Virus record (IMG/VR): IMGVR_UViG_3300046368_000725
Span: 1 to 61,638 of that record
Strand: one strand, 5' to 3'
Source of the DNA: a virus
Length of the DNA stretch: 61,638 nucleotides
The first letter of the stretch is position 1; every line of letters begins with the position of its first letter. Made by a program: the position numbers and the translations under genes. Shown in pieces: positions 1 to 61,638 of this stretch. A model generated the notes under the pieces. The model ran no database searches and was not told the DNA's origin. It saw only the letters and a program-made list of their open reading frames with translations.

Positions 1-2
1 AC

Positions 3-809
3 GGAACAAACACATACAGTCCAAGTGATTTTGTTCAGACTGGCTCGTTAAACTTTAGCAGCATTGCAAATTTTAGCGATGCTGGATTTACATTAGGCGA
101 TGGCACTGACTTAACAGTAAAAATTGGCGCAGACAATGAAACACCAAGAATGCAAATGCATAGAGACGAAATACGTATCTCAAACAATGCTGATTCTGAT
201 CGTTGGATAATTACAGATACAGCAATTTTTCCTGGAATTACAACTAGTACCATAGGCACATCATCTAACCCATTAGTTAATATGTATGCTACAACATTTA
301 CTGGAACAGCAACACAAGCAAATACACTAGAAGTATCAGGAAATTATCGAAGTGCGTCGACTAGTGCAAATAATAATACAATTGCAGCCAGAGATGCAAG
401 CGGTAATTTAACTGCAAATATTTTTACTGGAACAGCAACACAGGCACGTTATGCTGATTTAGCAGAAAAGTATACAACAGCAGAAGAATTAATTCCTGGA
501 ACAGTAGTTTGTGTTTCTTCACACGAAGAGTATGAAGTAGAAGCAACTAGTATGGGTTGTATAGCAATAGGTGTTGTATCAACTGACCCTGCAATTATGA
601 TGAATAGTGAAGCCGAAGGACAATACATTGGTCTTAAAGGCCGTGTTCCGGTGCGTATTACTGGACCAGTTAAAAAAGGACAGGCAGTATATGTACACGA
701 TAATGGATGTGCAAATACTGCAATCAACGGTGGATCGTTAGTAGGTGTAGCATTAGAAACAAACAGCGACGAAGCCGAAAAATTAGTAGAGTGTATTTTA
801 AAGGTATAA
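3..809 (+). CDS. Tail-fibre/virion structural protein, C-terminal part (5' end cut off)
   Basis: The frame is open from the left edge, so only the C-terminal part (about 268 residues) is present. It has low-complexity, Thr/Ser/Asn-rich beta-type sequence with a repeated segment (YATTFTGTATQA, later NIFTGTATQA). It ends in a compact domain beginning YADLAEKY and containing GVVSTDPAIMMNS and GRVPVRITGPVKKGQAVYV. From memory, this ending is common at the C-termini of marine T4-like phage tail fibre or structural proteins; there it may cap or trimerise the fibre. A late-type promoter for the next gene overlaps its stop codon. The structural class is fairly sure; the exact virion position is unknown. 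Confidence 0.75.
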   Translation, partial: GTNTYSPSDFVQTGSLNFSSIANFSDAGFTLGDGTDLTVKIGADNETPRMQMHRDEIRISNNADSDRWIITDTAIFPGITTSTIGTSSNPLVNMYATTFTGTATQANTLEVSGNYRSASTSANNNTIAARDASGNLTANIFTGTATQARYADLAEKYTTAEELIPGTVVCVSSHEEYEVEATSMGCIAIGVVSTDPAIMMNSEAEGQYIGLKGRVPVRITGPVKKGQAVYVHDNGCANTAINGGSLVGVALETNSDEAEKLVECILKV

Positions 810-812
810 ATA
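805..812 (+). promoter_or_regulatory. T4-type late promoter box TATAAATA
   Basis: An exact TATAAATA overlaps the stop codon of the upstream structural gene. It lies 23 nt before the start codon at 836, leaving room for a short leader with an AGGAG ribosome site. This is the consensus read by T4-like late sigma factors. Its position ahead of a virion gene fits late expression. Confidence 0.75.
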
Positions 813-835
813 TACACATAAAATAGGAGAATCGT

Positions 836-1768
836 ATGGCTGTCGGAGATATTATCTCTGTTGCAAGGTACAATCAAATACAAGCAAGAGCAAGCAAAGT
901 ATTGGGTATCGGATCAACAACATTTGGATATGGACAAGCTGTTTCAAGTAGTAGCTTGCCTACAAATGTAAATAATAGCCCAACTGTGGTTAATTCTACT
1001 CATATGCAAACTCTTAAAACTGATTTAACAAAAGCATATGCACATCAAAATAATAGTCTTCCGGCGTTAACTGATATTGTTACAAGTGACGATATTACTG
1101 ATAGTGTATACGCCGAATACGAATCAATTGCAGTTGACGTTGAAACCAATGCCTTAAGCTATAATATTAATCAAGTATCAACTGAATCTAAACTAGCAGT
1201 AAACCGCAGCACTGATTGGGGGCAGCCTGGAACTCCTGTCATTATACACGAATGGGAAGTAACTTTTAGTAATGCTGATCAGTTACGTGCATTTTTTAAT
1301 AGTGGCGGCGAAGTAAGAACTCGCTCGTCAATATCTGATGGATCTGGTGCAAAATATTCAAACTGGAATAGCATCTGCACTACTGTAGGAGTTGTAAAGT
1401 TTAGTTATACAGATACAGTTGCTGGCTCTGGTACTGATTATAATATTGGTGCTTATGACTTGACACCAGGCGGAAACTATGTTAATATATGGTATTACGA
1501 ACCAGGAGCAGGTGCATATGAAAATAATAATATCACCTATCAAGCAAAAATGAATAGTACATCAACTAAAATAACTTTTAAAGTATCGTACACTGACGGA
1601 GAACCATTAGATCCAGGCAATGGTGCTTCTGGCATTGACGAACCAGTAGGCGGCACATTTAGAAGTATTGTAGAACAACAACGTGCAACTTATTCAAACG
1701 CATTATCAAGCGACTATGTTGAAGTTGTATCTCCGGTTTATACAAATACACAAACACTAGGAGTATAG
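836..1768 (+). CDS. Virion structural protein, paralogue of the next gene
   Basis: 310 aa with no signal peptide or membrane segment. The start is set by a strong AGGAG site 6-10 nt upstream. It opens MAVGDIISVARYNQIQ. It shares with the protein at 1770 a motif reading AYAHQNNSLPALTD here and AYVHQNDSLPALTP there. Both also share a later segment with a xxFxxSGGxxxxxxxxxGxSGAKxxxW pattern, so the two look like tandem duplicates. The beta-rich, Gly/Ser/Thr-rich composition, late promoter and position after a fibre gene suggest a tail or fibre-associated structural protein. I recall similar proteins in marine myovirus structural clusters, but the exact role is not known to me. Confidence 0.65.
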   Translation: MAVGDIISVARYNQIQARASKVLGIGSTTFGYGQAVSSSSLPTNVNNSPTVVNSTHMQTLKTDLTKAYAHQNNSLPALTDIVTSDDITDSVYAEYESIAVDVETNALSYNINQVSTESKLAVNRSTDWGQPGTPVIIHEWEVTFSNADQLRAFFNSGGEVRTRSSISDGSGAKYSNWNSICTTVGVVKFSYTDTVAGSGTDYNIGAYDLTPGGNYVNIWYYEPGAGAYENNNITYQAKMNSTSTKITFKVSYTDGEPLDPGNGASGIDEPVGGTFRSIVEQQRATYSNALSSDYVEVVSPVYTNTQTLGV

Positions 1769-1769
1769 C

Positions 1770-2804
1770 ATGGTAGCTGTCGGTGGATCAATTACAGCAG
1801 CAAACTACAATAGTATCAAAGACTCGGTTGATAATGTGTATGACACCTTGTACGGTCAGACAATACGTTGTGCTGATCAAGTAGACGATACTACTGTTGA
1901 AGATGATGAGCATGTTAATTTATTTTTAGATCTAACCAGTGCATACGTGCATCAAAATGATAGCTTGCCTGCACTTACACCTCCGGCAACTGGACAAACA
2001 ATTGGCGCAGATACTTCTTTAGCACATGATCAATCTGATGGATCTCAAAGTGCAGTAGCAAACTCTGCACAAATGGGTTATAACGATTACGAAGCAGTAG
2101 CAACTAGCATTGAAGCATTTTCGTTTAGTGTTGATGCAGACCATCTAAGATTTCCTGATGCTAGTTTTGCTCTTGCTGCTAGTGCCGGCGCCGGAAGAAC
2201 TTCAAATTGGGGTGTAGCTGCAAATAATGCTACACTGCATCACATTTTGACAATTAATTTTAGTACTGCAAATCGTATGCAAAAATGGATTGACAGCGGC
2301 GGACGCATTTATTTCAATCCTTCTCTCACAGGCGCATCTGGAGCTAAGTCGTTAGACTGGGCTGATCTACTATCGGCCTGTGGTACAATTAAAATAGATA
2401 AATGCAATACTAGTGCCGATTCAGGAACAGTATACAGAGGGTTAAAAGACCTTTCAACAACTGAATACAGAATACTGTTTCGTAAAACGGGCAGTGGAGT
2501 ATACTCAGATAACCGTTATGATATACTTGGATATTTTACTGCTGACAAACTACGTTTAAAAATTCGCTTTGTTGATGGCGATACTGGTACAGGTGGCCAA
2601 GGTGTTGATCCAGGCGGCGATGACGATCCAATTGACGAAACAGTAAACGGTACACTTAATAGTTCTGTAACTACATATGATGCTGACAGTTCATTTACTT
2701 ACAATAGTGCAACCTATACTGCGGTAGATAATACAGGTCCTGTAAATGGCACTAATATTACAAACATACACACACTCGAAGACGCAAATCCACAACCAGA
2801 ATAA
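1770..2804 (+). CDS. Virion structural protein, paralogue of the previous gene
   Basis: 344 aa, starting one base after the upstream stop with AGGAG at 1759-1763. It opens MVAVGGSITAANYNSIKDS, matching the first residues of the protein at 836. It carries the shared AYVHQNDSLPALTP motif and a SGGRIYFNPSLTGASGAKS segment. The C-terminal third has a Gly/Asp-rich linker (DGDTGTGGQGVDPGGDDDP) that recurs in shorter form upstream (DPGNGASGIDEP). It is very probably transcribed with 836 from the late promoter. A structural role is inferred from composition and context. Confidence 0.65.
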   Translation: MVAVGGSITAANYNSIKDSVDNVYDTLYGQTIRCADQVDDTTVEDDEHVNLFLDLTSAYVHQNDSLPALTPPATGQTIGADTSLAHDQSDGSQSAVANSAQMGYNDYEAVATSIEAFSFSVDADHLRFPDASFALAASAGAGRTSNWGVAANNATLHHILTINFSTANRMQKWIDSGGRIYFNPSLTGASGAKSLDWADLLSACGTIKIDKCNTSADSGTVYRGLKDLSTTEYRILFRKTGSGVYSDNRYDILGYFTADKLRLKIRFVDGDTGTGGQGVDPGGDDDPIDETVNGTLNSSVTTYDADSSFTYNSATYTAVDNTGPVNGTNITNIHTLEDANPQPE

Positions 2805-2807
2805 TCG

Positions 2808-2836
2808 TTGACATTTGTTCATTTATCGTATATAAT
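2808..2836 (+). promoter_or_regulatory. Sigma70-type promoter with inverted repeat over the -10
   Basis: TTGACA at 2808-2813, a 17-nt spacer, then TATAAT at 2831-2836: a perfect consensus promoter. The -10 sits inside a 7-bp inverted repeat, TTATCGT (2823-2829) and ACGATAA (2840-2846), which could bind a repressor or form a 5' hairpin. The predicted transcript starts near 2843, with a GGAG site at 2848-2851 before the ATG at 2859. It would drive the eleven-gene operon ending at 13112, probably early or middle through host RNA polymerase. Confidence 0.85.
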
Positions 2837-2846
2837 AAAACGATAA
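2823..2846. repeat. 7-bp inverted repeat around the -10 box, operator candidate
   Basis: The perfect arms TTATCGT and ACGATAA are separated by 10 nt that contain TATAAT. The placement over the -10 and transcription start is typical of an operator, but a role in mRNA folding is equally possible. There is no T-tract, so it is not a terminator. Confidence 0.5.
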
Positions 2847-2858
2847 TGGAGATTTGTA

Positions 2859-3203
2859 ATGGACGAACGGCTACAAAAAGCACTTGAATTTAGTAATTAT
2901 ATGATTACTCTAGACAATCAGCGGCGCATATTAAAAGAAAAATATCAAGAAGATTTACTTTATTATTATAAAGGTGGAACTTTTACAGCTACGAAGGAGT
3001 TGATTACATTTTGTTATTCAATGAAAAATTCTGGTCAAGACGAAATTGTAATTACTGACAATAATAACATTCCAGTAAATGTAGAAATTGATAATTTTCA
3101 AGAAGGTATTAGTAACACATACTTTCAAGCAAGCAACAAGTACTTTGTCGAATACGACAAACTTATATCAAATAGATCAGTTGAAGGTATTATCGAAACA
3201 TGA
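2859..3203 (+). CDS. Small conserved phage protein of unknown function
   Basis: 114 aa, first gene of the 2859-13112 operon. GGAG 7 nt upstream supports the ATG. It begins MDERLQKALEFSNYM, predicted helical, then a central beta segment (DEIVITDNNNIPVNVEI) and a helical tail with FQASNKYFVEYDKL. I recall proteins with this N-terminus and tail beside structural genes in many marine T4-like phages, without assigned function. Its stop overlaps the next start, so translation is coupled to the glycosyltransferase at 3200. Confidence 0.6.
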   Translation: MDERLQKALEFSNYMITLDNQRRILKEKYQEDLLYYYKGGTFTATKELITFCYSMKNSGQDEIVITDNNNIPVNVEIDNFQEGISNTYFQASNKYFVEYDKLISNRSVEGIIET

Positions 3204-4042
3204 GCAAAGGTGCTCTTTTAATTGCATGTAATAACAATCAAGTCGATTATATAAAACAAGCAATATTTTGTGCAGAACGAATAAAAAACTACTTAGAAAT
3301 ACCTGTTACTCTAGTTACAAGTAACAGTGGATATCTTTATGAAAATTATAAAGATAAAGTATCTGTGTTTGATAACATCGTTGAAATTGACAATTCTAGT
3401 ATAAACAATTATAAAACATTTCGAGACGGTGCTCATACAGAATATAAGTTACAATGGAAAAATGCTAGTCGAGATAAAGTTTACGATCTGTCTCCTTATG
3501 ACGAAACTATCGTAATGGACACTGATTACATATTATGTAATGATACACTAAAACATTGCTTCGAACAACATAATGATCTTTTGTTGTACAAAGATGCAGT
3601 TGATTTATCGGGTTGGCGAGATACTGCTGAATTTAATCACATTTCTCCTAACGGTATTGATTTTTATTGGGCAACTATTATCTATTTTAAAAAATCTCCA
3701 AAAACTAAAATGTACTTTAATTTAGTTACACATATAAAAGATAATTGGGCACACTATCGTAATCTATATAGAATACAATCATTAACATTTAGAAATGACT
3801 TTGCATTTAGTATTGCAGCACATATACTCAACGGACATATGTCAGGAAACTTTATTGGACAAATGCCTGGTAAAAAGTATTATTCAACTGATAAAGATGT
3901 ATGTTATGAAATTAAGGATAATACTATTAAGTTATTGATGCAAAAGAAAGATAGAGTAGATTATTTTCCGCTTTACATAAAGGATTGTAATGTTCATATC
4001 ATGAATAAATTTAGTTTGAATAGGATGATTGATGAGTATTAA
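3200..4042 (+). CDS. Putative glycosyltransferase, GT-A type with DTD motif
   Basis: 280 aa. The N-terminus alternates beta strands and helices (GALLIACNNNQVDYIKQA, then VTLVTSN), as in GT-A nucleotide-sugar domains. A hydrophobic strand ends in VMDTDYIL (about residues 110-117); DTD would bind the divalent metal and nucleotide sugar. It is paralogous to the next protein, with matching opening, DTD region and a later HIKDNW/MHNWELF segment. Overlaps of 4-11 bp with both neighbours show an operon. The acceptor is unknown: phage fibre, host surface sugar or DNA are all possible. The family (GT8-like) is inferred from motif order. Confidence 0.6.
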   Translation: MSKGALLIACNNNQVDYIKQAIFCAERIKNYLEIPVTLVTSNSGYLYENYKDKVSVFDNIVEIDNSSINNYKTFRDGAHTEYKLQWKNASRDKVYDLSPYDETIVMDTDYILCNDTLKHCFEQHNDLLLYKDAVDLSGWRDTAEFNHISPNGIDFYWATIIYFKKSPKTKMYFNLVTHIKDNWAHYRNLYRIQSLTFRNDFAFSIAAHILNGHMSGNFIGQMPGKKYYSTDKDVCYEIKDNTIKLLMQKKDRVDYFPLYIKDCNVHIMNKFSLNRMIDEY

Positions 4043-4871
4043 TTTTACAATGTTTGCACAAAATAGCGAAGTTGATTACGTACAACAAGCTAGTGTTGCA
4101 GCTATGAGCATTAAACTAACAAATCCAAAAAGTAAAATTGCACTAATTACAAACGACAAGATTCCAGAAAAATACAAACAGTTATTTGATCATGTTGTTG
4201 ACATTCCGTGGAAAGACGAAGCTGAAAGCAGTCAATGGAAAATTGAAAATAGATGGAAAATATATCATGCGACTCCATTTGATGAAACAGTAGTAATTGA
4301 TACTGATATGCTGGTGTTATCTGATATTTCACATTGGCACGATTTAATGAAAAACAAAGATTTGTATTTTGTAAATAAGGTGTTGACATACCGTGGCGAT
4401 ATAGCTGATAATACATATTACAGAAAAGCATTTAGAAATCATCATTTGCCTAATATATATGTTGGGTGTCATTGGTTTAAAAAAAGCAATACTGCACATG
4501 AATTTTTTAAATTAGTTGAACTTATTATGCACAATTGGGAACTATTTTATGGGCAATATGCCGGCGGTAAGTATTTCCAAAAATGGCCAAGTATGGACGT
4601 CAGTTGTGCAATTGCTACAAAAATTTTAGGATGCGAACACAACGTTACACTAAACACAAGTTATCCTACGTTCACTCACATGAAATTACACAACCAAAAT
4701 TGGGATAAATTATATGTCAACAACTGGCAACAACAGCTAGGTGTTTACTTAAATAACAAGTGTCAACTAACAATTGGAAATTACACACAAAAAGGTATTT
4801 TTCATTATACAGAAGATAATTTTTGTAATGAAAAAATTATAAAAACATACGAAACACAACTAGGAATATAA
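4032..4871 (+). CDS. Putative glycosyltransferase, GT-A type with DTD motif, paralogue of 3200
   Basis: 279 aa from the ATG at 4032; a TTG lies just before it, but ATG is the better start. The opening is INFTMFAQNSEVDYVQQASV, the metal-binding motif VVIDTDMLVLSD, and there is a later GCHWFKKSNTAHEFF segment. It resembles the upstream protein over most of its length, so the pair looks like a tandem duplication. The two may transfer successive sugars. No secretion signal, so it acts in the infected cell's cytoplasm. Confidence 0.6.
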   Translation: MSINFTMFAQNSEVDYVQQASVAAMSIKLTNPKSKIALITNDKIPEKYKQLFDHVVDIPWKDEAESSQWKIENRWKIYHATPFDETVVIDTDMLVLSDISHWHDLMKNKDLYFVNKVLTYRGDIADNTYYRKAFRNHHLPNIYVGCHWFKKSNTAHEFFKLVELIMHNWELFYGQYAGGKYFQKWPSMDVSCAIATKILGCEHNVTLNTSYPTFTHMKLHNQNWDKLYVNNWQQQLGVYLNNKCQLTIGNYTQKGIFHYTEDNFCNEKIIKTYETQLGI

Positions 4872-5443
4872 TGCTACAATTATCAACAACACGATATGTA
4901 TATTTCGATGAAGAAGGCTCAATTACTCAAATTGGCAACAGTTTCAAGGAGGGTAGTAATTATATCAAAGTTGACTATGACGAAGTTGCTAATTTAATTA
5001 CTGGCAAAGAAGTTGTAAGTAATTATGTTGTAATATTTGATAATTTAACAAAAGCACATAAATTAATGCATCGATTTATCGAAGACGAACATCGGTTTGA
5101 TATTAACGATCAAATATATCAAATTCCAAATATTTCCTTATCTCGTCCTGATATTACTATTACACAAGATATAAAAAATAGTTGTTGGCAAATAAAACTT
5201 GACGAAGCTATATCTGATAATTTACGCAAAGGTAAACTTGTATATAAAAGTCAGTTAGGATTTAGTATTACAAATAAAAATGATCCGCATGTACTGCATC
5301 AGTTTATTAGTGTTAACACAGCCGATTTAGCAAACGATGTTCTTAAATTTGAATTTTCAAGTGATTTAGAACTTGACGCAAATGCAATTAGCATTTATAC
5401 TATAAAGAGATTCGAAGAATATTATCACGAGGTTTTACTATGA
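4871..5443 (+). CDS. Unknown protein in glycosyltransferase operon
   Basis: 190 aa. The start overlaps the previous stop and the stop overlaps the next ATG (ATGA), so it is coupled to glycosyltransferases on both sides. The N-terminal part (YVYFDEEGSITQIGN) looks beta-rich, and a central stretch VVIFDNLTKAHKLMHRF may form a strand and helix. There are no cysteine motifs, membrane segments or signal peptide. The DITITQDIKNSCWQIKLD segment suggests a beta-sandwich, so it could be a small structural or chaperone-like protein. I do not recognise the family. Confidence 0.5.
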   Translation: MLQLSTTRYVYFDEEGSITQIGNSFKEGSNYIKVDYDEVANLITGKEVVSNYVVIFDNLTKAHKLMHRFIEDEHRFDINDQIYQIPNISLSRPDITITQDIKNSCWQIKLDEAISDNLRKGKLVYKSQLGFSITNKNDPHVLHQFISVNTADLANDVLKFEFSSDLELDANAISIYTIKRFEEYYHEVLL

Positions 5444-6369
5444 GCAAATTCCGTATTTTAGATTATGATATCATTTATCTAAGTTATGACGAGCCAAATG
5501 CAGAAAAAAATTATGCAGATTTGTGTAGTAAAGTTCCTTGGGCTAAACGTGTGCATGGAGTCGAAGGCTCAGACGCTGCACACAAGGCTTGTGCCGAACT
5601 AAGCGAAACTGATCGCTTTATTACTATTGATGGCGATAATATTGTTAATGCAGAGTTTCTTGGCAGAGAGTTTGATTTAGATTCACACGAAGATGCACAT
5701 TGGAATAAGGCAATTAAGTTTGAAGACTGTGTAGTAAGTTGGAGTGCAAAAAACACTATCAACGGATTAATGTATGGCAATGGCGGTATTAAGTGTTGGC
5801 CTAAAGAAAAAGTGCTTAACATGCGCACACATGAAAATGCAGACCCAAATAATCCACATGCACAAGTTGACTTTTGTTGGGATATGGAATATATCCAGAT
5901 TAATCAGTGCCACAGTGAAATTATGAATAATCATACACCACACCAAGCATGGCGTGCCGGATTTAGAGAAGGTGTTAAAATGGCACTTGATAGAGGCATG
6001 AAGCCTAGTGTAGATGCGTTTAAGAAAAATCATTGGAAAAACTTACACCGATTGTATGTCTGGCTAATGATTGGCGCAGATGCAGAAAACGGACGTTGGG
6101 CAATATACGGTGCTAGAGAAGGCTTATACAAAACAATGTGTACAGATTGGGACTTTGTAAATGTTCGTGACTTTGAATGGCTCAATCGGTATTGGGAATC
6201 GTTAGAAGTAACTGAAGAAAATCTAAATGAAACAATTGAAGAACTTGGAAGTATGTTAATTAACGAACTTGAAATTCCGATTGCCGAAGAATGTCTAAAT
6301 GCACAGCAAAGTCATTTCTTTAAAACACTATATCAAAATCCGTCAAGGATACCACGCAAAGGTCGATAA
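5440..6369 (+). CDS. Putative glycosyltransferase with DGD motif
   Basis: 309 aa. The core reads YDIIYLSYDEPNAEKNY near residue 8, then KRVHGVEGSDAAHKA, then FITIDGDNIV near residue 65, where DGD is the likely metal-binding DxD. Further on come NTINGLMYGNGGIKCWP and a C-terminal GAREGLYKTM...DFEWLNRYW region. The same order occurs in the C-terminal 230 residues of the protein at 40056, so the two are clearly homologous. GAGG precedes the ATG. From memory this module is widespread in marine phages. Donor and acceptor are unknown. Confidence 0.6.
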   Translation: MSKFRILDYDIIYLSYDEPNAEKNYADLCSKVPWAKRVHGVEGSDAAHKACAELSETDRFITIDGDNIVNAEFLGREFDLDSHEDAHWNKAIKFEDCVVSWSAKNTINGLMYGNGGIKCWPKEKVLNMRTHENADPNNPHAQVDFCWDMEYIQINQCHSEIMNNHTPHQAWRAGFREGVKMALDRGMKPSVDAFKKNHWKNLHRLYVWLMIGADAENGRWAIYGAREGLYKTMCTDWDFVNVRDFEWLNRYWESLEVTEENLNETIEELGSMLINELEIPIAEECLNAQQSHFFKTLYQNPSRIPRKGR

Positions 6370-7754
6370 TGTCAAATCAAACAGATAGAGTAAAACACAT
6401 TAATGATATTACTACTCGGCATTTTTCGCCGACTTTTTGTTTTGCAAAATGGTATCATACAACAATATATTTACAAACAGGTGAAACACATAGTTGTTAT
6501 CATCCAGCACCACACAAGATCGATGTTGACGAACTGTTAACCAATCCAAGTGCGTTACACAACACCAAACATAAAAAACAAGAACGCAAAGAGATGTTAG
6601 AAGGCAAGCAATGTGTTGGTTGTAACTATTGCTGGAATATTGAAAATATGGGCGATGACTATATTAGTGATAGACACATTCGCAGTGGTAGTATCTATAA
6701 CGAACAACGTTTGCAAGAAATTAAATTTAATCCTTGGGACTTTAATGTAAATCCTGAGTATATTGAAGTTTCGTTTGGTAATGAGTGTAACTTCCGGTGT
6801 AGTTATTGTCATCCAAAAGCAAGCAGTCGCTTTCACCAAGAAATTAGACAACACGGTCCTTACGATATGGCAAAGAATCATAGATGCGATGTTGACTGGT
6901 TTAAAGTATATGAAGAAGACAGCAATCCATATGTACGTGCATGGTGGAACTGGTGGCCTGAAGTTAGTAAAACACTAAACATTTTACGTGTTACAGGCGG
7001 TGAGCCTACGATGCAAAAAAGTACATATAGACTATTTGACGAACTTGAAAAAGAACCTAAGCCAAATCTTGAACTTAATGTAAACAGTAACTTTGGCGGC
7101 AAAGAACGTCAGCTGGCTAAGTTTACTGATAGTGTGAACAGTTTGCTTACACAAAATAAAATTAAATCATTTAAGTTGTTTACAAGTTTAGACACATGGA
7201 ACGAACGTGCTGAGTATATTAGAGACGGACTTGATCTTAATGTGTTTGAACGCAACTTTGATTATTTTATGCAAAGCACAACAGCACCAGTAACATATAT
7301 GATTACGTTTAGTTTGTTTAGTGTAACAACATTTGAAACATTGCTAGAAAAAATATTAGAACAAAGACGTAAGTATAATAATGTAGATAGTGGACGTTGG
7401 CAGCGTATACACTTTGATACTCCTTATCTAAAAGAGCCTTTGCAGCACGATATTAATATTTTGCCTAAAGAAACGTATTTGCCGTACATGGAAAGTCATT
7501 TACAATTTATTAAAGATAACACCAAAGAAGGCAGTAAAGAACATTTTAGCGAAATGGAATATGAAAAGTTTCGCCGAGTAGTTGACTACATGAAAAATAC
7601 AACTTATGATGTAAACAAAGTACGTGAAGGTCGCAAAGATTTTTGGAACTTTTTCAAGGAACATGATCGCAGACGCAATCTCGATTTTGAAAAAACATTT
7701 CCGGAAATGGCAGACTTCTTTGCGCTATGCAAGGAAGCAAATGATACCTTCTAA
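6369..7754 (+). CDS. Radical SAM protein with N-terminal cysteine cluster
   Basis: 461 aa. The [4Fe-4S] motif CNFRCSYC (C140, C144, C147) would bind the cluster that cleaves S-adenosylmethionine to a 5'-deoxyadenosyl radical. TGGEP (209-213) is the glycine-rich SAM-binding motif. Unusually, extra cysteines lie before the radical SAM core (C24, C43, C82, C85, C88) and may hold an auxiliary cluster, as in SPASM/twitch domains but at the N-terminus. It starts within the previous stop (TAATG). It is the first of five consecutive radical SAM genes. The substrate is unknown, but SPASM-type enzymes mostly act on peptides or proteins. Confidence 0.85.
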   Translation: MSNQTDRVKHINDITTRHFSPTFCFAKWYHTTIYLQTGETHSCYHPAPHKIDVDELLTNPSALHNTKHKKQERKEMLEGKQCVGCNYCWNIENMGDDYISDRHIRSGSIYNEQRLQEIKFNPWDFNVNPEYIEVSFGNECNFRCSYCHPKASSRFHQEIRQHGPYDMAKNHRCDVDWFKVYEEDSNPYVRAWWNWWPEVSKTLNILRVTGGEPTMQKSTYRLFDELEKEPKPNLELNVNSNFGGKERQLAKFTDSVNSLLTQNKIKSFKLFTSLDTWNERAEYIRDGLDLNVFERNFDYFMQSTTAPVTYMITFSLFSVTTFETLLEKILEQRRKYNNVDSGRWQRIHFDTPYLKEPLQHDINILPKETYLPYMESHLQFIKDNTKEGSKEHFSEMEYEKFRRVVDYMKNTTYDVNKVREGRKDFWNFFKEHDRRRNLDFEKTFPEMADFFALCKEANDTF

Positions 7755-8907
7755 AGATAATTCATATTGTTATTATCCTTTTAAACAACTTGCTATTAGT
7801 CATTGGAATAGCAAAGGTATTCAGTGTGTAAATCCTTGCTGCAATATGGCAAGTCCGTTGAACCCTGATCCGTTAAACACAGCAAAAGATATACACAATG
7901 ATGTAGAGAAATTATTCGATCTACCGCAACTGCAAAATATTCGTACACAAATGCTAAATGGAGAATATCCAAAGGCTTGCAATGGTTGCTATGAAGCAGA
8001 AAAGCACGGAACTAGTCCTAGACTAATGTTAGATACAAATGTAAACAATGAACTAGAATGGCTAGATATACACTTAGGTAATAAGTGCAATCTTAGATGT
8101 AGAATGTGTCATCCGGCATTGAGCAATCAACTCAACAAAGATGCAGAAAAATTTAAACAAGATGGTTACAAATATTGGTGGGATAGTGTTCCTGATATTG
8201 CTCCGCATGATATTTCTGTGTTGTATCCTGTACTACACAAAATAACAAATATACGTGTCAGCGGTGGCGAGCCTTTGTTATCAAATGAATATTTAGAGTT
8301 GCTGGATTATTGTATAGAAAATAATCTAGCACATAATATTACTTTAGAACTACACACTAATGCTACAAAATTTAATAATGCTAATGTAGATAGATTAAGC
8401 AAGTTTAAACATGTAAATGTTACATTTAGTATTGACGGTGTACGTAAAATTTATGAATATGTGAGATACCCTTTTGCATTTCAAATATTAGAAAATAGCC
8501 TTAAGAATTTTTTTGACAAAGTAAAAAAATATACAGCACAAATTAATTATGTAGTATCTATATATAATGTGTTAGATATACGCAACACACAGTATTGGGC
8601 AAAACAATATCCAATTAACAATTTTATAATTACAAATGTTTTTCCTGCTAAACGTAATATTGATATATGTCATTTACCAATACCAATATTGCTTATGGCA
8701 AGAGAAATGATATTAGATACAGTTTATCAAACTGAAAATCTTGAAAACTACATAGTGCAATGCATGGAAGACAATAAGTACAATGACTACGATAAAGACA
8801 AATGGAAAGAAATTAAAGAAGAAGTAATGCAGTTTGATAAAAATAGAAATCAAAACTATCGAGATTATCTTAATTCTTATATTATTGATTGGTTGGACAA
8901 GATATGA
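7741..8907 (+). CDS. Radical SAM protein, N-terminal cysteine type
   Basis: 388 aa from the ATG at 7741, chosen because AAGGAAG lies just upstream and it gives a normal short overlap with the previous gene; the frame is open further upstream. The motif is CNLRCRMC (C116, C120, C123), with SGGEP in the middle. Pre-core cysteines are C10, C29, C33, C34, C80 and C83. Late in the protein a KNRNQNYRDYLNSYIIDW segment matches the end-region pattern of its paralogues (K/R-x-xN...F/Y...P). It belongs to the family of the genes at 6369, 8904 and 10114. Confidence 0.85.
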   Translation: MIPSKDNSYCYYPFKQLAISHWNSKGIQCVNPCCNMASPLNPDPLNTAKDIHNDVEKLFDLPQLQNIRTQMLNGEYPKACNGCYEAEKHGTSPRLMLDTNVNNELEWLDIHLGNKCNLRCRMCHPALSNQLNKDAEKFKQDGYKYWWDSVPDIAPHDISVLYPVLHKITNIRVSGGEPLLSNEYLELLDYCIENNLAHNITLELHTNATKFNNANVDRLSKFKHVNVTFSIDGVRKIYEYVRYPFAFQILENSLKNFFDKVKKYTAQINYVVSIYNVLDIRNTQYWAKQYPINNFIITNVFPAKRNIDICHLPIPILLMAREMILDTVYQTENLENYIVQCMEDNKYNDYDKDKWKEIKEEVMQFDKNRNQNYRDYLNSYIIDWLDKI

Positions 8908-10121
8908 AGGAAGAACATTTAGGAAATGGAACGTTTTGCATGTTTCCTTGGCTACACTTAAATGTAACACCCAAGGGAGATGTATATCCGTGTTGTAGTA
9001 GCGACTATGTTGAACCTTTTGCTAATGTAAAAGACACAACATTAGAACAAGCATTTAATACTGAACGGATGAAACAGTTGCGACTCGATATGTTAGCTGG
9101 TCGTAAAAACGAAGCATGTACATTTTGTTATAAACACGAAGAAAGTTCTCCTTACAGTTTTAGAAAATATAGTATTGAGAAATTTGCAGACAAGTACGAA
9201 GAATTAGTACCCTATACTAATCAAGACGGCAGCTTAGATAAATTTACAATGGCATATTACGATATACGCTTTAGTAACATTTGTAATTTTAAGTGTAGAA
9301 CCTGTGGCAGTGAATTTAGTAGCAAGTGGGGACAAGAACACAAAGAACACGATGCGCCCCCTCCAGGATTTAAAGTTGTACAACATGCAGATAGTAGTGG
9401 CAAATTATTAGATCAAGTATTAGAACAGATACCTAATATTGAATTAGCATACTTTGCTGGCGGCGAGCCACTTATTACAGACGAACACTATACAATACTC
9501 AATGAAATGATTGCTAATGGTAGTTGTAAAGATATTACATTACGCTACAATACAAACATGAGTAACTTTAGATACAAAAAATACGACATACTTGACATGT
9601 GGAGTAATTTTAAAGAAATTGAAGTTAGTGCTAGTTTAGATCACTTTGGTCCAAAGGCCGAATATATTCGCAACGGTACTCATTGGTTTACAGTAGAAAA
9701 TAATTTACGTACAATTAGAGATGTTGATTTTATCAACTACCAATTCAATTGCGTATTGAGTAATTTAAATTATGTTACACTTGGTGACTTTTTTAGATAT
9801 ATGATTGATAAAGACTTATTACGTAAGCACGATTACATTAGCATTTACCATTTGTTAAATCCTAGTTTTTACAGTGCGCAAAATCTTCCTTTAGAATTAA
9901 AAGAACAAGGCACACTTGGATTATTAAAAGTTATTAATGAAATTAAGGATGACTTTTGGTGTACACAGCATATACAAAATGCATTGAATTTTGCCAATAG
10001 CGATCATACCTGGGAACAAAACGGCAAAGAATTTATACATAATACTGTAAGAAGAGATAAAATACGAAATGAAAATTTTGTAGAAACATTTCCTGAACTG
10101 GCATCAATGATAAATGGATAA
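8904..10121 (+). CDS. Radical SAM protein, FCxxPWxH...CC family
   Basis: 405 aa; the start is the ATG overlapping the upstream TGA (ATGA). The N-terminal signature FCMFPWLHL with GDVYPCC gives C12, C30 and C31, followed by CTFC (C72, C75). The radical SAM motif CNFKCRTC is at C127, C131 and C134, and AGGEPLITDEHY follows. The opening pattern FCxxPW-H-(16)-CC is what databases call a twitch-domain radical SAM protein in phages, from memory. It is closest to the gene at 10114: both share RFSNICN, the AGGEPLITDEHY segment and a terminal ENFVETFPEL/EDFWSTFPEL motif. Confidence 0.87.
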   Translation: MKEEHLGNGTFCMFPWLHLNVTPKGDVYPCCSSDYVEPFANVKDTTLEQAFNTERMKQLRLDMLAGRKNEACTFCYKHEESSPYSFRKYSIEKFADKYEELVPYTNQDGSLDKFTMAYYDIRFSNICNFKCRTCGSEFSSKWGQEHKEHDAPPPGFKVVQHADSSGKLLDQVLEQIPNIELAYFAGGEPLITDEHYTILNEMIANGSCKDITLRYNTNMSNFRYKKYDILDMWSNFKEIEVSASLDHFGPKAEYIRNGTHWFTVENNLRTIRDVDFINYQFNCVLSNLNYVTLGDFFRYMIDKDLLRKHDYISIYHLLNPSFYSAQNLPLELKEQGTLGLLKVINEIKDDFWCTQHIQNALNFANSDHTWEQNGKEFIHNTVRRDKIRNENFVETFPELASMING

Positions 10122-11397
10122 AGATAATTTACTAAAACGCAACAAAGCATTTTGTATTCTTCCGTGGATACATATGCACGCCTGGCCCGATGGCAGGGCA
10201 ATGCCTTGCTGTATTGCGGATAGCGATCAGCCTTTTGGCAATGTTAAAGAAAATAGTATCAAAGAAGTTTGGAATAGTGACAAATACAAAGAACTACGTT
10301 TAGCAATGCTTAATGGTGAAAAACTAGATTGTTGCAGACGTTGCTACGAACTCGAAGATAGTACTTACATCTGGACACTGCGTAAAAATCATAATCAGTG
10401 GTTCGGCGATAAACATTTTGATCTAGTTGAAAAAACAAACGCAGATGGCAGCATTGATGAAATGCGTATGGCGTATATGGATATACGATTTAGTAACATA
10501 TGTAATATGAAGTGTAGAACATGTGGACCTGAATTGAGTAGTCTACACGCACAAGAACATGGCGAGCTATATGGAAAACATGAAGTTGCTAACATACTTA
10601 AAAATAATGGCAGTAATATTGTTAATGTAGCAAAGCACAAAGACTTTTGGAACGAACTACAGCAATACTTGCCAGATGTTGAAGAAGTATATTGGGCAGG
10701 CGGCGAGCCGCTTATTACAGACGAACATTATAAAATATTAGATCATTGGATTGATATTGGTAAAACTGATGTGCGACTACGTTATACAACTAATTTTAGT
10801 AATCTAAGATTTAAACAAAAAAGCATTATTGATTATTGGAAAGAGTTTCCAGATATTCAAGTTAGTGCAAGTTTAGATGCAATGGGTGCAAGAGCTGAGT
10901 TTATGCGGTTTGGCACAGTATGGGATACTGTTGAACGTAATAGACAAGAAATGCTTGAACACTTGCCTAATATTCATTTTGAACTAACACCAACAATAAG
11001 TATGTACAATGCTTGGAACTGGCCCGACTTCCATATGGATTGGGTTGAACGTGGATTGGTTGATATTGAAAATTGTAGATTAAACATGTTAACTGATCCA
11101 GATTTTATGCGTTTAGATAATATTCCAAATGATTATAAGATTGAGTTACGTAGTAAATACATTGACTATAAAGCATGGGCATACGACAAAATTAAAGATC
11201 GCATAGCAAACAATCCAGCAGTAGTAAAAGATGTACTTGGTAAAATTGATAGTGTGATACAATTTATGAACACAGGCGAGTTAAACAAAGATAAATTAAA
11301 ACAGTTCTTTGACAAAAATCATGGACTTGATCAGCATCGTAAAGAAGACTTTTGGAGTACGTTTCCTGAACTAGAGTGGTTAAGAAAATATGTCTAA
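10114..11397 (+). CDS. Radical SAM protein, FCxxPWxH...CC family, close paralogue of 8904
   Basis: 427 aa. FCILPWIHM and AMPCC (C14, C32, C33), CCRRC (C73, C74, C77), then CNMKCRTC (C130, C134, C137) and AGGEPLITDEHY. The shared motifs with the previous gene and similar length point to a recent tandem duplication. It overlaps its neighbours by 8 bp on each side. The pre-core cysteines suggest a second iron-sulfur cluster. Target unknown. Confidence 0.87.
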   Translation: MDKDNLLKRNKAFCILPWIHMHAWPDGRAMPCCIADSDQPFGNVKENSIKEVWNSDKYKELRLAMLNGEKLDCCRRCYELEDSTYIWTLRKNHNQWFGDKHFDLVEKTNADGSIDEMRMAYMDIRFSNICNMKCRTCGPELSSLHAQEHGELYGKHEVANILKNNGSNIVNVAKHKDFWNELQQYLPDVEEVYWAGGEPLITDEHYKILDHWIDIGKTDVRLRYTTNFSNLRFKQKSIIDYWKEFPDIQVSASLDAMGARAEFMRFGTVWDTVERNRQEMLEHLPNIHFELTPTISMYNAWNWPDFHMDWVERGLVDIENCRLNMLTDPDFMRLDNIPNDYKIELRSKYIDYKAWAYDKIKDRIANNPAVVKDVLGKIDSVIQFMNTGELNKDKLKQFFDKNHGLDQHRKEDFWSTFPELEWLRKYV

Positions 11398-12361
11398 CTT
11401 AACAAAAATTACTCCAATGGCAGAACCATATGCTACAATAACGTGGCAAGTAAACAACTTCTGTAATTTTCAATGTACATACTGCAATCCAGGTAATTGG
11501 GCAGGATCAAATCGTAACAACAGTAATCTTGATACATATATGAAAAATGTACGTGGCATATTTCAGCAGTATCAAGACAAAGGATACAAATACTTTAAGA
11601 TATTTTACAGCGGCGGCGAACCTACACACTGGGAAAACTTTATTCCTCTTACAGAATATTTAAAAGACGAATTAGGTGACAATCTTACAGTAGCAGTAAA
11701 TACAAACTTATCACGTCCAGTAAGATATTGGGAAAAGCATTGTCACTTGTTTGACGATATTGTTGCTAGTTTTCATGTAGAATTTTGTAAGAAAGATCGT
11801 TATATTGAAAATGCACAATTTTTATGCAACAAAGTTGACTATCTATGCACAAAGATGTTGATGCACGAAGAGCGCTTTTGGGAAGTAGTTGAATTTGGCA
11901 AACGTGTAAAAGCCGAAGTGCCTAATTACAATTTAGAATGGACACCGTTGTTTGACGAAATGAGTGTTAATGCTGGTCCGTGGCAATACAAAGATCCTGA
12001 TAAAGTAAAATTTTTAGAAGCTGCTCAGTTTGAAACTAAAATATCTATACCAAAGCCGTATAGACAAAACAAAGCAATTAGTAATAGCCATTATGATAAC
12101 GGAACAATTGTGCCAACAAACAGCAACACTATTATTGCTGATAGACAGAACTTCTTTACAGGATGGAAATGCTCTGTTGACGATGCATTGTTTATCAATC
12201 CAAGAGGAGAAATGTCAAGTGCAAGTTGCGGCGTTGGCAACACTCATGGAAATATTTTAGATAAAGACTTGACATTTGACATGAAACCTGTTATATGTAG
12301 TAAACAACACTGTCATTGCGGCACAGATATTATTATACCAAAGGAACCAATTAATGCATAG
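11390..12361 (+). CDS. Radical SAM protein with C-terminal cysteine cluster (SPASM-like)
   Basis: 323 aa. CNFQCTYC lies near the N-terminus (C25, C29, C32) with SGGEP at 74-78. There is no pre-core cysteine cluster. Instead cysteines gather at the C-terminus: GWKC, then SCGVGNTHGNI, then VICSKQHCHCG. This is the ordinary order for a SPASM-like auxiliary domain and marks a second architectural class in the window, shared with 24339, 25246, 29142, 30194 and 52975. It follows the long N-terminal-type genes in the same operon. Substrate unknown. Confidence 0.85.
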   Translation: MSNLTKITPMAEPYATITWQVNNFCNFQCTYCNPGNWAGSNRNNSNLDTYMKNVRGIFQQYQDKGYKYFKIFYSGGEPTHWENFIPLTEYLKDELGDNLTVAVNTNLSRPVRYWEKHCHLFDDIVASFHVEFCKKDRYIENAQFLCNKVDYLCTKMLMHEERFWEVVEFGKRVKAEVPNYNLEWTPLFDEMSVNAGPWQYKDPDKVKFLEAAQFETKISIPKPYRQNKAISNSHYDNGTIVPTNSNTIIADRQNFFTGWKCSVDDALFINPRGEMSSASCGVGNTHGNILDKDLTFDMKPVICSKQHCHCGTDIIIPKEPINA

Positions 12362-13112
12362 TCATCTACTTGTAAACGGATGTAGTCATACCGCCGGTAG
12401 CGAAATCGAAGGCAGCGGAGTTGGTGAAGGCAATTATAATAGACAAAATTGTTATGCAGCACAAATTGCTAAAAAGTTAAATTGGGAATATACTAATATT
12501 GCCATGCCTGGCGGAAGTAACGATTATATCAAACGTACTACTATGCTTTGGATACTTGATAATCCAGAACGTGCTAAAAATACACATTTTTTTATTAACT
12601 GGACTGGTGCCGAACGCACTGAATATTTTTATGATAATTGGGACAATAACAGATATAATTTAAATAAATTTATTCCTTATACTCCAGATAAAAAAGTACT
12701 GCATTTGCATCCTCAGCATTATCCTGATTGGGCACCCAAGGCTTGGCGCAAAAATTTAGATATACTAGGTGATCATTTGTTTATTAATCCGGTGCAGTGG
12801 CAGATTAATCGATACATGAATATTATTGAGTTACAAAGTTTTTTAAAAGCAAATAATTTTAGTTATACTTTTAGAAATAGTCTTCAAGCATGTTCAAATA
12901 CAAAAAGATACAAGTACTATGCTAGTAAAATTGATAAACAAAATTTCTTATACTGGGATGATGAAAGCTATAGCTTTTTTGAAAATTGTTTAGCACAAGG
13001 GCATAGTGTTGAAGGACAAATGTATTGGCATCATCGATTACCGGCTCATACATATTGGGCAGATGAACTTTGGGAATCGAGTTTTAAGTTGTATTCGTCA
13101 AACCATTTATAA
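12354..13112 (+). CDS. SGNH/GDSL-like hydrolase
   Basis: 252 aa, last gene of the 2859 operon. Block I is NGCSHT (nucleophile candidate S11), with PGGSND near residue 50 as block II. The C-terminal HHRLPAHTYWADELW would supply the catalytic His. This fits the SGNH fold of esterases and acetyltransferases that work on sugars or lipids. Its 3' end overlaps the convergent gene at 13046 by 67 bp. Beside glycosyltransferases, removal or transfer of an acyl group on a glycan is plausible but not shown. Confidence 0.6.
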   Translation: MHSHLLVNGCSHTAGSEIEGSGVGEGNYNRQNCYAAQIAKKLNWEYTNIAMPGGSNDYIKRTTMLWILDNPERAKNTHFFINWTGAERTEYFYDNWDNNRYNLNKFIPYTPDKKVLHLHPQHYPDWAPKAWRKNLDILGDHLFINPVQWQINRYMNIIELQSFLKANNFSYTFRNSLQACSNTKRYKYYASKIDKQNFLYWDDESYSFFENCLAQGHSVEGQMYWHHRLPAHTYWADELWESSFKLYSSNHL

Positions 13113-14395
13113 GTGTGCTGCAATACTTCGTAGTTGTGCATTACTCGTGGTATTAATTTAACATACATTTTACGCAAATCTTTAATATCAAAGCTATTTA
13201 CATACTTAATTGTATCGCATATAGAAACTAATCTGTCACTGGTGCATTTGATGTTGTCGTAGTCTTCGGGATAAAAATCATCAAATGTTTTAAAGCCCAT
13301 AGTTTGCAAATATTTTAATGTACCTGGCGCAGCAACATGAATCATTGGTCGAAATGCCTTTATTGGATTCATTGTTTTTTCACTAATATTTGGCCATGGT
13401 TGTGTTACTCTTGTTTCATTAATAATAGCAACAAAACACCGCGAATATGTCCTGTTGGGATCTTGTGTTCGTCGTCTATTATATTGCCCAGGTGTATTAT
13501 AATCAGGATCAGATTGTGTTATATCACAAGCCATTGGATTTTTTGTTTCAAAACTCAACGGAACTTGTGTTTGTAATATTTCATTACCTTCAATCAAATC
13601 ACTTGCCATTTGCGGATGTCTTTTTTCAAATTTTTTCCAGTCAAACCACATATTTGCTATCATATCGTCATTGCTAACTTTATGATAAAAACTAACTTCG
13701 TTCGATTGGGTAATTCCTTCTTTTGCTAAAAATGCATTGATAAAATGTCTAGTAGGATCGTATCGCCATGCTGCACTAAAAAACTTCTTAATAACTTTCT
13801 TGTGTTGAATAATAGGATATACATCACCGGGTATCATTCCGGCTCGGTTATATTCTTCTTGCATATTAAATCGTTGGCTAAACCAACTTACAAATAAGTC
13901 TAGAGAACGTAGTGTAATATTTGGATAGATATCTTGATAGTACTCCCAACTTTTATGATCTGTACAATATACAACAAGATCTATATCGTGTTGTTTTGCC
14001 CATGCATTTAGCGTATCTAATTCATAACAACGAATTTGTGACATTTTTTCAGGTTCGTTATCTATTTTTAAAATATGAGGTTCAAGTCTGCCATGCTTGT
14101 TTGGAATATAGTGTGTTAACACTTCAAAAAAGAAAAAATGTATAGTTTGGGTTTTTAGAATTTGAGTATGCTTATCTGATATAAAAAGTTTATCTAAATT
14201 TGGAATATTATGTGTGCCATTGTAGATTATAGTAGGCTCGGTAAATTTTCCAATAAAACTTTCATTAGTTAAATCCATTAATCCTTCAATTTTACCAATC
14301 TGTGTTAATGGTGTTGTGTTACCATCATTTCGAATTAGTTCGGGCTTAGATTTATTTCGAGGTAAGAAATAAAGACAGTTAAACCAGTTATGCAA
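13046..14395 (-). CDS. Putative glycosyltransferase with SEKT...G motif
   Basis: 449 aa. The start is a TTG at 14395 preceded by GGAG at 7 nt; no ATG fits as well. The C-terminal quarter holds SEKTMNPIKAFRPMI, then GTLKYLQTMGFKTFDDFYPE. The same motif (EKTxxPI...G....L..xGFxxFD) recurs in the proteins at 16957, 20363 and 21294. It resembles the donor-binding region of GT10-like or exostosin-like glycosyltransferases. The longer N-terminal half is unique. Its 3' end overlaps the SGNH gene by 67 bp in antisense orientation. Confidence 0.5.
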   Translation of the reverse strand: MHNWFNCLYFLPRNKSKPELIRNDGNTTPLTQIGKIEGLMDLTNESFIGKFTEPTIIYNGTHNIPNLDKLFISDKHTQILKTQTIHFFFFEVLTHYIPNKHGRLEPHILKIDNEPEKMSQIRCYELDTLNAWAKQHDIDLVVYCTDHKSWEYYQDIYPNITLRSLDLFVSWFSQRFNMQEEYNRAGMIPGDVYPIIQHKKVIKKFFSAAWRYDPTRHFINAFLAKEGITQSNEVSFYHKVSNDDMIANMWFDWKKFEKRHPQMASDLIEGNEILQTQVPLSFETKNPMACDITQSDPDYNTPGQYNRRRTQDPNRTYSRCFVAIINETRVTQPWPNISEKTMNPIKAFRPMIHVAAPGTLKYLQTMGFKTFDDFYPEDYDNIKCTSDRLVSICDTIKYVNSFDIKDLRKMYVKLIPRVMHNYEVLQHTYKWFDEYNLKLDSQSSSAQYV

Positions 14396-14448
14396 AATAC
14401 TACTCCAATTTTCGTTAAGTACGTATATATTTAGTAGGAGATTTTAAA

Positions 14449-15225
14449 ATGAACCTGTGTTTTAATAAAAACTATAATTTGTTAGTTGATAGACCTTTTG
14501 TAAATCAAACAGTAAATTTTTATTCTAGCGACGATCAAAAAACATTTAAATTTAATTGTAAAAAATTAAAAAACAAAGACTGGCAATATCACACAGAAAC
14601 TATTGAATATAAGTTTAACAGTCTTGGTCATCGCACAAAAGAAATAGAAAGTCTTGATAAAGATTTTTTACTAACATTCGGTTGTAGTTATACTGAGGGC
14701 GTAGGGTTAAATGTAGAGGATATATGGGCAAGTATGCTTGCAACAAATTTAAAATTAGATTTGTATAATTGTGCTAAACAATCAACTAGCCCTGAAGCGC
14801 AGTATATAAATGCATTGTTATGGAAAAGAAATAATTTACCAAAGCCTAAGCTAGTAGTCTGTCAATGGCCACAAATTGGCAGGAAAATGTTTGGTTTTAC
14901 AAAGCAAGATGATATTGAAATAGCAGACATGAGTGAAACTAAAACGCACGATGGAAGATGGTGGGAAAGACGCTATATTGTTGATAATGGTGAACGTGAT
15001 AAATCTGTTATCCAGCAGATCGAAGGATTTAATTTAGTATGGGAAAGTTTGGGAGTACCAGTAATTAATTTTTCTTGGGAACCTATCGAGATTCCGCTGT
15101 TTACTAAGATACACGAAATCTCTCCAAATACTGGAAATCACGAAGCCCGAGACAGAGAACATGACGGGGTTAACTTTCATATCGAAACACAAAAGTATTT
15201 ACAAACTTTATGTTTCTCTAATTAA
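14449..15225 (+). CDS. SGNH-like hydrolase, N-terminally extended type
   Basis: 258 aa with AGGAG 8-12 nt before the ATG. About 70 residues precede block I (FGCSYTEGVGL, S80). The end has DREHDGVNFH, supplying a possible DxxH catalytic pair. It shares the layout NSLGHR-(10-15)-GCSxT and the RDxxH-type ending with the protein at 43131, so these two form a subgroup distinct from 16232 and 18036. It is a single-gene plus-strand unit between two minus genes. The likely chemistry is ester hydrolysis or acyl transfer; the target is unknown. Confidence 0.55.
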   Translation: MNLCFNKNYNLLVDRPFVNQTVNFYSSDDQKTFKFNCKKLKNKDWQYHTETIEYKFNSLGHRTKEIESLDKDFLLTFGCSYTEGVGLNVEDIWASMLATNLKLDLYNCAKQSTSPEAQYINALLWKRNNLPKPKLVVCQWPQIGRKMFGFTKQDDIEIADMSETKTHDGRWWERRYIVDNGERDKSVIQQIEGFNLVWESLGVPVINFSWEPIEIPLFTKIHEISPNTGNHEARDREHDGVNFHIETQKYLQTLCFSN

Positions 15226-16212
15226 ATCTAATGTACAACAATGGAAACACCCGCCGAGTGTACGTGCATGACGTAGTGGTAGCATAGCACATTCAATACC
15301 ATGTGCTTCTAGTGCTTTACGTGTAGGTTCTTGGTGTTCCTCAAGTGCTACTAAATTAGGATTGACACTAAACAGGTTTACATTCCATGTCCAAATACTA
15401 CTATTGCACAATCCTGGATAATGTCCAGCGTCTACTGCGTCTGGTGCCCAGATAATATCCCAGTCTTTGAACGGTCCTGGGAGATCGTCCTTGCTTTTGA
15501 TACGGCTCGGATTAGCAAGCAATAGCCCTTCACGTAAAAAAGCAATAGTGCTGTCAATGTGCATATAACTATACACATCTTCTAGCGTATGTACTTTGAA
15601 GTTTCCAGGTTCGTCAAAACTACTAGCAGGTTTATTCATCCAGTCTTGCAAGTATGTAGCACCTGCTTTGTTTCCACTATTACTAACCAAATACATAATA
15701 TCATCGTTTGCACGAATAGCATTTGCTGCATCAAAACACGGAGCAGTTTCTGTTAGTGCTAGTTTGTCAGGATCGCCTACACACGACTCGTCATATAATC
15801 CAGTACGATCCGTACGATGTCCTACCTCAATCGGTGCAACTCCAGGCATCAAGTGTTTCCATTCTTCGGCTCTTGCTTCAAGTGCCATAGGCGCAGCTAA
15901 TGCTCGTTTGCCGTGTACAAACACAGTGTCTCTTGGACAGTAGTTGTAATACTTTACATCCTCTGTACGCTGCGGCCTTACAACCTCAACACTTTCGCCT
16001 TCGAGAAACTTTACAAATGTTTCAAGATCTTCGTTGCTTTCGTCAACTACTTGTTGTGGATACAATCCAGGAACAACATCGCTTACATCTTTTCTATCAG
16101 CGTAGTTGATAACTCTTAGACTTTCGTCCATTTCGGGTATACGGCAGTAATCAGCAACGCCGACACAAACCTTCTTTAGTGGATCCCACTCATTGGTGCT
16201 ATAAATACTCAT
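15208..16212 (-). CDS. Amidinotransferase, glycine/inosamine amidinotransferase family
   Basis: 334 aa. Family marks are PRDT (93-96), CFDAAN (159-164), MHIDST (217-222) and the ending GGCFHCCTLDL with the catalytic Cys at C325. The enzymes move the amidino group of arginine to an amine through a Cys-bound intermediate. Length is near the usual 350-390. Its base composition is unlike its neighbours: by hand, 15421-15480 has 32 G+C of 60 against 23 of 60 at 14821-14880, suggesting a different origin. The start sits 4 nt after a late-like box (CTTAAATA). The acceptor could be a sugar amine, glycine or another small amine. Confidence 0.85.
   Translation of the reverse strand: MSIYSTNEWDPLKKVCVGVADYCRIPEMDESLRVINYADRKDVSDVVPGLYPQQVVDESNEDLETFVKFLEGESVEVVRPQRTEDVKYYNYCPRDTVFVHGKRALAAPMALEARAEEWKHLMPGVAPIEVGHRTDRTGLYDESCVGDPDKLALTETAPCFDAANAIRANDDIMYLVSNSGNKAGATYLQDWMNKPASSFDEPGNFKVHTLEDVYSYMHIDSTIAFLREGLLLANPSRIKSKDDLPGPFKDWDIIWAPDAVDAGHYPGLCNSSIWTWNVNLFSVNPNLVALEEHQEPTRKALEAHGIECAMLPLRHARTLGGCFHCCTLDLIRET
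16200..16207 (+). promoter_or_regulatory. T4-type late promoter box TATAAATA
   Basis: An exact TATAAATA lies within the first codons of the divergent amidinotransferase gene. It is 24 nt before the ATG at 16232, with AAGGA between. It should drive the 16232-18851 operon. Confidence 0.7.
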
Positions 16213-16216
16213 ACAG

Positions 16217-16224
16217 TATTTAAG
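16217..16224 (-). promoter_or_regulatory. Late-like box CTTAAATA, start codon 4 nt downstream
   Basis: On the minus strand CTTAAATA (6 of 8 to TATAAATA) is followed by CTGT and the ATG of the amidinotransferase. This is the spacing also seen at 28108, 33850 and 19409, with the shared string TAAATACnnTATG. No ribosome site fits, so the mRNA is predicted leaderless. Confidence 0.5.
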
Positions 16225-16231
16225 GAATTAT

Positions 16232-16960
16232 ATGCGTAGATTATTTACTTTTGGTTGTAGCTTTACACATTATCTATGGCCCTGCTGGCCTGAAATTATA
16301 CAAAAGCAACTGGAAAATCAAACCGAGGTGTATAATTATGGCATGGCTGGAATTGGTAATGTTGGTATAAGCTATCGTATCCTTGAAGCTAATATGATGC
16401 ATAAATTTACACCCGAAGACAAAATTATTATAATGTGGACTAGTTGGAATCGCGAAGATCGATTAATGGGCGGCAATTATTTACAGCATGGAAATATGTT
16501 TAGTGGCAATGGCGGCAGTACATGGAGCAAGTTTATGCGAGAATTTAATAGCCCAAGCCACGATGCATTAAAAAATATTACTGCAATGCATTATGTAAAC
16601 AAAACATACGGGGATATGATTATGTACCAAGCGTGTGGATTTGATCAGCATTATGAAGATGCAGTTGTCGGTTTACCACTACTTGACCATTTTAAAGATT
16701 TTACTATTGATATGCTATACAAAAATTTAGAAACAGGAGATCCTAGTTTTGAAGGGTTGCACAACGATCCACATCCAGATATCCTTGCACATCTACAAAT
16801 TGTAAAAGAACAAATGCCTATTGAAATAGATAGAAAAACTGAACAGTATTGGATCGATATACAAAACACTTGTGTAAACGAATTACGCAAAGGTAGAAAA
16901 ATTTATGAAGTACTAGATGAGTTAGGGTATCCGTTTAATCCAAGAGAGTTTATGCAATGA
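16232..16960 (+). CDS. SGNH-like hydrolase, GCSFT type
   Basis: 242 aa, opening MRRLFTFGCSFTHY (S10 as nucleophile candidate). It continues AGIGNVGISYR (block II), FTPEDKIIIMWTSWNREDR and, near the C-terminus, DPHPDILAH (His/Asp candidates). The protein at 18036 repeats every one of these blocks, so the two are paralogues flanking the glycosyltransferase at 16957. AAGGA precedes the ATG. A role in acylating or deacylating the product of the neighbouring transferase is an inference from position. Confidence 0.6.
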   Translation: MRRLFTFGCSFTHYLWPCWPEIIQKQLENQTEVYNYGMAGIGNVGISYRILEANMMHKFTPEDKIIIMWTSWNREDRLMGGNYLQHGNMFSGNGGSTWSKFMREFNSPSHDALKNITAMHYVNKTYGDMIMYQACGFDQHYEDAVVGLPLLDHFKDFTIDMLYKNLETGDPSFEGLHNDPHPDILAHLQIVKEQMPIEIDRKTEQYWIDIQNTCVNELRKGRKIYEVLDELGYPFNPREFMQ

Positions 16961-18039
16961 TTCCGTTTCCAATAGATAACAATGGCACAGTTTGGTGGTT
17001 TGTGTGGAAACACGCCACAAGCGAGAAAATGTTTCAAGATTTAAAGCGTACTATGGCACATCCAAATTGCAAACAAGTTATTATTGCATCGTTTGAAGAA
17101 TACGAAGCAGTTTATATTTTTGATAGTGCAAAAACATGGAAGAAGTTTTCTAAATATGCATCTTCGGTTGATGTTAAAGTACACTTAATATCTCCGGCAT
17201 ACAAAGGCAGTTTAAATAATCGTTATTATATTAATGATGCAAGACAAACACCCTTGATGCATTTCTTTGCAAATATCTGTATTAGTCGACTAATACAACA
17301 CAAACTTCCTTTGGCCACACACGAAACAATTAATAAACTATTTGTATCAACAAACGGTAAAGGGCATCCACACAGGTGTATGTTTATTGACACTATGTAC
17401 AAGTCTAAATTACAAGATTATGGACATGTATCTTGGAACGCATATGAAGTTAGCAAAGATTATAAATTTGAACATTTTCCAAATCCAAAAAAACAAAGGA
17501 TGTTAGACTGGAAAACAACATTTAGCGGAGATATATTTGTTCCACCACCGCATTATAAAAGCAGTCTGTTAAGTATAGTATGCGAAAGCAATCTTGAATG
17601 TATATTTACTACCGAAAAAACATATACGCCAATCATACACAAACGTCCTTTTATTATATATGGTGTACCAAATTTTCATACTGCATTACGAGAACTTGGA
17701 TTTCAATTGTTTGATGAAATTTTTGATTATAGTTTTGATACAATTGAAGATGATCAAGAACGTTGTGAAGCAATGTTTCAGCAAGTTGCAAAACACAAAG
17801 ACAGTGATTATAACAATCTGTTAGAAAAATGCAAACCTGCAATTGAACATAACTTTAATTTAATTTGTAGTAAGTATCTAAAAACGCCTAACGTGTTTGA
17901 TGAAGAATTATTGCATTTACTTTCAACAACACAAAATAGCCATTGGCACGAAAATTACAAAGAAAATGTTTTTACTGAAAAAGAACACTTTGATAATTGG
18001 CTCAAGGACAACAATTTAACATTTAAGGAAATATTATGA
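16957..18039 (+). CDS. Putative glycosyltransferase with TEKT...G motif
   Basis: 360 aa between two SGNH paralogues, overlapping both by 4 bp (ATGA). Around residues 217-250 it has TEKTYTPIIHKRPFIIYG and LRELGFQLFDEIFD, the motif shared with 13046, 20363 and 21294. Upstream is FVSTNGKGHPHRCMFID, comparable to CCLNNRPHPHRLQ in 21294. The motif resembles a donor-binding loop of GT10-type transferases. No DxD is obvious. Function inferred from this and the gene context. Confidence 0.5.
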   Translation: MIPFPIDNNGTVWWFVWKHATSEKMFQDLKRTMAHPNCKQVIIASFEEYEAVYIFDSAKTWKKFSKYASSVDVKVHLISPAYKGSLNNRYYINDARQTPLMHFFANICISRLIQHKLPLATHETINKLFVSTNGKGHPHRCMFIDTMYKSKLQDYGHVSWNAYEVSKDYKFEHFPNPKKQRMLDWKTTFSGDIFVPPPHYKSSLLSIVCESNLECIFTTEKTYTPIIHKRPFIIYGVPNFHTALRELGFQLFDEIFDYSFDTIEDDQERCEAMFQQVAKHKDSDYNNLLEKCKPAIEHNFNLICSKYLKTPNVFDEELLHLLSTTQNSHWHENYKENVFTEKEHFDNWLKDNNLTFKEIL

Positions 18040-18851
18040 GATTATTTGCATTTGGTTGTAGTTTTACAAAGTATTGTTGGCCAACATGGGCTGATATAAT
18101 GGCAGTTGATCTTGGGTGTGAATATTATAACTTAGGTATTGCTGGATTAGGTAATGTTGGAATTATGAGTCGAATGGTCGAAGCTGACTTAAAATGGAAA
18201 TTTACACCCGAAGATAAAATAATTGTCTTATGGTCAGGGTTTGAGCGTGAAGATCGAATAAACACGTTTGGCGAATGGGACAACTTTGGTAGTATCTTTC
18301 ATGCACAACGAGGAAAAAGAGACTGGCATGCAAAAAATTGGAACTTAGGAAACGACATTGTAAGAAATTCAACTGCAATTGCTGCTGCAAATAAAATGTA
18401 CGGCGACAAAATACTTTGGCAGGCACATAGTTTTGATCCAATTAATGCTGAGCACGATTTAAAAGAAATTCCGTTAACTGACAACGAATATAATGTTGCT
18501 ATGAATCTTGCAAAACTATATAATCCTTATCTAAAAGATATTACAACTTGTTTATGGGATGATTATAATCCAGCATTTGGAAATTTAAATGATATTCATC
18601 CTGACACACGAAAGCATTTTAAATTATTAATTGAGCATGTGTATAAACCGTTAGACATGAAAATGAAAAGATCAACCAAACAAACGTTTATGGATTTACA
18701 GCAAGAAATTACAGACAAATGTATACGTGAAAATATTAAAAATAATCAGCAAGTGCAAAATTGGATATATGACTTAATTAATACAAATGCAGACTACAAC
18801 AGAATAGCCGATGTATTTAAACACTATTCTTTAAGCGATGATATACATTAG
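18036..18851 (+). CDS. SGNH-like hydrolase, GCSFT type, paralogue of 16232
   Basis: 271 aa. MRLFAFGCSFTKYCWPTW, AGLGNVGIMSRMVEAD, FTPEDKIIVLWSGFEREDR and, later, DIHPDTRKHF line up with the protein at 16232. It overlaps 16957 by 4 bp, completing an SGNH-GT-SGNH cassette. Its 3' end overlaps the minus-strand aminotransferase-like gene by 35 bp. Ending residues are acidic and helical. An esterase or acyltransferase function is a family inference. Confidence 0.6.
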   Translation: MRLFAFGCSFTKYCWPTWADIMAVDLGCEYYNLGIAGLGNVGIMSRMVEADLKWKFTPEDKIIVLWSGFEREDRINTFGEWDNFGSIFHAQRGKRDWHAKNWNLGNDIVRNSTAIAAANKMYGDKILWQAHSFDPINAEHDLKEIPLTDNEYNVAMNLAKLYNPYLKDITTCLWDDYNPAFGNLNDIHPDTRKHFKLLIEHVYKPLDMKMKRSTKQTFMDLQQEITDKCIRENIKNNQQVQNWIYDLINTNADYNRIADVFKHYSLSDDIH

Positions 18852-19404
18852 GATAGTCTTCCCAAGTCCACATCTTTGCAGGAGTAGCAATTGCATTAGG
18901 CAATTTATCTAATCCTAACTGTGCAGTTTCGGGTGTCATGTAGTAATGATATCCTATACTATTAATATCTTGATCCATCCAACTACAATTACGATGCCTA
19001 CCATCGTATCCTAATTTTATAAGTGCATCTCTGTCTTCTTTGCTATCAAGCAGTATTACACCACCTCGCCCTAAACTTAAATGTTTTCTAAATTGAAAAC
19101 TCAAGCACATATAGCTGCCTGATACATAACTGTTTGGTTTCCATAATACTGCTGCATCGTAAATATTGTTACCAAGATAATAATATTCAGACCATTTAGC
19201 ATTAGTCCATTGAACATCGATGCCAAGTTTCTTTCCTGTCATTGGAATACTTAGATATGTGTGCTGCGGCACAGTTATACTTTTAGCATTTTTATAACGC
19301 AAACATAGTTCAACAGCATGAGTACAGCAATCAGTGCTTACAGCATAAGGTGCACCAAAGAATTCTGCTATTTGTTTTTCAAAGTTATCTACTATATCGA
19401 ACAT
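18817..19404 (-). CDS. Truncated DegT/DnrJ/EryC1-type PLP aminotransferase
   Basis: 195 aa from the ATG at 19404; a GTG 15 nt upstream is possible, but the ATG lies 4 nt after a late-like box. The family core is present: GAPYAVSTDCCTHAVEL near residue 17, DAAVLWKPNS near 83 (the PLP-contacting Asp), and SFQFRKHLSLGRGG with the Schiff-base lysine K107. Normal members have about 370 residues. Here the C-terminal small domain is missing, though the lysine region is intact. It could be a minimal active enzyme needing a partner, or a decaying gene. The usual role is amination of a nucleotide keto-sugar. Confidence 0.75.
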   Translation of the reverse strand: MFDIVDNFEKQIAEFFGAPYAVSTDCCTHAVELCLRYKNAKSITVPQHTYLSIPMTGKKLGIDVQWTNAKWSEYYYLGNNIYDAAVLWKPNSYVSGSYMCLSFQFRKHLSLGRGGVILLDSKEDRDALIKLGYDGRHRNCSWMDQDINSIGYHYYMTPETAQLGLDKLPNAIATPAKMWTWEDYPNVYHRLKNSV

Positions 19405-19408
19405 AATG

Positions 19409-19416
19409 TATTTAAC
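19409..19416 (-). promoter_or_regulatory. Late-like box GTTAAATA, start codon 4 nt downstream
   Basis: On the minus strand GTTAAATA, CATT and ATG (19404) follow directly. Match to TATAAATA is 6 of 8. The arrangement repeats the TAAATACnnTATG string found at three other divergent starts. Confidence 0.45.
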
Positions 19417-19448
19417 CACCAGATCTAATAACTATATACTTAATGGAT

Positions 19449-19456
19449 TGTAAATA
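19449..19456 (+). promoter_or_regulatory. Late-like box TGTAAATA
   Basis: A 7-of-8 match to the T4-type late box lies 16 nt before the ATG at 19473. AAGGAG (19461-19466) lies between box and start, so this unit would have a short leader. It should drive the 19473-26280 operon. Confidence 0.5.
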
Positions 19457-19472
19457 CTGTAAGGAGTTAGAC

Positions 19473-20384
19473 ATGAAAATATTATTAACAGGATCAAGTG
19501 GATTTATAGGACAACATTTGTTGCCACGACTACAAGCAATTGGAGAAGTACACGAATTAAAAACAGACTTAACACATCACACTGGTATTCAGCAAGAAGT
19601 AAAAGAAGTTAATCCAGATATTGTAGTTCATTTAGCAGCACGTACAGAAGTGCAAAAAAGTTTTTATGAACAAGTTAGTTTTAGTGAAGTAAACTATGTT
19701 GGTACAGTTAATCTTATTGAAGCATGTAGACAACTTAACACTTTACCGTATTTTGTGTTTGCAAGTACAATGGAAGTTTATGGCTGGCAACCTATTTCGG
19801 ACGAAGTAGAACAAACCGGAACTTATAAAGACAGCGTTGCTTTTGACGAATATACTCAGCCAAATCCAAATGCTCCTTATGCTGTTGCTAAGTATGGATG
19901 TGAAAAGTACTTAGAGTATGCTGGCAGAGCATACGGTCTTCCGTGGGCAAGTTTTAGACAAACTAATAGTTACGGACGTAAAGACAACGACTTTTTTATT
20001 ACAGAACAGATTATTGCACAGATGTTAAAAGGAGATACTTGTAATCTAGGCTATGCAGAGCCATATAGAAACTTTATTTACATCAGTGACTTGCTAGATG
20101 CGTGGATGGCTGTAATTGAAAATAGAGATGCATGTAAAGGCAACTTCTATACTATTGGACCAGACGACCCACGTAAGATTAAAGATTGTGCTCATTATAT
20201 CCAACAGCAATTAGGGTGGAATGGAACTATCAACTGGGATACAAAAGATCCACGACATGGCGAAATTTGGTGGCTTAATAGTAATCACAACTTGCTTACA
20301 AGTAAGACTGGGTGGAAGCCTAAAGTGTCGTACGAAGAAGGTGTCGATAGGACAATTAGCCATTGGAAAACAATCATTACCTAA
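19473..20384 (+). CDS. NAD-dependent sugar epimerase/dehydratase
   Basis: 303 aa, starting at the ATG after AAGGAG; an upstream ATG at 19443 lacks a site. The Rossmann motif GSSGFIG (7-13), HLAARTEV, the catalytic-site ASTMEVYG and YAVAK (Y136, K140) mark the extended SDR family that epimerises or dehydrates nucleotide sugars. PYRNFIYISDL is the usual substrate-domain element. Length is near the normal 310-330. It leads an operon with two glycosyltransferases and a methyltransferase, fitting synthesis of an unusual sugar donor. Confidence 0.88.
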   Translation: MKILLTGSSGFIGQHLLPRLQAIGEVHELKTDLTHHTGIQQEVKEVNPDIVVHLAARTEVQKSFYEQVSFSEVNYVGTVNLIEACRQLNTLPYFVFASTMEVYGWQPISDEVEQTGTYKDSVAFDEYTQPNPNAPYAVAKYGCEKYLEYAGRAYGLPWASFRQTNSYGRKDNDFFITEQIIAQMLKGDTCNLGYAEPYRNFIYISDLLDAWMAVIENRDACKGNFYTIGPDDPRKIKDCAHYIQQQLGWNGTINWDTKDPRHGEIWWLNSNHNLLTSKTGWKPKVSYEEGVDRTISHWKTIIT

Positions 20385-21301
20385 CTGATCCACAAGGTCT
20401 TTTTAAGTTACCGCAAACCTTACAAAATGATTCTAACACAACAATAGTTGTGGATGATACTTCTGAAGGGTCTCTTTATACATATTTTGAAAAGATTCAC
20501 AAATTAAAATACCGCAATAAAATAATATATAAATCAGCTAACTTGAACGGTGCAGAAATTTATCAGCAGTGGTGTAAACAAAATGATTGTATAGCTAAAA
20601 TGCAAATAGTCTATAAAAATTCTCATTTCGAATCTATAAGGTCTTTTTATAAAAACAACGATATATATTTACATCGTGATTACAAAAGTAAATGGTTTTG
20701 CAATCTTAATAACAGACAGCACGAACATAGATGCGAGGCTTTAGCGTATCTCCATAATTTGAATCTAATTGATAAAGGAATTGTTAGTTTTAGAAGTTTA
20801 AAAAAAGACACACATACTAATTTTGTACAAAGGTGTAAAAATAGTCCTTTATCAAAAGAAAATCTGCAAGATACAGAAAAATTATTACCTTTGCATGTAG
20901 ACCATGTAGAATCAACTAACCCAATAGATTATAGTAAACCTAATGACTTTAATCCAAAAATTTATTCAGCTTTGATTAATTTAACAAGTGAAACGTTTTA
21001 TAATGAACCGGGATTATTTTTAAGTGAAAAAACATGGAAGCCTATACTTGCAGGACAGATGTTTATAATTATTGGACAAAAGTACACTTTGAAAAGATTA
21101 AGAGATATTGGCTTTGAAACATTTGGGAATATATTTGACGAGTCTTATGATACTATGGACAATGACAAAAGAATGTATGCAGCAATAGATCAATTGGATA
21201 TATTATTAAAAAAGTACACACTAAAACAATTAAATAAACTTACTCGCAAAATACGTAAGCATAATTTTGAATTAGCTATGGATTTAGTACAAGATGTATA
21301 G
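20363..21301 (+). CDS. Putative glycosyltransferase with SEKTWKPI...G motif (TTG start)
   Basis: 312 aa starting at a TTG inside the epimerase gene; an in-frame TAG lies two codons upstream of the TTG and no ATG is near. The first residues NHYLTDPQGLFKLP parallel RCTDPFGLPYL in the next protein, supporting this start. It holds KWFCNLNNRQHEHR near residue 110 and SEKTWKPILAGQMFIIIG with LRDIGFETFGNIFDESYD near 220-258. It ends with LDILLKKYTLKQLNKL...RKHNFE. It is a tandem paralogue of 21294. Transferase activity is inferred. Confidence 0.55.
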   Translation: MENNHYLTDPQGLFKLPQTLQNDSNTTIVVDDTSEGSLYTYFEKIHKLKYRNKIIYKSANLNGAEIYQQWCKQNDCIAKMQIVYKNSHFESIRSFYKNNDIYLHRDYKSKWFCNLNNRQHEHRCEALAYLHNLNLIDKGIVSFRSLKKDTHTNFVQRCKNSPLSKENLQDTEKLLPLHVDHVESTNPIDYSKPNDFNPKIYSALINLTSETFYNEPGLFLSEKTWKPILAGQMFIIIGQKYTLKRLRDIGFETFGNIFDESYDTMDNDKRMYAAIDQLDILLKKYTLKQLNKLTRKIRKHNFELAMDLVQDV

Positions 21302-22370
21302 TGATAAGAAACACAATAGATGTACTGATCCTTTTGGATTACCTTACCTAGCTTACGAAAATTGGAACGGCGACGGAGAATATTATTTTATACGTTATTT
21401 TCGCGAGCGTGATAAATTTGAGTATATAGAAGAATTACAAAGACCTAATGTATTTTTAATACTGCATGATTTACTAGAAGGATATGCATATAGACGCTTT
21501 CCAAAAATTGACAGATTTGTTTGTGAAAATAATTTGCAACACAAAGTTATATTTGCAACATCTTTATATAATGCAGAAAACGAATATGCAAAATGGACAG
21601 ATAATCCAAACTTCAGAACTGTTTACTATCCTGAGTGGTATCATAGAGTGTATGATAATTTAATAGATTATAATTTGCATAAAATAAAATATGACAGAGC
21701 AAATTATTTTTGTTGTTTGAACAACCGTCCGCACCCGCATCGTTTACAAACTGTAACATATATGGATTATTTAGGATTATTGGACAGAGGCACTGTTACT
21801 TGTTTAGACAAGCAATACGAAACATATGAAGAAGTGCCTACTATGTATGATAGTATTGTAATGAGCTACAAAAACTTTACAGAAGAAACATTTGATATTA
21901 TAAATGAACAAAAAGAAATTACCAAACACAAGTTGCCGTTGAATTTTGATACAGAAGATTTTTCAAGAGGCTCACGTCCACACGATTATAACAGATTAGT
22001 ATATCAAGATAGTTTAATTAATGTAGTAACAGAAACACATTACGAACCCCATTGGAATGTTCATGAACATATTTTCCTTAGCGAAAAAACTTGGAAGCCT
22101 ATTGTATGTAAACAAGCATTTATTATTATTGGACCAAAGCACACGCTTAAATATCTTAAAGAGTTAGGATTTAAAACATTTGATCATTTATGGGATGAAA
22201 GTTATGATGAAGCTGACCAAGAAAAAAGACTTTACAAAGCAGTAAATTCGTTGTATAATACTATTAGTAACTACAGTCTTGAAGAATTGCAACGGGCTAC
22301 ACTTGATATACGTAAGCATAATTACAAGCATTTTAAAAGCATCAAAGAAAGTATGATTAAAACATGTTAG
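21294..22370 (+). CDS. Putative glycosyltransferase with SEKTWKPI...G motif
   Basis: 358 aa. It repeats the upstream protein's pattern: FCCLNNRPHPHRLQ near residue 140, SEKTWKPIVCKQAFIIIG near 262, LKELGFKTFDHLWDESYD, and a C-terminal YSLEELQ...IRKHNYKHF. Being longer, it may represent the fuller form of the family. It overlaps both neighbours by 7-8 bp. The Asn-Arg-x-His-x-His-Arg segment is conserved in all three closest members and may contact the donor phosphate. Donor and acceptor unknown. Confidence 0.55.
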   Translation: MYSDKKHNRCTDPFGLPYLAYENWNGDGEYYFIRYFRERDKFEYIEELQRPNVFLILHDLLEGYAYRRFPKIDRFVCENNLQHKVIFATSLYNAENEYAKWTDNPNFRTVYYPEWYHRVYDNLIDYNLHKIKYDRANYFCCLNNRPHPHRLQTVTYMDYLGLLDRGTVTCLDKQYETYEEVPTMYDSIVMSYKNFTEETFDIINEQKEITKHKLPLNFDTEDFSRGSRPHDYNRLVYQDSLINVVTETHYEPHWNVHEHIFLSEKTWKPIVCKQAFIIIGPKHTLKYLKELGFKTFDHLWDESYDEADQEKRLYKAVNSLYNTISNYSLEELQRATLDIRKHNYKHFKSIKESMIKTC

Positions 22371-22966
22371 TAGATTTAGATGATGTAGCATTTTGGATGG
22401 ACGCAGTACGTAACAGTGAAAATCACTATGGCGTATTAGAAAGTTTCTGGAAAGGTCAACTAAAAAGTAAAGTATGGCTTGTAGAGCACCTGTATAATTC
22501 ACACTGGCGTCAACAGAACATTGTAATTTTTGGTGGCTGGAACGGGGTATTATCTAGTTTATTATTTAATAGCAAACTACAAATAAATGACATACGTAGT
22601 ATTGATATAGATTCAACTTGCGAAGAAGTTGCTAACATGATTTGCAAGAGACAAGAAATTGAAGGCAAATTTAATGCTGTCACTTGTGATATGTGTACAT
22701 ACGAATATGAATATGCACCAGACTTAGTAATTAATACTAGTACCGAACATATTACACAAGAGCAATATGATACTTGGTTAGATCGTGTGCCTGTAGGAAC
22801 TGCTATTGCAATACAAAATAATAATTATGTTGATATACCAGACCATATACGTTGTTATAATACTCTCGAAGAGTTTGAAAAAACTTGCGGACTAAGTAAA
22901 GTATATACTAGAGACACATTAGAGCTTCCCTTGTATAATAGATTTTTGTTAATAGGACGTAAATGA
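22364..22966 (+). CDS. Class I SAM methyltransferase-like protein
   Basis: 200 aa. VIFGGWNGVLSSLLF near residue 53 is a degenerate glycine-rich SAM motif I, SIDIDSTCEEVA is the acidic loop (motif II), and DLVINTSTEHI is motif IV. The ending ELPLYNRFLLIGRK recurs as ELPKYKRFMLIGYK in 41962-42927, so the two are paralogues and this is the minimal form. It overlaps the glycosyltransferase before it and the radical SAM gene after it. Methylation of a sugar or peptide is possible. Confidence 0.6.
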   Translation: MLVDLDDVAFWMDAVRNSENHYGVLESFWKGQLKSKVWLVEHLYNSHWRQQNIVIFGGWNGVLSSLLFNSKLQINDIRSIDIDSTCEEVANMICKRQEIEGKFNAVTCDMCTYEYEYAPDLVINTSTEHITQEQYDTWLDRVPVGTAIAIQNNNYVDIPDHIRCYNTLEEFEKTCGLSKVYTRDTLELPLYNRFLLIGRK

Positions 22967-24342
22967 CAGATTTTGTAAATCTATTTAAACAGCAGCTTGC
23001 TGAACAAGCTACTCCGACGTTTTGTGCATTGCCTTGGATACACTTGGCAACAAGGCCCAACGGCGATATGCGATTGTGTTGTAGTGCTAATGCTAGTGGT
23101 GCTGGCACTGATCATACTGTTGGTATTGTAAAAACAGATGCAGGGCAGCATTTAAACTTTGCAAAAAGTTCTCCTATGGAAGCCTGGAATAGTGAGTATA
23201 TGCGTGGTGTAAGACGCACTATGATGGATGGTAAAATACCTGCTAGTTGTACAAAGTGTTTTGAAGAAGAATCAAAGGGTGTTGTAAGTAAACGTGTATG
23301 GGAAACAGGAACATGGATGGAACGTGGACTTGATGTTCCTCAATTACTCAACGATACTAAAGAAGATGGTAGATACAAAAACGAATTACAATATTTAGAC
23401 TTGCGTTTAGGACACACTTGCAATATTAAGTGTGTTATGTGTAGCCCGCATGATAGCAGCAAGTGGGTAAAAGATTGGAAAGTATTAGAACCTCAGCTTG
23501 AAGATCCTGAAGTAAAGCGTCAAATGCAATGGGACAAAGCAGAGTTTAATAATAAATGGCACGAAGAAGAAATATTCTGGCACGACTTGTATAAACAAAT
23601 ACCTAACTTACGTGAAGTGTATTTTGCTGGCGGCGAGCCATTAATGATTAAAGAGCACAAAAAGTTTATAGAAGAAATTATACGACAAGGATATAATACA
23701 CGCATACGTTTACGCTACAACACCAACGGCATCTTAGTTGATGAAGAACTAATTGATCTATGGAAACACTTTGAACTTGTTAAAGTAGGAGTGAGTATGG
23801 ATGCAGCTGGGCCACGCAACAATTATATACGGTTTCCTACAGATTGGAATACTGTTGAAACTAATTTACACATGCTAGACAATACACCTGATAATATACG
23901 TCCTAGCATTGCTACTGCAATACAAATATTTAATATCAAGCATCTTCCTGATTTTATACATTGGAAACTATCACAAAATTTCCGTAAAGTAAACACAGAA
24001 GAAATAAAAGGAATTAAAGCCGGAGGCGGCTTAATTAATATGCACTTGTTGTATATTCCAACATTTATGAGCATACAAATATTGCCCAAAGAAGATAAGC
24101 AACAAATACGAGAAACATTTTATAATTTTAAAGAGTACTTGTACGATCATTACACTAAAGATCCGGTGTTCTGGGAACAAAATCCTTATGGATGGCGCCG
24201 CTGGGAAGCTATACTTAATCACATGGATGCACAGGACAACAGTCACTTATTACCAGGGTTTAAAGAGTATGTAAACAAACTTGATACAATTAGGGGAGTA
24301 AACGCCAAGGATGTATTTCCTGAACTAAAACATTTGTTATGA
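22963..24342 (+). CDS. Radical SAM protein, FCxLPWIH...CC family
   Basis: 459 aa. FCALPWIHLATRPNGDMRLCC (C21, C39, C40), then SCTKC (C96, C99), then CNIKCVMC (C153, C157, C160) with SPHDSSKWVKDW after it, and AGGEPLM. It is especially close to the protein at 45480, which shares RPxGxMRxCCxANAS, CVMCSPHDSS and MQWD. It ends with KDVFPELKHL. The pre-core cysteines probably bind an auxiliary cluster. It starts in the stop region of the methyltransferase, suggesting joint action. Confidence 0.87.
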   Translation: MTDFVNLFKQQLAEQATPTFCALPWIHLATRPNGDMRLCCSANASGAGTDHTVGIVKTDAGQHLNFAKSSPMEAWNSEYMRGVRRTMMDGKIPASCTKCFEEESKGVVSKRVWETGTWMERGLDVPQLLNDTKEDGRYKNELQYLDLRLGHTCNIKCVMCSPHDSSKWVKDWKVLEPQLEDPEVKRQMQWDKAEFNNKWHEEEIFWHDLYKQIPNLREVYFAGGEPLMIKEHKKFIEEIIRQGYNTRIRLRYNTNGILVDEELIDLWKHFELVKVGVSMDAAGPRNNYIRFPTDWNTVETNLHMLDNTPDNIRPSIATAIQIFNIKHLPDFIHWKLSQNFRKVNTEEIKGIKAGGGLINMHLLYIPTFMSIQILPKEDKQQIRETFYNFKEYLYDHYTKDPVFWEQNPYGWRRWEAILNHMDAQDNSHLLPGFKEYVNKLDTIRGVNAKDVFPELKHLL

Positions 24343-25256
24343 TAAGCAGTATAAAAAATCTAGACACAGACTTTACATTAGAATTAGAACTAGGCAATGT
24401 TTGCAACTTTAAGTGTAGCTATTGTTTCCCTGGTGCTAACGCCGGTGATAGATTGTGGCCAGATTCTGACAAGTTGTCATCAGCATTACTGAGATATTTA
24501 CGATCTCATAATAGACGTATACGACTGTATCTAGTTGGCGGTGAAACTACTTTATGGAAAGACTTGCCAAAGTTTTGCAGAACACTTAAAGACGAGTTAG
24601 ATATAATAATTACAGTAAGCACAAATGCAAGCAAAAGCATACGCTGGTGGAAAGAAAATTATAATATTTTTGATGCAGTTCATATTAGTTTACATCCTGA
24701 AGAAAGTAATGTTGAACATACAGTTGAAGTTGCAGATTTGTTATATAGAAAAGATATCGAAACAAACATAGATGTGTTAATGGATGCAAATAATTTTGAG
24801 AAGTCAAAGAAATTAGTTGAACGTTCAAAAGATAGTTTAAACAAATTTCCAGTTATTGCAAAAACTGTTATTATTGATGGCACACATCAGTATAATAAAG
24901 AACAACTAGAGTACTTGGAACAGCCTATAAAGCGTATACCTGACATGGAATGGTATAACCGTGTAAAGAAAAAAGCAACAACACAAGTTCTCGTTGATGG
25001 CGCAACTCTAGTTCATAATGGCAACTATTTTGTAAATAATAATCTTAATCAATTCGAAGGATGGATATGTCATTTAGGAGTTGATATTGCAAAAATAGAT
25101 CATGCAGGATATGTAAGGGGAAATTGCGGACATGAGATTGGACAAAACATCTACAGAGATCACACATTTAAAATTGCGCCTGTAATCTGTGATCAAATGG
25201 TTTGTAACTGCACTGGCGAAATGTGTACTACGAAATGGAAAATAGATGAATTTTGA
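24339..25256 (+). CDS. Radical SAM protein with C-terminal cysteines
   Basis: 305 aa. CNFKCSYC (C22, C26, C29) is followed by FPGANAGDRLW. The glycine motif reads VGGET (67-70) where GGEP is usual. C-terminal cysteines: GWICH, RGNCGHEIGQNI, VICDQMVCNC and MCTTKW. This matches 11390 and 52975 in layout (GW-C ... NC ... VIC..xxCxC). ATGA overlap couples it to the long radical SAM gene before it. Such long-plus-short pairs recur in the window. Confidence 0.85.
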   Translation: MISSIKNLDTDFTLELELGNVCNFKCSYCFPGANAGDRLWPDSDKLSSALLRYLRSHNRRIRLYLVGGETTLWKDLPKFCRTLKDELDIIITVSTNASKSIRWWKENYNIFDAVHISLHPEESNVEHTVEVADLLYRKDIETNIDVLMDANNFEKSKKLVERSKDSLNKFPVIAKTVIIDGTHQYNKEQLEYLEQPIKRIPDMEWYNRVKKKATTQVLVDGATLVHNGNYFVNNNLNQFEGWICHLGVDIAKIDHAGYVRGNCGHEIGQNIYRDHTFKIAPVICDQMVCNCTGEMCTTKWKIDEF

Positions 25257-26280
25257 AACCTTGTATCCAGCAGAACAGCAACCTATGCAAATTGCATGGG
25301 AAAGTACATTAAAGTGTAACTTGGATTGCGGCTATTGTGGCGATGGGCATGATAATAGAACAGAGCATCCTTTAAAGTCTGAATGTTTAGATACTGTTGA
25401 TTTTATATTTGAATACGTTAAGCGTAAAAATATAAAACAAGCAAGTTTAAACATTCAAGGTGGCGAAAGTTTATTTCATCCTAATATATTAGACATTCTA
25501 AAATACATCAAGAATAAAAAAGAACAACACCAGTTTTATATGGGTATAGCATTTATTACTAATGCTGTTGTTGGACGTAGGCAATGGGCTCGTGCTAGTG
25601 AATATGTTGATTTCTATACTATAAGCTATCATGCCGAAGCAACAACTAAACAAAAAAATTTAGTTAGACAAAATATATTGTATTGTAAAGAAAAAGATAA
25701 AAACTTTCATGTAAGTATTATGATGCATCCAAAGTTATGGGACGATTGCATCAATATGGTTGATTGGTGTAAACAACACAATATAAAATACAATTGTAGG
25801 CAAATTGACCATCATTGGTTAGACATGCGGTGGAATTATAATGCAGAACAGAGTGAATATCTAATTGGCAGAAAGATAACAAACAAAGATAAACTTGCAC
25901 ACTTACTAGTAAAAGGGTTAAACATGAGTGCAACTGGGCGTAGCTGTTGTAGCAAACGTGATTTGTGTGCAGGCAGTTGTACTACTAATTTTGTCCAAAA
26001 TAAATTTAAAGGATGGACTTGTAGTGTTGCTGACAACTTTCTTTATATAAGACAAACAACTGGCGAAGTGTTTACCAACAAAGATTGCAGAATGAACTAC
26101 GAAGGCAATATTGGCCCAATAGGATATCTAAATGATGTAGACAGTATATACAACAGTATGCACAGTGATGGAATAGTCTGCAAAAAAAGTAGTTGCTGGT
26201 GCGGTATATGTGCGCCTAAAGCAAAAACTCGAGAACGGTTTAATGCCATGATGGCAGATCTAAATTCTCAAAATCAGTAA
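25246..26280 (+). CDS. Radical SAM protein with C-terminal SPASM-like cysteines
   Basis: 344 aa. CNLDCGYC (C24, C28, C31) and QGGES (71-75; Ser in place of Pro). The C-terminal third is cysteine-rich: RSCCSKRDLCAGSC, then GWTCSV, then KDCRMNYEGNIGPIG, then CKKSSCWCGICAPKAKT. The protein encoded by 29142-30203 has the same ending (GNGCW, GWYCDV, TCQATF, VGPIG, CPKQRCGCGMCVPKAKT), so they are close paralogues. The number of cysteines allows two auxiliary [4Fe-4S] clusters. Its 3' end overlaps the convergent gene by 41 bp. Confidence 0.87.
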   Translation: MNFETLYPAEQQPMQIAWESTLKCNLDCGYCGDGHDNRTEHPLKSECLDTVDFIFEYVKRKNIKQASLNIQGGESLFHPNILDILKYIKNKKEQHQFYMGIAFITNAVVGRRQWARASEYVDFYTISYHAEATTKQKNLVRQNILYCKEKDKNFHVSIMMHPKLWDDCINMVDWCKQHNIKYNCRQIDHHWLDMRWNYNAEQSEYLIGRKITNKDKLAHLLVKGLNMSATGRSCCSKRDLCAGSCTTNFVQNKFKGWTCSVADNFLYIRQTTGEVFTNKDCRMNYEGNIGPIGYLNDVDSIYNSMHSDGIVCKKSSCWCGICAPKAKTRERFNAMMADLNSQNQ

Positions 26281-27445
26281 GTTGTAGATCTTTAACTAAT
26301 CCTGTTTCTGCTCTCCAAGACTGTATTCCTTCAGCAGCACGTTGATCAAATATTATAGTAGCATCGCCTAGCTCTTGTTGTAATAGTGCAATCAGTTTAT
26401 TTTCTTGCTGTACTCTATACTGTAAACTGTACATCATAGCAGTGCCCTCGTAACAGAATATGTTACTCATGTCAATTACTGTACCTTGCGGATCGTGTTT
26501 TGACAACCATTTAACAAAACTTTCTGGATCGTTTATAGGATCGCAATGAAAGCCTCCGCCAACACTATCTAATGCTGTTTGATTATAATCGTAATACTTT
26601 ACAAGTGCTGTTGGACTACGTAATTTAGCAGCATGTTTATTAGCAGGTGTTACTAATTCGTATACAGGTGTGTTATATGGACGTGGATAACTATTAGCCT
26701 TGCCCGTTGCAGTATCGTGTACATGTGTGGTTAAACAATAATTGTATTTCTGGTATACATAACTAGTTGTTTCGCCTTTTGTATATAGATAAAATTTATT
26801 TTCACGTACTTCAGCACTATAAGTTTCAATATGTTTGTGTTTGTTAAGAAACGCACTAACAAGATTCCATCCTGGCAGTTTGTGTTTATATTTTCCTTCA
26901 ATCTTTCCAGGTGAGACCCAAGTTGGTAGATAGTCATCGTGTACATTATTGTACGAACGCATCGGATTTTTTTGTACATGACTTGAGAACGGTTCTTCGT
27001 TACCAAACTTTGGAGAACCTAAGTCGATATAAGTTGTTAAGTTAATACTAAAACATTGCGGATGAATTCCGTAATACGCATCGCCACCATCAAGCATGTG
27101 TGCAATTAATTCATATTGCTTAGGATGATTTTCAAAAAATGCATTGCCATTTATAAATTCTGTGCCTGCACTTATCACAATAGCATAATCGTATATAGCA
27201 CTTACACGTTGCAATAGTTTATCTATGCTTGTATCTTCAAAAACATCATAACCTATTCCAGTAAGATTGCTTATAGTGTAATCTGCACGATTGATTACAA
27301 TTTGCTTGTCTACTGAATAGTTTTTAACATCGTTTACAATACATACGCATGTTTTTGATGCACTAAACTTGGCTTTGTATTTTTGCATGTTGTTTCTCGT
27401 AGCTATTAACAATAAGTTCGCAGAATTCTTTTCTTTTATTTCCAA
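26240..27445 (-). CDS. Unknown protein paired with a 2OG oxygenase, paralogue of 50075
   Basis: Up to 401 aa. The listed start is a TTG at 27445; an ATG at 27388 would remove residues (NLLLIATRNN) that match YLVIFLNN near the start of the protein at 50075, so the longer form is preferred. Both share HxQCF, HDDYxPxW(V/I)(S/A)PG, the SNIF..xxT segment and overall order. The N-terminal half may be a nucleotide-sugar-binding fold, but no DxD is clear. It overlaps the 2OG oxygenase gene upstream by about 80 bp. I do not recognise the family. Confidence 0.5.
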   Translation of the reverse strand: MEIKEKNSANLLLIATRNNMQKYKAKFSASKTCVCIVNDVKNYSVDKQIVINRADYTISNLTGIGYDVFEDTSIDKLLQRVSAIYDYAIVISAGTEFINGNAFFENHPKQYELIAHMLDGGDAYYGIHPQCFSINLTTYIDLGSPKFGNEEPFSSHVQKNPMRSYNNVHDDYLPTWVSPGKIEGKYKHKLPGWNLVSAFLNKHKHIETYSAEVRENKFYLYTKGETTSYVYQKYNYCLTTHVHDTATGKANSYPRPYNTPVYELVTPANKHAAKLRSPTALVKYYDYNQTALDSVGGGFHCDPINDPESFVKWLSKHDPQGTVIDMSNIFCYEGTAMMYSLQYRVQQENKLIALLQQELGDATIIFDQRAAEGIQSWRAETGLVKDLQLTDFENLDLPSWH

Positions 27446-28103
27446 GGTAGCAATGTGCTATCAAATGAATTCTATCCTTGCTGCTATTGTTTATTACACT
27501 ATGGTCATTAAAAATATTAACCATAAATGCACTATGTGATTTAAATGGAACACACCCGTTATCTTTTATAGTCATATGACAATCGTTAGGATGATCAATA
27601 GCAATGTTAACCGGCAGTGGATAATCAAATAAATTATCAATGTTTATCATCGGACTGTAATCGTTATGAGGAGAAATCCATCCACCTGCTGCTAGTTTCA
27701 TAAAACGTATTCTAGCATATCTTTCTGCAGGAAACGTATTATTAAAAAAAGATTGTATGTTTTTAGTTTTGTTTCCTAGTTCTGTCCATTGATAGTCTGG
27801 CTCTGATTCATAACCGTAAGTTTGCCAAACATTTGTTTTATCAGTATCGATGCCATGTAACGCACAACTACTCCAACCATAATGAGAGCCTTCTCCTGAA
27901 AAAATATCTCTATGTGCAACATAATAGTCATCTGCATATGCACTTTCAGACAACCAATCTGGCATAGTAAAGTCAAACTCAACCCAATGATAGCCGTGTC
28001 CTGAGAATATCCATTTTACTTTGTCTTCTAAACTATAATCCGGCAAAGGCTTTGGGGTAATTTTAACGTCTTTGTAAGCGTTATAAAATTCTATCTGATC
28101 CAT
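27363..28103 (-). CDS. Aspartyl/asparaginyl beta-hydroxylase-like 2OG-Fe(II) oxygenase
   Basis: 246 aa. The C-terminal double-stranded beta-helix has the iron ligands HND (H146, D148) and a distal H201, with R211 for 2-oxoglutarate. The order MKL-GG-HxD...(I)NIA(x)xxPxDC...N(x)xxHxVxNNSxxDRxHLI is shared with the protein of 49368-50048. In this family the enzymes hydroxylate Asp/Asn residues or amino acids. Its ATG lies 4 nt after an exact TATAAATA. It forms a unit with 26240; the same two families are neighbours again at 49368-51397. Confidence 0.7.
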   Translation of the reverse strand: MDQIEFYNAYKDVKITPKPLPDYSLEDKVKWIFSGHGYHWVEFDFTMPDWLSESAYADDYYVAHRDIFSGEGSHYGWSSCALHGIDTDKTNVWQTYGYESEPDYQWTELGNKTKNIQSFFNNTFPAERYARIRFMKLAAGGWISPHNDYSPMINIDNLFDYPLPVNIAIDHPNDCHMTIKDNGCVPFKSHSAFMVNIFNDHSVINNSSKDRIHLIAHCYLGNKRKEFCELIVNSYEKQHAKIQSQV

Positions 28104-28107
28104 ATAG

Positions 28108-28115
28108 TATTTATA
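28108..28115 (-). promoter_or_regulatory. T4-type late promoter TATAAATA, leaderless arrangement
   Basis: An exact TATAAATA on the minus strand, then CTAT, then the ATG at 28103. With T4-like spacing transcription would begin at or one base from the start codon. It is back-to-back with the plus-strand box at 28130. Confidence 0.75.
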
Positions 28116-28129
28116 TCATTAACTGCGCA

Positions 28130-28137
28130 TATAAATA
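28130..28137 (+). promoter_or_regulatory. T4-type late promoter TATAAATA, leaderless arrangement
   Basis: An exact TATAAATA on the plus strand ends 4 nt before the GTG start at 28142. An in-frame TAG overlaps its last bases (28136-28138), so the coding region cannot begin further upstream. Together with 28108 it makes a divergent late promoter pair. Confidence 0.72.
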
Positions 28138-28141
28138 GAAA

Positions 28142-29170
28142 GTGTTTAGTATTAATCAATTACAAAGTATTCATGTTGAAATAAGCAATCGATGTCAAGC
28201 AAAATGTCCTATGTGTAGTAGGAATCATCATGGTGGAATATCAAATCCGTTGCTTAAAGAATCAGACTGGACTATACAGCAATTTAAAAACATATTTACA
28301 CCTGCAATAAAACGACAAATTAAAAAAATTACGTTCTGTGGCAATTTTGGTGATCCGTTACTAAACTTTCATTTTGTAAAAATGTTAGACTACATAAAGG
28401 ATGATAATATCTATGTAGATATACACACAAACGGTAGTTTACGATCTACACAATTTTGGAAAGATTTACCAAAGCATTTACCATTTGAACACAAGGTTGT
28501 GTTTGCTATAGATGGATTAGCCGACACTCATAGTAGATATCGTGTTGGTACTGATTATAAAAAAATTATGAATAATGCAAGAGCATTTATTAATGCTGGC
28601 GGCACAGCAGAATGGAGTATGATACGTTTTGCACATAATGCACATCAAGTTGATGCTGCAAAAGAAGTTAGCAAGTATTATAAATTTAAATACTTTACTG
28701 TAAAAGACAGCAGCAGATTTGCATTGGAAAATACGTTTGATGTTTTAAATAGTTACGGACATATAGTCGATACTTTAGAACCACATATTCCAGAACAGAG
28801 TATTGATGTAGAACAAATACCTACTTTAGTAGATCAAAGCATTATAGATTGTTGGGCAAAAAAACAATTTGAAGTTTACATTGATGCACACTTAACACTT
28901 ATGCCCTGCTGTTTTTTAGCAAGTATACCTTATAATTGGTATAATCGTAAAGACAAATTATACAATGCTAAAAAAACTGTGGAAGAACAATACAAAAATT
29001 TAATAGATGAATTAGGAGATACTAGTCTACATAAAAATAGTATCGAGGATGTAATTTCAAAAACAAGCTATCAAACAGTTTGGACAAAATATTGGACTAC
29101 GCAAAAATTATACACCTGTGCAAGGACTTGCGGCAATATAGTTAAAACCCCTCAGCAGCAATTTTCTTAA
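28142..29170 (+). CDS. Radical SAM protein of CQAxCPMC type
   Basis: 342 aa from a GTG start, forced by a TAG two codons upstream. CQAKCPMC (C18, C22, C25) with SRNHHGG after it. The glycine-rich SAM motif is replaced by CGNFGDPL, as in the paralogue at 43846 (CGNLGDPI). Later come AIDGLxDTHSRYR, RFAHNxHQVDxA and a C-terminal MPCCF...CARTCG. These features set the pair apart from the other radical SAM genes here. No ribosome site; see the promoter entry. Substrate unknown. Confidence 0.85.
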   Translation: MFSINQLQSIHVEISNRCQAKCPMCSRNHHGGISNPLLKESDWTIQQFKNIFTPAIKRQIKKITFCGNFGDPLLNFHFVKMLDYIKDDNIYVDIHTNGSLRSTQFWKDLPKHLPFEHKVVFAIDGLADTHSRYRVGTDYKKIMNNARAFINAGGTAEWSMIRFAHNAHQVDAAKEVSKYYKFKYFTVKDSSRFALENTFDVLNSYGHIVDTLEPHIPEQSIDVEQIPTLVDQSIIDCWAKKQFEVYIDAHLTLMPCCFLASIPYNWYNRKDKLYNAKKTVEEQYKNLIDELGDTSLHKNSIEDVISKTSYQTVWTKYWTTQKLYTCARTCGNIVKTPQQQFS

Positions 29171-30203
29171 ACATAGCTAGTGTTTTTGCTTTAGGCACAC
29201 ACATACCACATCCGCATCGTTGTTTTGGACATGTAATAATTGCGTCTTTGTTTTCGTAAGCATATGCAAGTATACCTTCAGGATTAGATAATCTTCCAAT
29301 CGGTCCAACACGTTCAGTAAATGTCGCTTGGCACGTTTGGTGATGATATACTTTACCGGTGTGTTCATCAATGTGCAAGAAATAGTTGTTTACATCGCAA
29401 TACCAACCGTTAAAGTTTGTATTTACTGCTTCTATTTTGTTCCAACATCCATTACAACTGCCCTGTATACTTCTAGCGCCACAACATCCTCTTGGTAGTT
29501 CATACCCTCCGGCAACTTTTTCTGCCAAATCTAAAGGTAATCCTTTTTCTTTAAGATACCATTGTTGTTGCTCAGTTGTGTATGCATGACTTGTTCTGCG
29601 TTGGCTACCGTCAGTGTCAGTAAACCAATCAGTAAAACCAACATTGCCATCGCCTATCATTGTGGGTTTGCTATCAATGCCAGCTGCTACAAGTCTTTCG
29701 TGTGCATCAATACATTCATTCCAGTGATCTGTATGCATCATTACATTTGCAGTAACCCACATGCCTGCTTCTTTAATTAATTGTGCATTTTTTAACATAC
29801 GTTCTTTACTAAAATACGGACCTTCGGCGTGATAGCTTAGTGTAACGCCTACAAAGTTCTTTTTAATGAAGTCAATATGCTTTTCGTGGAATGTACCGTT
29901 GGTTGTCATACCAACTTGAAAGTCTGTTTCCTTGTTTATTTTTTCAACAAGATCCCAAAATTCAGGATTAACAGTTGGCTCACCGCCAGTAAAGCCAATA
30001 TTTGCATTTGGCTGATTGTATAACATTGTATAATCTTGAATAAATTTTAGTGTATGTTCTAAATTATGTTTTGGAGTAGGTGGACTTACTGTGTCGTGTC
30101 TTGTGCTTTCGCAATACGTACAATCAAAGTTACAACGTCTTCCAATATCCCATGTTATCATCATAGGTTCTGGATTAGTTAATTTTATTGCGTTTACTTC
30201 CAT
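29142..30203 (-). CDS. Radical SAM protein with C-terminal SPASM-like cysteines, paralogue of 25246
   Basis: 353 aa from the ATG at 30203, which overlaps the previous stop; the frame stays open upstream to 30251. CNFDCTYC (C24, C28, C31), TGGEPTVNPEFW, TLSYHAEG. The C-terminus has RGCCGARSIQGSCNGCW, GWYCDVNNYFLHID, CQATFTERVGPIG and CPKQRCGCGMCVPKAKT. The many ordered cysteines allow two extra iron-sulfur clusters. It is the last gene of the 33010-29142 minus operon. Confidence 0.87.
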   Translation of the reverse strand: MEVNAIKLTNPEPMMITWDIGRRCNFDCTYCESTRHDTVSPPTPKHNLEHTLKFIQDYTMLYNQPNANIGFTGGEPTVNPEFWDLVEKINKETDFQVGMTTNGTFHEKHIDFIKKNFVGVTLSYHAEGPYFSKERMLKNAQLIKEAGMWVTANVMMHTDHWNECIDAHERLVAAGIDSKPTMIGDGNVGFTDWFTDTDGSQRRTSHAYTTEQQQWYLKEKGLPLDLAEKVAGGYELPRGCCGARSIQGSCNGCWNKIEAVNTNFNGWYCDVNNYFLHIDEHTGKVYHHQTCQATFTERVGPIGRLSNPEGILAYAYENKDAIITCPKQRCGCGMCVPKAKTLAMFKKIAAEGF

Positions 30204-31090
30204 TTCGTTATATTTACATCCGCTGCACAAGTACACCAATCTCTTGAACAAATTACTGCTACTTCGGGTCTTTCAAATGTATCTTTGTATATATTACCTA
30301 AACTACCGCCTACTCTACACGTAGCACGATGTACATCTCCGTCCCAATTAATCATTAAACTTTCAATTCCTGCTTTACATTGCCATCCTTTAAACATATT
30401 TAATTTGTTTTTAAGTAAGTCATTTGTATGTACTAAATCTTTACTATCAACAAGTGTGTTTGCTTTTGCTGTAGTTTGCACACTTTTAATCCACTCAAGG
30501 TCTTCTAGGTTATAGCGCATATCGTCAAACCAGTCATGTCGTTCTGTCCAGCGTATACGTCTGAGACTAAATGGAATATTGTGTTCGATTAAAATTCTAG
30601 TTGCAAGTTTCACTTCATCCATGTAATCGTGGTGTGCCATAACCATAACATGGTAGTCTTTTGGGTGTTTACCACCACCTAATGTTCCTGCTAGAATTCT
30701 AATTGTTTCAACACGGTCATACCATTGCTTATCCTCAAAGTGTAAACTAAGTACAAGATAATTAACATCTAAATCTTGATAATATTCTGGCTTTCTTGTA
30801 ATGTTTGTAGTTACACTCAACCAGTTTATTTTAGGTCTAGCATAATTTACTAGTTCTTCAAACTGTGGGTGTACACACGGCTCGCCACCTGTGAAACTTA
30901 TACGTACATTTTCAATTTCTGCAAGTGTATCAACCGTTTTATACAGTGTTGATAAGTCTTTGTGACTGCTAAAATTGTCGTGTATTTCCGCAGGACAATA
31001 TGTGCAATCTAAATTGCAACGCTTGCCTAAGTTCCACTCAACTTTAACACTATCTCTATAGTGCGGCCATCTATTTTCTACGCTAAACAT
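30194..31090 (-). CDS. Radical SAM protein with C-terminal cysteines
   Basis: 298 aa, the shortest radical SAM here. CNLDCTYC (C25, C29, C32), TGGEPCVHPQF, SLHFEDKQWYD. C-terminal: GWQCKAGIESLMINWDGDV, ATCRVGGSLGNIY and VICSRDWCTCAAD. The layout matches 11390 and 24339. It overlaps the next two genes by 10-13 bp. The WTERHDWFDDMRYN segment resembles RQIDHHWLDMRWNYN of 25246, hinting at a shared substrate-binding region. Confidence 0.85.
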   Translation of the reverse strand: MFSVENRWPHYRDSVKVEWNLGKRCNLDCTYCPAEIHDNFSSHKDLSTLYKTVDTLAEIENVRISFTGGEPCVHPQFEELVNYARPKINWLSVTTNITRKPEYYQDLDVNYLVLSLHFEDKQWYDRVETIRILAGTLGGGKHPKDYHVMVMAHHDYMDEVKLATRILIEHNIPFSLRRIRWTERHDWFDDMRYNLEDLEWIKSVQTTAKANTLVDSKDLVHTNDLLKNKLNMFKGWQCKAGIESLMINWDGDVHRATCRVGGSLGNIYKDTFERPEVAVICSRDWCTCAADVNITKWK

Positions 31091-32328
31091 ACTTTTTCAA
31101 AAGGTCCTTGGCTGCGACTATTGTCTAGTCTGCGATTAAATGCAAGTGTATCATTCCATTTATCGCTTAAATCTTGTGCCTTTAAAAAATTAATGTTGTC
31201 TTGGATTTGTTGTATTGTCATTGGTAATAATTGCGGATGCATAGACATGCATGACCAGTGTTCTACTATTGTTAGTAATTCTTCTAATTGTTGAATTACT
31301 TTATATTTATATTCTGTTGGCATGCATTGCGCACTTAGTACATTTGGATAGTTTACTCTATGCGAATAAAATACAATACCCATATTATTTAAGAAATAGT
31401 CAATAATTTTTGGTAATTGCATAACATTACCTACTTGTACTGTACATGCACCTACAACATAATCTACATTTTTAAAACTTTGGAATACTTTTACATTTTC
31501 TTCTACTTCAGCAAAGTTGCCATTTCCTCTAATATAACTATAAACATCATGTAACCCATCAATGCTTACGTTTACACTAACTTTTTTAAACTTAGGCCAA
31601 TAGTCGTGTATTGTCCTACCGCCCTTTATACCCGTCACTGTGCCGTTTGTAGCGTACTTTATTTCTATGTTGTCTCCGTATGGTGCTAACATATCTAATA
31701 TTCGGTAATGAGTAGGATCCATCAACGGTTCACCACCTGCAAATTCAACTCTACGAAAGTAAGGTAGCAGTTTTTCTAAGTTTGACCAAAAGTTTTGGTC
31801 TTTTTCAAAGATGCCTATATAAGGGGCTTTGGTAAGTCCTAGTCCTCTTACAGCATCTACTAGATAGTTGCCTTCTTCTTTGTAAAACTCTTCAACTTCT
31901 TCCCAATCTTTCCATTGTGTACTATCTAAAGGATTGCACATGCGACATTTAAGATTACATAAGTTATTAATTTTAATTTCTATAGTTGGCAACTCAAAAG
32001 GCATTGTAAAATCGTCATTAAGAGTGTCCAACGCATTTGGATATAGATTTATTCTACTTTCAGGAAAGCTATCACGTATATGACGTTGACGTAAACTTTC
32101 AACGCCTTGTGCTTCTAAGTCAAAACACGGTACACATTCAGCAGGCATTTCGTTGTTTAGTACCTGCTGACGTACTCTACGCATGTTTTCATTGTTCCAT
32201 GCACTTTCTAAGCTCTCATTTTGTATCCATCCAATAGGTTGGCTACGGCAACACACTTTAATTGCACCATCTTCTCTAGTTGCTAGTCCTGTAAACGGGT
32301 GCATACAAAATGTTTTACTTGATTGCAT
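31078..32328 (-). CDS. Radical SAM protein, FCxxPF...CC family
   Basis: 416 aa from the ATG at 32328, which overlaps the upstream gene slightly; a longer frame exists but would run deep into that gene. FCMHPFTGLATREDGAIKVCC (C8, C26, C27), CVPC (C65, C68), then CNLKCRMC (C124, C128, C131), AGGEPLMDPTHY. PF replaces the usual PW, and ATREDG the usual TRPDG, so it is a diverged member. It is followed by two short C-terminal-type radical SAM genes in the same operon. Confidence 0.86.
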   Translation of the reverse strand: MQSSKTFCMHPFTGLATREDGAIKVCCRSQPIGWIQNESLESAWNNENMRRVRQQVLNNEMPAECVPCFDLEAQGVESLRQRHIRDSFPESRINLYPNALDTLNDDFTMPFELPTIEIKINNLCNLKCRMCNPLDSTQWKDWEEVEEFYKEEGNYLVDAVRGLGLTKAPYIGIFEKDQNFWSNLEKLLPYFRRVEFAGGEPLMDPTHYRILDMLAPYGDNIEIKYATNGTVTGIKGGRTIHDYWPKFKKVSVNVSIDGLHDVYSYIRGNGNFAEVEENVKVFQSFKNVDYVVGACTVQVGNVMQLPKIIDYFLNNMGIVFYSHRVNYPNVLSAQCMPTEYKYKVIQQLEELLTIVEHWSCMSMHPQLLPMTIQQIQDNINFLKAQDLSDKWNDTLAFNRRLDNSRSQGPFEKVCLA

Positions 32329-33010
32329 TTTGTATACCCCATTCACGTTCTTTACACCAAAAACATTTGCCACAAACTGGAACTTTCTCATATGGTGTGT
32401 ATGTAGTATAGTCAATGCCTTCAAACTCGCCTTCGCAACTGCGTGTAATTTCTAAAAGTTCGCCTATGTTGTTATCTACATATTGTTTTATAATCCAGTC
32501 TTTGCGAACATTGGTAAAAGGATGACATATAGATGCACCCATGTGTTTCATTTCAATTGGTAAACGTGCAGTTTCTCTATCATCAAGTTTGCCATCAAAT
32601 TTTTCAGTTGGATTTAGTGTAACACCAGCATACCATGCATCAAGTTTATACAAATGACCAATGTATTCGTTGTGTGAACGCAGTATAACACGATTGCCGG
32701 ACTTCATTGATCCGTATTCATCTTTAATTAAGTACTCGGTTGGCTCTTCCATCTCTGGAGGTATAAATCCTTCAATGTGTTCTATACGATTATTAAATTT
32801 TTCTCGAAACCAACCAACAACATCCTTAGCAATCCATCGTTGCCACGGTCTAGTTTTCCACATACGTACTTGTGTTGTAAAATATATATCAGCATTTGTA
32901 TTACTCAAGACAAGATATGCTAGTAGAGCGCTATCAGCACCGCCACTTAGACTAATACCTATTCTTTTCCATTCTTGTTCTAAAGGAATGTAAACATTAT
33001 CGATCTTCAT
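32315..33010 (-). CDS. QueC-like PP-loop ATPase
   Basis: 231 aa. SGGADS (22-27) is the ATP pyrophosphatase loop. The end carries C192 and CGKCFWC (C213, C216, C219), the four-cysteine zinc site of QueC, after CHPFTNVRKDWI. QueC turns 7-carboxy-7-deazaguanine into preQ0 using ATP and ammonia. No other 7-deazaguanine gene (QueD, QueE, FolE, DpdA) is visible, so the substrate may differ. It leads a minus operon with three radical SAM genes and has its own sigma70-type promoter 5 nt before the ATG. Confidence 0.72.
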   Translation of the reverse strand: MKIDNVYIPLEQEWKRIGISLSGGADSALLAYLVLSNTNADIYFTTQVRMWKTRPWQRWIAKDVVGWFREKFNNRIEHIEGFIPPEMEEPTEYLIKDEYGSMKSGNRVILRSHNEYIGHLYKLDAWYAGVTLNPTEKFDGKLDDRETARLPIEMKHMGASICHPFTNVRKDWIIKQYVDNNIGELLEITRSCEGEFEGIDYTTYTPYEKVPVCGKCFWCKEREWGIQNAIK

Positions 33011-33015
33011 GCTGT

Positions 33016-33043
33016 ATTATAACACATTTTAGTAATGTGTCAA
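33016..33043 (-). promoter_or_regulatory. Sigma70-type promoter, leaderless arrangement, with palindrome
   Basis: Minus strand: TTGACA (33043-33038), a 16-nt spacer, TATAAT (33021-33016), then 5 nt and the ATG at 33010. A transcript starting 6-7 nt after the -10 would have almost no leader. The spacer contains the palindrome ACACATT-TTAGT-AATGTGT (33022-33040), a likely operator. Confidence 0.8.
33022..33040. repeat. Palindrome between -35 and -10, operator candidate
   Basis: Perfect 7-bp arms ACACATT and AATGTGT with a 5-nt loop fill the promoter spacer of the QueC-like operon. The sequence differs from the inverted repeat at 2823, so if both are operators they bind different proteins. Confidence 0.5.
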
Positions 33044-33835
33044 GTGTCCTATGCCAATACGCTCTTTGAACTCTTTTGTAAATTTACAATCAATACGTAA
33101 CCCGTATTCTTGTTCCATACTAAATTCTCCACCATGCCAATCTTGATCATTAAAAAAACATGCATGACTGTTTATGTAGTGTTTGCGTTTATGTTCTGGA
33201 TCCCACACATAGAATCCACGTTTTGTATTAGGACGAATATGTATAAATTCGATATTATGATCTGTGTAATCTTGTGTATCAGCATCGAGATCTCTATGTT
33301 CAAAAGGCTTACTACTTCCAGAACTTACAAAAAATATTACCCGGCCTGTGTATTCAACTATACCGTCGTCTTTTAATTTATTAACCCATTGCATTACATT
33401 AGGAAAGTATGCCGACTCTGGAGTTGCATCTCTTTCTTCGTTTGCACGGTCTTTCATATTTGTGCCTTCTTCTTTTAGTACATAATAAATGTAAGGATCG
33501 TATGCACCTAATGTGGTTGTTAGATAACGCACAAATATATTACGTTGTTTATAATCATTAAAGTCTTTAGGAAATATTTTATCACCTTCGATGCGTATTG
33601 GATCATTAGCTTCTAATTGCTGGTATTCTTCAAATGCTTGATATACAGGCTTCCAGTTTGCAATATAGCTCATATCGTCAAAGTTAAATCCTGGCTTCAT
33701 CCAAGTACCTTCTTTGGCAAACTCACGTGCTTGTGCCATTCCGCTTGCAATCTCGGCGTGTAGATTTTGAAATCCAGTAATATCTAAAAATGGATCTAAA
33801 TTAATATACGGTAAGTTTTCGAATCCTCTTATCAT
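33029..33835 (-). CDS. Putative 2OG-Fe(II) oxygenase
   Basis: 268 aa. The likely iron ligands are HRD (H180, D182) in KPFEHRDLDAD and H234 in DWHGGE, with R247 (GLRIDCKF) for 2-oxoglutarate. The strand order fits a double-stranded beta-helix. The N-terminal 150 residues (with FVRYLTTTLGAYDPY) are not recognised. Its 3' end overlaps the promoter of the QueC-like operon. The start is 5 nt after a weak late-like box (GATAAGTA). Assignment rests on the HxD...H...R pattern. Confidence 0.55.
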   Translation of the reverse strand: MIRGFENLPYINLDPFLDITGFQNLHAEIASGMAQAREFAKEGTWMKPGFNFDDMSYIANWKPVYQAFEEYQQLEANDPIRIEGDKIFPKDFNDYKQRNIFVRYLTTTLGAYDPYIYYVLKEEGTNMKDRANEERDATPESAYFPNVMQWVNKLKDDGIVEYTGRVIFFVSSGSSKPFEHRDLDADTQDYTDHNIEFIHIRPNTKRGFYVWDPEHKRKHYINSHACFFNDQDWHGGEFSMEQEYGLRIDCKFTKEFKERIGIGHLTHY

Positions 33836-33840
33836 ACAAT

Positions 33841-33848
33841 TACTTATC
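33841..33848 (-). promoter_or_regulatory. Weak late-like box GATAAGTA, start 5 nt downstream
   Basis: A minus-strand 6-of-8 match followed by ATTGT and the ATG at 33835. Alone it would be unconvincing; the spacing matches the other divergent starts and it abuts the plus-strand box at 33850. Confidence 0.3.
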
Positions 33849-33849
33849 T

Positions 33850-33857
33850 AGTAAATA
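33850..33857 (+). promoter_or_regulatory. Late-like box AGTAAATA, start codon 4 nt downstream
   Basis: AGTAAATA, CAGT, ATG (33862). It shares TAAATACnnTATG with the boxes at 16217, 19409 and 28108. No ribosome site is present, so a leaderless mRNA is predicted. Confidence 0.5.
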
Positions 33858-33861
33858 CAGT

Positions 33862-34518
33862 ATGATTACTAACACTGAATTCACAACAACTCCTGCTAAA
33901 CTTTCAGAAGCTCTTATGATGTGTCAATCCATGACTGGCAAAAGTGTACTTAACAAGCCGACCAACGATTTCTTTTATGACACTTGGGAAATACTACCAG
34001 AGTATAAAGGTACAGTATTTGACGAATTACTTGCACCGTTAGAGAATATCGGCGAAGCAAGGATTATAAAACAAGAGTCGGGAACATGTTATTTTGCACA
34101 CACTGATGTTGATAATCGTTATCATTTAAACATCAGCGGCGATTGTGCTTCATTAATTGATTTAGATGCAAACAAAATGTATCCTCTTAAAGCTGATGGC
34201 AAATACTATTCAATGTATGCTGGCAAAAGTCATAGTGCTGCTAACTTTGGACAGTATCCTCGATACCAATTAGTAGTTAGGCAGTTATTAACACGATCTC
34301 TATGGGTGTATAAAGATATCTCAATATACCCTGGAGGTGAAAATCCTCGTTATATGTTTGATAAATTTATTAGTCCAATACTAAATCAAATGGATTATCG
34401 TAACGTGATGAATAACTTTGAAGTATTAGAAACAGGTGTACGACTTACAACAAATCAACACTGGGCAAAATCAATTAAAGACATTTTGCCTATTGGATTT
34501 AAGATAGTCGAGCACTAA
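33862..34518 (+). CDS. Aspartyl/asparaginyl hydroxylase-like 2OG-Fe(II) oxygenase
   Basis: 218 aa. HTD (H80, D82) in CYFAHTDVDNRYH, H124 in AGKSHSAANFG and R134 in YPRYQLVVR form the iron and 2-oxoglutarate set. It is a single-gene unit whose 3' end overlaps the convergent halogenase gene by 48 bp. The short spacing between HxD and the distal His is typical of small Asp/Asn hydroxylase-like folds. Proximity to the halogenase suggests related oxidative tailoring, but they are on opposite strands. Confidence 0.62.
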   Translation: MITNTEFTTTPAKLSEALMMCQSMTGKSVLNKPTNDFFYDTWEILPEYKGTVFDELLAPLENIGEARIIKQESGTCYFAHTDVDNRYHLNISGDCASLIDLDANKMYPLKADGKYYSMYAGKSHSAANFGQYPRYQLVVRQLLTRSLWVYKDISIYPGGENPRYMFDKFISPILNQMDYRNVMNNFEVLETGVRLTTNQHWAKSIKDILPIGFKIVEH

Positions 34519-35886
34519 TTGTTTTTCTTCTTTGGAACTATTATTTCCGTATTTGTCTAAGTTACAATCCCACCCAATTGCTAAATGTGCCCACATATAA
34601 TCAGGAAATAATGTTTTCCAATTTGAACTTTTCATGAACGTATTGTTCTTATATTTTTTATATACTAGGTCTTCGTGATTATTTTTTATGCCTAAGTTAC
34701 GCATATCTTTCCAAAACTTGCCATTTCCTTTTTTACAAAGTGTATAATGGGCAAGAATAAAAAATGCTGCATCATCAAAACATTGTGGAATAATATTGTC
34801 AAATAACTTATCATTTTGAAAATTTATTGTATCTACAGCTCTATAAATTGTAGCAAGTGTTAAATACAATGCATTAGCTTCCATAGGTTCAATAAATCCT
34901 GCTGCTAATCCTATTGCAAAAACATTACCTGATCTAGGATTTTTCATTCTGGCAGGTGTCCACTTTAAAACTCTTGGTTCTAGTAAATTGTCTTTCTCGT
35001 TTTGTAGTAAATAATTCTTTACTTCTTCGTCTGTAAAATATTCATCACTAAATGTAATTCCTGTTCCAGTCCTATGTTGTAATGCAATTTTGAATTGCCA
35101 TCCAAACTCGTTGCGTATTGTTCTTGTAAAAACTTTTTCATTTTTGTTTTTAATAGGCATAACTATAGTGGTATTAGGTTTATTGTCTTTATACAAAGCA
35201 AGTTCGTCCGAAACACTGTTTATCAATAGTCTTGAAAATCCTGTGCAATCTAGCCAGTAATCGCTTTCTATTTCTGCACCATCTACTGTAACACTTTTAA
35301 TACCATTGCTGCTACATGTAACGTTTGAAACTTTACCTTCGATAAAGTTTATACCTAAGGGCACAGATATATTATTAATTACCCAGTTTGCCATTTCGTT
35401 AGCATCTATATGATGCGATAATACATATGACTGTTTTGTTGATTTTGGTATTTGATTTTGCAAAACTGAGTCATACAACTCATAGTAAGTTTCTTGGAAA
35501 CTATTTACATCTTTATCTTTATATAAATCAATACAAACATCTAAGTAGTTAGGTTTTCTACAATCTAAATATGTATTTAAATCGTAACTATACAACTTGT
35601 CTATTGGTTTATTAAGTGTAAACCCAAAGTGCTGATCTTCGTCGGCCCAATTCTCAAAACAGTTTGTTAATTTTGTTGTACAATTTACATTTTTTATCCA
35701 TTTTGATTGATCAACGCCAAACTGTTCTAAAAACGCCCATATATGTGGAGTAACACTTTCGCCGACACCAATTGTTGGAATATTTTTGCTATAAATTTGT
35801 ACAACTTCTGCATCAGGAAAATTTTTCTTAGCCCAAGCACCAGCAAACGCACCTGCTGTTCCTGCACCTACTACTGTAATTTTCAT
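34471..35886 (-). CDS. Flavin-dependent tryptophan-halogenase family protein
   Basis: 471 aa, close to the family norm (500-540). GAGTAG (7-12) binds FAD, GVGES (40-44) is the halogenase-specific loop, and K72 in TTKLTNCFENW aligns with the catalytic lysine that carries the hypohalite. GLAAGFIEPMEANAL (326-340) is the usual C-terminal FAD motif. The diagnostic WxWxIP motif is altered to GWQFKIAL (262-269), so its second Trp and the Ile-Pro are lost. Phage members are known: VirX1 from cyanophage Syn10 iodinates diverse substrates. Here it ends a late operon that begins with a fibre protein. No flavin reductase is obvious, though the nitroreductase-like genes use FMN. Confidence 0.85.
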   Translation of the reverse strand: MKITVVGAGTAGAFAGAWAKKNFPDAEVVQIYSKNIPTIGVGESVTPHIWAFLEQFGVDQSKWIKNVNCTTKLTNCFENWADEDQHFGFTLNKPIDKLYSYDLNTYLDCRKPNYLDVCIDLYKDKDVNSFQETYYELYDSVLQNQIPKSTKQSYVLSHHIDANEMANWVINNISVPLGINFIEGKVSNVTCSSNGIKSVTVDGAEIESDYWLDCTGFSRLLINSVSDELALYKDNKPNTTIVMPIKNKNEKVFTRTIRNEFGWQFKIALQHRTGTGITFSDEYFTDEEVKNYLLQNEKDNLLEPRVLKWTPARMKNPRSGNVFAIGLAAGFIEPMEANALYLTLATIYRAVDTINFQNDKLFDNIIPQCFDDAAFFILAHYTLCKKGNGKFWKDMRNLGIKNNHEDLVYKKYKNNTFMKSSNWKTLFPDYMWAHLAIGWDCNLDKYGNNSSKEEKQLVLDYLKSNRQNVFN

Positions 35887-36851
35887 ATTGTTTGCGTCCT
35901 ATCAATTTTACGCAGGTTATTATCTACTTTGATTTCTTTAACTTGTTTCATTACAGCAGAATGAGACAATTGATCTAAAACGTTTTGTTCGTCAATTGTG
36001 CCTGTGTAGTAAATTATACATTTGTCATTAACATTCCGACAAAGTGCAAGATCGGCACCTGCCTTTACAGTTATCATTTCCACTTGTTCTGGGTATACTC
36101 TAACTCCACACTCGCCTAACTTGAACATATTTAGTTTACGTCCTACAAGTTTATATCCATCGTCTGTTTCTTCAACTAAATCTCCGCTTTGCCACCAATC
36201 GCCTTGTATTTTCCAACGTGCATGTATTTCGTTATCAACAATTTTAACATCAACATTAGGATTACCTTCTAGTGTATATGTGTTTGGTATTTCGCTCATT
36301 AGCACGTTTGGCGGAACTTCGGTTGCACCATAAACATTGTAAACTTTTTGTGCACCTTTGTTGCGTAAATCCTCTAAGCACCCAACAGCAGTGTAGTCAC
36401 TGCCTATAATACACTGCTCATAGCTACTTAGGTCCAAGTCATTCCAACGTCGATGCTTGTGTAATACTCTCCACATATTAGGAAGTATCAAACCGTGTGT
36501 AGGACGTATCTCATGCACCCTGTCTACAAACCTTGGACCAACTTCGGTTTCTATGTAAAGCTCACTGTTAGCTAATAAACAAGGATACAAACTCATTACG
36601 GTAAATGCAATACCTCTTGTGCTGTAAAGACTGAGCATCTTACTAGATTCTTTTAAACCAAACCACTCTGCATTAAATTCGCTAATGTGTCTTGTGACTT
36701 CCTTACTATGTGTGACGCTACGTGGATATCCTGTAGTGCCGCTAGTGTTTACAGTAACTTCCCATTCTTCAATTTTGTCAATTACATGAGAACGCATTAT
36801 ATCATTGTCGCTTTCAGTATACAGAATACCGTCAATAAAAATTTTATACAT
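35883..36851 (-). CDS. Miniature ANL-family adenylating enzyme (acyl/aryl-CoA ligase-like)
   Basis: 322 aa against the usual 500 or more. All core adenylation motifs remain: TSGTTGYPRSV (36-46, ATP loop), YGATE (174-178), WQSGDLVEE (220-228), GRKLNMFKLGE (237-247) and a terminal RKIDRTQTI whose lysine (K315) sits where the catalytic Lys of the C-terminal lid lies. The N-terminal subdomain before the ATP loop is reduced to about 35 residues. It activates a carboxylic acid as an acyl-AMP, perhaps for the neighbouring acyltransferase-like protein. It overlaps both neighbours by 1-4 bp. Confidence 0.8.
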   Translation of the reverse strand: MYKIFIDGILYTESDNDIMRSHVIDKIEEWEVTVNTSGTTGYPRSVTHSKEVTRHISEFNAEWFGLKESSKMLSLYSTRGIAFTVMSLYPCLLANSELYIETEVGPRFVDRVHEIRPTHGLILPNMWRVLHKHRRWNDLDLSSYEQCIIGSDYTAVGCLEDLRNKGAQKVYNVYGATEVPPNVLMSEIPNTYTLEGNPNVDVKIVDNEIHARWKIQGDWWQSGDLVEETDDGYKLVGRKLNMFKLGECGVRVYPEQVEMITVKAGADLALCRNVNDKCIIYYTGTIDEQNVLDQLSHSAVMKQVKEIKVDNNLRKIDRTQTI

Positions 36852-37444
36852 TACATATCCTCCGCTAAAAATTCAGCTTCTTTCCAAAGATTGTTTTTCC
36901 AATTTTGTAAATAAAATTCTGTATTTAATTTCCAAAAATCTTGAAAGTTGTTTCTATAATCTAATTCAATGGGATCTTCTAAATATCCTAGTTTGTTCAT
37001 AATAGTTGCCCAAGTCCTATGAACTTTAATTTGTGCACCTGCTTCATTGTCGTTAGTGCTTATATATAATGGCTTATCAGAACCACAATATTTAATACAA
37101 ATTGGTAGTAAAAATTGACTAGTATAATGATTCATAGGAGCACGCCTATAATTTTGCACTAACAATGCTTTAGGACCATCTATTAAATGGCTCAACATAC
37201 ATGTTCGTACGCCAATGCGATAAGCATTATCACCTAATATGTTTAGTTCTTCAAGACTATGTAAACATACACTTCCTACTACATCCTTATTCCAATATAG
37301 AAGATATGTTTTATAATCATTTAAATGTTTCATATTATCATGTAACACTTTTTGATTACAGTTGTTGTAGTACCCTCTTTCTTTGGCATTGTTATAAAAA
37401 CTTGTTAAGTCGAGATCTTCTGAAAACTCCTTAATACTAAACAT
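36851..37444 (-). CDS. Possible acyltransferase (GNAT-like), low certainty
   Basis: 197 aa from the ATG at 37444, which overlaps the previous stop by 8 bp. An N-terminal helix is followed by a strand YLLYWNKDVVGSVCLH, resembling GNAT beta strands with a bulge, and a late HRTWATIMNKLGYLED resembling the GNAT C-terminal helix and strand. The CoA-binding RxxGxG loop is not seen. It lies beside an adenylating enzyme, so it might receive its acyl group. Other folds are possible. Confidence 0.4.
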   Translation of the reverse strand: MFSIKEFSEDLDLTSFYNNAKERGYYNNCNQKVLHDNMKHLNDYKTYLLYWNKDVVGSVCLHSLEELNILGDNAYRIGVRTCMLSHLIDGPKALLVQNYRRAPMNHYTSQFLLPICIKYCGSDKPLYISTNDNEAGAQIKVHRTWATIMNKLGYLEDPIELDYRNNFQDFWKLNTEFYLQNWKNNLWKEAEFLAEDM

Positions 37445-38117
37445 ATATTTCTTTAGCCCTTTCAATAAAGCTATCTGGGTAGTTTGATTTAAAACTTTCT
37501 AAGCAAATTTGTGCATACGTACTCCAAGGTGCGCTATCTGTTACTTTTATATTCTTAGCATCTAAATATTTTAGTAGTTTGTCTTTTCGGTCATTGCTTA
37601 TATGATCTAAAACTTCAGTAATTGCTACATGTTCTTCGTTGTCGTTATAGCAGAAAAAATGATTAATATTTTTTAGTTTACCGTCTACAACAAAAAAGCT
37701 ACTTGGATGTAAGCTATATTTCCATATACCTGCACGTCTGTAATTTTTTAAGATACTAATTATTTGATCCTGCCAACCAGGCAAAATGTTATTATAGTTT
37801 TCTTGATTACAGTTTGCTAGTTGCCAAAAGTCATCTCCTTCGATATTAAAAATAATCTCTCTAGTATCCATGTCAATGTGCTGTATTTCTAAAACATGTT
37901 CAGGAAAAGATTTAAGCATTTGTTTGGTAAATTTTATTTCTCTTTGCCATCTTGTCTCGAGTGCATCTTCAGATAAACATTTGTTCATATGATACATTTG
38001 ATCATACTTATAGTGTACACTAAAAAGTTTGTTTTGTCTATCTATTTTACTAGTGTATACTAAATTATTTCTACACAAGCCAACACCTGGCACATGATTA
38101 TAATAGTATTCAAACAT
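37437..38117 (-). CDS. Unknown protein, possibly degenerate kinase-like
   Basis: 226 aa, coupled by 1 bp (TAATG) to the fibre gene. The segment IWKYSLHPSSFFVVDGKLKNINHFFCYN looks like the catalytic loop region HxDxxxxNxxxxxG of small kinase-like folds, but the Asp is absent. Earlier, REIIFNIEGDDFWQL is a beta stretch. No cysteine motif or signal. It may be an inactive kinase-like adaptor. Its place next to a fibre protein suggests it acts on or with it. Confidence 0.35.
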   Translation of the reverse strand: MFEYYYNHVPGVGLCRNNLVYTSKIDRQNKLFSVHYKYDQMYHMNKCLSEDALETRWQREIKFTKQMLKSFPEHVLEIQHIDMDTREIIFNIEGDDFWQLANCNQENYNNILPGWQDQIISILKNYRRAGIWKYSLHPSSFFVVDGKLKNINHFFCYNDNEEHVAITEVLDHISNDRKDKLLKYLDAKNIKVTDSAPWSTYAQICLESFKSNYPDSFIERAKEIYV

Positions 38118-39982
38118 TAACTATACAACGGAATAAATTTTGTCTCGCCATTTACTGTTGCCTGTAACCAGCTATCTGGTGTGCTTGTATTACTTGGTGT
38201 TACACCTGTTTCGCCTGATACTTTAAATTCATTAAGTGTAGTAGCTAGTTTACCTTCGCTGTCGAGGATCATATAATTTACACTATAATCTTGTGCTTGT
38301 GTTTGAAAAACAAGTTCGCCTGGTGCCCCACGCTGATCTCCAGCATTTACATCAAAAGTTGCTCCATCAGGAATTCTGCCATATATGTTTGCAACAAGAG
38401 CAAATTTCTCACCTCCCTCCATGTTATCCATTGTACTATCTTCGTAGTCTTCGTTAACATCAATTGCTGCTGCCCAGCCAATTGAAGGTAGTTTATGTCC
38501 AGCTTCAACGGATTCAGGCGCAAGCCATGTTCCGCCTACTGCTTCGAGACGTACTCCTTGCTGAATCCAATCCGGAATGTTTGGACTAACATTTCTAAAA
38601 AACTTACCACTCAAGCAAGGATTACTATATATTGATTCAACTACAACTGATATACCATCAGATTTAATTTGTACACTATCCATGTCGATGTCAGTACATA
38701 TAACATTGTCTGAGTATAGTGTACGAGTTGATAGTGTGTTTGCACTTGGGTCAAATACTTCCAATCCGTTGTTGTCAAACAAATATCCAGTTAAACTTAC
38801 ATTTGACCAATGTTTTGTTGTTGCATCAAACAATGTTCCGTCGTTGTGTGTAATATTACCAGCAAAGGATCCATCTAGATGACCAAACAGTTCTGTTGCT
38901 CTTACTCTACGCGAACTCCACATATCAGAACTAGCGTCATACGCATAAGTCTGATCTTCGTTAAGTATGTTACCAGTAAAGTTACCGTATACATTTGCAG
39001 TAATAGGTTGTTCAAATTCACCTCTAACTACGTCAAAAATAGTGTCTTGTGTGTTTGGATGAATAATATTACCAGCAAGCGAAGTAGCCACTGAATTATT
39101 CACTACGCCGTAAAATATACCAGTGTTATAATCTAATAGTACAGCTCCGTGAGCATCGAGAATATTAGCTTTTACTTTTGGATTAGTGATACTAGTTGAC
39201 AATATTGTATTTCCGGCTTCATCAGAAATATTGCCAACAAAAGTTCCGTAAAAACTTTCACTGTCGTTATTATATAGTATGTCTCCGCTATTTCTTCCAA
39301 TAATATTACCAACTAAGTCGCCACGGTATTGTCCGTTGGTTTGATCAATAAGTAAACTGCCGTCTGACATACTACGTATGCTACCACTAAATACTCCGTG
39401 AAACGTTCCGTTGTCGTGGTCGAGAAGTACAGCACCACTTGGGTCAATTATATCGCCTTGTAAACTTGCATTTTTAAATAATCGATCAGCAGTATTAAAT
39501 ACTTGAGCACCATTAGATGCATACATATTTCCGCTTAATGATGCACGTAATACAGGTTCGTCTGCATCCATAGCAAGTATAACAGAGTCTAGACTATCTT
39601 TAAGGTCGCCATGAAAGTTGCCTTTGAACGTGCGTGTTTCTAAATCAAATCCGACATATCCGTTAGCTCCGATAATGTTTGCTTGGAGAGGTACATTAAC
39701 TGATTGACTGTCAATGATAGTATCGCCAAATGTATCTATCATTGAACCTCGTAGTTTTCCAGAAAACTGTCTAGTATCTGGATCGTATGCAATATTATTT
39801 GTACTATCAAAAACTGATCCAACTAATGATCCGTAAAATTTAGCTGCTTCAGTATCGACAACAATTGTGTCTACACTGTTTGAAAGGCTTGCACTAATTC
39901 TTCCTGTATTGCTATCTACAATAATTGAGCTATCTGCTCCAACAATATCGATTCTATATTGTCCACCTTCGTATAATTCCAT
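38117..39982 (-). CDS. Repeat-rich tail-fibre-type structural protein
   Basis: 621 aa. About 15 tandem modules of roughly 23 residues cover residues 5-420; a typical one is IIDPSGAVLLDHDNGTFHG followed by VFSGS. Each has an aromatic-Gly, a Gly-Asn/Ser turn and a D/N-rich turn, as in beta-helical fibre shafts. The C-terminal 200 residues form a different domain (GWAAAIDV, VANIYGRIPDG, PGELVFQTQ) that may be the receptor-binding or capping part. AGGAGA lies 6 nt before the ATG and an exact TATAAATA late box is upstream. It leads an operon with four enzyme-like genes. Confidence 0.75.
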   Translation of the reverse strand: MELYEGGQYRIDIVGADSSIIVDSNTGRISASLSNSVDTIVVDTEAAKFYGSLVGSVFDSTNNIAYDPDTRQFSGKLRGSMIDTFGDTIIDSQSVNVPLQANIIGANGYVGFDLETRTFKGNFHGDLKDSLDSVILAMDADEPVLRASLSGNMYASNGAQVFNTADRLFKNASLQGDIIDPSGAVLLDHDNGTFHGVFSGSIRSMSDGSLLIDQTNGQYRGDLVGNIIGRNSGDILYNNDSESFYGTFVGNISDEAGNTILSTSITNPKVKANILDAHGAVLLDYNTGIFYGVVNNSVATSLAGNIIHPNTQDTIFDVVRGEFEQPITANVYGNFTGNILNEDQTYAYDASSDMWSSRRVRATELFGHLDGSFAGNITHNDGTLFDATTKHWSNVSLTGYLFDNNGLEVFDPSANTLSTRTLYSDNVICTDIDMDSVQIKSDGISVVVESIYSNPCLSGKFFRNVSPNIPDWIQQGVRLEAVGGTWLAPESVEAGHKLPSIGWAAAIDVNEDYEDSTMDNMEGGEKFALVANIYGRIPDGATFDVNAGDQRGAPGELVFQTQAQDYSVNYMILDSEGKLATTLNEFKVSGETGVTPSNTSTPDSWLQATVNGETKFIPLYS

Positions 39983-39999
39983 GGCACTCTCCTATACAT

Positions 40000-40007
40000 T
40001 ATTTATA
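40000..40007 (-). promoter_or_regulatory. T4-type late promoter box TATAAATA
   Basis: An exact TATAAATA on the minus strand is 17 nt before the fibre-gene ATG, with AGGAGA between. It is the likely source of the whole 39982-34471 operon. Confidence 0.78.
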
Positions 40008-40020
40008 GGTTTTTTTGGAC

Positions 40021-40049
40021 TTGACATACCGTTTAGAATCATATATAAT
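40021..40049 (+). promoter_or_regulatory. Sigma70-type promoter, leaderless arrangement
   Basis: TTGACA (40021-40026), exactly 17 nt, TATAAT (40044-40049). The ATG at 40056 is 7 nt after the last -10 base, just where transcription should start. There is no ribosome site. It drives the nine-gene operon to 49379. Confidence 0.85.
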
Positions 40050-40055
40050 GTAATT

Positions 40056-41975
40056 ATGTTTGATATTGTATTTGTAGGAACCAACGAAGAACAGTTTAAC
40101 AAACTCAAGCAAAAAGTCTTTATTGCAAAAAAAGCCGATAGTGTTGAAAAAGCACAGCAAATTAGCCTAACTAAATTTCTTTGGATTGTGTATGACGATT
40201 TAGAAATTGCAAATGACTTTGAGTTTGATTACACTCCTGACGACTGGAGTCAAGATGTTGCACATGTTTTTTTAAATGGCAAAGACTACGATGGTATATC
40301 TCTTATACCCAAGCATATAAAATTTAATGTAAAAGAAACACAGCATAGATTTTATGTACAAAGTAAAAAAGTTGAAGTACTAGCAAGTAATCCTGTTGCA
40401 TATGATCATTTCTATGTAGATACATACGAAGAATATTTACATGCAATGCAAACATCAAAAACAGAAATGTTTTGGATAGATAGTCGTAATATTAAATCTA
40501 CATTACCGGACATTTATTTTACACACCACGACACATACAATCGAAAGGAAAATCATGCATTTATACATGATGTTAATGAGCGGAGAATATACAACGGCTT
40601 ATTTTTATGTTCAAGACAAAAATCACTCAGTGAAAAAGAAATAAACTTTAGACATTTGGTAAGTCGTAAAGAATGGGATATAGTTGGTTCGACTGCAACA
40701 ACTTATGATGTTTTTGAAATAGATACATACGATGACTATTTGTATGCACTTGAAAATAGTAAAACAGAAATGTTTTGGATGAGTAGTGCAAATATTAGCG
40801 TTGACCTTCCTGATATATATTTTACACATGACAATGCGTATGACAGAATGACTAACCACTCTTTCTTACACGTTAACAATAAACGCAATGGTTTGTTTTT
40901 GTTGTCAAAGCACAAGCAAGTGACCAAGCGAGAAATAGAGCACCGGCACATAGTTGGTTGTAAAGAATGGGATATAGTCGGTAGTGGACCGATTGAGTAT
41001 GCAAAGTACTATCCTAAAGTATACGAAGACTATCTTGATGCGTTACAAAATTCGCCCACTGAAATGTTTTGGATTATTCCACCTTATGTAAATCCAACAG
41101 CACGTTTTGCATTTGACACTTACTTTACACACGATCAAACATATGACAGAAAAATTAACCATGCATATCTTAATGGAAAGTATCATGACGGCATAGTATT
41201 GTGTAGTAAGAACGGCAAGTTTAGTAGGCGAGAGTTTGACTATAAGTTTATTGCAAACAAAAAAGAAGTAAACATTGCAATTAGTACACCCAAGCCATAT
41301 GATATAGTTTTTATTAGTTACCAAGAACCAAATGCTGATGAAAATTATGAACGTATACTTCAACGCTTTCCTCGATGTAAACGTGTACATGGAGTAAAAG
41401 GTATCCACCAAGCACATATTGCAGGCGCAAAATTATGCAACACAGAGTTGTTTTGGATTATTGATGGAGATGCAACTATTGTAGATGACTTTAACTTTGA
41501 TTACCAAGTTGCACGTTGGGACAAAGAAATGGTACATGTATGGCGCAGTCAAAATCCAATCAATGATATGGTATATGGGTATGGCGGTGTAAAACTATTT
41601 CCAACTGACTTGACTATCAATATGGATACTAGCAAGCCTGACATGACAACTAGTATTAGTACTAAGTTCAAAGCAGTGCATGACATAAGCAACATTACTG
41701 CATTCAATACAGATGCATTTAATAGTTTTAAAAGTGCATTTAGAGAATGTACAAAACTTAGTAGTAAAGTAATTGATAGGCAAAAGAACGAAGAAACAGA
41801 AGAACGTTTGCGTATTTGGACAACAGTAGGAAAAGATCGTCCTTATGGAGAGGATGCTATTAGAGGTGCAAGAGAAGGCGCAGCATATGGCATGGCCAAT
41901 CAAGGCAACACCGAAGCTCTCAAAAAGATAAACGACTTTGATTGGTTAAAGGAGCAATTTGATGGAAACATTTGA
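40056..41975 (+). CDS. Multi-repeat glycosyltransferase with four degenerate copies of its own core
   Basis: 639 aa; the ATG at 40056 is chosen from the promoter, since an upstream in-frame start would lie inside the fibre gene. Four repeats (about 1-111, 112-212, 213-310, 311-410) share EMFWI, D-YFTHxxxYxRxxNH and KKEWDIVGS-like segments. The C-terminal domain (411-639) matches the protein at 5440: YDIVFISYQEPNADENY, KRVHGVKG, FWIIDGDATI, NPINDMVYGYGG, GAREG. Only this last copy keeps the DGD metal site. The repeats look like inactivated versions of the same core and may bind sugar. Confidence 0.65.
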   Translation: MFDIVFVGTNEEQFNKLKQKVFIAKKADSVEKAQQISLTKFLWIVYDDLEIANDFEFDYTPDDWSQDVAHVFLNGKDYDGISLIPKHIKFNVKETQHRFYVQSKKVEVLASNPVAYDHFYVDTYEEYLHAMQTSKTEMFWIDSRNIKSTLPDIYFTHHDTYNRKENHAFIHDVNERRIYNGLFLCSRQKSLSEKEINFRHLVSRKEWDIVGSTATTYDVFEIDTYDDYLYALENSKTEMFWMSSANISVDLPDIYFTHDNAYDRMTNHSFLHVNNKRNGLFLLSKHKQVTKREIEHRHIVGCKEWDIVGSGPIEYAKYYPKVYEDYLDALQNSPTEMFWIIPPYVNPTARFAFDTYFTHDQTYDRKINHAYLNGKYHDGIVLCSKNGKFSRREFDYKFIANKKEVNIAISTPKPYDIVFISYQEPNADENYERILQRFPRCKRVHGVKGIHQAHIAGAKLCNTELFWIIDGDATIVDDFNFDYQVARWDKEMVHVWRSQNPINDMVYGYGGVKLFPTDLTINMDTSKPDMTTSISTKFKAVHDISNITAFNTDAFNSFKSAFRECTKLSSKVIDRQKNEETEERLRIWTTVGKDRPYGEDAIRGAREGAAYGMANQGNTEALKKINDFDWLKEQFDGNI

Positions 41976-42927
41976 ATTACTAGATAGATTTGAATTACTC
42001 TATCCGACTAATTCAAAGTTATCAGATCTACGCAGAGTATATATTGATCATGATTTAAGTAGTTTATTTAGATTGTTAAATGCAGATGAAGAATTGCGCA
42101 AAGCAATAATGGAAGAAAACTTGCACAGTATTTTTAGAACTATAGATAGTCACGATACTGAAGATCTACGCAAAGCTGTTATAGAAAAAAATTTACATAG
42201 CATTTTTAGAATTCTTGGTGATGATGATTTGCGCAAACTTGTATTAGAAGATAACATATATAAGTTATGGCCAATTCTTGATAGATATGTAAATACACAA
42301 TTTACAGCAGCCTTTAAAAACTTTTTTGTAAACGAAACAGAAATATGGAATGATTGTTTTAGTAGAGGGCAGCTAGAAAGTAAATTATGGCTAGTAAATG
42401 AACTTGACAAGTTGGATGTAGAACTAGGAACAGTGTTTTTATGTGCAGGATGGTATGCTACACTTGCAGTAATGTTATTTGAAAGTAACATTAAGTTAGA
42501 TAATGTTAGATCTTTCGACATAGATCCAAGATGTGTAGATATTGCAGAAGTGTTTAACAAGCCTTGGGTAATGAAAGATTGGAAATTTAAATCATCAATA
42601 CAAGACATATATAATATAAATTATAATCAACATACATATGCTGTCAAACGCAGCGACGGTAGTCAGGTAAATTTAACAGACTCTCCTAATACTGTTATAA
42701 ACACAAGTTGCGAACATATTGAAAACTTTGAAGAATGGTATGCAAAGATTCCTACTGGTAAATTAGTTGTATTACAAAGTAATAATTATTATGAAGTGCA
42801 AGAACATGTTAATTGTGTTAGAAGTATAGAAGAGTTTGCAGTAAAAGCACCTATGAATAATATTTTATATAGTGGCGAATTAGAACTGCCCAAGTACAAG
42901 AGGTTTATGTTAATTGGATATAAGTAA
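41962..42927 (+). CDS. Class I SAM methyltransferase-like protein with N-terminal repeats
   Basis: 321 aa from the ATG at 41962, with GGAG at 41951-41954. Residues 22-107 are four 20-24-residue repeats of the form (D/E)LRKxxxExNLHSIFRxL. The C-terminal 200 residues match the protein at 22364: VFLCAGWYATLAVML, SFDIDPRCVDIA, TVINTSCEHI, ELPKYKRFMLIGYK. The helical repeats probably form a docking arm. It overlaps the multi-repeat glycosyltransferase, suggesting action on its product. Confidence 0.6.
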   Translation: METFELLDRFELLYPTNSKLSDLRRVYIDHDLSSLFRLLNADEELRKAIMEENLHSIFRTIDSHDTEDLRKAVIEKNLHSIFRILGDDDLRKLVLEDNIYKLWPILDRYVNTQFTAAFKNFFVNETEIWNDCFSRGQLESKLWLVNELDKLDVELGTVFLCAGWYATLAVMLFESNIKLDNVRSFDIDPRCVDIAEVFNKPWVMKDWKFKSSIQDIYNINYNQHTYAVKRSDGSQVNLTDSPNTVINTSCEHIENFEEWYAKIPTGKLVVLQSNNYYEVQEHVNCVRSIEEFAVKAPMNNILYSGELELPKYKRFMLIGYK

Positions 42928-43144
42928 TTTAACACTAAGAGAAATGCAACTAGAAAGTGCTAGAGCATTAAGCACCATGGAAGCTACTAACAATAACATA
43001 TGGATGTTCAATAAAGAAGCACATCATAACAGTCATAACTGGTACTTGGCAGTTGTGCATTGGTATATTAATGAGTATGGTGATCTGCCTAGCAAAACAG
43101 GACCTGGTAAAGAAGTAAAGTTGGTATTAGATGATAGTAGATAA
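42914..43144 (+). CDS. Small protein of unknown function
   Basis: 76 aa with a TTG start inside the methyltransferase gene; an ATG at 42944 preceded by AAGAG would give 66 aa. It contains NNNIWMFNKEAHHNSHNWYLAVVHWYINEYGDLPS, rich in His and Trp, and a basic-acidic tail. It overlaps both neighbours, which supports it being real. No family recognised; not a clear leader-core precursor peptide. Confidence 0.5.
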   Translation: MDISNLTLREMQLESARALSTMEATNNNIWMFNKEAHHNSHNWYLAVVHWYINEYGDLPSKTGPGKEVKLVLDDSR

Positions 43145-43853
43145 TTTGCCATTTTTTGCAGTAAGGGACTCAGAAGAATACACCTTTGAATCTAGAAGTG
43201 AAAAACAAAATTGGAAAAAATTAAAAAAATCATTAGGCCCTGCATGGAAATATTATGACTCTAAAACATATCCTATTGTTACAACAATTAACAAACTAGG
43301 GTATAGGAGTAAAACAGTTTATCCTACTGACGAATACTATGTTGCACTAGGATGTAGTAATACATTTGGACAATATCTGCATGAAGAAGACCGATACAGT
43401 AATATTATCGAAAGAAAAACAGGTATACCCGTTATTAATTTAGGAATATGCGGCGGATCATCTACTTGTGTATTTACAAATTTGATCAAGTTACTGTTTA
43501 GCAAATACCCTAATCCGAAAGCAGCAATTATACAATGGCCAGAGCAAAATAGAATATCTTTGCATGGTGAAAAGGGAATTGATGTAGTACATGCACGAAT
43601 TCCTGATCAATCTGTATTTGAGTTTTTTGTAAAAGATAATAGTCTAGAAGTAATGTCTAAATTTTTCTATGACTTAACGCACAAAATATGCGATATACCT
43701 ATTATTGAATTTGCATTAAATGATTGGGTAGCTGATTTTTATGGAGTGGATGAAATTGCTCGAGTAGATAAAGCAAGAGATAATCGGCACTGTGGTACAA
43801 AAACTAATGAAGCAATTGCTAAGTACACATTAAAGAGATTAGAAAATGTATAA
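43131..43853 (+). CDS. SGNH-like hydrolase, N-terminally extended type
   Basis: 240 aa. NKLGYRS then ALGCSNTFGQ (S76) follow a 70-residue N-terminus, as in the protein at 14449. Block II is ICGGSSTCVF, block III PKAAIIQWPEQNR, and the ending KARDNRHCGTKTNEAI supplies the Asp/His pair. A Ser-Asn-Thr replaces the Ser-x-Thr of the other members. Overlaps of 8-14 bp with neighbours. Confidence 0.55.
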   Translation: MIVDNLPFFAVRDSEEYTFESRSEKQNWKKLKKSLGPAWKYYDSKTYPIVTTINKLGYRSKTVYPTDEYYVALGCSNTFGQYLHEEDRYSNIIERKTGIPVINLGICGGSSTCVFTNLIKLLFSKYPNPKAAIIQWPEQNRISLHGEKGIDVVHARIPDQSVFEFFVKDNSLEVMSKFFYDLTHKICDIPIIEFALNDWVADFYGVDEIARVDKARDNRHCGTKTNEAIAKYTLKRLENV

Positions 43854-44925
43854 CTATAAAGATATTAAAACAATTCATTTAGAAAACACACAGAACTGTC
43901 AAGCTAGTTGTCCAATGTGTGATCGCAATCAAAACGGCGGTGCAGTAAATCCACATATTGATCTCAGTGAACTTACACTTGAAGATTGTAAACGTATTTT
44001 TGAGCCAGAATTTATTAAGCAGTTAAAAACAATATATATGTGTGGTAACTTGGGTGATCCTATTGTTGCAAGAGACACATTAGAAATATTCCGTTACTTT
44101 AGAGAGCATAACAAAGACATGTGGCTGAGTATGAATACTAATGCAGGAGCAAGAGATGAAGCGTGGTGGAGTGAATTGGCCCAAGTCTTTGGTAGAATGG
44201 GCACTGTTATTTTCAGTGTGGACGGTCTTAGTGACACTAATCATATTTACAGGCAGGGTGTTAGCTGGGATGCAGTAGAACGGGCTATGAAAAGTTTTAT
44301 TGCTGCTGGCGGTAGAGCTCGTTGGGACTTTTTGATCTTTGAACACAATCAGCATCAAGTAGATGAAGCAGAAGCACTCAGCAAAGAGATGGGCTTTGAA
44401 AGGTTTCAAGCAAAGAAAACTGGAAGATTTGTTACTGCTAAAACTGAAAAGAAAGAATCGCATCAAGCAGTTGACAAAAAGGGCAACAAAACTGCCGAAC
44501 TTAAAAAACCAGATGAAAAATATCTCAACAAAGCACTAAGCAAACAGGATGCACTGTTAGAAAAATACGGTAGCATGGATGCATACTATGATGTTGTACC
44601 TATCAACTGCAAAGTAAAAGATGAAGGCAACTTGTTTATTACAGCAGAAGGATTGGCACTTCCTTGTTGCTGGACTGCTGGAAGAATGTACAAGTGGTGG
44701 AACAAAGATTATAGACAAGAACAGATATGGGATTTTATAGATGCTGTTGGAGGCAAAGATGCGTTGAATGCAAAAACACACGGCTTGAAAGCAGTATTTG
44801 AAACAGGCATCTTTGATGATATTGAACGCAGTTGGAACAAATCAAGTTGTGCTGATGGTAAACTTAAAGTGTGTAGCATGAAATGCGGAATCGAGTTTGA
44901 TCCTTTTGCAGAACAGTTCAAATAA
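43846..44925 (+). CDS. Radical SAM protein of CQAxCPMC type, paralogue of 28142
   Basis: 359 aa. CQASCPMC (C18, C22, C25), DRNQNGG, CGNLGDPI in place of GGEP, SVDGLSDTNHIYRQG, EHNQHQVDEAEAL, and C-terminal LPCCW plus KVCSMKCG. A lysine-rich, low-complexity insert (about residues 200-225: KKESHQAVDKKGNK) is absent from the paralogue. Likely the same reaction on a related substrate. An in-operon gene, 8 bp overlap upstream. Confidence 0.86.
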   Translation: MYNYKDIKTIHLENTQNCQASCPMCDRNQNGGAVNPHIDLSELTLEDCKRIFEPEFIKQLKTIYMCGNLGDPIVARDTLEIFRYFREHNKDMWLSMNTNAGARDEAWWSELAQVFGRMGTVIFSVDGLSDTNHIYRQGVSWDAVERAMKSFIAAGGRARWDFLIFEHNQHQVDEAEALSKEMGFERFQAKKTGRFVTAKTEKKESHQAVDKKGNKTAELKKPDEKYLNKALSKQDALLEKYGSMDAYYDVVPINCKVKDEGNLFITAEGLALPCCWTAGRMYKWWNKDYRQEQIWDFIDAVGGKDALNAKTHGLKAVFETGIFDDIERSWNKSSCADGKLKVCSMKCGIEFDPFAEQFK

Positions 44926-44935
44926 GTATTATATA

Positions 44936-45487
44936 ATGGAAAATCTAACTACCTATAAAAGTAATAAAAAATTTTTAGAAGAAAGGTACAATCTAATAGC
45001 CAGTGGCACTAATAAAAAAGTTTATTACAACGGTAATAATAATATTGTTTTCAAACTATTTGAAAATCCTAATATATTGGAAGGCGAAATAGTAAGATAC
45101 CAAATACTAATTGAGAACAATATAAACTTTTTTACACCAAAATTAAAAATTGTTAATAAATTTGTTTGTGTAAGTCAATTTGCTGCACCAATAAAATTAA
45201 AAGATAACCACCGAGTTGCTTACAATTATAATATAGCTATTATGGATCCTCAACTTGTATTTCTCAAAACAGATCCAATTAAAAACACAATGTGGAAGAA
45301 TGTTTGCAATGAAACAGTAGATAGTAAAGGACTTACTCCTATCTATAATTGGGGAATTAGGAATAACAAAATATTGCTTTTAGATATAGAAACAATTTTG
45401 CATAATAAGGTAGTTGATTTTTTCAAGGATAGTCAAATTATTGATAAATTTAGAGAAGTAATGCGAGCAGATCAATACTATGAATAA
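44936..45487 (+). CDS. Unknown, weakly protein-kinase-fold-like
   Basis: 183 aa from the ATG at 44936. NLIASGTNKKVYYNGNNNIVFKLFEN near residue 20 resembles a kinase glycine loop followed by the VxK strand, and a later ILLLDIETILHN resembles the DFG-region strand. The catalytic loop is not evident, and the length is short for a kinase. It sits between two radical SAM genes, 10 bp after one and overlapping the next by 8 bp. It might bind nucleotide or the shared substrate; the function is open. Confidence 0.35.
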   Translation: MENLTTYKSNKKFLEERYNLIASGTNKKVYYNGNNNIVFKLFENPNILEGEIVRYQILIENNINFFTPKLKIVNKFVCVSQFAAPIKLKDNHRVAYNYNIAIMDPQLVFLKTDPIKNTMWKNVCNETVDSKGLTPIYNWGIRNNKILLLDIETILHNKVVDFFKDSQIIDKFREVMRADQYYE

Positions 45488-46886
45488 TAAAGTAAGTGAT
45501 ACATTTTGTTTATTACCCTGGGTGCATCTAAGCACAAGACCAGATGGTAGTATGCGAGTATGTTGTACAGCAAATGCAAGTTCAGTTGGCCCTACCAACG
45601 ATAAAGCACACGGCGGGCAAGTAGGTATTCTTAAAGATGATGAAGGAAGACCTAACAACTTAAACGTTAGTGATTTTCAAACAGCATGGAATAGCGAGTA
45701 TATGAAAAATGTTCGCAAGCAAATGCTCAACGGAGAAAAGCCGCCAAGTTGCTTGAAGTGCTACAAAGAAGAAGCTGCTGGACATCGCAGCAAACGCATG
45801 TGGGAAACACACTATTGGAGTGAGCGTGTAGATGTAGATAAAATACTACAAGAAACAAACGAGGACGGCAGTGTTCCGCCTAACTTAGCATATATTGATT
45901 TGCGGTTTGGCACAAAGTGTCAGTTAGCATGTGTAATGTGTAGTCCACATGACAGTAGTGGCTGGATAAAGGATTATAAAAAGATTTTTCCTGAAGTAAA
46001 AAATGAATCACTCAAAGAGATTATGCAGTGGGACAACAAAGGCAGCACTAATGGCAGTAGTTATAATTGGCACAAGCAAAATCCTGTATTCTGGCAACAG
46101 TTTTATGAACAGATGCCTAGTATGCAACAAATTTATTTTGCTGGTGGTGAAAGTCTTATTATTGAAGAACACTATGAAATACTTGAACATGCAATTAAAA
46201 TGGGTTATGCAAAAGATCTTGAACTGCGATATAACTCAAACGGAGTTGAGTGGAGAGAGGATTTATTTGATCTGTGGAAAGAATTCAAATTAGTACGATT
46301 CCACTATTCAATAGACAGCATTAAAGAGATGAACGATTACATTCGTTATCCAAGTGAATGGAAACGACAAGAAGAAGTATTTCACATTCTTGATACACAA
46401 ACTACAGATAATGTTGAAATCACTATAGCGTGTGCAGTACAAGCACTTAATGTATATTACTTGCCAGACTTTATTCAATGGAAGCTAGAGAAGAAGTTTA
46501 AAAAGATTAACATGTGGCCATTTGGCGCAGGCGGTATTAGTCAGCACTTTGTATATTGGCCTGCACATCTAAATGTCAAGAGCTTGCCTGCAGACTTCAA
46601 AGCTAAGTGCAGAGCAAAATACGAAGCATGGTATCCCTGGTGGGAAGCTAATTGGGAGCTAGGTATTCCGGATTGGCACAAAGGTAAAGTAGAGTACGAA
46701 CAGTGGCGAAGTGCTGAATATGGTATTAAAAGACTAAATGGTATTCTCAGTTTTATGGAAAGCGAAGACTGGAGCCAACGCTTGCCCGAGATGAAAGAGT
46801 TTTTAGGATTATGTGATCGGCAACGTGGAAACAGTTTCGATGAAACATTTCCAGAGATGAAAGATATTTTTAAGGATATAGAATGA
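45480..46886 (+). CDS. Radical SAM protein, FCxLPWxH...CC family, paralogue of 22963
   Basis: 468 aa. FCLLPWVHLSTRPDGSMRVCC (C10, C28, C29), SCLKC (C91, C94), CQLACVMC (C147, C151, C154) with SPHDSSGW, and AGGES instead of AGGEP. It shares MQWD and the WNSEYMK-NVR block with 22963. The ending SFDETFPEMKDIF is the family tail. GlnLeu at the cluster motif (CQLAC rather than CNxxC) is unusual among the long members here. Confidence 0.87.
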   Translation: MNNKVSDTFCLLPWVHLSTRPDGSMRVCCTANASSVGPTNDKAHGGQVGILKDDEGRPNNLNVSDFQTAWNSEYMKNVRKQMLNGEKPPSCLKCYKEEAAGHRSKRMWETHYWSERVDVDKILQETNEDGSVPPNLAYIDLRFGTKCQLACVMCSPHDSSGWIKDYKKIFPEVKNESLKEIMQWDNKGSTNGSSYNWHKQNPVFWQQFYEQMPSMQQIYFAGGESLIIEEHYEILEHAIKMGYAKDLELRYNSNGVEWREDLFDLWKEFKLVRFHYSIDSIKEMNDYIRYPSEWKRQEEVFHILDTQTTDNVEITIACAVQALNVYYLPDFIQWKLEKKFKKINMWPFGAGGISQHFVYWPAHLNVKSLPADFKAKCRAKYEAWYPWWEANWELGIPDWHKGKVEYEQWRSAEYGIKRLNGILSFMESEDWSQRLPEMKEFLGLCDRQRGNSFDETFPEMKDIFKDIE

Positions 46887-48229
46887 GTAAATGTACTTTT
46901 TGTCCGCTGCCGTGGAATAGCATAAATCTACGTAATAATGGTGACCTAAGGATTTGCTGTAATACAAATAGTTACAGTCCGCAGCGTGGTATTATGCGCA
47001 AAGAAAATGGCACTCCATACAATGCTGGCAAAGACGATTGGAACGAAGCAAGAAATGCTGAATTACTCAAAGAAGTGCGAGCTAGTATGTTAAAAGGAGA
47101 ATGGCATCCTGAATGCGAACGTTGTAGACAAGAAGAAAAAAACGGAATACGCAGCCGCCGAGAGTACGAAAACGAAGACTGGGGTAAGTGGTTTGGAGAT
47201 GTTAGTCTAGAAAAAATGGCACCTATCACACAAGAAGACGGAACAATAGATACAAGCAAACAAGATATAGAGTTTATTGATATAAGATACGGAAACTTTT
47301 GCAACCTTAAATGTAGAATGTGCGGTCCTACTGACAGTCACACATGGTATGACGACTTTGTTAAACTACATGGTAGAACACATTACAAAGATACTCACGA
47401 TAAAATTCAATTAACAAAAAATGCAAAAGGTCGTTGGAGCACAGATCAATATGATTGGTTTCAAAACAGCAATAGATATTGGGACAACTTTGAAAAGTAT
47501 GCACCAAACAGCAAAAAAATATACATTGTTGGTGGAGAACCTTTAATTATTGATGAACACACTGAAAGTTTAGAAAGACTTGTTGCAAGTGGCAAGTCAA
47601 AAAATGTAAGATTGGAGTACAACACAAATCTAACCATGGTACCTAATAAACTTGTACACTTATGGGAGCAGTTTAAACAGGTAAGAATTGGAGTAAGCAT
47701 TGATGGCGTGGGAGATGTATTTGACTATCAAAGAACTCCAGCTAAATGGAGTGCTGTATATCGCAATATGCAAAAGCTAGAAGAAGCAGATATAAATCTC
47801 AAAGCATGGTATGCATTTACAGTAACACCTTATAATGTGTTTCATTTTCCTGAATTTATGAAATGGAAATTAGAAGATAGCGGATTAGATAGTTACAATC
47901 CTATTACTGGTCCTCGTCCTATTGTAACACATCATATGTGTCATAGTCCTAAGTATTTTAATGTAAAAGTTTTACCACCTGAGCTAAAGGCACAAGTTTC
48001 AGAATATTATAAAATCTTTAGAGAATGGATTAGAACTACTGAATACAGCGACCATATAAAACAAAACTTTGAAAAACTACTTGACGGAGTTGAAAAATTT
48101 ATGTTAAGTGAAGACTACAGTGAAGAATGGTTAGGTCATTTTGTTGATCAAACAAAAAAACTAGACGAAATACGAAATCAAAATGTATTAGATATTGTAC
48201 CACAATACAAGGATTTATTTAATGGATAG
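46883..48229 (+). CDS. Radical SAM protein, FCPLPW...CC family
   Basis: 448 aa. CTFCPLPWNSINLRNNGDLRICC (C4, C7, C25, C26), CERC (C78, C81), CNLKCRMC (C140, C144, C147), VGGEPLIIDEHTE. An extra N-terminal Cys (C4) precedes the usual one. The tail NQNVLDIVPQYKDLF follows the family form. ATGA overlap with the previous gene; its stop overlaps the next start. Confidence 0.87.
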   Translation: MSKCTFCPLPWNSINLRNNGDLRICCNTNSYSPQRGIMRKENGTPYNAGKDDWNEARNAELLKEVRASMLKGEWHPECERCRQEEKNGIRSRREYENEDWGKWFGDVSLEKMAPITQEDGTIDTSKQDIEFIDIRYGNFCNLKCRMCGPTDSHTWYDDFVKLHGRTHYKDTHDKIQLTKNAKGRWSTDQYDWFQNSNRYWDNFEKYAPNSKKIYIVGGEPLIIDEHTESLERLVASGKSKNVRLEYNTNLTMVPNKLVHLWEQFKQVRIGVSIDGVGDVFDYQRTPAKWSAVYRNMQKLEEADINLKAWYAFTVTPYNVFHFPEFMKWKLEDSGLDSYNPITGPRPIVTHHMCHSPKYFNVKVLPPELKAQVSEYYKIFREWIRTTEYSDHIKQNFEKLLDGVEKFMLSEDYSEEWLGHFVDQTKKLDEIRNQNVLDIVPQYKDLFNG

Positions 48230-49379
48230 CTTCTGTCCTTATATCGACAAGGCATTAAGATTTGAGTTTAGCACAAATCAAGACAATGATCTAGTTTTTA
48301 GGACTAGACCTTGTTGTCATATGCATGGAGGAAAGTTTGATAACCAGTATAAGAAATGGCAAGTTTGTAATACATGGCAAGACTTAGAATCTCACGACAA
48401 TAGATTATATTTTTTAGATTGGCAAAAAAATACTGACAAATTGCACGATGCATGTCATCCTTGTATAGAAGTAGAAAAACATAACCCTACAAAAAGTCCT
48501 AGATTTATTTTTCCTAAAGAAACTGTGCTAGACTATCATATTTTAGATGTTGTAGTTGGCAACACTTGTAATTTAGCCTGTCCTTTTTGTGCTCCAAATG
48601 TTAGTAGCCTTATAGAAAAAATTACATCGGGTTATAAAGATAGATCTAAACTTCCTGGTAAATGGAGTCACGATCCTGAAGTAAATGGCAATCCTTCTAA
48701 GGTTGCTAAAGTAGTTGCAGATTTTTTAAAAAATAGGAATATAGGCGAACTTAAAATTATTGGCGGCGAACCTCTATTGGCAGAAAACTGGACAGAAATA
48801 GGCAAAGTTATAGATCAAGGATTGTGTTCTGACACAACACTTGTATTTACTACAAATGGTACAGTAATGAATGAAAAGATTATCAAAAATTTAAAACAGG
48901 TAAAAGATTCTAAAGTAACAGTGAGCATAGATAGTATAGGGTCTAACTATGACTTTATCCGTTGGCCTTATAAGTACAACAAGGTGCAACAAAATGTAGA
49001 TTACCTTATCGATCAAAAACCAAATAGCACATGGGTAAATGTTGATGGCTTAGTCACTATAATTAATTTTGAATTTTTACCTGATATTATAGAAGAGTTT
49101 AAACGTTGGCCGAGTTTTAGTTTTATGTTTGATTTAAAACCAGATGGTAGTGAACTTGATTATAAGGTTTTATCAAAGGATATCATTAATCAAGTTTATA
49201 AAAATATAAATTTTGATAATGTAAAAAAACAATTAGAATTTACATTAGATAACTACGACGATCTAAATATGAGTTATTTAAAATCCAAGACTAAAAATAG
49301 TTTAGAATGGTTTTTAAAACAACGCAGAATGGATAAAACTGTCTTAGGAGAAAATACTTTAAAGTATTTAGGCATGTAG
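48222..49379 (+). CDS. Radical SAM protein, diverged N-terminal cysteine type
   Basis: 385 aa from the ATG at 48222, with AAGGA upstream. FCPYIDKALRFEF then RTRPCC (C5, C31, C32), CHPC (C78, C81), CNLACPFC (C116, C120, C123), IGGEPLLAENW. The PW of the family motif is replaced by PY, and the tail QRRMDKTVLGENTL differs from the others. It ends the nine-gene operon, overlapping the convergent 2OG oxygenase gene by 12 bp. Confidence 0.85.
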   Translation: MDSFCPYIDKALRFEFSTNQDNDLVFRTRPCCHMHGGKFDNQYKKWQVCNTWQDLESHDNRLYFLDWQKNTDKLHDACHPCIEVEKHNPTKSPRFIFPKETVLDYHILDVVVGNTCNLACPFCAPNVSSLIEKITSGYKDRSKLPGKWSHDPEVNGNPSKVAKVVADFLKNRNIGELKIIGGEPLLAENWTEIGKVIDQGLCSDTTLVFTTNGTVMNEKIIKNLKQVKDSKVTVSIDSIGSNYDFIRWPYKYNKVQQNVDYLIDQKPNSTWVNVDGLVTIINFEFLPDIIEEFKRWPSFSFMFDLKPDGSELDYKVLSKDIINQVYKNINFDNVKKQLEFTLDNYDDLNMSYLKSKTKNSLEWFLKQRRMDKTVLGENTLKYLGM

Positions 49380-50048
49380 TTTGTAACTATTCCATAATCT
49401 ATCGGGCCACGTTGTACCTTTTTTTCCGTGTACAATCAAATGATATCTATCATCGTTACTATTATTGTACACACAATGTTTATTATAAAGATTAAGCATA
49501 ATAACACTTCCTTGTTGAAAAGGTAGATATCCTATATCTTCCATATAAAACTTGCAATCTTCTGGGTTGTTTAACGCAATATTAATAGGACCTAATCTTG
49601 CTTCGTCTAAATCAAATACATCTTGATGTAAATCTATATAACCACCTGGACGCAATTTCATAATTCTTATTCTGTCATACAAGTTGTACCCAAATGACTT
49701 TTTAAAAAAACGTGTTATTGTTGGACAGAAGTTACTTATATCAGTCCATTTATAAGGCGCATTGTTTCTATCAGGAAATCCATACCGAGAATGATGATCA
49801 GTGTGTACACTACTTAATCCATGTATACATAAACTTTGCCACCCATCACTTTCTTTTGCTCTATGTGTAACATATTGATCGCTTAATGATTTAGCTTCTT
49901 TTAGCATTTTCTCCCATTTAGCATTTTCAAATCCTGCTATAGGAAGAAACGGTATGTTCTTTGCCTTATACAATTTATCGATGCTATCGATGTTTTTATC
50001 ATATACTTGTTTTGCAGGATAGTTGTATTGTTCGATAAATTTATCCAT
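49368..50048 (-). CDS. Aspartyl/asparaginyl beta-hydroxylase-like 2OG-Fe(II) oxygenase, paralogue of 27363
   Basis: 226 aa. MKLRPGGYIDLHQD gives the iron ligands H141 and D143; H191 (NKHCVYNNS) and R201 (DDRYHLIVHG) complete the set. The segment INIALNNPEDCKFYMED matches the 27363-28103 protein closely. AAGGA stands 8-12 nt before the ATG, so unlike its paralogue it has a normal leader. It is divergent from the gene at 50075, which is a paralogue of that protein's neighbour. Confidence 0.72.
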   Translation of the reverse strand: MDKFIEQYNYPAKQVYDKNIDSIDKLYKAKNIPFLPIAGFENAKWEKMLKEAKSLSDQYVTHRAKESDGWQSLCIHGLSSVHTDHHSRYGFPDRNNAPYKWTDISNFCPTITRFFKKSFGYNLYDRIRIMKLRPGGYIDLHQDVFDLDEARLGPINIALNNPEDCKFYMEDIGYLPFQQGSVIMLNLYNKHCVYNNSNDDRYHLIVHGKKGTTWPDRLWNSYKLHA

Positions 50049-50061
50049 TGTAAGATCCTTT

Positions 50062-50069
50062 TATAAATA
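50062..50069 (+). promoter_or_regulatory. T4-type late promoter TATAAATA, leaderless arrangement
   Basis: An exact TATAAATA, then TAAAC, then the ATG at 50075: the start codon is the sixth base after the box, the usual T4 late transcription start. No ribosome site is present. Confidence 0.75.
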
Positions 50070-50074
50070 TAAAC

Positions 50075-51397
50075 ATGGTACTTAATAAATATTTAGTCAT
50101 CTTTCTAAACAACACCGCAGAAATTAAAAACAATAAAATTAAGACTTATTGTCAAAATTTATTGCAATACTGGGCTTTAGAAATCAGTGTTCAAGTAAAA
50201 GTCAAAGTCTTTACATACATGGAGTCAGCATTAGATTTTGTTGAAAATTGGAGTGACCACAAGCATGTAGTAATTATTGATATTGGAAATGATTTAGAAG
50301 TAAATGGACAGTTTATTTCAAAACTAATAGAAAATATTAATGATGACGATGTGCTAGTAGGACATATATTAGATAAACAAGATAGATACTATGAATTACA
50401 CAATCAATGTTTCTATTTTAATGCAGATGTTTGGAAAAGTATAGGATGCCCCGAATATGGTCATAAAGAAAAAAAATTGTTATGCAATGTGCCTTTGAGA
50501 TCTAAACAGAATCATCATGACGATTACACTCCTTATTGGATTGCTCCTGGCACACAAGAGAAGCTTTACACTGATTTAAAACAAGGATACAATTTTATTA
50601 AATCGTTTTTAGATGCAGGCTTTACTATTAAAAGTTTTAACAAAAGTATTCGAGATAGCAAGGCATATTCTTATCCATATGAAATTGACGATCAGTTTCA
50701 AAATATTATTGATTTTAATTTTATTAAAAAATATTATCTATATAACACAGAAAAACAAAGATTGGAACAAATTCCAAATAAAAAAATAAAAAGATTTGCA
50801 ACAGTTTGTGCAGGACTCAATCATTTAAAAGTTTTAAAAGATAAAGGATTTGACAGCGATACAAAATTGCTGTTTTATGATTGGGATGAGTTTAGTGTAG
50901 AAATGATGAAAGCTATATATTATCAATGGAACGGAATAGATTACGAAAATTTTGTAAAAGACACTGCAACTAAATTAAAATACACTGGAACTATTGTTGA
51001 AGATTGTAATAGAGAAAAAGAGTTTTTTGATTTTTTTGGAGGCGAAAAACAATTTCAATCATGGTTTGCTGAACTAAGAGAAACAGTAACTTTTGATTTC
51101 AAACACATAGACATTATGCAATACAATGAAAACACTTTTGAAAAATTCTTTAATGCAAAAGGATTTAAATTATTTTGGTTAAGTAATATTTTCCATTACA
51201 AGCCTACAAGTATAATATATAATTTAGAACAAAGAGCAAAAATACAAGATAGAGTAATTACAGCATTACCCAAGGAAAAGAATATGTTTGTTTTTTCTGA
51301 TAGTTGTATATTAGATCAGTCTAAGATTTTTTCAACACTAGATTACAAAGAGAAAATTATAAATGCAAAACAGACACAGGAAGAGATATTAGTATGA
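50075..51397 (+). CDS. Unknown protein, paralogue of 26240
   Basis: 440 aa. Shared with 26240: the N-terminal YLVIFLNN strand, HNQCFYFNADVW, HHDDYTPYWIAPG, and WLSNIFHYKPTSIIYNLEQR. A middle stretch KRFATVCAGLNHLKVLKDKGFDSDTKLLFYDWD resembles a second nucleotide-binding half (strand, Gly turn, helix). It may be a two-domain glycosyltransferase, though no metal motif is visible. It is followed by a 2OG oxygenase gene with ATGA overlap, repeating the association with that enzyme class. Confidence 0.5.
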   Translation: MVLNKYLVIFLNNTAEIKNNKIKTYCQNLLQYWALEISVQVKVKVFTYMESALDFVENWSDHKHVVIIDIGNDLEVNGQFISKLIENINDDDVLVGHILDKQDRYYELHNQCFYFNADVWKSIGCPEYGHKEKKLLCNVPLRSKQNHHDDYTPYWIAPGTQEKLYTDLKQGYNFIKSFLDAGFTIKSFNKSIRDSKAYSYPYEIDDQFQNIIDFNFIKKYYLYNTEKQRLEQIPNKKIKRFATVCAGLNHLKVLKDKGFDSDTKLLFYDWDEFSVEMMKAIYYQWNGIDYENFVKDTATKLKYTGTIVEDCNREKEFFDFFGGEKQFQSWFAELRETVTFDFKHIDIMQYNENTFEKFFNAKGFKLFWLSNIFHYKPTSIIYNLEQRAKIQDRVITALPKEKNMFVFSDSCILDQSKIFSTLDYKEKIINAKQTQEEILV

Positions 51398-52146
51398 AAG
51401 TAAACTTTGGAAATCACAACATAGATAAAATTGATTTAAATTTTCACAAAACAAACTTTGAAAAAATATTAAAGTCTAAAAATGCAAAAATTACAGGTGC
51501 AAATGACCTTAATAGATTTTGTAAAATCGAACCGCATGAAGAAAATAAAAAATTAAAGAACTTTTTTAATGAGTGCTTTGATGTAAATTTAGATTGGGGA
51601 TTAGAATATTTTCATAGTGGCGAGCCTGCAGGTTTGCATACTGATTATGACAGACAATATTATAATAAGGCTGACTGCTGGGAAGGCCGAAATGGAGAAA
51701 TGACACATTACAATGAAATTGTATTAGGTGTTATAATACCCTTAGATTGGAATAGTAGACAACCTTATACTATAAATTATGACAAAATAGCTACTGAGCC
51801 TCGAAAGCTCATGTACCGACAAGGGGAAATGCGTTATAAAGATACAAATGAAGTTGTTGATTATCGAGGATCGCCGAATTGGTGGGAATGGAAATATGAT
51901 CAGGAAGTTTTAAAATACAATCCCATTGGAAGCGGATATGTTGGAGAGTATGCAAATTTAAAAGTTGATAGTGTTTATAAATGGGAATTAGGAACAATGA
52001 TGTTGTTTGATCCAGCAAGGTGGCACAGTAGTAGTTGGTTCTTATCAACAAGAAAAATACCAGACAATTTTGAATCATCGGTAGAATATAAAAGAGCAAT
52101 AATAGGGTTTGGTACTAAGAATGTTGAAATAGGTACAAAGAAGTAA
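51394..52146 (+). CDS. Putative 2OG-Fe(II) oxygenase
   Basis: 250 aa. HTD (H82, D84) in GEPAGLHTDYDRQ, then a distal His near residue 210 in DPARWHSSSWF and an Arg-containing final strand KRAIIGFG. The strand VLGVIIPLDW precedes an insert of about 70 residues rich in Tyr and Trp. It shares the HTD-(18-22)-(I/L)PLD pattern with 55513. It ends just before a hairpin that may terminate the transcript. Confidence 0.6.
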   Translation: MKVNFGNHNIDKIDLNFHKTNFEKILKSKNAKITGANDLNRFCKIEPHEENKKLKNFFNECFDVNLDWGLEYFHSGEPAGLHTDYDRQYYNKADCWEGRNGEMTHYNEIVLGVIIPLDWNSRQPYTINYDKIATEPRKLMYRQGEMRYKDTNEVVDYRGSPNWWEWKYDQEVLKYNPIGSGYVGEYANLKVDSVYKWELGTMMLFDPARWHSSSWFLSTRKIPDNFESSVEYKRAIIGFGTKNVEIGTKK

Positions 52147-52156
52147 GAAAAGTAGA

Positions 52157-52177
52157 TCTGGCCCAAATTGAGCCAGA
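52157..52177. terminator. Hairpin between convergent genes, possible bidirectional terminator
   Basis: TCTGGC (52157-52162) pairs with GCCAGA (52172-52177) around a 9-nt loop, with TTTTT about 15 nt further. It lies in the only clear gap between convergent genes (52147-52203). The stem is short and the T-run is displaced, so termination strength is uncertain. Confidence 0.4.
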
Positions 52178-52203
52178 AATATGTTTTTATGTTAACAACT
52201 AAT

Positions 52204-52839
52204 TTATCTGTGGTAATGTACTGTAATAGGTTCTTTGACAAAACTGTGCAGCATTCTACCAGTTTTATGATGTACTTTACGATCCAAACTGTCGTCTTTA
52301 ATGCCAACGCCGATCATTAGTTCGATACTGTTATTTGAACCAATGATTTCCTGTATAGGTTCATTAATAAAACATGCACAATAACCAGTTCTGTAATCTA
52401 GTTGACTTGCAATTATATTTACATAACCAGCTGCAATTCCAATCGCCATATGTTGATCTCGAATCCAATTTTTTTCTAATTCACCATCGTGATTTTTCCA
52501 CTTTTCTATGTACTTGGGTGATCTAACTGTATCAGTAAAAATAAATAAACTATGTGCAAGAACTTGACTATTTGTAGTAAATTCTGCATTGCCAGTTTCT
52601 TCATTTGTGATACCTAAACCATTGGTGTTCTTGTGAATTTCTTCAATACTATTTCTATTTGTAATTACATGTAAATCATAAAATTTAAAGTTTTGTTTAC
52701 TTGGGCAATTAGTTGCAGCATGAACAAGAAGATCTATATCACCCTGGTGCATTTCTTGACTTAGGTCCCAATTTCTTTGAACATGCTGGCTGCGAATAAC
52801 AGCTTTTTTGATATTTGTACTAGCGTCATCTAAAAACAT
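52204..52839 (-). CDS. Nitroreductase-family FMN protein
   Basis: 211 aa. IRSQHVQRNWDL near residue 16 and TNCPSKQN near 45 are the FMN-phosphate and flavin contacts of the nitroreductase fold, and HMAIGIAAGYVNIIASQL...GYCACF is the conserved C-terminal half. It is paralogous to 57321. AGGAG precedes the ATG, with a CATAAATA late-like box upstream. Family members reduce nitro groups, quinones or flavins, or dehydrogenate peptides; supplying reduced flavin to the halogenase is possible but unproven. Confidence 0.75.
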   Translation of the reverse strand: MFLDDASTNIKKAVIRSQHVQRNWDLSQEMHQGDIDLLVHAATNCPSKQNFKFYDLHVITNRNSIEEIHKNTNGLGITNEETGNAEFTTNSQVLAHSLFIFTDTVRSPKYIEKWKNHDGELEKNWIRDQHMAIGIAAGYVNIIASQLDYRTGYCACFINEPIQEIIGSNNSIELMIGVGIKDDSLDRKVHHKTGRMLHSFVKEPITVHYHR

Positions 52840-52863
52840 CTGGTTCTCCTGATATGTTAATAG

Positions 52864-52871
52864 TATTTATG
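52864..52871 (-). promoter_or_regulatory. Late-like box CATAAATA
   Basis: Minus-strand 7-of-8 match to the late box, 24 nt before the nitroreductase ATG with AGGAG between. The paralogous nitroreductase gene at 57321 has the same CATAAATA box, at 57294. Confidence 0.55.
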
Positions 52872-52940
52872 GGTAATAAGTAAAGTAAAAGAGATTTTTA
52901 TCAAGAAGTTGCTTATACCAATATTCAACACTTAAATATA

Positions 52941-52969
52941 TTGACAGAACACAAAACGGATGCTATAAT
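52941..52969 (+). promoter_or_regulatory. Sigma70-type promoter, leaderless arrangement
   Basis: TTGACA (52941-52946), 17 nt, TATAAT (52964-52969), then 5 nt and the ATG at 52975. No ribosome site. It drives the last operon of the window. Confidence 0.85.
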
Positions 52970-52974
52970 ATAAT

Positions 52975-54087
52975 ATGACAGAAGATTTAAAATGGTCAAA
53001 TTATGACTTTACAAAAATACCCTTTGACGACATTGTTAGTGTTGGTCAGCGTACCCTGTTGTATCGTGATATATTTACTGTTAGTTGGCTCCTTGGAAGG
53101 TTCTGTAATTACAAATGCTCCTACTGCTGGCCTTATGCCCGCAGCGACCGTAAGGATCACCGTCCTACCGAACTATGCACACGGACCATAGATGAAATAA
53201 AGAGGCAAGCACGTGAAAACGGATTTAATAGTTATCATTTTAGTCTTAGTGGCGGTGAGCCTACTTTCCATCCTGGCTACTTGGACATTCTACAGCATCT
53301 GGCTGATGACGTAGACAATACTAACTATACCAGCGTACACATGACTAGTAACTGTAGTCGTAACATGCGTTGGTTTGAGCAGTATGTAGAAGCAGTAAAG
53401 CCGTTCCACCGTGCAAGCATTACAGCAAGTTTGCACACAGAGCACTTAAATACAAAGGAGAAGATGCAGGAGTTCGCAGACAAATTAATCCTGTGTCAAG
53501 AACACGATGTACAAGTTACAATTAATATGGTTATGGTTCCAGACTGGTTTGAACGAGATTGGGAAAATGCCCTGTTCTTCCACGAGCAAGGAATCAACGT
53601 CACACTCAAGCCGCAATCAGACCCTACTGCTAGTAGGGTGGTTGATGGATACAAACCGGAGGACCTAAAACGTTTACACAACGGCATGCCACAACGTGCG
53701 TACACAGAAAGCAAACGCAAGTGGGAAGGTCGTCCTAAACCAACATTTGAAATACCTACAGGTGTTGATGGAAAGCTGGACACTACTATACCGTGGCACA
53801 TGCAAATTGAAATGAAAGATGCTAACGGCAAAAACTGGTATATGGATCAAGCAGAACGTTTTAATGCATTTAACTTCAACAACTTTAAAGGTTGGAGTTG
53901 TAATGCAGGATATCAGGGTATTATTATTAGAGAACCTGATGGCAGTGTTAAACGCAGTTATAGTTGTCACGATGTACCACTTGGGAATATTGAAACAGGA
54001 TTTAAACTGTTTGATAAAGCTATGCCTTGTATAACAGGTAGTTGTGTCAGCAGTGCTGATAGCAAAATTCCTAAAAGGAAGTTATAA
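52975..54087 (+). CDS. Radical SAM protein with C-terminal cysteines
   Basis: 370 aa. CNYKCSYC (C44, C48, C51) follows a 40-residue N-terminus; SGGEPTFHPGYLD; ASLHTEHLNTK. A middle insert (KRKWEGRPKPTF) separates the core from FKGWSCNAG, SYSCHDVPLGNIE and PCITGSC. The DNA is richer in G+C than its surroundings: by hand 30 of 60 bases at 53101-53160 against 17 of 60 at 54181-54240, suggesting separate acquisition. The start lies directly after a sigma70-type promoter. Confidence 0.86.
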   Translation: MTEDLKWSNYDFTKIPFDDIVSVGQRTLLYRDIFTVSWLLGRFCNYKCSYCWPYARSDRKDHRPTELCTRTIDEIKRQARENGFNSYHFSLSGGEPTFHPGYLDILQHLADDVDNTNYTSVHMTSNCSRNMRWFEQYVEAVKPFHRASITASLHTEHLNTKEKMQEFADKLILCQEHDVQVTINMVMVPDWFERDWENALFFHEQGINVTLKPQSDPTASRVVDGYKPEDLKRLHNGMPQRAYTESKRKWEGRPKPTFEIPTGVDGKLDTTIPWHMQIEMKDANGKNWYMDQAERFNAFNFNNFKGWSCNAGYQGIIIREPDGSVKRSYSCHDVPLGNIETGFKLFDKAMPCITGSCVSSADSKIPKRKL

Positions 54088-55511
54088 TGGCAAACTTTAT
54101 TATCTTTGCAGGAATGCAGGAACCAGAACATTATGCTGTACGTTCCGGCGGACAATATCAACTTGCCTCGTGGTTACGTTCTTTTGGGTATACTGTAAAA
54201 GTAATAGACTTTTGTTTTAAGATTAGCCCTAACATTTTAGAAGAAATAGCTAACAAACATGTTGACGAGAATACACTTGCATTTGGAGTAAGTACTACTT
54301 TTTGGAATATTGACGTAGTTGTACATGATGGAGTAAAAATCGGCGGCATTTGTTGTCCTAAATGGGTAACACATTTAAAAGAAAAGTTTCAACAAACACA
54401 TCCTAATATAAAATGGGCACTTGGAGGATCAAACTCGTATTCTAGTGTAATAGACGATAACGACTGGATTCGTATACATCAGTTTGCAGAAGATGAAACA
54501 CTTGCAATGTTAGATACCTTATCAAACAAAATAGAAGTGCGTCCACTATTTAATATACAAAATTTTACACGAAAGTATCACAATGATGATGCTATTCAGC
54601 CCTATGAAACATTAAGTATTGAAATAAGCAGAGGGTGTATATTTAAATGTAAGTTTTGTCAGTTTCCTTTAATCGGTCGAAAAAAAGGAACTAATATAAG
54701 GCGTGAAGAAGATATTCGTACAGAGTTATTACAAAACTATCAGCAGTTTGGTACTACCAAATATTATTTTAGCGATGATACATTTAATGAAAGTTTGGAT
54801 AAAGTACAAATGATTCATCGTATTAGTAAGTCTTTGCCATTTGAGTTAGAATATGTTGCTTATTTAAGAATAGACTTATTAGCAGCTAATCCTGAAATGA
54901 TAACTTTACTTCCTGAATCTGGATTGCGCAGTGCTTTTTTTGGCATTGAAACTTTTCAAACACAGGGTGCAAAAGCAATAGGAAAAGGATGGAACGGACA
55001 AAACGCAAAAGCCTTTTTGTTAGAACTAAAAAAAGAATGGAAAGATAAAACAAACTGGTGGATGGGAATGATTGTAGGTTTACCAGGGTGGAATAAAGAA
55101 CAAGAAGAAATAGATTTACAATGGATGATAGATAATGATATGAGTTGCTGGTGGCATTGGGCATTATACATTAATCCTATTAATGTCGAAGACGGCTCTC
55201 CGTTTGTAAGCGAGTTTGAAAAAAACTATGAAAAGTATGGATACCAGTTCACAGATGATAATCTTGTTAACTGGGTAAATGGTGATTTAGTACATACTGA
55301 GTTAGTTCAAGTAGCACTTGATTTAAACGACAAGTCTTTTCAGTACAAAAAAGTTGCTGGATTTCGAATAGGAGAATTTAGTACGTCTTTACAATGCTCA
55401 ATGGCAGATCTTGTAAATGTATACGAGATAGACGTATCCTACGATTTGTTATTGAATAATACAAAACAGTTTGTAAATAAATATATCGAATGCCAGTTGC
55501 AGGAAACCTAA
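54087..55511 (+). CDS. B12-binding-like radical SAM protein
   Basis: 474 aa with AAAAGGAAG before the ATG. The N-terminal 150 residues form a Rossmann-like domain (SGGQYQLASWLRSFGYTVKVIDF, FGVSTTFW, WALGGSN) as in cobalamin-binding radical SAM enzymes, but the DxHxxG cobalamin motif is not seen. The core motif CIFKCKFC (C184, C188, C191) follows SIEISRG, the form used by the Elp3/MiaB-like B12 class. LRSAFFGIET and GMIVGLPG are further class marks. The paralogue is at 60063. The reaction could be a methylation or ring change. Confidence 0.82.
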   Translation: MANFIIFAGMQEPEHYAVRSGGQYQLASWLRSFGYTVKVIDFCFKISPNILEEIANKHVDENTLAFGVSTTFWNIDVVVHDGVKIGGICCPKWVTHLKEKFQQTHPNIKWALGGSNSYSSVIDDNDWIRIHQFAEDETLAMLDTLSNKIEVRPLFNIQNFTRKYHNDDAIQPYETLSIEISRGCIFKCKFCQFPLIGRKKGTNIRREEDIRTELLQNYQQFGTTKYYFSDDTFNESLDKVQMIHRISKSLPFELEYVAYLRIDLLAANPEMITLLPESGLRSAFFGIETFQTQGAKAIGKGWNGQNAKAFLLELKKEWKDKTNWWMGMIVGLPGWNKEQEEIDLQWMIDNDMSCWWHWALYINPINVEDGSPFVSEFEKNYEKYGYQFTDDNLVNWVNGDLVHTELVQVALDLNDKSFQYKKVAGFRIGEFSTSLQCSMADLVNVYEIDVSYDLLLNNTKQFVNKYIECQLQET

Positions 55512-55512
55512 A

Positions 55513-56238
55513 ATGTATTATTCTAAAGAACTAATGAAGGCTCAAAACAAAACAATGTTTCCTTCTGAGTTGTTTGAAAACTTTTTTAGTACCAGCGAGT
55601 TTGACAAAATAAAAACTATAGCAGCCGAGCTTGAAGAAAACGATCCTGTTGTACATTCAGGACAACAGTATACTAAGTTTAACTATTATGAAAGTACGCT
55701 TGATAGTCTACTTAGCGACCGCATAAAAGATATAATAGGACCTCACAATGTATATCTATCAGTAGTTTCAAACACACTTGGTAATCCTGTTCCAACGCAT
55801 ACTGATCATAACTTAGCTGATGTTAGAGAAAATGCGTTACCCTATGCAACACTGTGTATTCCTTTAGATGTTGTAAGTGAGGATAGTAATTGGGGAACAG
55901 CATCTACTATAACATTTGACCAATATTATTTTCCTGATCAAGACTGGGAACAACGCCGTCATATTTTTACAGGTTTCTTAAAACCTAACACAATAAAAAA
56001 CTCACAAGGATTTATAAAAGAAACTACTATTACACAGGAATATTATAATCGGTATTTAAATCAACATGAAGATTACAGTTTTTTTGAAGGAATGAGTATT
56101 GAAAAAATAATAGAATGGAAGAAAAATAGTCTTATGCTATGGCATCAATGTAGATTTCATTGTAGCGATTCATATAAAAGTTCGGGTACTAAAAACAAGA
56201 AAAGTATAATACTATGGACCACAAAGGAAAGTCAGTGA
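55513..56238 (+). CDS. Putative 2OG-Fe(II) oxygenase
   Basis: 241 aa. HTD (H96, D98) in PVPTHTDHNLAD, LCIPLDV strand, distal His near 216 in CRFHCSDSYKSS, and KKSIILWTT as last strand. An insert (about 125-190) holds many Tyr/Phe. The pattern resembles 51394 and, more distantly, 57975. It begins 1 nt after the B12-type radical SAM stop and ends in a GTGA overlap. Confidence 0.6.
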   Translation: MYYSKELMKAQNKTMFPSELFENFFSTSEFDKIKTIAAELEENDPVVHSGQQYTKFNYYESTLDSLLSDRIKDIIGPHNVYLSVVSNTLGNPVPTHTDHNLADVRENALPYATLCIPLDVVSEDSNWGTASTITFDQYYFPDQDWEQRRHIFTGFLKPNTIKNSQGFIKETTITQEYYNRYLNQHEDYSFFEGMSIEKIIEWKKNSLMLWHQCRFHCSDSYKSSGTKNKKSIILWTTKESQ

Positions 56239-56807
56239 ACTTTATTGAACTCAGCAACCTTCCTGTATACGATTTGTATACAGAATTTTTAAGACTTCTT
56301 GATGAAAAAAAAATATGGTGGCATCATGATGTAAACGATCAGATTTGTTTAAACGCAACCAAAGCTGATCCGTCAAACTGTTTAACAGGCAGAGGAAGTT
56401 TGTTTTTAGATTGGGATAGCTGTTACACAAACGAACACGGCAAACTAATAGTACCTCCTAGAAAAGTTCCTTTAAAGGAAGATAGCTTTGAGGTACTTTG
56501 TACAGGGTTTAAAGATTCATTATTTGAAGATGTGTATAATAGTGTAACTAAAAAATATAAAGTAGGCAGAATTCGCATAATGAATTCTAGGCCTAAAACT
56601 TGTTTAACTTGGCACAATGATGATACTCCTAGATTACATTATCCAATAAAAACACAAGACGGGTGTTTTATGGTTATTGAAAACAAAAGTAAGCATCTAA
56701 AACAAAATCAGTGGTACTGGACAAACACAGTTGTTCCTCATACTGCATTTAACGGTAGTACAGATGAAAGACTTCATTTGGTAGTTACAATATTGGGTGA
56801 TAAATGA
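56235..56807 (+). CDS. Aspartyl/asparaginyl hydroxylase-like 2OG-Fe(II) oxygenase (GTG start)
   Basis: 190 aa from the GTG at 56235, which overlaps the previous TGA (GTGA) and has AAAGGAAAG just upstream; an ATG at 56214 adds 7 residues but lacks a site. Ligands: HND (H127, D129) in TCLTWHNDDTPR, H169 in VPHTAFNGS, R179 in ERLHLVV. The order matches the 27363 and 49368 proteins. A GRGSLFLDWD segment in the N-terminal half is not recognised. Confidence 0.65.
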   Translation: MNFIELSNLPVYDLYTEFLRLLDEKKIWWHHDVNDQICLNATKADPSNCLTGRGSLFLDWDSCYTNEHGKLIVPPRKVPLKEDSFEVLCTGFKDSLFEDVYNSVTKKYKVGRIRIMNSRPKTCLTWHNDDTPRLHYPIKTQDGCFMVIENKSKHLKQNQWYWTNTVVPHTAFNGSTDERLHLVVTILGDK

Positions 56808-57298
56808 AATACGCAATAACAGGACATACATCTGGTATAGGAAAAGCTATATCTGAATCAGTCACAAACTTTATTGGATTTAGTAAAAGCACAGGATATA
56901 ATATCAATGAACACATTGATAGAAAACATATTATTAAACAATGCAATGATGTTGATATTTTTATAAACAATGCACATGATGGGTTTGGGCAAACTTATAT
57001 GTTGTTAGATCTGTTCCATGCGTTTAAAGATACTAATAAAACAATAATCAATGTTGGTAGTGTAATAGCAGAAGACGAAACAATATTAAAAAACTATGAA
57101 CATTTGTTAGAATATCAAATACAGAAAAAATCATTGCGTGTTTTACACAACGATTTGATTAAGTTAGATACAACTTTGAATTTAAAATATACTCAGTTTG
57201 GGTATGTAGGAACTGAACGCATATTACAAAAGTATCCCAACATGGCTACTACAGAATATATTACAGTAGACAACGCAGTTGACATAATACTGTCATAA
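56804..57298 (+). CDS. Short-chain dehydrogenase (SDR), short form
   Basis: 164 aa against the usual 240-250. TGHTSGIG (6-13) binds the nicotinamide cofactor, INNAHDGF corresponds to NNAG, INVGSVI carries the catalytic Ser, and YQIQKKSL holds the Tyr-x-x-x-Lys pair. The C-terminal substrate part is trimmed to about 40 residues. ATGA overlap with the oxygenase gene. It would oxidise an alcohol or reduce a ketone on the operon's product. Confidence 0.75.
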   Translation: MKYAITGHTSGIGKAISESVTNFIGFSKSTGYNINEHIDRKHIIKQCNDVDIFINNAHDGFGQTYMLLDLFHAFKDTNKTIINVGSVIAEDETILKNYEHLLEYQIQKKSLRVLHNDLIKLDTTLNLKYTQFGYVGTERILQKYPNMATTEYITVDNAVDIILS

Positions 57299-57301
57299 AT
57301 A
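57294..57301 (+). promoter_or_regulatory. Late-like box CATAAATA
   Basis: A 7-of-8 match overlapping the SDR stop region, 19 nt before the nitroreductase ATG. GAGGAG (57306-57311) follows. The same box stands before the paralogue at 52839. Confidence 0.55.
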
Positions 57302-57320
57302 CATTGAGGAGAATTTATTG

Positions 57321-57971
57321 ATGAACCATACAGAAGTAAAAAAAGCAATTATTAGAAGTCAGCATTGTCAACGCAACTGGGATTTACAAAAACAGATTCC
57401 GCAGGATGACATTGATTTAATAGTCCATAGTGTAACAAACTGTCCTAGCAAACAGAATATTTCCTTTTATAAAGTTCATGTAATTACCAATAGACAAGTT
57501 ATTGAAAATATTCATGACACTACTTCAGGTTTTTTAAATTACGAAACAGGAAAGAATGAAACCAACAGTCAAGTACTAGCAAACTTAGTATTAGCATTTG
57601 AAGTTGAAGATTATATGAGTAGACATACTACTGATACAGTACATCGAAATGACGAAATGTGGGCACATGATGATGGTAAACTAACGGCTGCTCAAAAGGA
57701 AAATTTAGAAAAAGATGCACACATGGCAATTGGTATTGCAGCAGGATATGCAAATCTTATTTCTAGTATGCTACACTACGGAACAGGGTGTTGTGCATGT
57801 TTTGACGCAACAGAAGTTGCAACTATAGTTGGTGCTAAAAATCCAATCAAACTGTTAATGGGGATTGGCTTCAAAAATAAATCAAGACCACGCAGAGAGC
57901 ATCATAGCAAACCTGAATTTGTTTTTCCAACCAAATCTAAGCAAGAGATACAAGTAAATCATATAAAATAA
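57321..57971 (+). CDS. Nitroreductase-family FMN protein, paralogue of 52204
   Basis: 216 aa from the ATG at 57321; a TTG precedes it but GAGGAG fits the ATG. IIRSQHCQRNWDL, TNCPSKQNISFY, SQVLANLVLAF, then HMAIGIAAGYANLIS and GTGCCACFDA. The two window copies share all these blocks. An insert near residue 110 (RNDEMWAHDDGKL) is longer here. Likely FMN-dependent redox on a small molecule or flavin. Confidence 0.77.
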   Translation: MNHTEVKKAIIRSQHCQRNWDLQKQIPQDDIDLIVHSVTNCPSKQNISFYKVHVITNRQVIENIHDTTSGFLNYETGKNETNSQVLANLVLAFEVEDYMSRHTTDTVHRNDEMWAHDDGKLTAAQKENLEKDAHMAIGIAAGYANLISSMLHYGTGCCACFDATEVATIVGAKNPIKLLMGIGFKNKSRPRREHHSKPEFVFPTKSKQEIQVNHIK

Positions 57972-57974
57972 TAT

Positions 57975-58637
57975 ATGACAGTTAAAATGTATAAATCTGT
58001 GTTGTCTGCCCACGTAGTAGATAACCTTCTCGATTTCTTTAATAATAATACACATCTACACTATGACACAATGGGAATGACTAAAATTGGACAGCCCTGG
58101 AGTCATATACAACACATACTTGAACCTATTTTAAAAAAATATATACCTGTTGACAAAAACTTAGGTGATAATTTTTATAAGCACGACTTTCCTTACTTTA
58201 CACATATAGATAGCGGAAACAATAAAAATAGTTACAATATTTTAATCCCACTTTATGTAAGTGATAATGCAGAACAAAAGTTTGTTGTGTTTGATCAGCA
58301 TTGTACTGATTACAGTGGTGCAACATGGTTAGGTGATATATGGAAACCTGAACAAGATTTTAACCTTAATAAAAAACGTGACTTTCCATACAAAGACCCA
58401 ACAGTAATTGGCTGTACCGATCAGCCTATTTCTGACGATATGTATGAAATATTAAAATATGATTATCGCAATGAAGAACAGTTTTACGGTTTAACTGGTA
58501 CTGCATATGATTATAAGCCAGGCAACATACTTGTATTTCCTAGCAATCAGTTACACTGCACAGGTCGTATGGATTGTGATTATAAAATAGGGCTAAGTTT
58601 GCGGTTTGAAATACTTGACAAAACTGTATTTCTGTAA
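57975..58637 (+). CDS. Putative 2OG-Fe(II) oxygenase
   Basis: 220 aa. HID (H77, D79) in FPYFTHIDSGNN, the strand YNILIPLYV, distal His near 195 in SNQLHCTGRMD and a final IGLSLRFEI with Arg. The arrangement is the standard HxD...H...R set. Its last codons contain the -35 element of the next promoter. Confidence 0.62.
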   Translation: MTVKMYKSVLSAHVVDNLLDFFNNNTHLHYDTMGMTKIGQPWSHIQHILEPILKKYIPVDKNLGDNFYKHDFPYFTHIDSGNNKNSYNILIPLYVSDNAEQKFVVFDQHCTDYSGATWLGDIWKPEQDFNLNKKRDFPYKDPTVIGCTDQPISDDMYEILKYDYRNEEQFYGLTGTAYDYKPGNILVFPSNQLHCTGRMDCDYKIGLSLRFEILDKTVFL

Positions 58638-58643
58638 TATAAT
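58615..58643 (+). promoter_or_regulatory. Sigma70-type promoter, leaderless arrangement
   Basis: TTGACA (58615-58620), 17 nt, TATAAT (58638-58643), ATG at 58650, exactly seven bases after the -10. The -35 and the spacer lie in the end of the previous gene. No ribosome site. Confidence 0.82.
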
Positions 58644-58649
58644 AAAGAT

Positions 58650-59630
58650 ATGAAACCACAAGATAAACAATCAATTCTTTTGAGTTTGGCTCAGTTTATT
58701 GAAGATAATCAAGAATATATTCTACAACTAGAACCTACTGCTCTTATTAATATCAGTGTTGATATTTGTAGATATTATGCTGGTGCAGCTCGAAACCTAA
58801 TAGCCGTGCCTGAATATGAATACTTTAAGACATGCACTAGTAGTATGAGATGGGAATCAAAAGGACACTGTTTAGGTGTTGTTCCTTGGAACTATCCATT
58901 GGTTATAGCATTATGGAAAATAGCGCCGGCACTAGCAGCTGGATGCACTATTGATATTAAACTAAATGATGGTAATGTAGGTGCCTTGCCTTGGATATTA
59001 GATAACTGGAAAAACAAATACAATAGTGTAAAAATAGTCAACAATATAAATTTACAAGAGTATGACTTTGTTGATATAACAGGCAGCAAGAAAACAGCAG
59101 ATTATTTTAAATCAAACCACCATGATGTAAACGCAGATGTAGGCGGAGCAAGTATAGCAGTTGTTAACGATGGTAATTCGGCATTTATATTAGAAAATCT
59201 TGAATGGAGTGTTAAGTACAATCTTGGAGCAGATTGCACAGCACCTAAACATATTTTTGTTGTTGAAAAACTACTTGATACTGTAACAAAAATTGACGGT
59301 GTTACCTTAGGAGAGTGCAATGATATTGATCACTTTTCTCCTACAGCAACAGTAAGCACATATACAAATATCAAAGATCTTGTAAAACAAATAAACCAAC
59401 TTCCTAATAGATTAGGATTGCATTTATACACCAAAGATTTAGCAACCAAACGTTATGTAGTTGAACATGCACGTTGGGGAACTATCTTTGTAAACAAACC
59501 ATTAACTGTGCCAGTTGAAATGCCACACAGTGGAATGGCTTCTAGCGGCAATACATTCAATCAAAGTTTTTTTAAAATATATCAATATCTTGTACCCAAA
59601 CATATTGTTGTAGGAGATCAGATTGATTGA
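58650..59630 (+). CDS. Miniature aldehyde dehydrogenase
   Basis: 326 aa against about 480. Core motifs remain: PWNYPLVIALWKIAPALAAG (79-98), TGSKKT (144-149), DVGGAS (163-168) and GADCTAPKHIFV with the catalytic C196. PHSGMASSGN near the end matches the PxGGxxxSG motif. The general-base Glu of the usual ELGGKS is Asp here (D163). About 60 N-terminal residues and part of the middle are missing. It would oxidise an aldehyde with NAD(P)+; activity with Asp is uncertain. Confidence 0.82.
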   Translation: MKPQDKQSILLSLAQFIEDNQEYILQLEPTALINISVDICRYYAGAARNLIAVPEYEYFKTCTSSMRWESKGHCLGVVPWNYPLVIALWKIAPALAAGCTIDIKLNDGNVGALPWILDNWKNKYNSVKIVNNINLQEYDFVDITGSKKTADYFKSNHHDVNADVGGASIAVVNDGNSAFILENLEWSVKYNLGADCTAPKHIFVVEKLLDTVTKIDGVTLGECNDIDHFSPTATVSTYTNIKDLVKQINQLPNRLGLHLYTKDLATKRYVVEHARWGTIFVNKPLTVPVEMPHSGMASSGNTFNQSFFKIYQYLVPKHIVVGDQID

Positions 59631-60066
59631 ATACATTACATTTTTAGACATACAAGAAATTTGGAAAAAACATCTCTGGCCTAACAGAAAAGAAATATTG
59701 CCAATGAGTAATATGAGATATGAGGATATACCTTATACTAGTATAAGTAAAAAATATACTCCGACTTTTTTTGCTTATATTGTCGATGGCGAAATAGCAG
59801 GAGTTAATAGCGGACATTGCAGTAGTAGATTTCACTATAGGAGTAGAGGGTTGTTTGTATTTCCTCAATATAGAAAAAAAGGAATTGGCACAAAGTTGTT
59901 GAAACATGCTTGTTATCTTGGACGCAACGCAGAAATGGTTTACTGTTGGAGCCTGCCAAGGAAAGTTGCATTAGAAACTTATTTAAATGCTGGTTTTGAA
60001 CAAACAAGCAAGTTTTTTGAAACTGAAACTAGCGAACAGAACTGTTATGTGATTAAACCAACATGA
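59623..60066 (+). CDS. GNAT acetyltransferase (TTG start)
   Basis: 147 aa from a TTG at 59623 with AGGAG 6 nt upstream. VDGEIAGVNSGH is the central strand, LFVFPQYRKKGIGTKLLKHA carries the acetyl-CoA loop RKKGIG, and ALETYLNAGFEQTSKF is the usual C-terminal element. Length is normal. It overlaps the dehydrogenase and B12-type radical SAM genes. It probably acetylates an amine on the operon's product. Confidence 0.8.
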   Translation: MIEYITFLDIQEIWKKHLWPNRKEILPMSNMRYEDIPYTSISKKYTPTFFAYIVDGEIAGVNSGHCSSRFHYRSRGLFVFPQYRKKGIGTKLLKHACYLGRNAEMVYCWSLPRKVALETYLNAGFEQTSKFFETETSEQNCYVIKPT

Positions 60067-61586
60067 TTTATGATGTAGTGCTATTTACAGAATGCAATGG
60101 TAGTATAGGTTGGGGCAGAGATGCAGGCGCCTACACAGTTGCCAGCAGACTACGTGAAACAGGACACAACGTTAAAGTTATAGATTTCTTTAGTCATTTT
60201 ACTGAAGAACGGTTTAAACGTGCTATAGATTTATATGTAAGCAAACAAACAAAGTTTCTAGGATTTAGTAGTACACATTTTAGTACACTAATGCCAGAAG
60301 ACTGGGAAACACATTGGAGTGCAGATAGTAGAACACGCAAAAGTAATATGTGGAATGTATACTTTCCTTTTTCACCAGAAGAAGTTTCTAAATGGTTTGA
60401 TAATGCAAAAGCCAAATATCCTAATATAAAGATAGTTGTAGGTGGCCAGAAGGTTGCACAAAAAAGAGCATTGCAAAAAAAGTATCCTATGGTAGACTTA
60501 TGGGTAGGAGGTATGGCCGATAAAAGTGTGTTAGGATTAATGGAACAGTTTCCTGACACCAACTTTGTTAAGTCAGAACTTGATTATGGTAGCATGACAG
60601 AGCAAGAGTTTAGGTATAGTAAAATACATTGGACTGACGATGACTACATATTTCCACATGAAGCACTACCATTAGAAATCAGTAGAGGTTGTCCCTTTAA
60701 CTGTGCCTTTTGTGACTACCCTAAAAAAGCAGTAAACAGTTGGACCTTGGACGAAACACATTTGCGAGATGTACTAATAGAAAACTACGAACGTTTTGGT
60801 ACACAGCACTACATGATTACCGATTATCAGCTCAACGAAAACATGCGAAAGATGAGTCTAATACACAATGTATTTACTAACCTACCTTTTGATATTACAT
60901 GGAGTGGTTTTGGCAGACTTGATTTGTTATACCAAAAGCCTGAAATGATTAGTATGATACAAGAAAGTGGCTGCCGCAGTATACAATGGGGAATAGAAAC
61001 AGTTACAGATCAGGTAGGGCCTCTTATAGGCAAAGTAACCAAACGTTATATTATCGAAAGTGCATTAGAACAATGTAAAAGTGCATGGGGAGATAGTATA
61101 GTACAAGGCAGCGGATTCATACTAGGATTACCAGGAGAAACAAAGTCTAGTTGTATTGAACTAGTAGATTGGATTAGTACACAGCCATGGCTTGATGCTT
61201 GGGAGATAACTCCTCTATATATTGGCGGATATGATCCTAACAAAGAATATACTATTGATTATAGTAGAATACAACGCAATCCTGAAAAATACGGATACAC
61301 AGTTACACTTGAAAAGAATGCAAACGGCATATATGTTGAAGACTGGAAAAACGGTGACATGACAAAGTCAGACATGATAAATATTATCGAGCAAGCACAA
61401 AAAGGTACTGCTTGGCAAAAACGTATTATGACATCATATTTAGGATACAGTCGTGCTAGTAATTTAAGATTTACACACAGTGAGATTATTAGTGCAGATA
61501 AAAATAATACAACATGGATTAGACAACACGCTAATAATTATAATCAACTAGCAAATGAATATTTAAGGAAAAATAACTTATTATGA
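60063..61586 (+). CDS. B12-binding-like radical SAM protein, paralogue of 54087
   Basis: 507 aa. N-terminal Rossmann-like half (GRDAGAYTVASRLRETGHNVKVIDF, FLGFSSTHF, KIVVGGQK) without a DxHxxG motif. Core CPFNCAFC (C210, C214, C217) after PLEISRG, then CRSIQWGIET and GFILGLPGET. It lines up with 54087 throughout. Overlaps the next gene by ATGA. Confidence 0.84.
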   Translation: MIYDVVLFTECNGSIGWGRDAGAYTVASRLRETGHNVKVIDFFSHFTEERFKRAIDLYVSKQTKFLGFSSTHFSTLMPEDWETHWSADSRTRKSNMWNVYFPFSPEEVSKWFDNAKAKYPNIKIVVGGQKVAQKRALQKKYPMVDLWVGGMADKSVLGLMEQFPDTNFVKSELDYGSMTEQEFRYSKIHWTDDDYIFPHEALPLEISRGCPFNCAFCDYPKKAVNSWTLDETHLRDVLIENYERFGTQHYMITDYQLNENMRKMSLIHNVFTNLPFDITWSGFGRLDLLYQKPEMISMIQESGCRSIQWGIETVTDQVGPLIGKVTKRYIIESALEQCKSAWGDSIVQGSGFILGLPGETKSSCIELVDWISTQPWLDAWEITPLYIGGYDPNKEYTIDYSRIQRNPEKYGYTVTLEKNANGIYVEDWKNGDMTKSDMINIIEQAQKGTAWQKRIMTSYLGYSRASNLRFTHSEIISADKNNTTWIRQHANNYNQLANEYLRKNNLL

Positions 61587-61638
61587 GTAGAGTAATTATA
61601 TTAAATGATATTTATGATGTTAGAGGCACCGGAGGTGT
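61583..61638 (+). CDS. Start of a further gene, probably another B12-like radical SAM protein (cut by window end)
   Basis: The ATG at 61583 overlaps the previous TGA and opens MSRVIILNDIYDVRGTGGV before the edge. The strand-then-(R)G-(T/A)G pattern resembles the first 20 residues of 54087 and 60063. Only 18 full codons are present, so the family is a guess. Confidence 0.4.
   Translation, partial: MSRVIILNDIYDVRGTGG

Follow-up and report, generated by a model that had tools for sequence, protein, structure and literature searches.

A radical SAM-rich island of a marine T4-like phage, with a conserved cassette that may belong to a glycan-modifying pathway

The DNA analysed here (the window, the whole stretch of 61,638 bases, with 64 genes) aligns in one piece and at 99.997% identity to G002, a near-identical 170-kb contig, and thus gives no sign of being chimeric, though a shared assembly error or a shared sample is possible. 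There is no capsid gene inside the window itself. G002, which contains the whole window, encodes in one genome a gp23-type capsid protein (PF07068, 60 bits over the first 46 residues only, at the contig end), a T4-type portal (phrog_213) and a baseplate wedge protein (phrog_10646), bearing out a preliminary description of the DNA as phage-like. On one side the island in G002 is flanked by tail-fibre genes and by the gene for a 4581-aa virion protein. The N-terminal 899 aa of this protein match a virion structural family, and only in size and position does it resemble VrlC. In pelagimyophages, the host recognition cluster is defined as the variable, tail-fibre-bearing island that VrlC and the neck gene gp14 bound. 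The T4-type genes for capsid, portal and baseplate in G002 mark the phage, a marine virus of bacteria, as T4-like, and the window probably spans most of its hypervariable tail-fibre island ("host recognition cluster").

Across the window, the radical SAM (rSAM) profile PF04055 matches 19 times (E values from 7.7e-7 down to 1.2e-18), and CxxxCxxC is present in all 19 genes (Table 1). The preliminary description had counted nineteen such genes in four architectures, with long and short types repeatedly adjoining, and this picture held: nine are long, six short with C-terminal cysteines, two of the CQAxCPMC type and two B12-like. The Pfam cut-off is passed by 17 of the 19, and the two that miss it, g09 and g12, nevertheless score 299 and 393 bits on the NCBIfam model N_Twi_rSAM (NF033640, cut-off 170 bits). 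Eight of the nine long proteins exceed that cut-off (230–422 bits), and g11 and g12 have SPASM matches of 43 and 50 bits; the ninth, g50, is a relative rather than a member at 134 bits, and the start first proposed for it, 48222, is an internal ATG of the ORF 48195–49379. A GGE(P/S/T) motif occurs in 15 of the 19 and GNxGD in two (g31 and g46), with neither in the B12-like g56 and g64. The B12 domain PF02310 is weak, matching g64 alone (22.1 bits against a cut-off of 32.1) and not g56. Assignment of these two to the PhpK P-methyltransferases (TIGR04479) was rejected, their scores being 61 and 77 bits against a cut-off of 600. A third B12-like gene, suspected where the window ends, is real: complete in G002, it encodes 585 aa, and its rSAM domain scores 55.4 bits.

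Table 1. Features of the window, with the evidence for each
Feature	Position	Strand	Evidence
C-terminal part of tail-fibre/virion gene	150..809	+	phrog_22593, tail fibre phrog_19602; 497 aa whole in G002
Glycosyltransferase-like g05, g06	3200..4871	+	joint profile reaches glycogenin (GT8) weakly, E 0.0047
Glycosyltransferase-like g08	5440..6369	+	suggested by DGDN motif
N-Twitch rSAM g09	6369..7754	+	NF033640 299 bits
N-Twitch rSAM g10	7741..8907	+	NF033640 230 bits; PF04055 37 bits
N-Twitch/SPASM rSAM g11	8904..10121	+	NF033640 377 bits; SPASM 43 bits, residues 12-75
N-Twitch/SPASM rSAM g12	10114..11397	+	NF033640 393 bits; SPASM 50 bits, residues 14-78
Short rSAM, C-terminal cysteines, g13	11390..12361	+	PF04055 30.4 bits; aligned cysteines
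StrB1-type amidinotransferase g17	15208..16212	-	phmmer to 1bwd inosamine-phosphate amidinotransferase, E 5.3e-52, 180 bits, residues 6-332
Short DegT-family aminotransferase relative g21 (200 aa)	18817..19419	-	PF01041 51.8 bits
NAD-dependent sugar epimerase/dehydratase g22	19443..20384	+	PF01370 132 bits; PF16363 126 bits
N-Twitch/SPASM rSAM g26	22963..24342	+	NF033640 396 bits
Short rSAM, C-terminal cysteines, g27	24339..25256	+	PF04055 43.6 bits
Short rSAM, C-terminal cysteines, g28	25246..26280	+	PF04055 33.5 bits
CQAKCPMC / GNFGD rSAM g31	28142..29170	+	PF04055 37.1 bits; motif
Short rSAM, C-terminal cysteines, g32 (start approximate)	29142..30251	-	PF04055 62.9 bits
Short rSAM, C-terminal cysteines, g33	30194..31090	-	PF04055 42.8 bits
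N-Twitch/SPASM rSAM g34	31078..32424	-	NF033640 316 bits
Flavin-dependent (tryptophan-type) halogenase g38	34471..35886	-	PF04820 223 bits
Methyltransferase-like g44	41959..42927	+	26% to annotated methyltransferase of Pelagibacter phage Mosig, E 7e-18
76-residue ORF, TTG start, overlaps g44 end	42914..43144	+	tblastn; 25-row alignment
rSAM g46 (CQASCPMC / GNLGD, C-terminal cysteines)	43846..44925	+	PF04055 37.5 bits
N-Twitch rSAM g48	45480..46886	+	NF033640 422 bits
N-Twitch rSAM g49	46883..48229	+	NF033640 372 bits; 33 related loci
N-Twitch-like rSAM g50	48195..49379	+	NF033640 134 bits, sub-cut-off; PF04055 56 bits
2OG-Fe(II)-oxygenase-like (by motif) g53	51394..52146	+	invariant HxD...H, 12 rows
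rSAM g55, SPASM-like C-terminal cysteines	52975..54087	+	PF04055 59.4 bits
B12-like rSAM g56	54087..55511	+	PF04055 53 bits; best NCBIfam PhpK family, 61 bits, cut-off 600
B12-like rSAM g64	60063..61586	+	PF04055 48 bits; PhpK family 77 bits, cut-off 600; PF02310 22 bits, cut-off 32
Third B12-like rSAM, start only (cut by window end)	61583..61638	+	G002 60314-62071 minus, 585 aa, PF04055 55 bits

Seven of the genes form a cassette that recurs in near-fixed order: methyltransferase-like g44, a 76-residue ORF, the rSAMs g46, g48 and g49, oxygenase-like g53 and the SPASM-like rSAM g55. We did not find this order in print; neither g44 nor g53 matches anything in Pfam or the PDB. Phage copies of g46 are 51–89% identical to that of the window (22 rows; the alignments of g48 and g55 have 20 and 11). 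Against the phages G017, G015 and G020, respectively, g48 is 84, 86 and 92% identical and g55 87, 84 and 85%, compared with 54, 69 and 69% for the portal protein; these two rSAMs thus vary less than the portal does. The cassette evolves under purifying selection, since dN/dS is 0.02–0.12 for the closest pairs of g46, g48, g49 and g55, several of them with dS >1. It is nonetheless accessory rather than essential, as g55 is present in only 2 of 14 contigs picked by portal alone. Uncultivated viral contigs contain many relatives of g55 (at least 518 confirmed), yet there are none among 50,697 GenBank phage records, so phage culture collections miss this chemistry. A SAM synthetase domain, in the same contig as the cassette, was found in 12 of 21 cassette-bearing contigs and in 0 of 12 without g55; with duplicates merged and only contigs of at least 59 kb retained, the figures are 7 of 13 and 0 of 12 (p 0.004), a contrast that can be biased because contigs are fragments of unequal size. 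This association, too, was not found in print, and the 135 of the 50,697 GenBank records that carry SAM synthetase have no such cassette link.

Three of the cassette rSAMs also occur in bacteria. Among 143 Bdellovibrionia genomes, g46 is present in 17, g48 in 13 and g55 in 15; all 13 with g48 hold the other two as well, and in 11 of these the trio lies within 7 kb on one contig. In a tree whose root is unsure, the phage copies nest among those of Bdellovibrionota, a group that includes bacterial predators. We did not find this co-occurrence in print; it implies that the trio works without phage tail fibres, and it offers a second, cellular setting in which the product could be found. The trio, with transferase- and methyltransferase-like partners, might even be a portable pathway moved between Bdellovibrionota and marine T4-like phages, which in both would chemically relabel the outside of either the attacker or the cell under invasion, as a means, for instance, of shutting out a second attacker. 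The chemistry would be new, with several radical enzymes acting in turn on one glycan; we consider this extended proposal quite improbable. Another proposal, that there is no single pathway and that a hypervariable stretch has collected unrelated enzyme cassettes whose uses, if any, are separate, would account for the strong differences among phages in the neighbours of the cassette, and the accessible text of Timms 2010 describes the rSAM clusters of phages CP220 and CPt10 as interchangeable modules (PMC2853527). With the core order kept across phages, purifying selection acting on it and its three rSAMs co-occurring in Bdellovibrionia, we judge it very unlikely.

SPASM/Twitch rSAMs are best known for acting on peptides, and such layouts are typical of peptide maturases. 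The preliminary description reported no evident precursor peptide, which overlooked the 76-residue ORF, although nothing marks this ORF as a substrate. In 19 of 33 phage loci it is placed between g44 and g46; in a 25-row alignment, its copies share 57–77% identity with that of the window, and W43, Y44 and H38 are among the invariant residues. AlphaFold predicts that it forms three helices (pLDDT 85.6). The ORF therefore keeps alive the reading that the rSAMs, oxygenases and halogenase work on a protein or peptide, be it the 76-residue protein itself (as precursor or as carrier/adaptor), a tail fibre or a host protein. The position of the island among fibre genes is consistent with this, as are the halogenase and the Asp/Arg-hydroxylase relatives at 27363, 49368 and 56214, which can act on amino acids. 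However, the conservation of the ORF runs along its whole length, unlike that of most precursor peptides, and at tblastn E 1e-4 it is missing from several phage loci that have g44 or g46 together with g48 (e.g., L012, L015-L018, L024, L026 and L029) and was not detected in the Bdellovibrionota loci. Of 32 loci drawn from bacterial assemblies, it is present only in L098, L112 and L113, all with phage-like gene order. Moreover, whereas a RiPP system has a precursor peptide adjoining its maturase, usually with a recognition domain, Pfam detected a PqqD-type domain in 0 of the 64 window proteins. We regard a protein or peptide substrate as possible, if somewhat unlikely.

The other enzymes of the island point elsewhere. 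The g17 product is a full-length relative of StrB1 with the C-terminal FHC(x)TLD stretch, scoring 180 bits to StrB1 versus 91 to arginine:glycine amidinotransferase, and it is accompanied by the epimerase g22 and the aminotransferase relative g21 (no PDB match at E 1e-4). The cassette has homologues of g08 for neighbours, both in phages and in several Bdellovibrionota loci; g08, like g05 and g06, lacks a Pfam match. Judged from homology, the StrB1-type amidinotransferase and sugar enzymes speak for the tailoring of a glycan rather than the maturation of a peptide, a pointer that we did not find in print. Together with the lack of a PqqD match and the Bdellovibrionia trio, they make a glycan or metabolite a better candidate than a virion protein, so the earlier argument that families of this kind mostly modify peptides or proteins is not decisive, and the glycan that it had listed among possible targets gains support. 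A small diffusible metabolite of aminocyclitol or guanidino type, acting on competitors or host physiology, would also suit g17, the halogenase and the adenylating enzyme, aldehyde dehydrogenase and nitroreductases of the window, and CP220 likewise pairs rSAMs with an amidinotransferase (23% identical to g17, E 4e-19). Yet the 64 window genes include no recognisable carrier protein, export or resistance gene, and gene content outside the cassette varies among phages, which makes such a product unlikely.

The best explanation, to which we give about an even chance, is a carbohydrate-modifying pathway that acts on a surface or virion glycan. We infer a single pathway, its carbohydrate substrate and the destination of its product as follows. 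During infection, sugar-activating and sugar-transferring enzymes would supply and place sugar units, which the amidinotransferase, aminotransferase, epimerase and methyltransferase-like enzymes would decorate; the rSAMs, with extra iron-sulphur clusters of Twitch/SPASM type, could add oxidations, epimerisations or deoxygenations beyond the reach of ordinary enzymes. At the heart of the pathway would be g44, the 76-residue protein, g46, g48, g49, g53 and g55, and the product may coat either the infected cell, changing receptors and excluding other phages, or the phage fibres. Counted against the glycan reading were the weak glycosyltransferase labels, the lack of matches for g44 and g53, the short DegT relative and the placing of the amidinotransferase, DegT and epimerase genes outside the shared cassette, with orthologues mainly in the contig G008. 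So were the folds closest to a modest model of g48, a mixture of CteB and SkfB (peptide) with MoaA, BlsE and DesII (sugar), tied at Z 9.1–8.8. If the glycan reading is true, a large and so far unused reserve of radical carbohydrate chemistry exists in uncultivated marine phages, with a conserved cassette small enough for expression and testing.

Several known systems resemble parts of the island. StrB1 (1bwd) belongs to streptomycin synthesis, and no other streptomycin-type gene set was identified in the window. The halogenase g38 falls in the same flavin-dependent family as cyanophage VirX1 (6qgm; E 9e-27) and scores better to other tryptophan halogenases (9luq, E 1e-42). The NF033640 family is without assigned function, and the locus holds many distinct members. 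Pelagibacter phage Mosig EXVC030M (MT647606) has Asp/Arg hydroxylases, nitroreductases, an aminotransferase, an epimerase, a methyltransferase and three genes annotated as molybdenum-cofactor enzymes, and shares homologues of g14, g22, g25, g31, g44, g54 and g60; it differs from the window, with its 19 rSAM genes, in that its matches to the cassette are distant (g44 26%, g46 22%), with none to g48 or g49 at E 1e-3. In CP220 (NC_027997), sugar-transferase-like genes and a tail fibre lie near the rSAM cluster and gp083 matches g46 (24%, E 6e-15), but its rSAM genes are fewer and the 11 proteins compared include no N-Twitch cassette. Neighbouring contigs can equal the window in density, G008 having 19 rSAM matches in 57 kb and G007 18 in 66 kb. 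Such density is extreme rather than unprecedented, since the accessible text of a 2010 report gives 11 and 12 rSAM proteins for the T4-like Campylobacter phages CP220 and CPt10, five of them clustered with an amidinotransferase (PMC2853527). Pelagimyophage host recognition clusters, as described in the accessible text of PMC7029224, are hypervariable islands beside tail fibres and a giant virion protein that carry glycosyltransferases and rSAM cassettes; multi-rSAM tail-fibre islands are thus already in print, and the window is one of this known kind in extreme form.

The radical SAM (rSAM) profile PF04055 matched 19 of the 64 genes that we called in the window, and all of these carry CxxxCxxC, in agreement with the nineteen radical SAM genes of the preliminary description; 17 pass the Pfam cut-off, and the other two, at 6369 and 10114, pass the 170-bit cut-off of the twitch family N_Twi_rSAM (NF033640) with 299 and 393 bits. 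The GGEP-like motif that had been ascribed to all nineteen is less general, with GGE[P/S/T] in 15, GNxGD in two and neither in the two B12-like proteins. The four proposed architectures were recovered: nine proteins are long and have cysteines ahead of the core, six are short and have them at the C-terminus, two have CQAxCPMC, and two are B12-like, with a B12 domain that falls under the Pfam cut-off; the gene at 61583, listed as perhaps B12-like, is complete in the related contig G002. The profile searches proposed for SPASM and twitch domains bore on the long proteins, eight of the nine exceeding the N_Twi_rSAM cut-off and five matching a SPASM model above its cut-off near the N-terminus.

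G002, an IMG/VR contig of 170,115 bases with 21 PF04055 matches in all, includes the entire window at 99.997% identity. Its virion genes include a portal, a baseplate wedge protein and, at the very end of the contig, a T4-type capsid gene, and a 4581-residue protein matches a virion-structural family. Tail-fibre genes directly precede the rSAM island. Two large genes stand on the other side of it, and one of them gives both tail-fibre and baseplate-connector matches. The T4-type virion genes and the fibre genes beside the island rule out a mis-binned bacterial polysaccharide cluster, and a chimeric contig, raised earlier as what would undo the claim, is rejected as far as testable by the alignment of the window to G002 in a single 61,638-base piece. 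There was no DNA-level match of window bases 1-25000 to GenBank phages, no Rfam element or tRNA in the window, and no tRNA, sought as a host clue, in G002. Of the GenBank phage proteins found to be related to the rSAM proteins g48 (45480) and g49 (46883), the nearest, at 22% identity, come from Vibrio phages K566 and K567 (OZ196521, OZ196593; about 161.6-165.3 kb), in which two radical SAM genes are annotated. GTP-cyclohydrolase-like and QueE-like genes elsewhere in G002 hint at 7-deazaguanine DNA modification.

PF04055 counts range from 4 to 22 among 20 contigs retrieved with g49, a biased set. Another set, the 14 contigs of at least 59 kb among the 80 best portal relatives, chosen regardless of rSAM genes, has a median of 1.5 (range 0-16; counts of 16, 1, 0, 0, 2, 6, 12, 0, 0, 0, 0, 4, 6 and 2). 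Given these counts, rSAM content varies continuously, and the window stands near the top of the range without being unique.

A recurring gene order was seen in 33 loci found with g49, some of them incomplete and several from the same phage: g08 (glycosyltransferase-like), g44 (methyltransferase-like), a 76-residue ORF, the rSAM genes g46 (43846), g48 and g49, then g53 (oxygenase-like) and finally the rSAM gene g55 (52975), with other genes inserted. The query g49 is present in 31 of these loci, g46 and g48 in 29 each, g44 in 23, g53 and the 76-residue ORF in 19 each, g55 in 16 and g08 in 15. When compared with three phages sharing virion genes (G017, G015 and G020, in that order), g48 (84, 86 and 92% identity) and g55 (87, 84 and 85%) are more conserved than the portal (54, 69 and 69%), and g46 (65, 63 and 73%) and g49 (65, 79 and 73%) are conserved roughly like it; a few core genes equal g48 in conservation, for example 46031-47026 (63, 84 and 83%). 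Among the four closest pairs, dN/dS is 0.02-0.12 for the four cassette rSAMs and 0.15-0.28 for the 76-residue ORF, with dS near or above 1 in many pairs. The cassette is accessory: an essential gene set is ruled out by the presence of g55 in only 2 of the 14 portal-chosen contigs. Judged from open-access literature, which lacks most subscription journals, the conserved cassette appears to be new. Profile searches of g44 and g53 against the PDB gave no match at E 0.1. Domains of the g08 and g44 types also occur inside very long proteins of other phages, which suggests that transferase-like and methyltransferase-like parts are fused there.

Coordinates of features in the window, in G002 and in loci retrieved by search
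Feature	Sequence	Coordinates	Details
Small cassette ORF	window	42914-43144	76 residues, TTG start; conserved at 57-77% to 24 relatives
Amidinotransferase g17	window	15208-16212	
DegT relative g21	window	18817-19419	200 aa
Epimerase g22	window	19443-20384	
Halogenase g38 with adjoining short adenylating enzyme	window	34471-36851	
AMP-binding enzyme	window	35883-36851	322 aa
Aldehyde dehydrogenase	window	58650-59630	326 aa
SAM synthetase	G002	42318-42722	PF02773, E 2e-59
Ferredoxin-like gene	G002	3664-4005	by eye, from the cysteine pattern
GTP-cyclohydrolase-like and QueE-like genes	L036 = G002	3934-5510 = 43934-45510	read by eye
Second small locus	L035 + L036 = G002	16788-20000 + 1-1422 = 36788-41422	read by eye
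Proteins with g08- and g44-type domains	L025; L027; L033	2516-5689; 4274-7297; 2-3136	1008-1058 aa

The preliminary description saw no evident precursor peptide and thereby overlooked the conserved 76-residue ORF. The ORF was not detected in several cassette loci (e.g. L012, L015-L018, L024, L026 and L029) or in the Bdellovibrionota loci described below, so the rSAM trio g46-g48-g55 does not require it. An AlphaFold model of the protein has three helices (pLDDT 85.6) and matched nothing in the PDB or BFVD at E 0.001; GenBank phage records yielded no copy of the ORF at E 0.01.

G002 also encodes a SAM synthetase. This domain is found in 12 of 33 contigs, namely 12 of the 21 bearing the cassette versus none of the 12 without g55; with duplicates merged and contigs of at least 59 kb, the comparison is 7/13 versus 0/12 (p 0.004), the contigs being fragments of unequal size. 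A SAM synthetase is likewise present in 135 of 50,697 GenBank phage records, the majority of them from Streptococcus phages. A ferredoxin-like gene lies elsewhere in G002.

An unexpected link of the cassette is to Bdellovibrionota. When genome contigs were searched with g48 orthologues, 32 loci were confirmed, and the titles of many of them name Bdellovibrionales, Bdellovibrionia, Bacteriovoracaceae or Halobacteriovoraceae; in 26 the g48 match is at least 50%, and 15 of these have g46 (at least 40%) and g55 (at least 50%) within the same locus. Seven of the 26 (L098, L099, L112, L113, L119, L120 and L122) fall in the phage clade of the g48 tree and, given this placement and the phage-like gene order of several, may be phage contigs inside MAGs. 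Among 143 genomes from the class to which L106, with the title Bdellovibrionia, belongs, g55 is found in 15 (E 1e-60), g48 in 13 (E 1e-100) and g46 in 17 (E 1e-60); all three occur in 13, in 11 of them on one contig within 7 kb (Fisher p for co-occurrence 1e-15 to 1e-16, a statistic ignoring shared descent). The g48 tree places the phage clade within Bdellovibrionota (99/97), as sister to Bacteriovoracaceae/Halobacteriovoraceae sequences. This placement supports transfer between phages and Bdellovibrionota, which may have run either way, since the outgroups, on branches as long as 2.9-10 changes per column, leave the root unsure. L122, a 139,884-base contig from a Bdellovibrionales MAG, has relatives of g48 and g55 together with relatives of g02, g04, g05, g06 and g08 from the fibre side, and is possibly a phage of Bdellovibrionales.

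The most likely product is a glycan. Over its full length the amidinotransferase g17 is related to StrB1, which serves streptomycin synthesis as inosamine-phosphate amidinotransferase (180 bits versus 119 for HsvA and 91 for arginine:glycine amidinotransferase), and this, the DegT and epimerase relatives and a weak GT8 signal of g05/g06 would point to a carbohydrate substrate. As g17, g21 and g22 lie outside the cassette and are common mainly to one other phage, G008, they are evidence on the island more than on the cassette. That the rSAMs instead modify a protein is less likely: the SPASM/Twitch layouts, three Asp/Arg-hydroxylase relatives and a halogenase in the window, the 76-residue ORF and the nearby fibre genes would fit such a substrate, but none of the 64 window proteins has a PqqD-type domain, and the trio is present in Bdellovibrionia without the 76-residue ORF or fibres. 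Comparison of the g48 model, which has low confidence near the cluster loop (pLDDT below 50 at residues 145-161), by VIA-align gave many tied rSAM folds, the nearest tying between peptide and sugar enzymes and deciding no function.

Several other enzymes accompany these genes. The DegT relative, the AMP-binding enzyme and the aldehyde dehydrogenase of the window are shorter than usual members of their families. The halogenase is a relative of the viral iodinase VirX1, yet nearer to other tryptophan halogenases. A second small locus, outside the main island, holds epimerase-like, N-Twitch-like rSAM and further StrB1-like amidinotransferase genes.

T4-like phages with multiple rSAMs have been known since 2010, CP220 having 11 and CPt10 12, and a five-gene rSAM cluster of Campylobacter phages adjoins a putative glycine amidinotransferase (PMC2853527). 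In position and make-up the island in G002 resembles the pelagimyophage host recognition cluster, in which rSAM cassettes are noted (PMC7029224). The island is thus of a known kind, and extreme in size.
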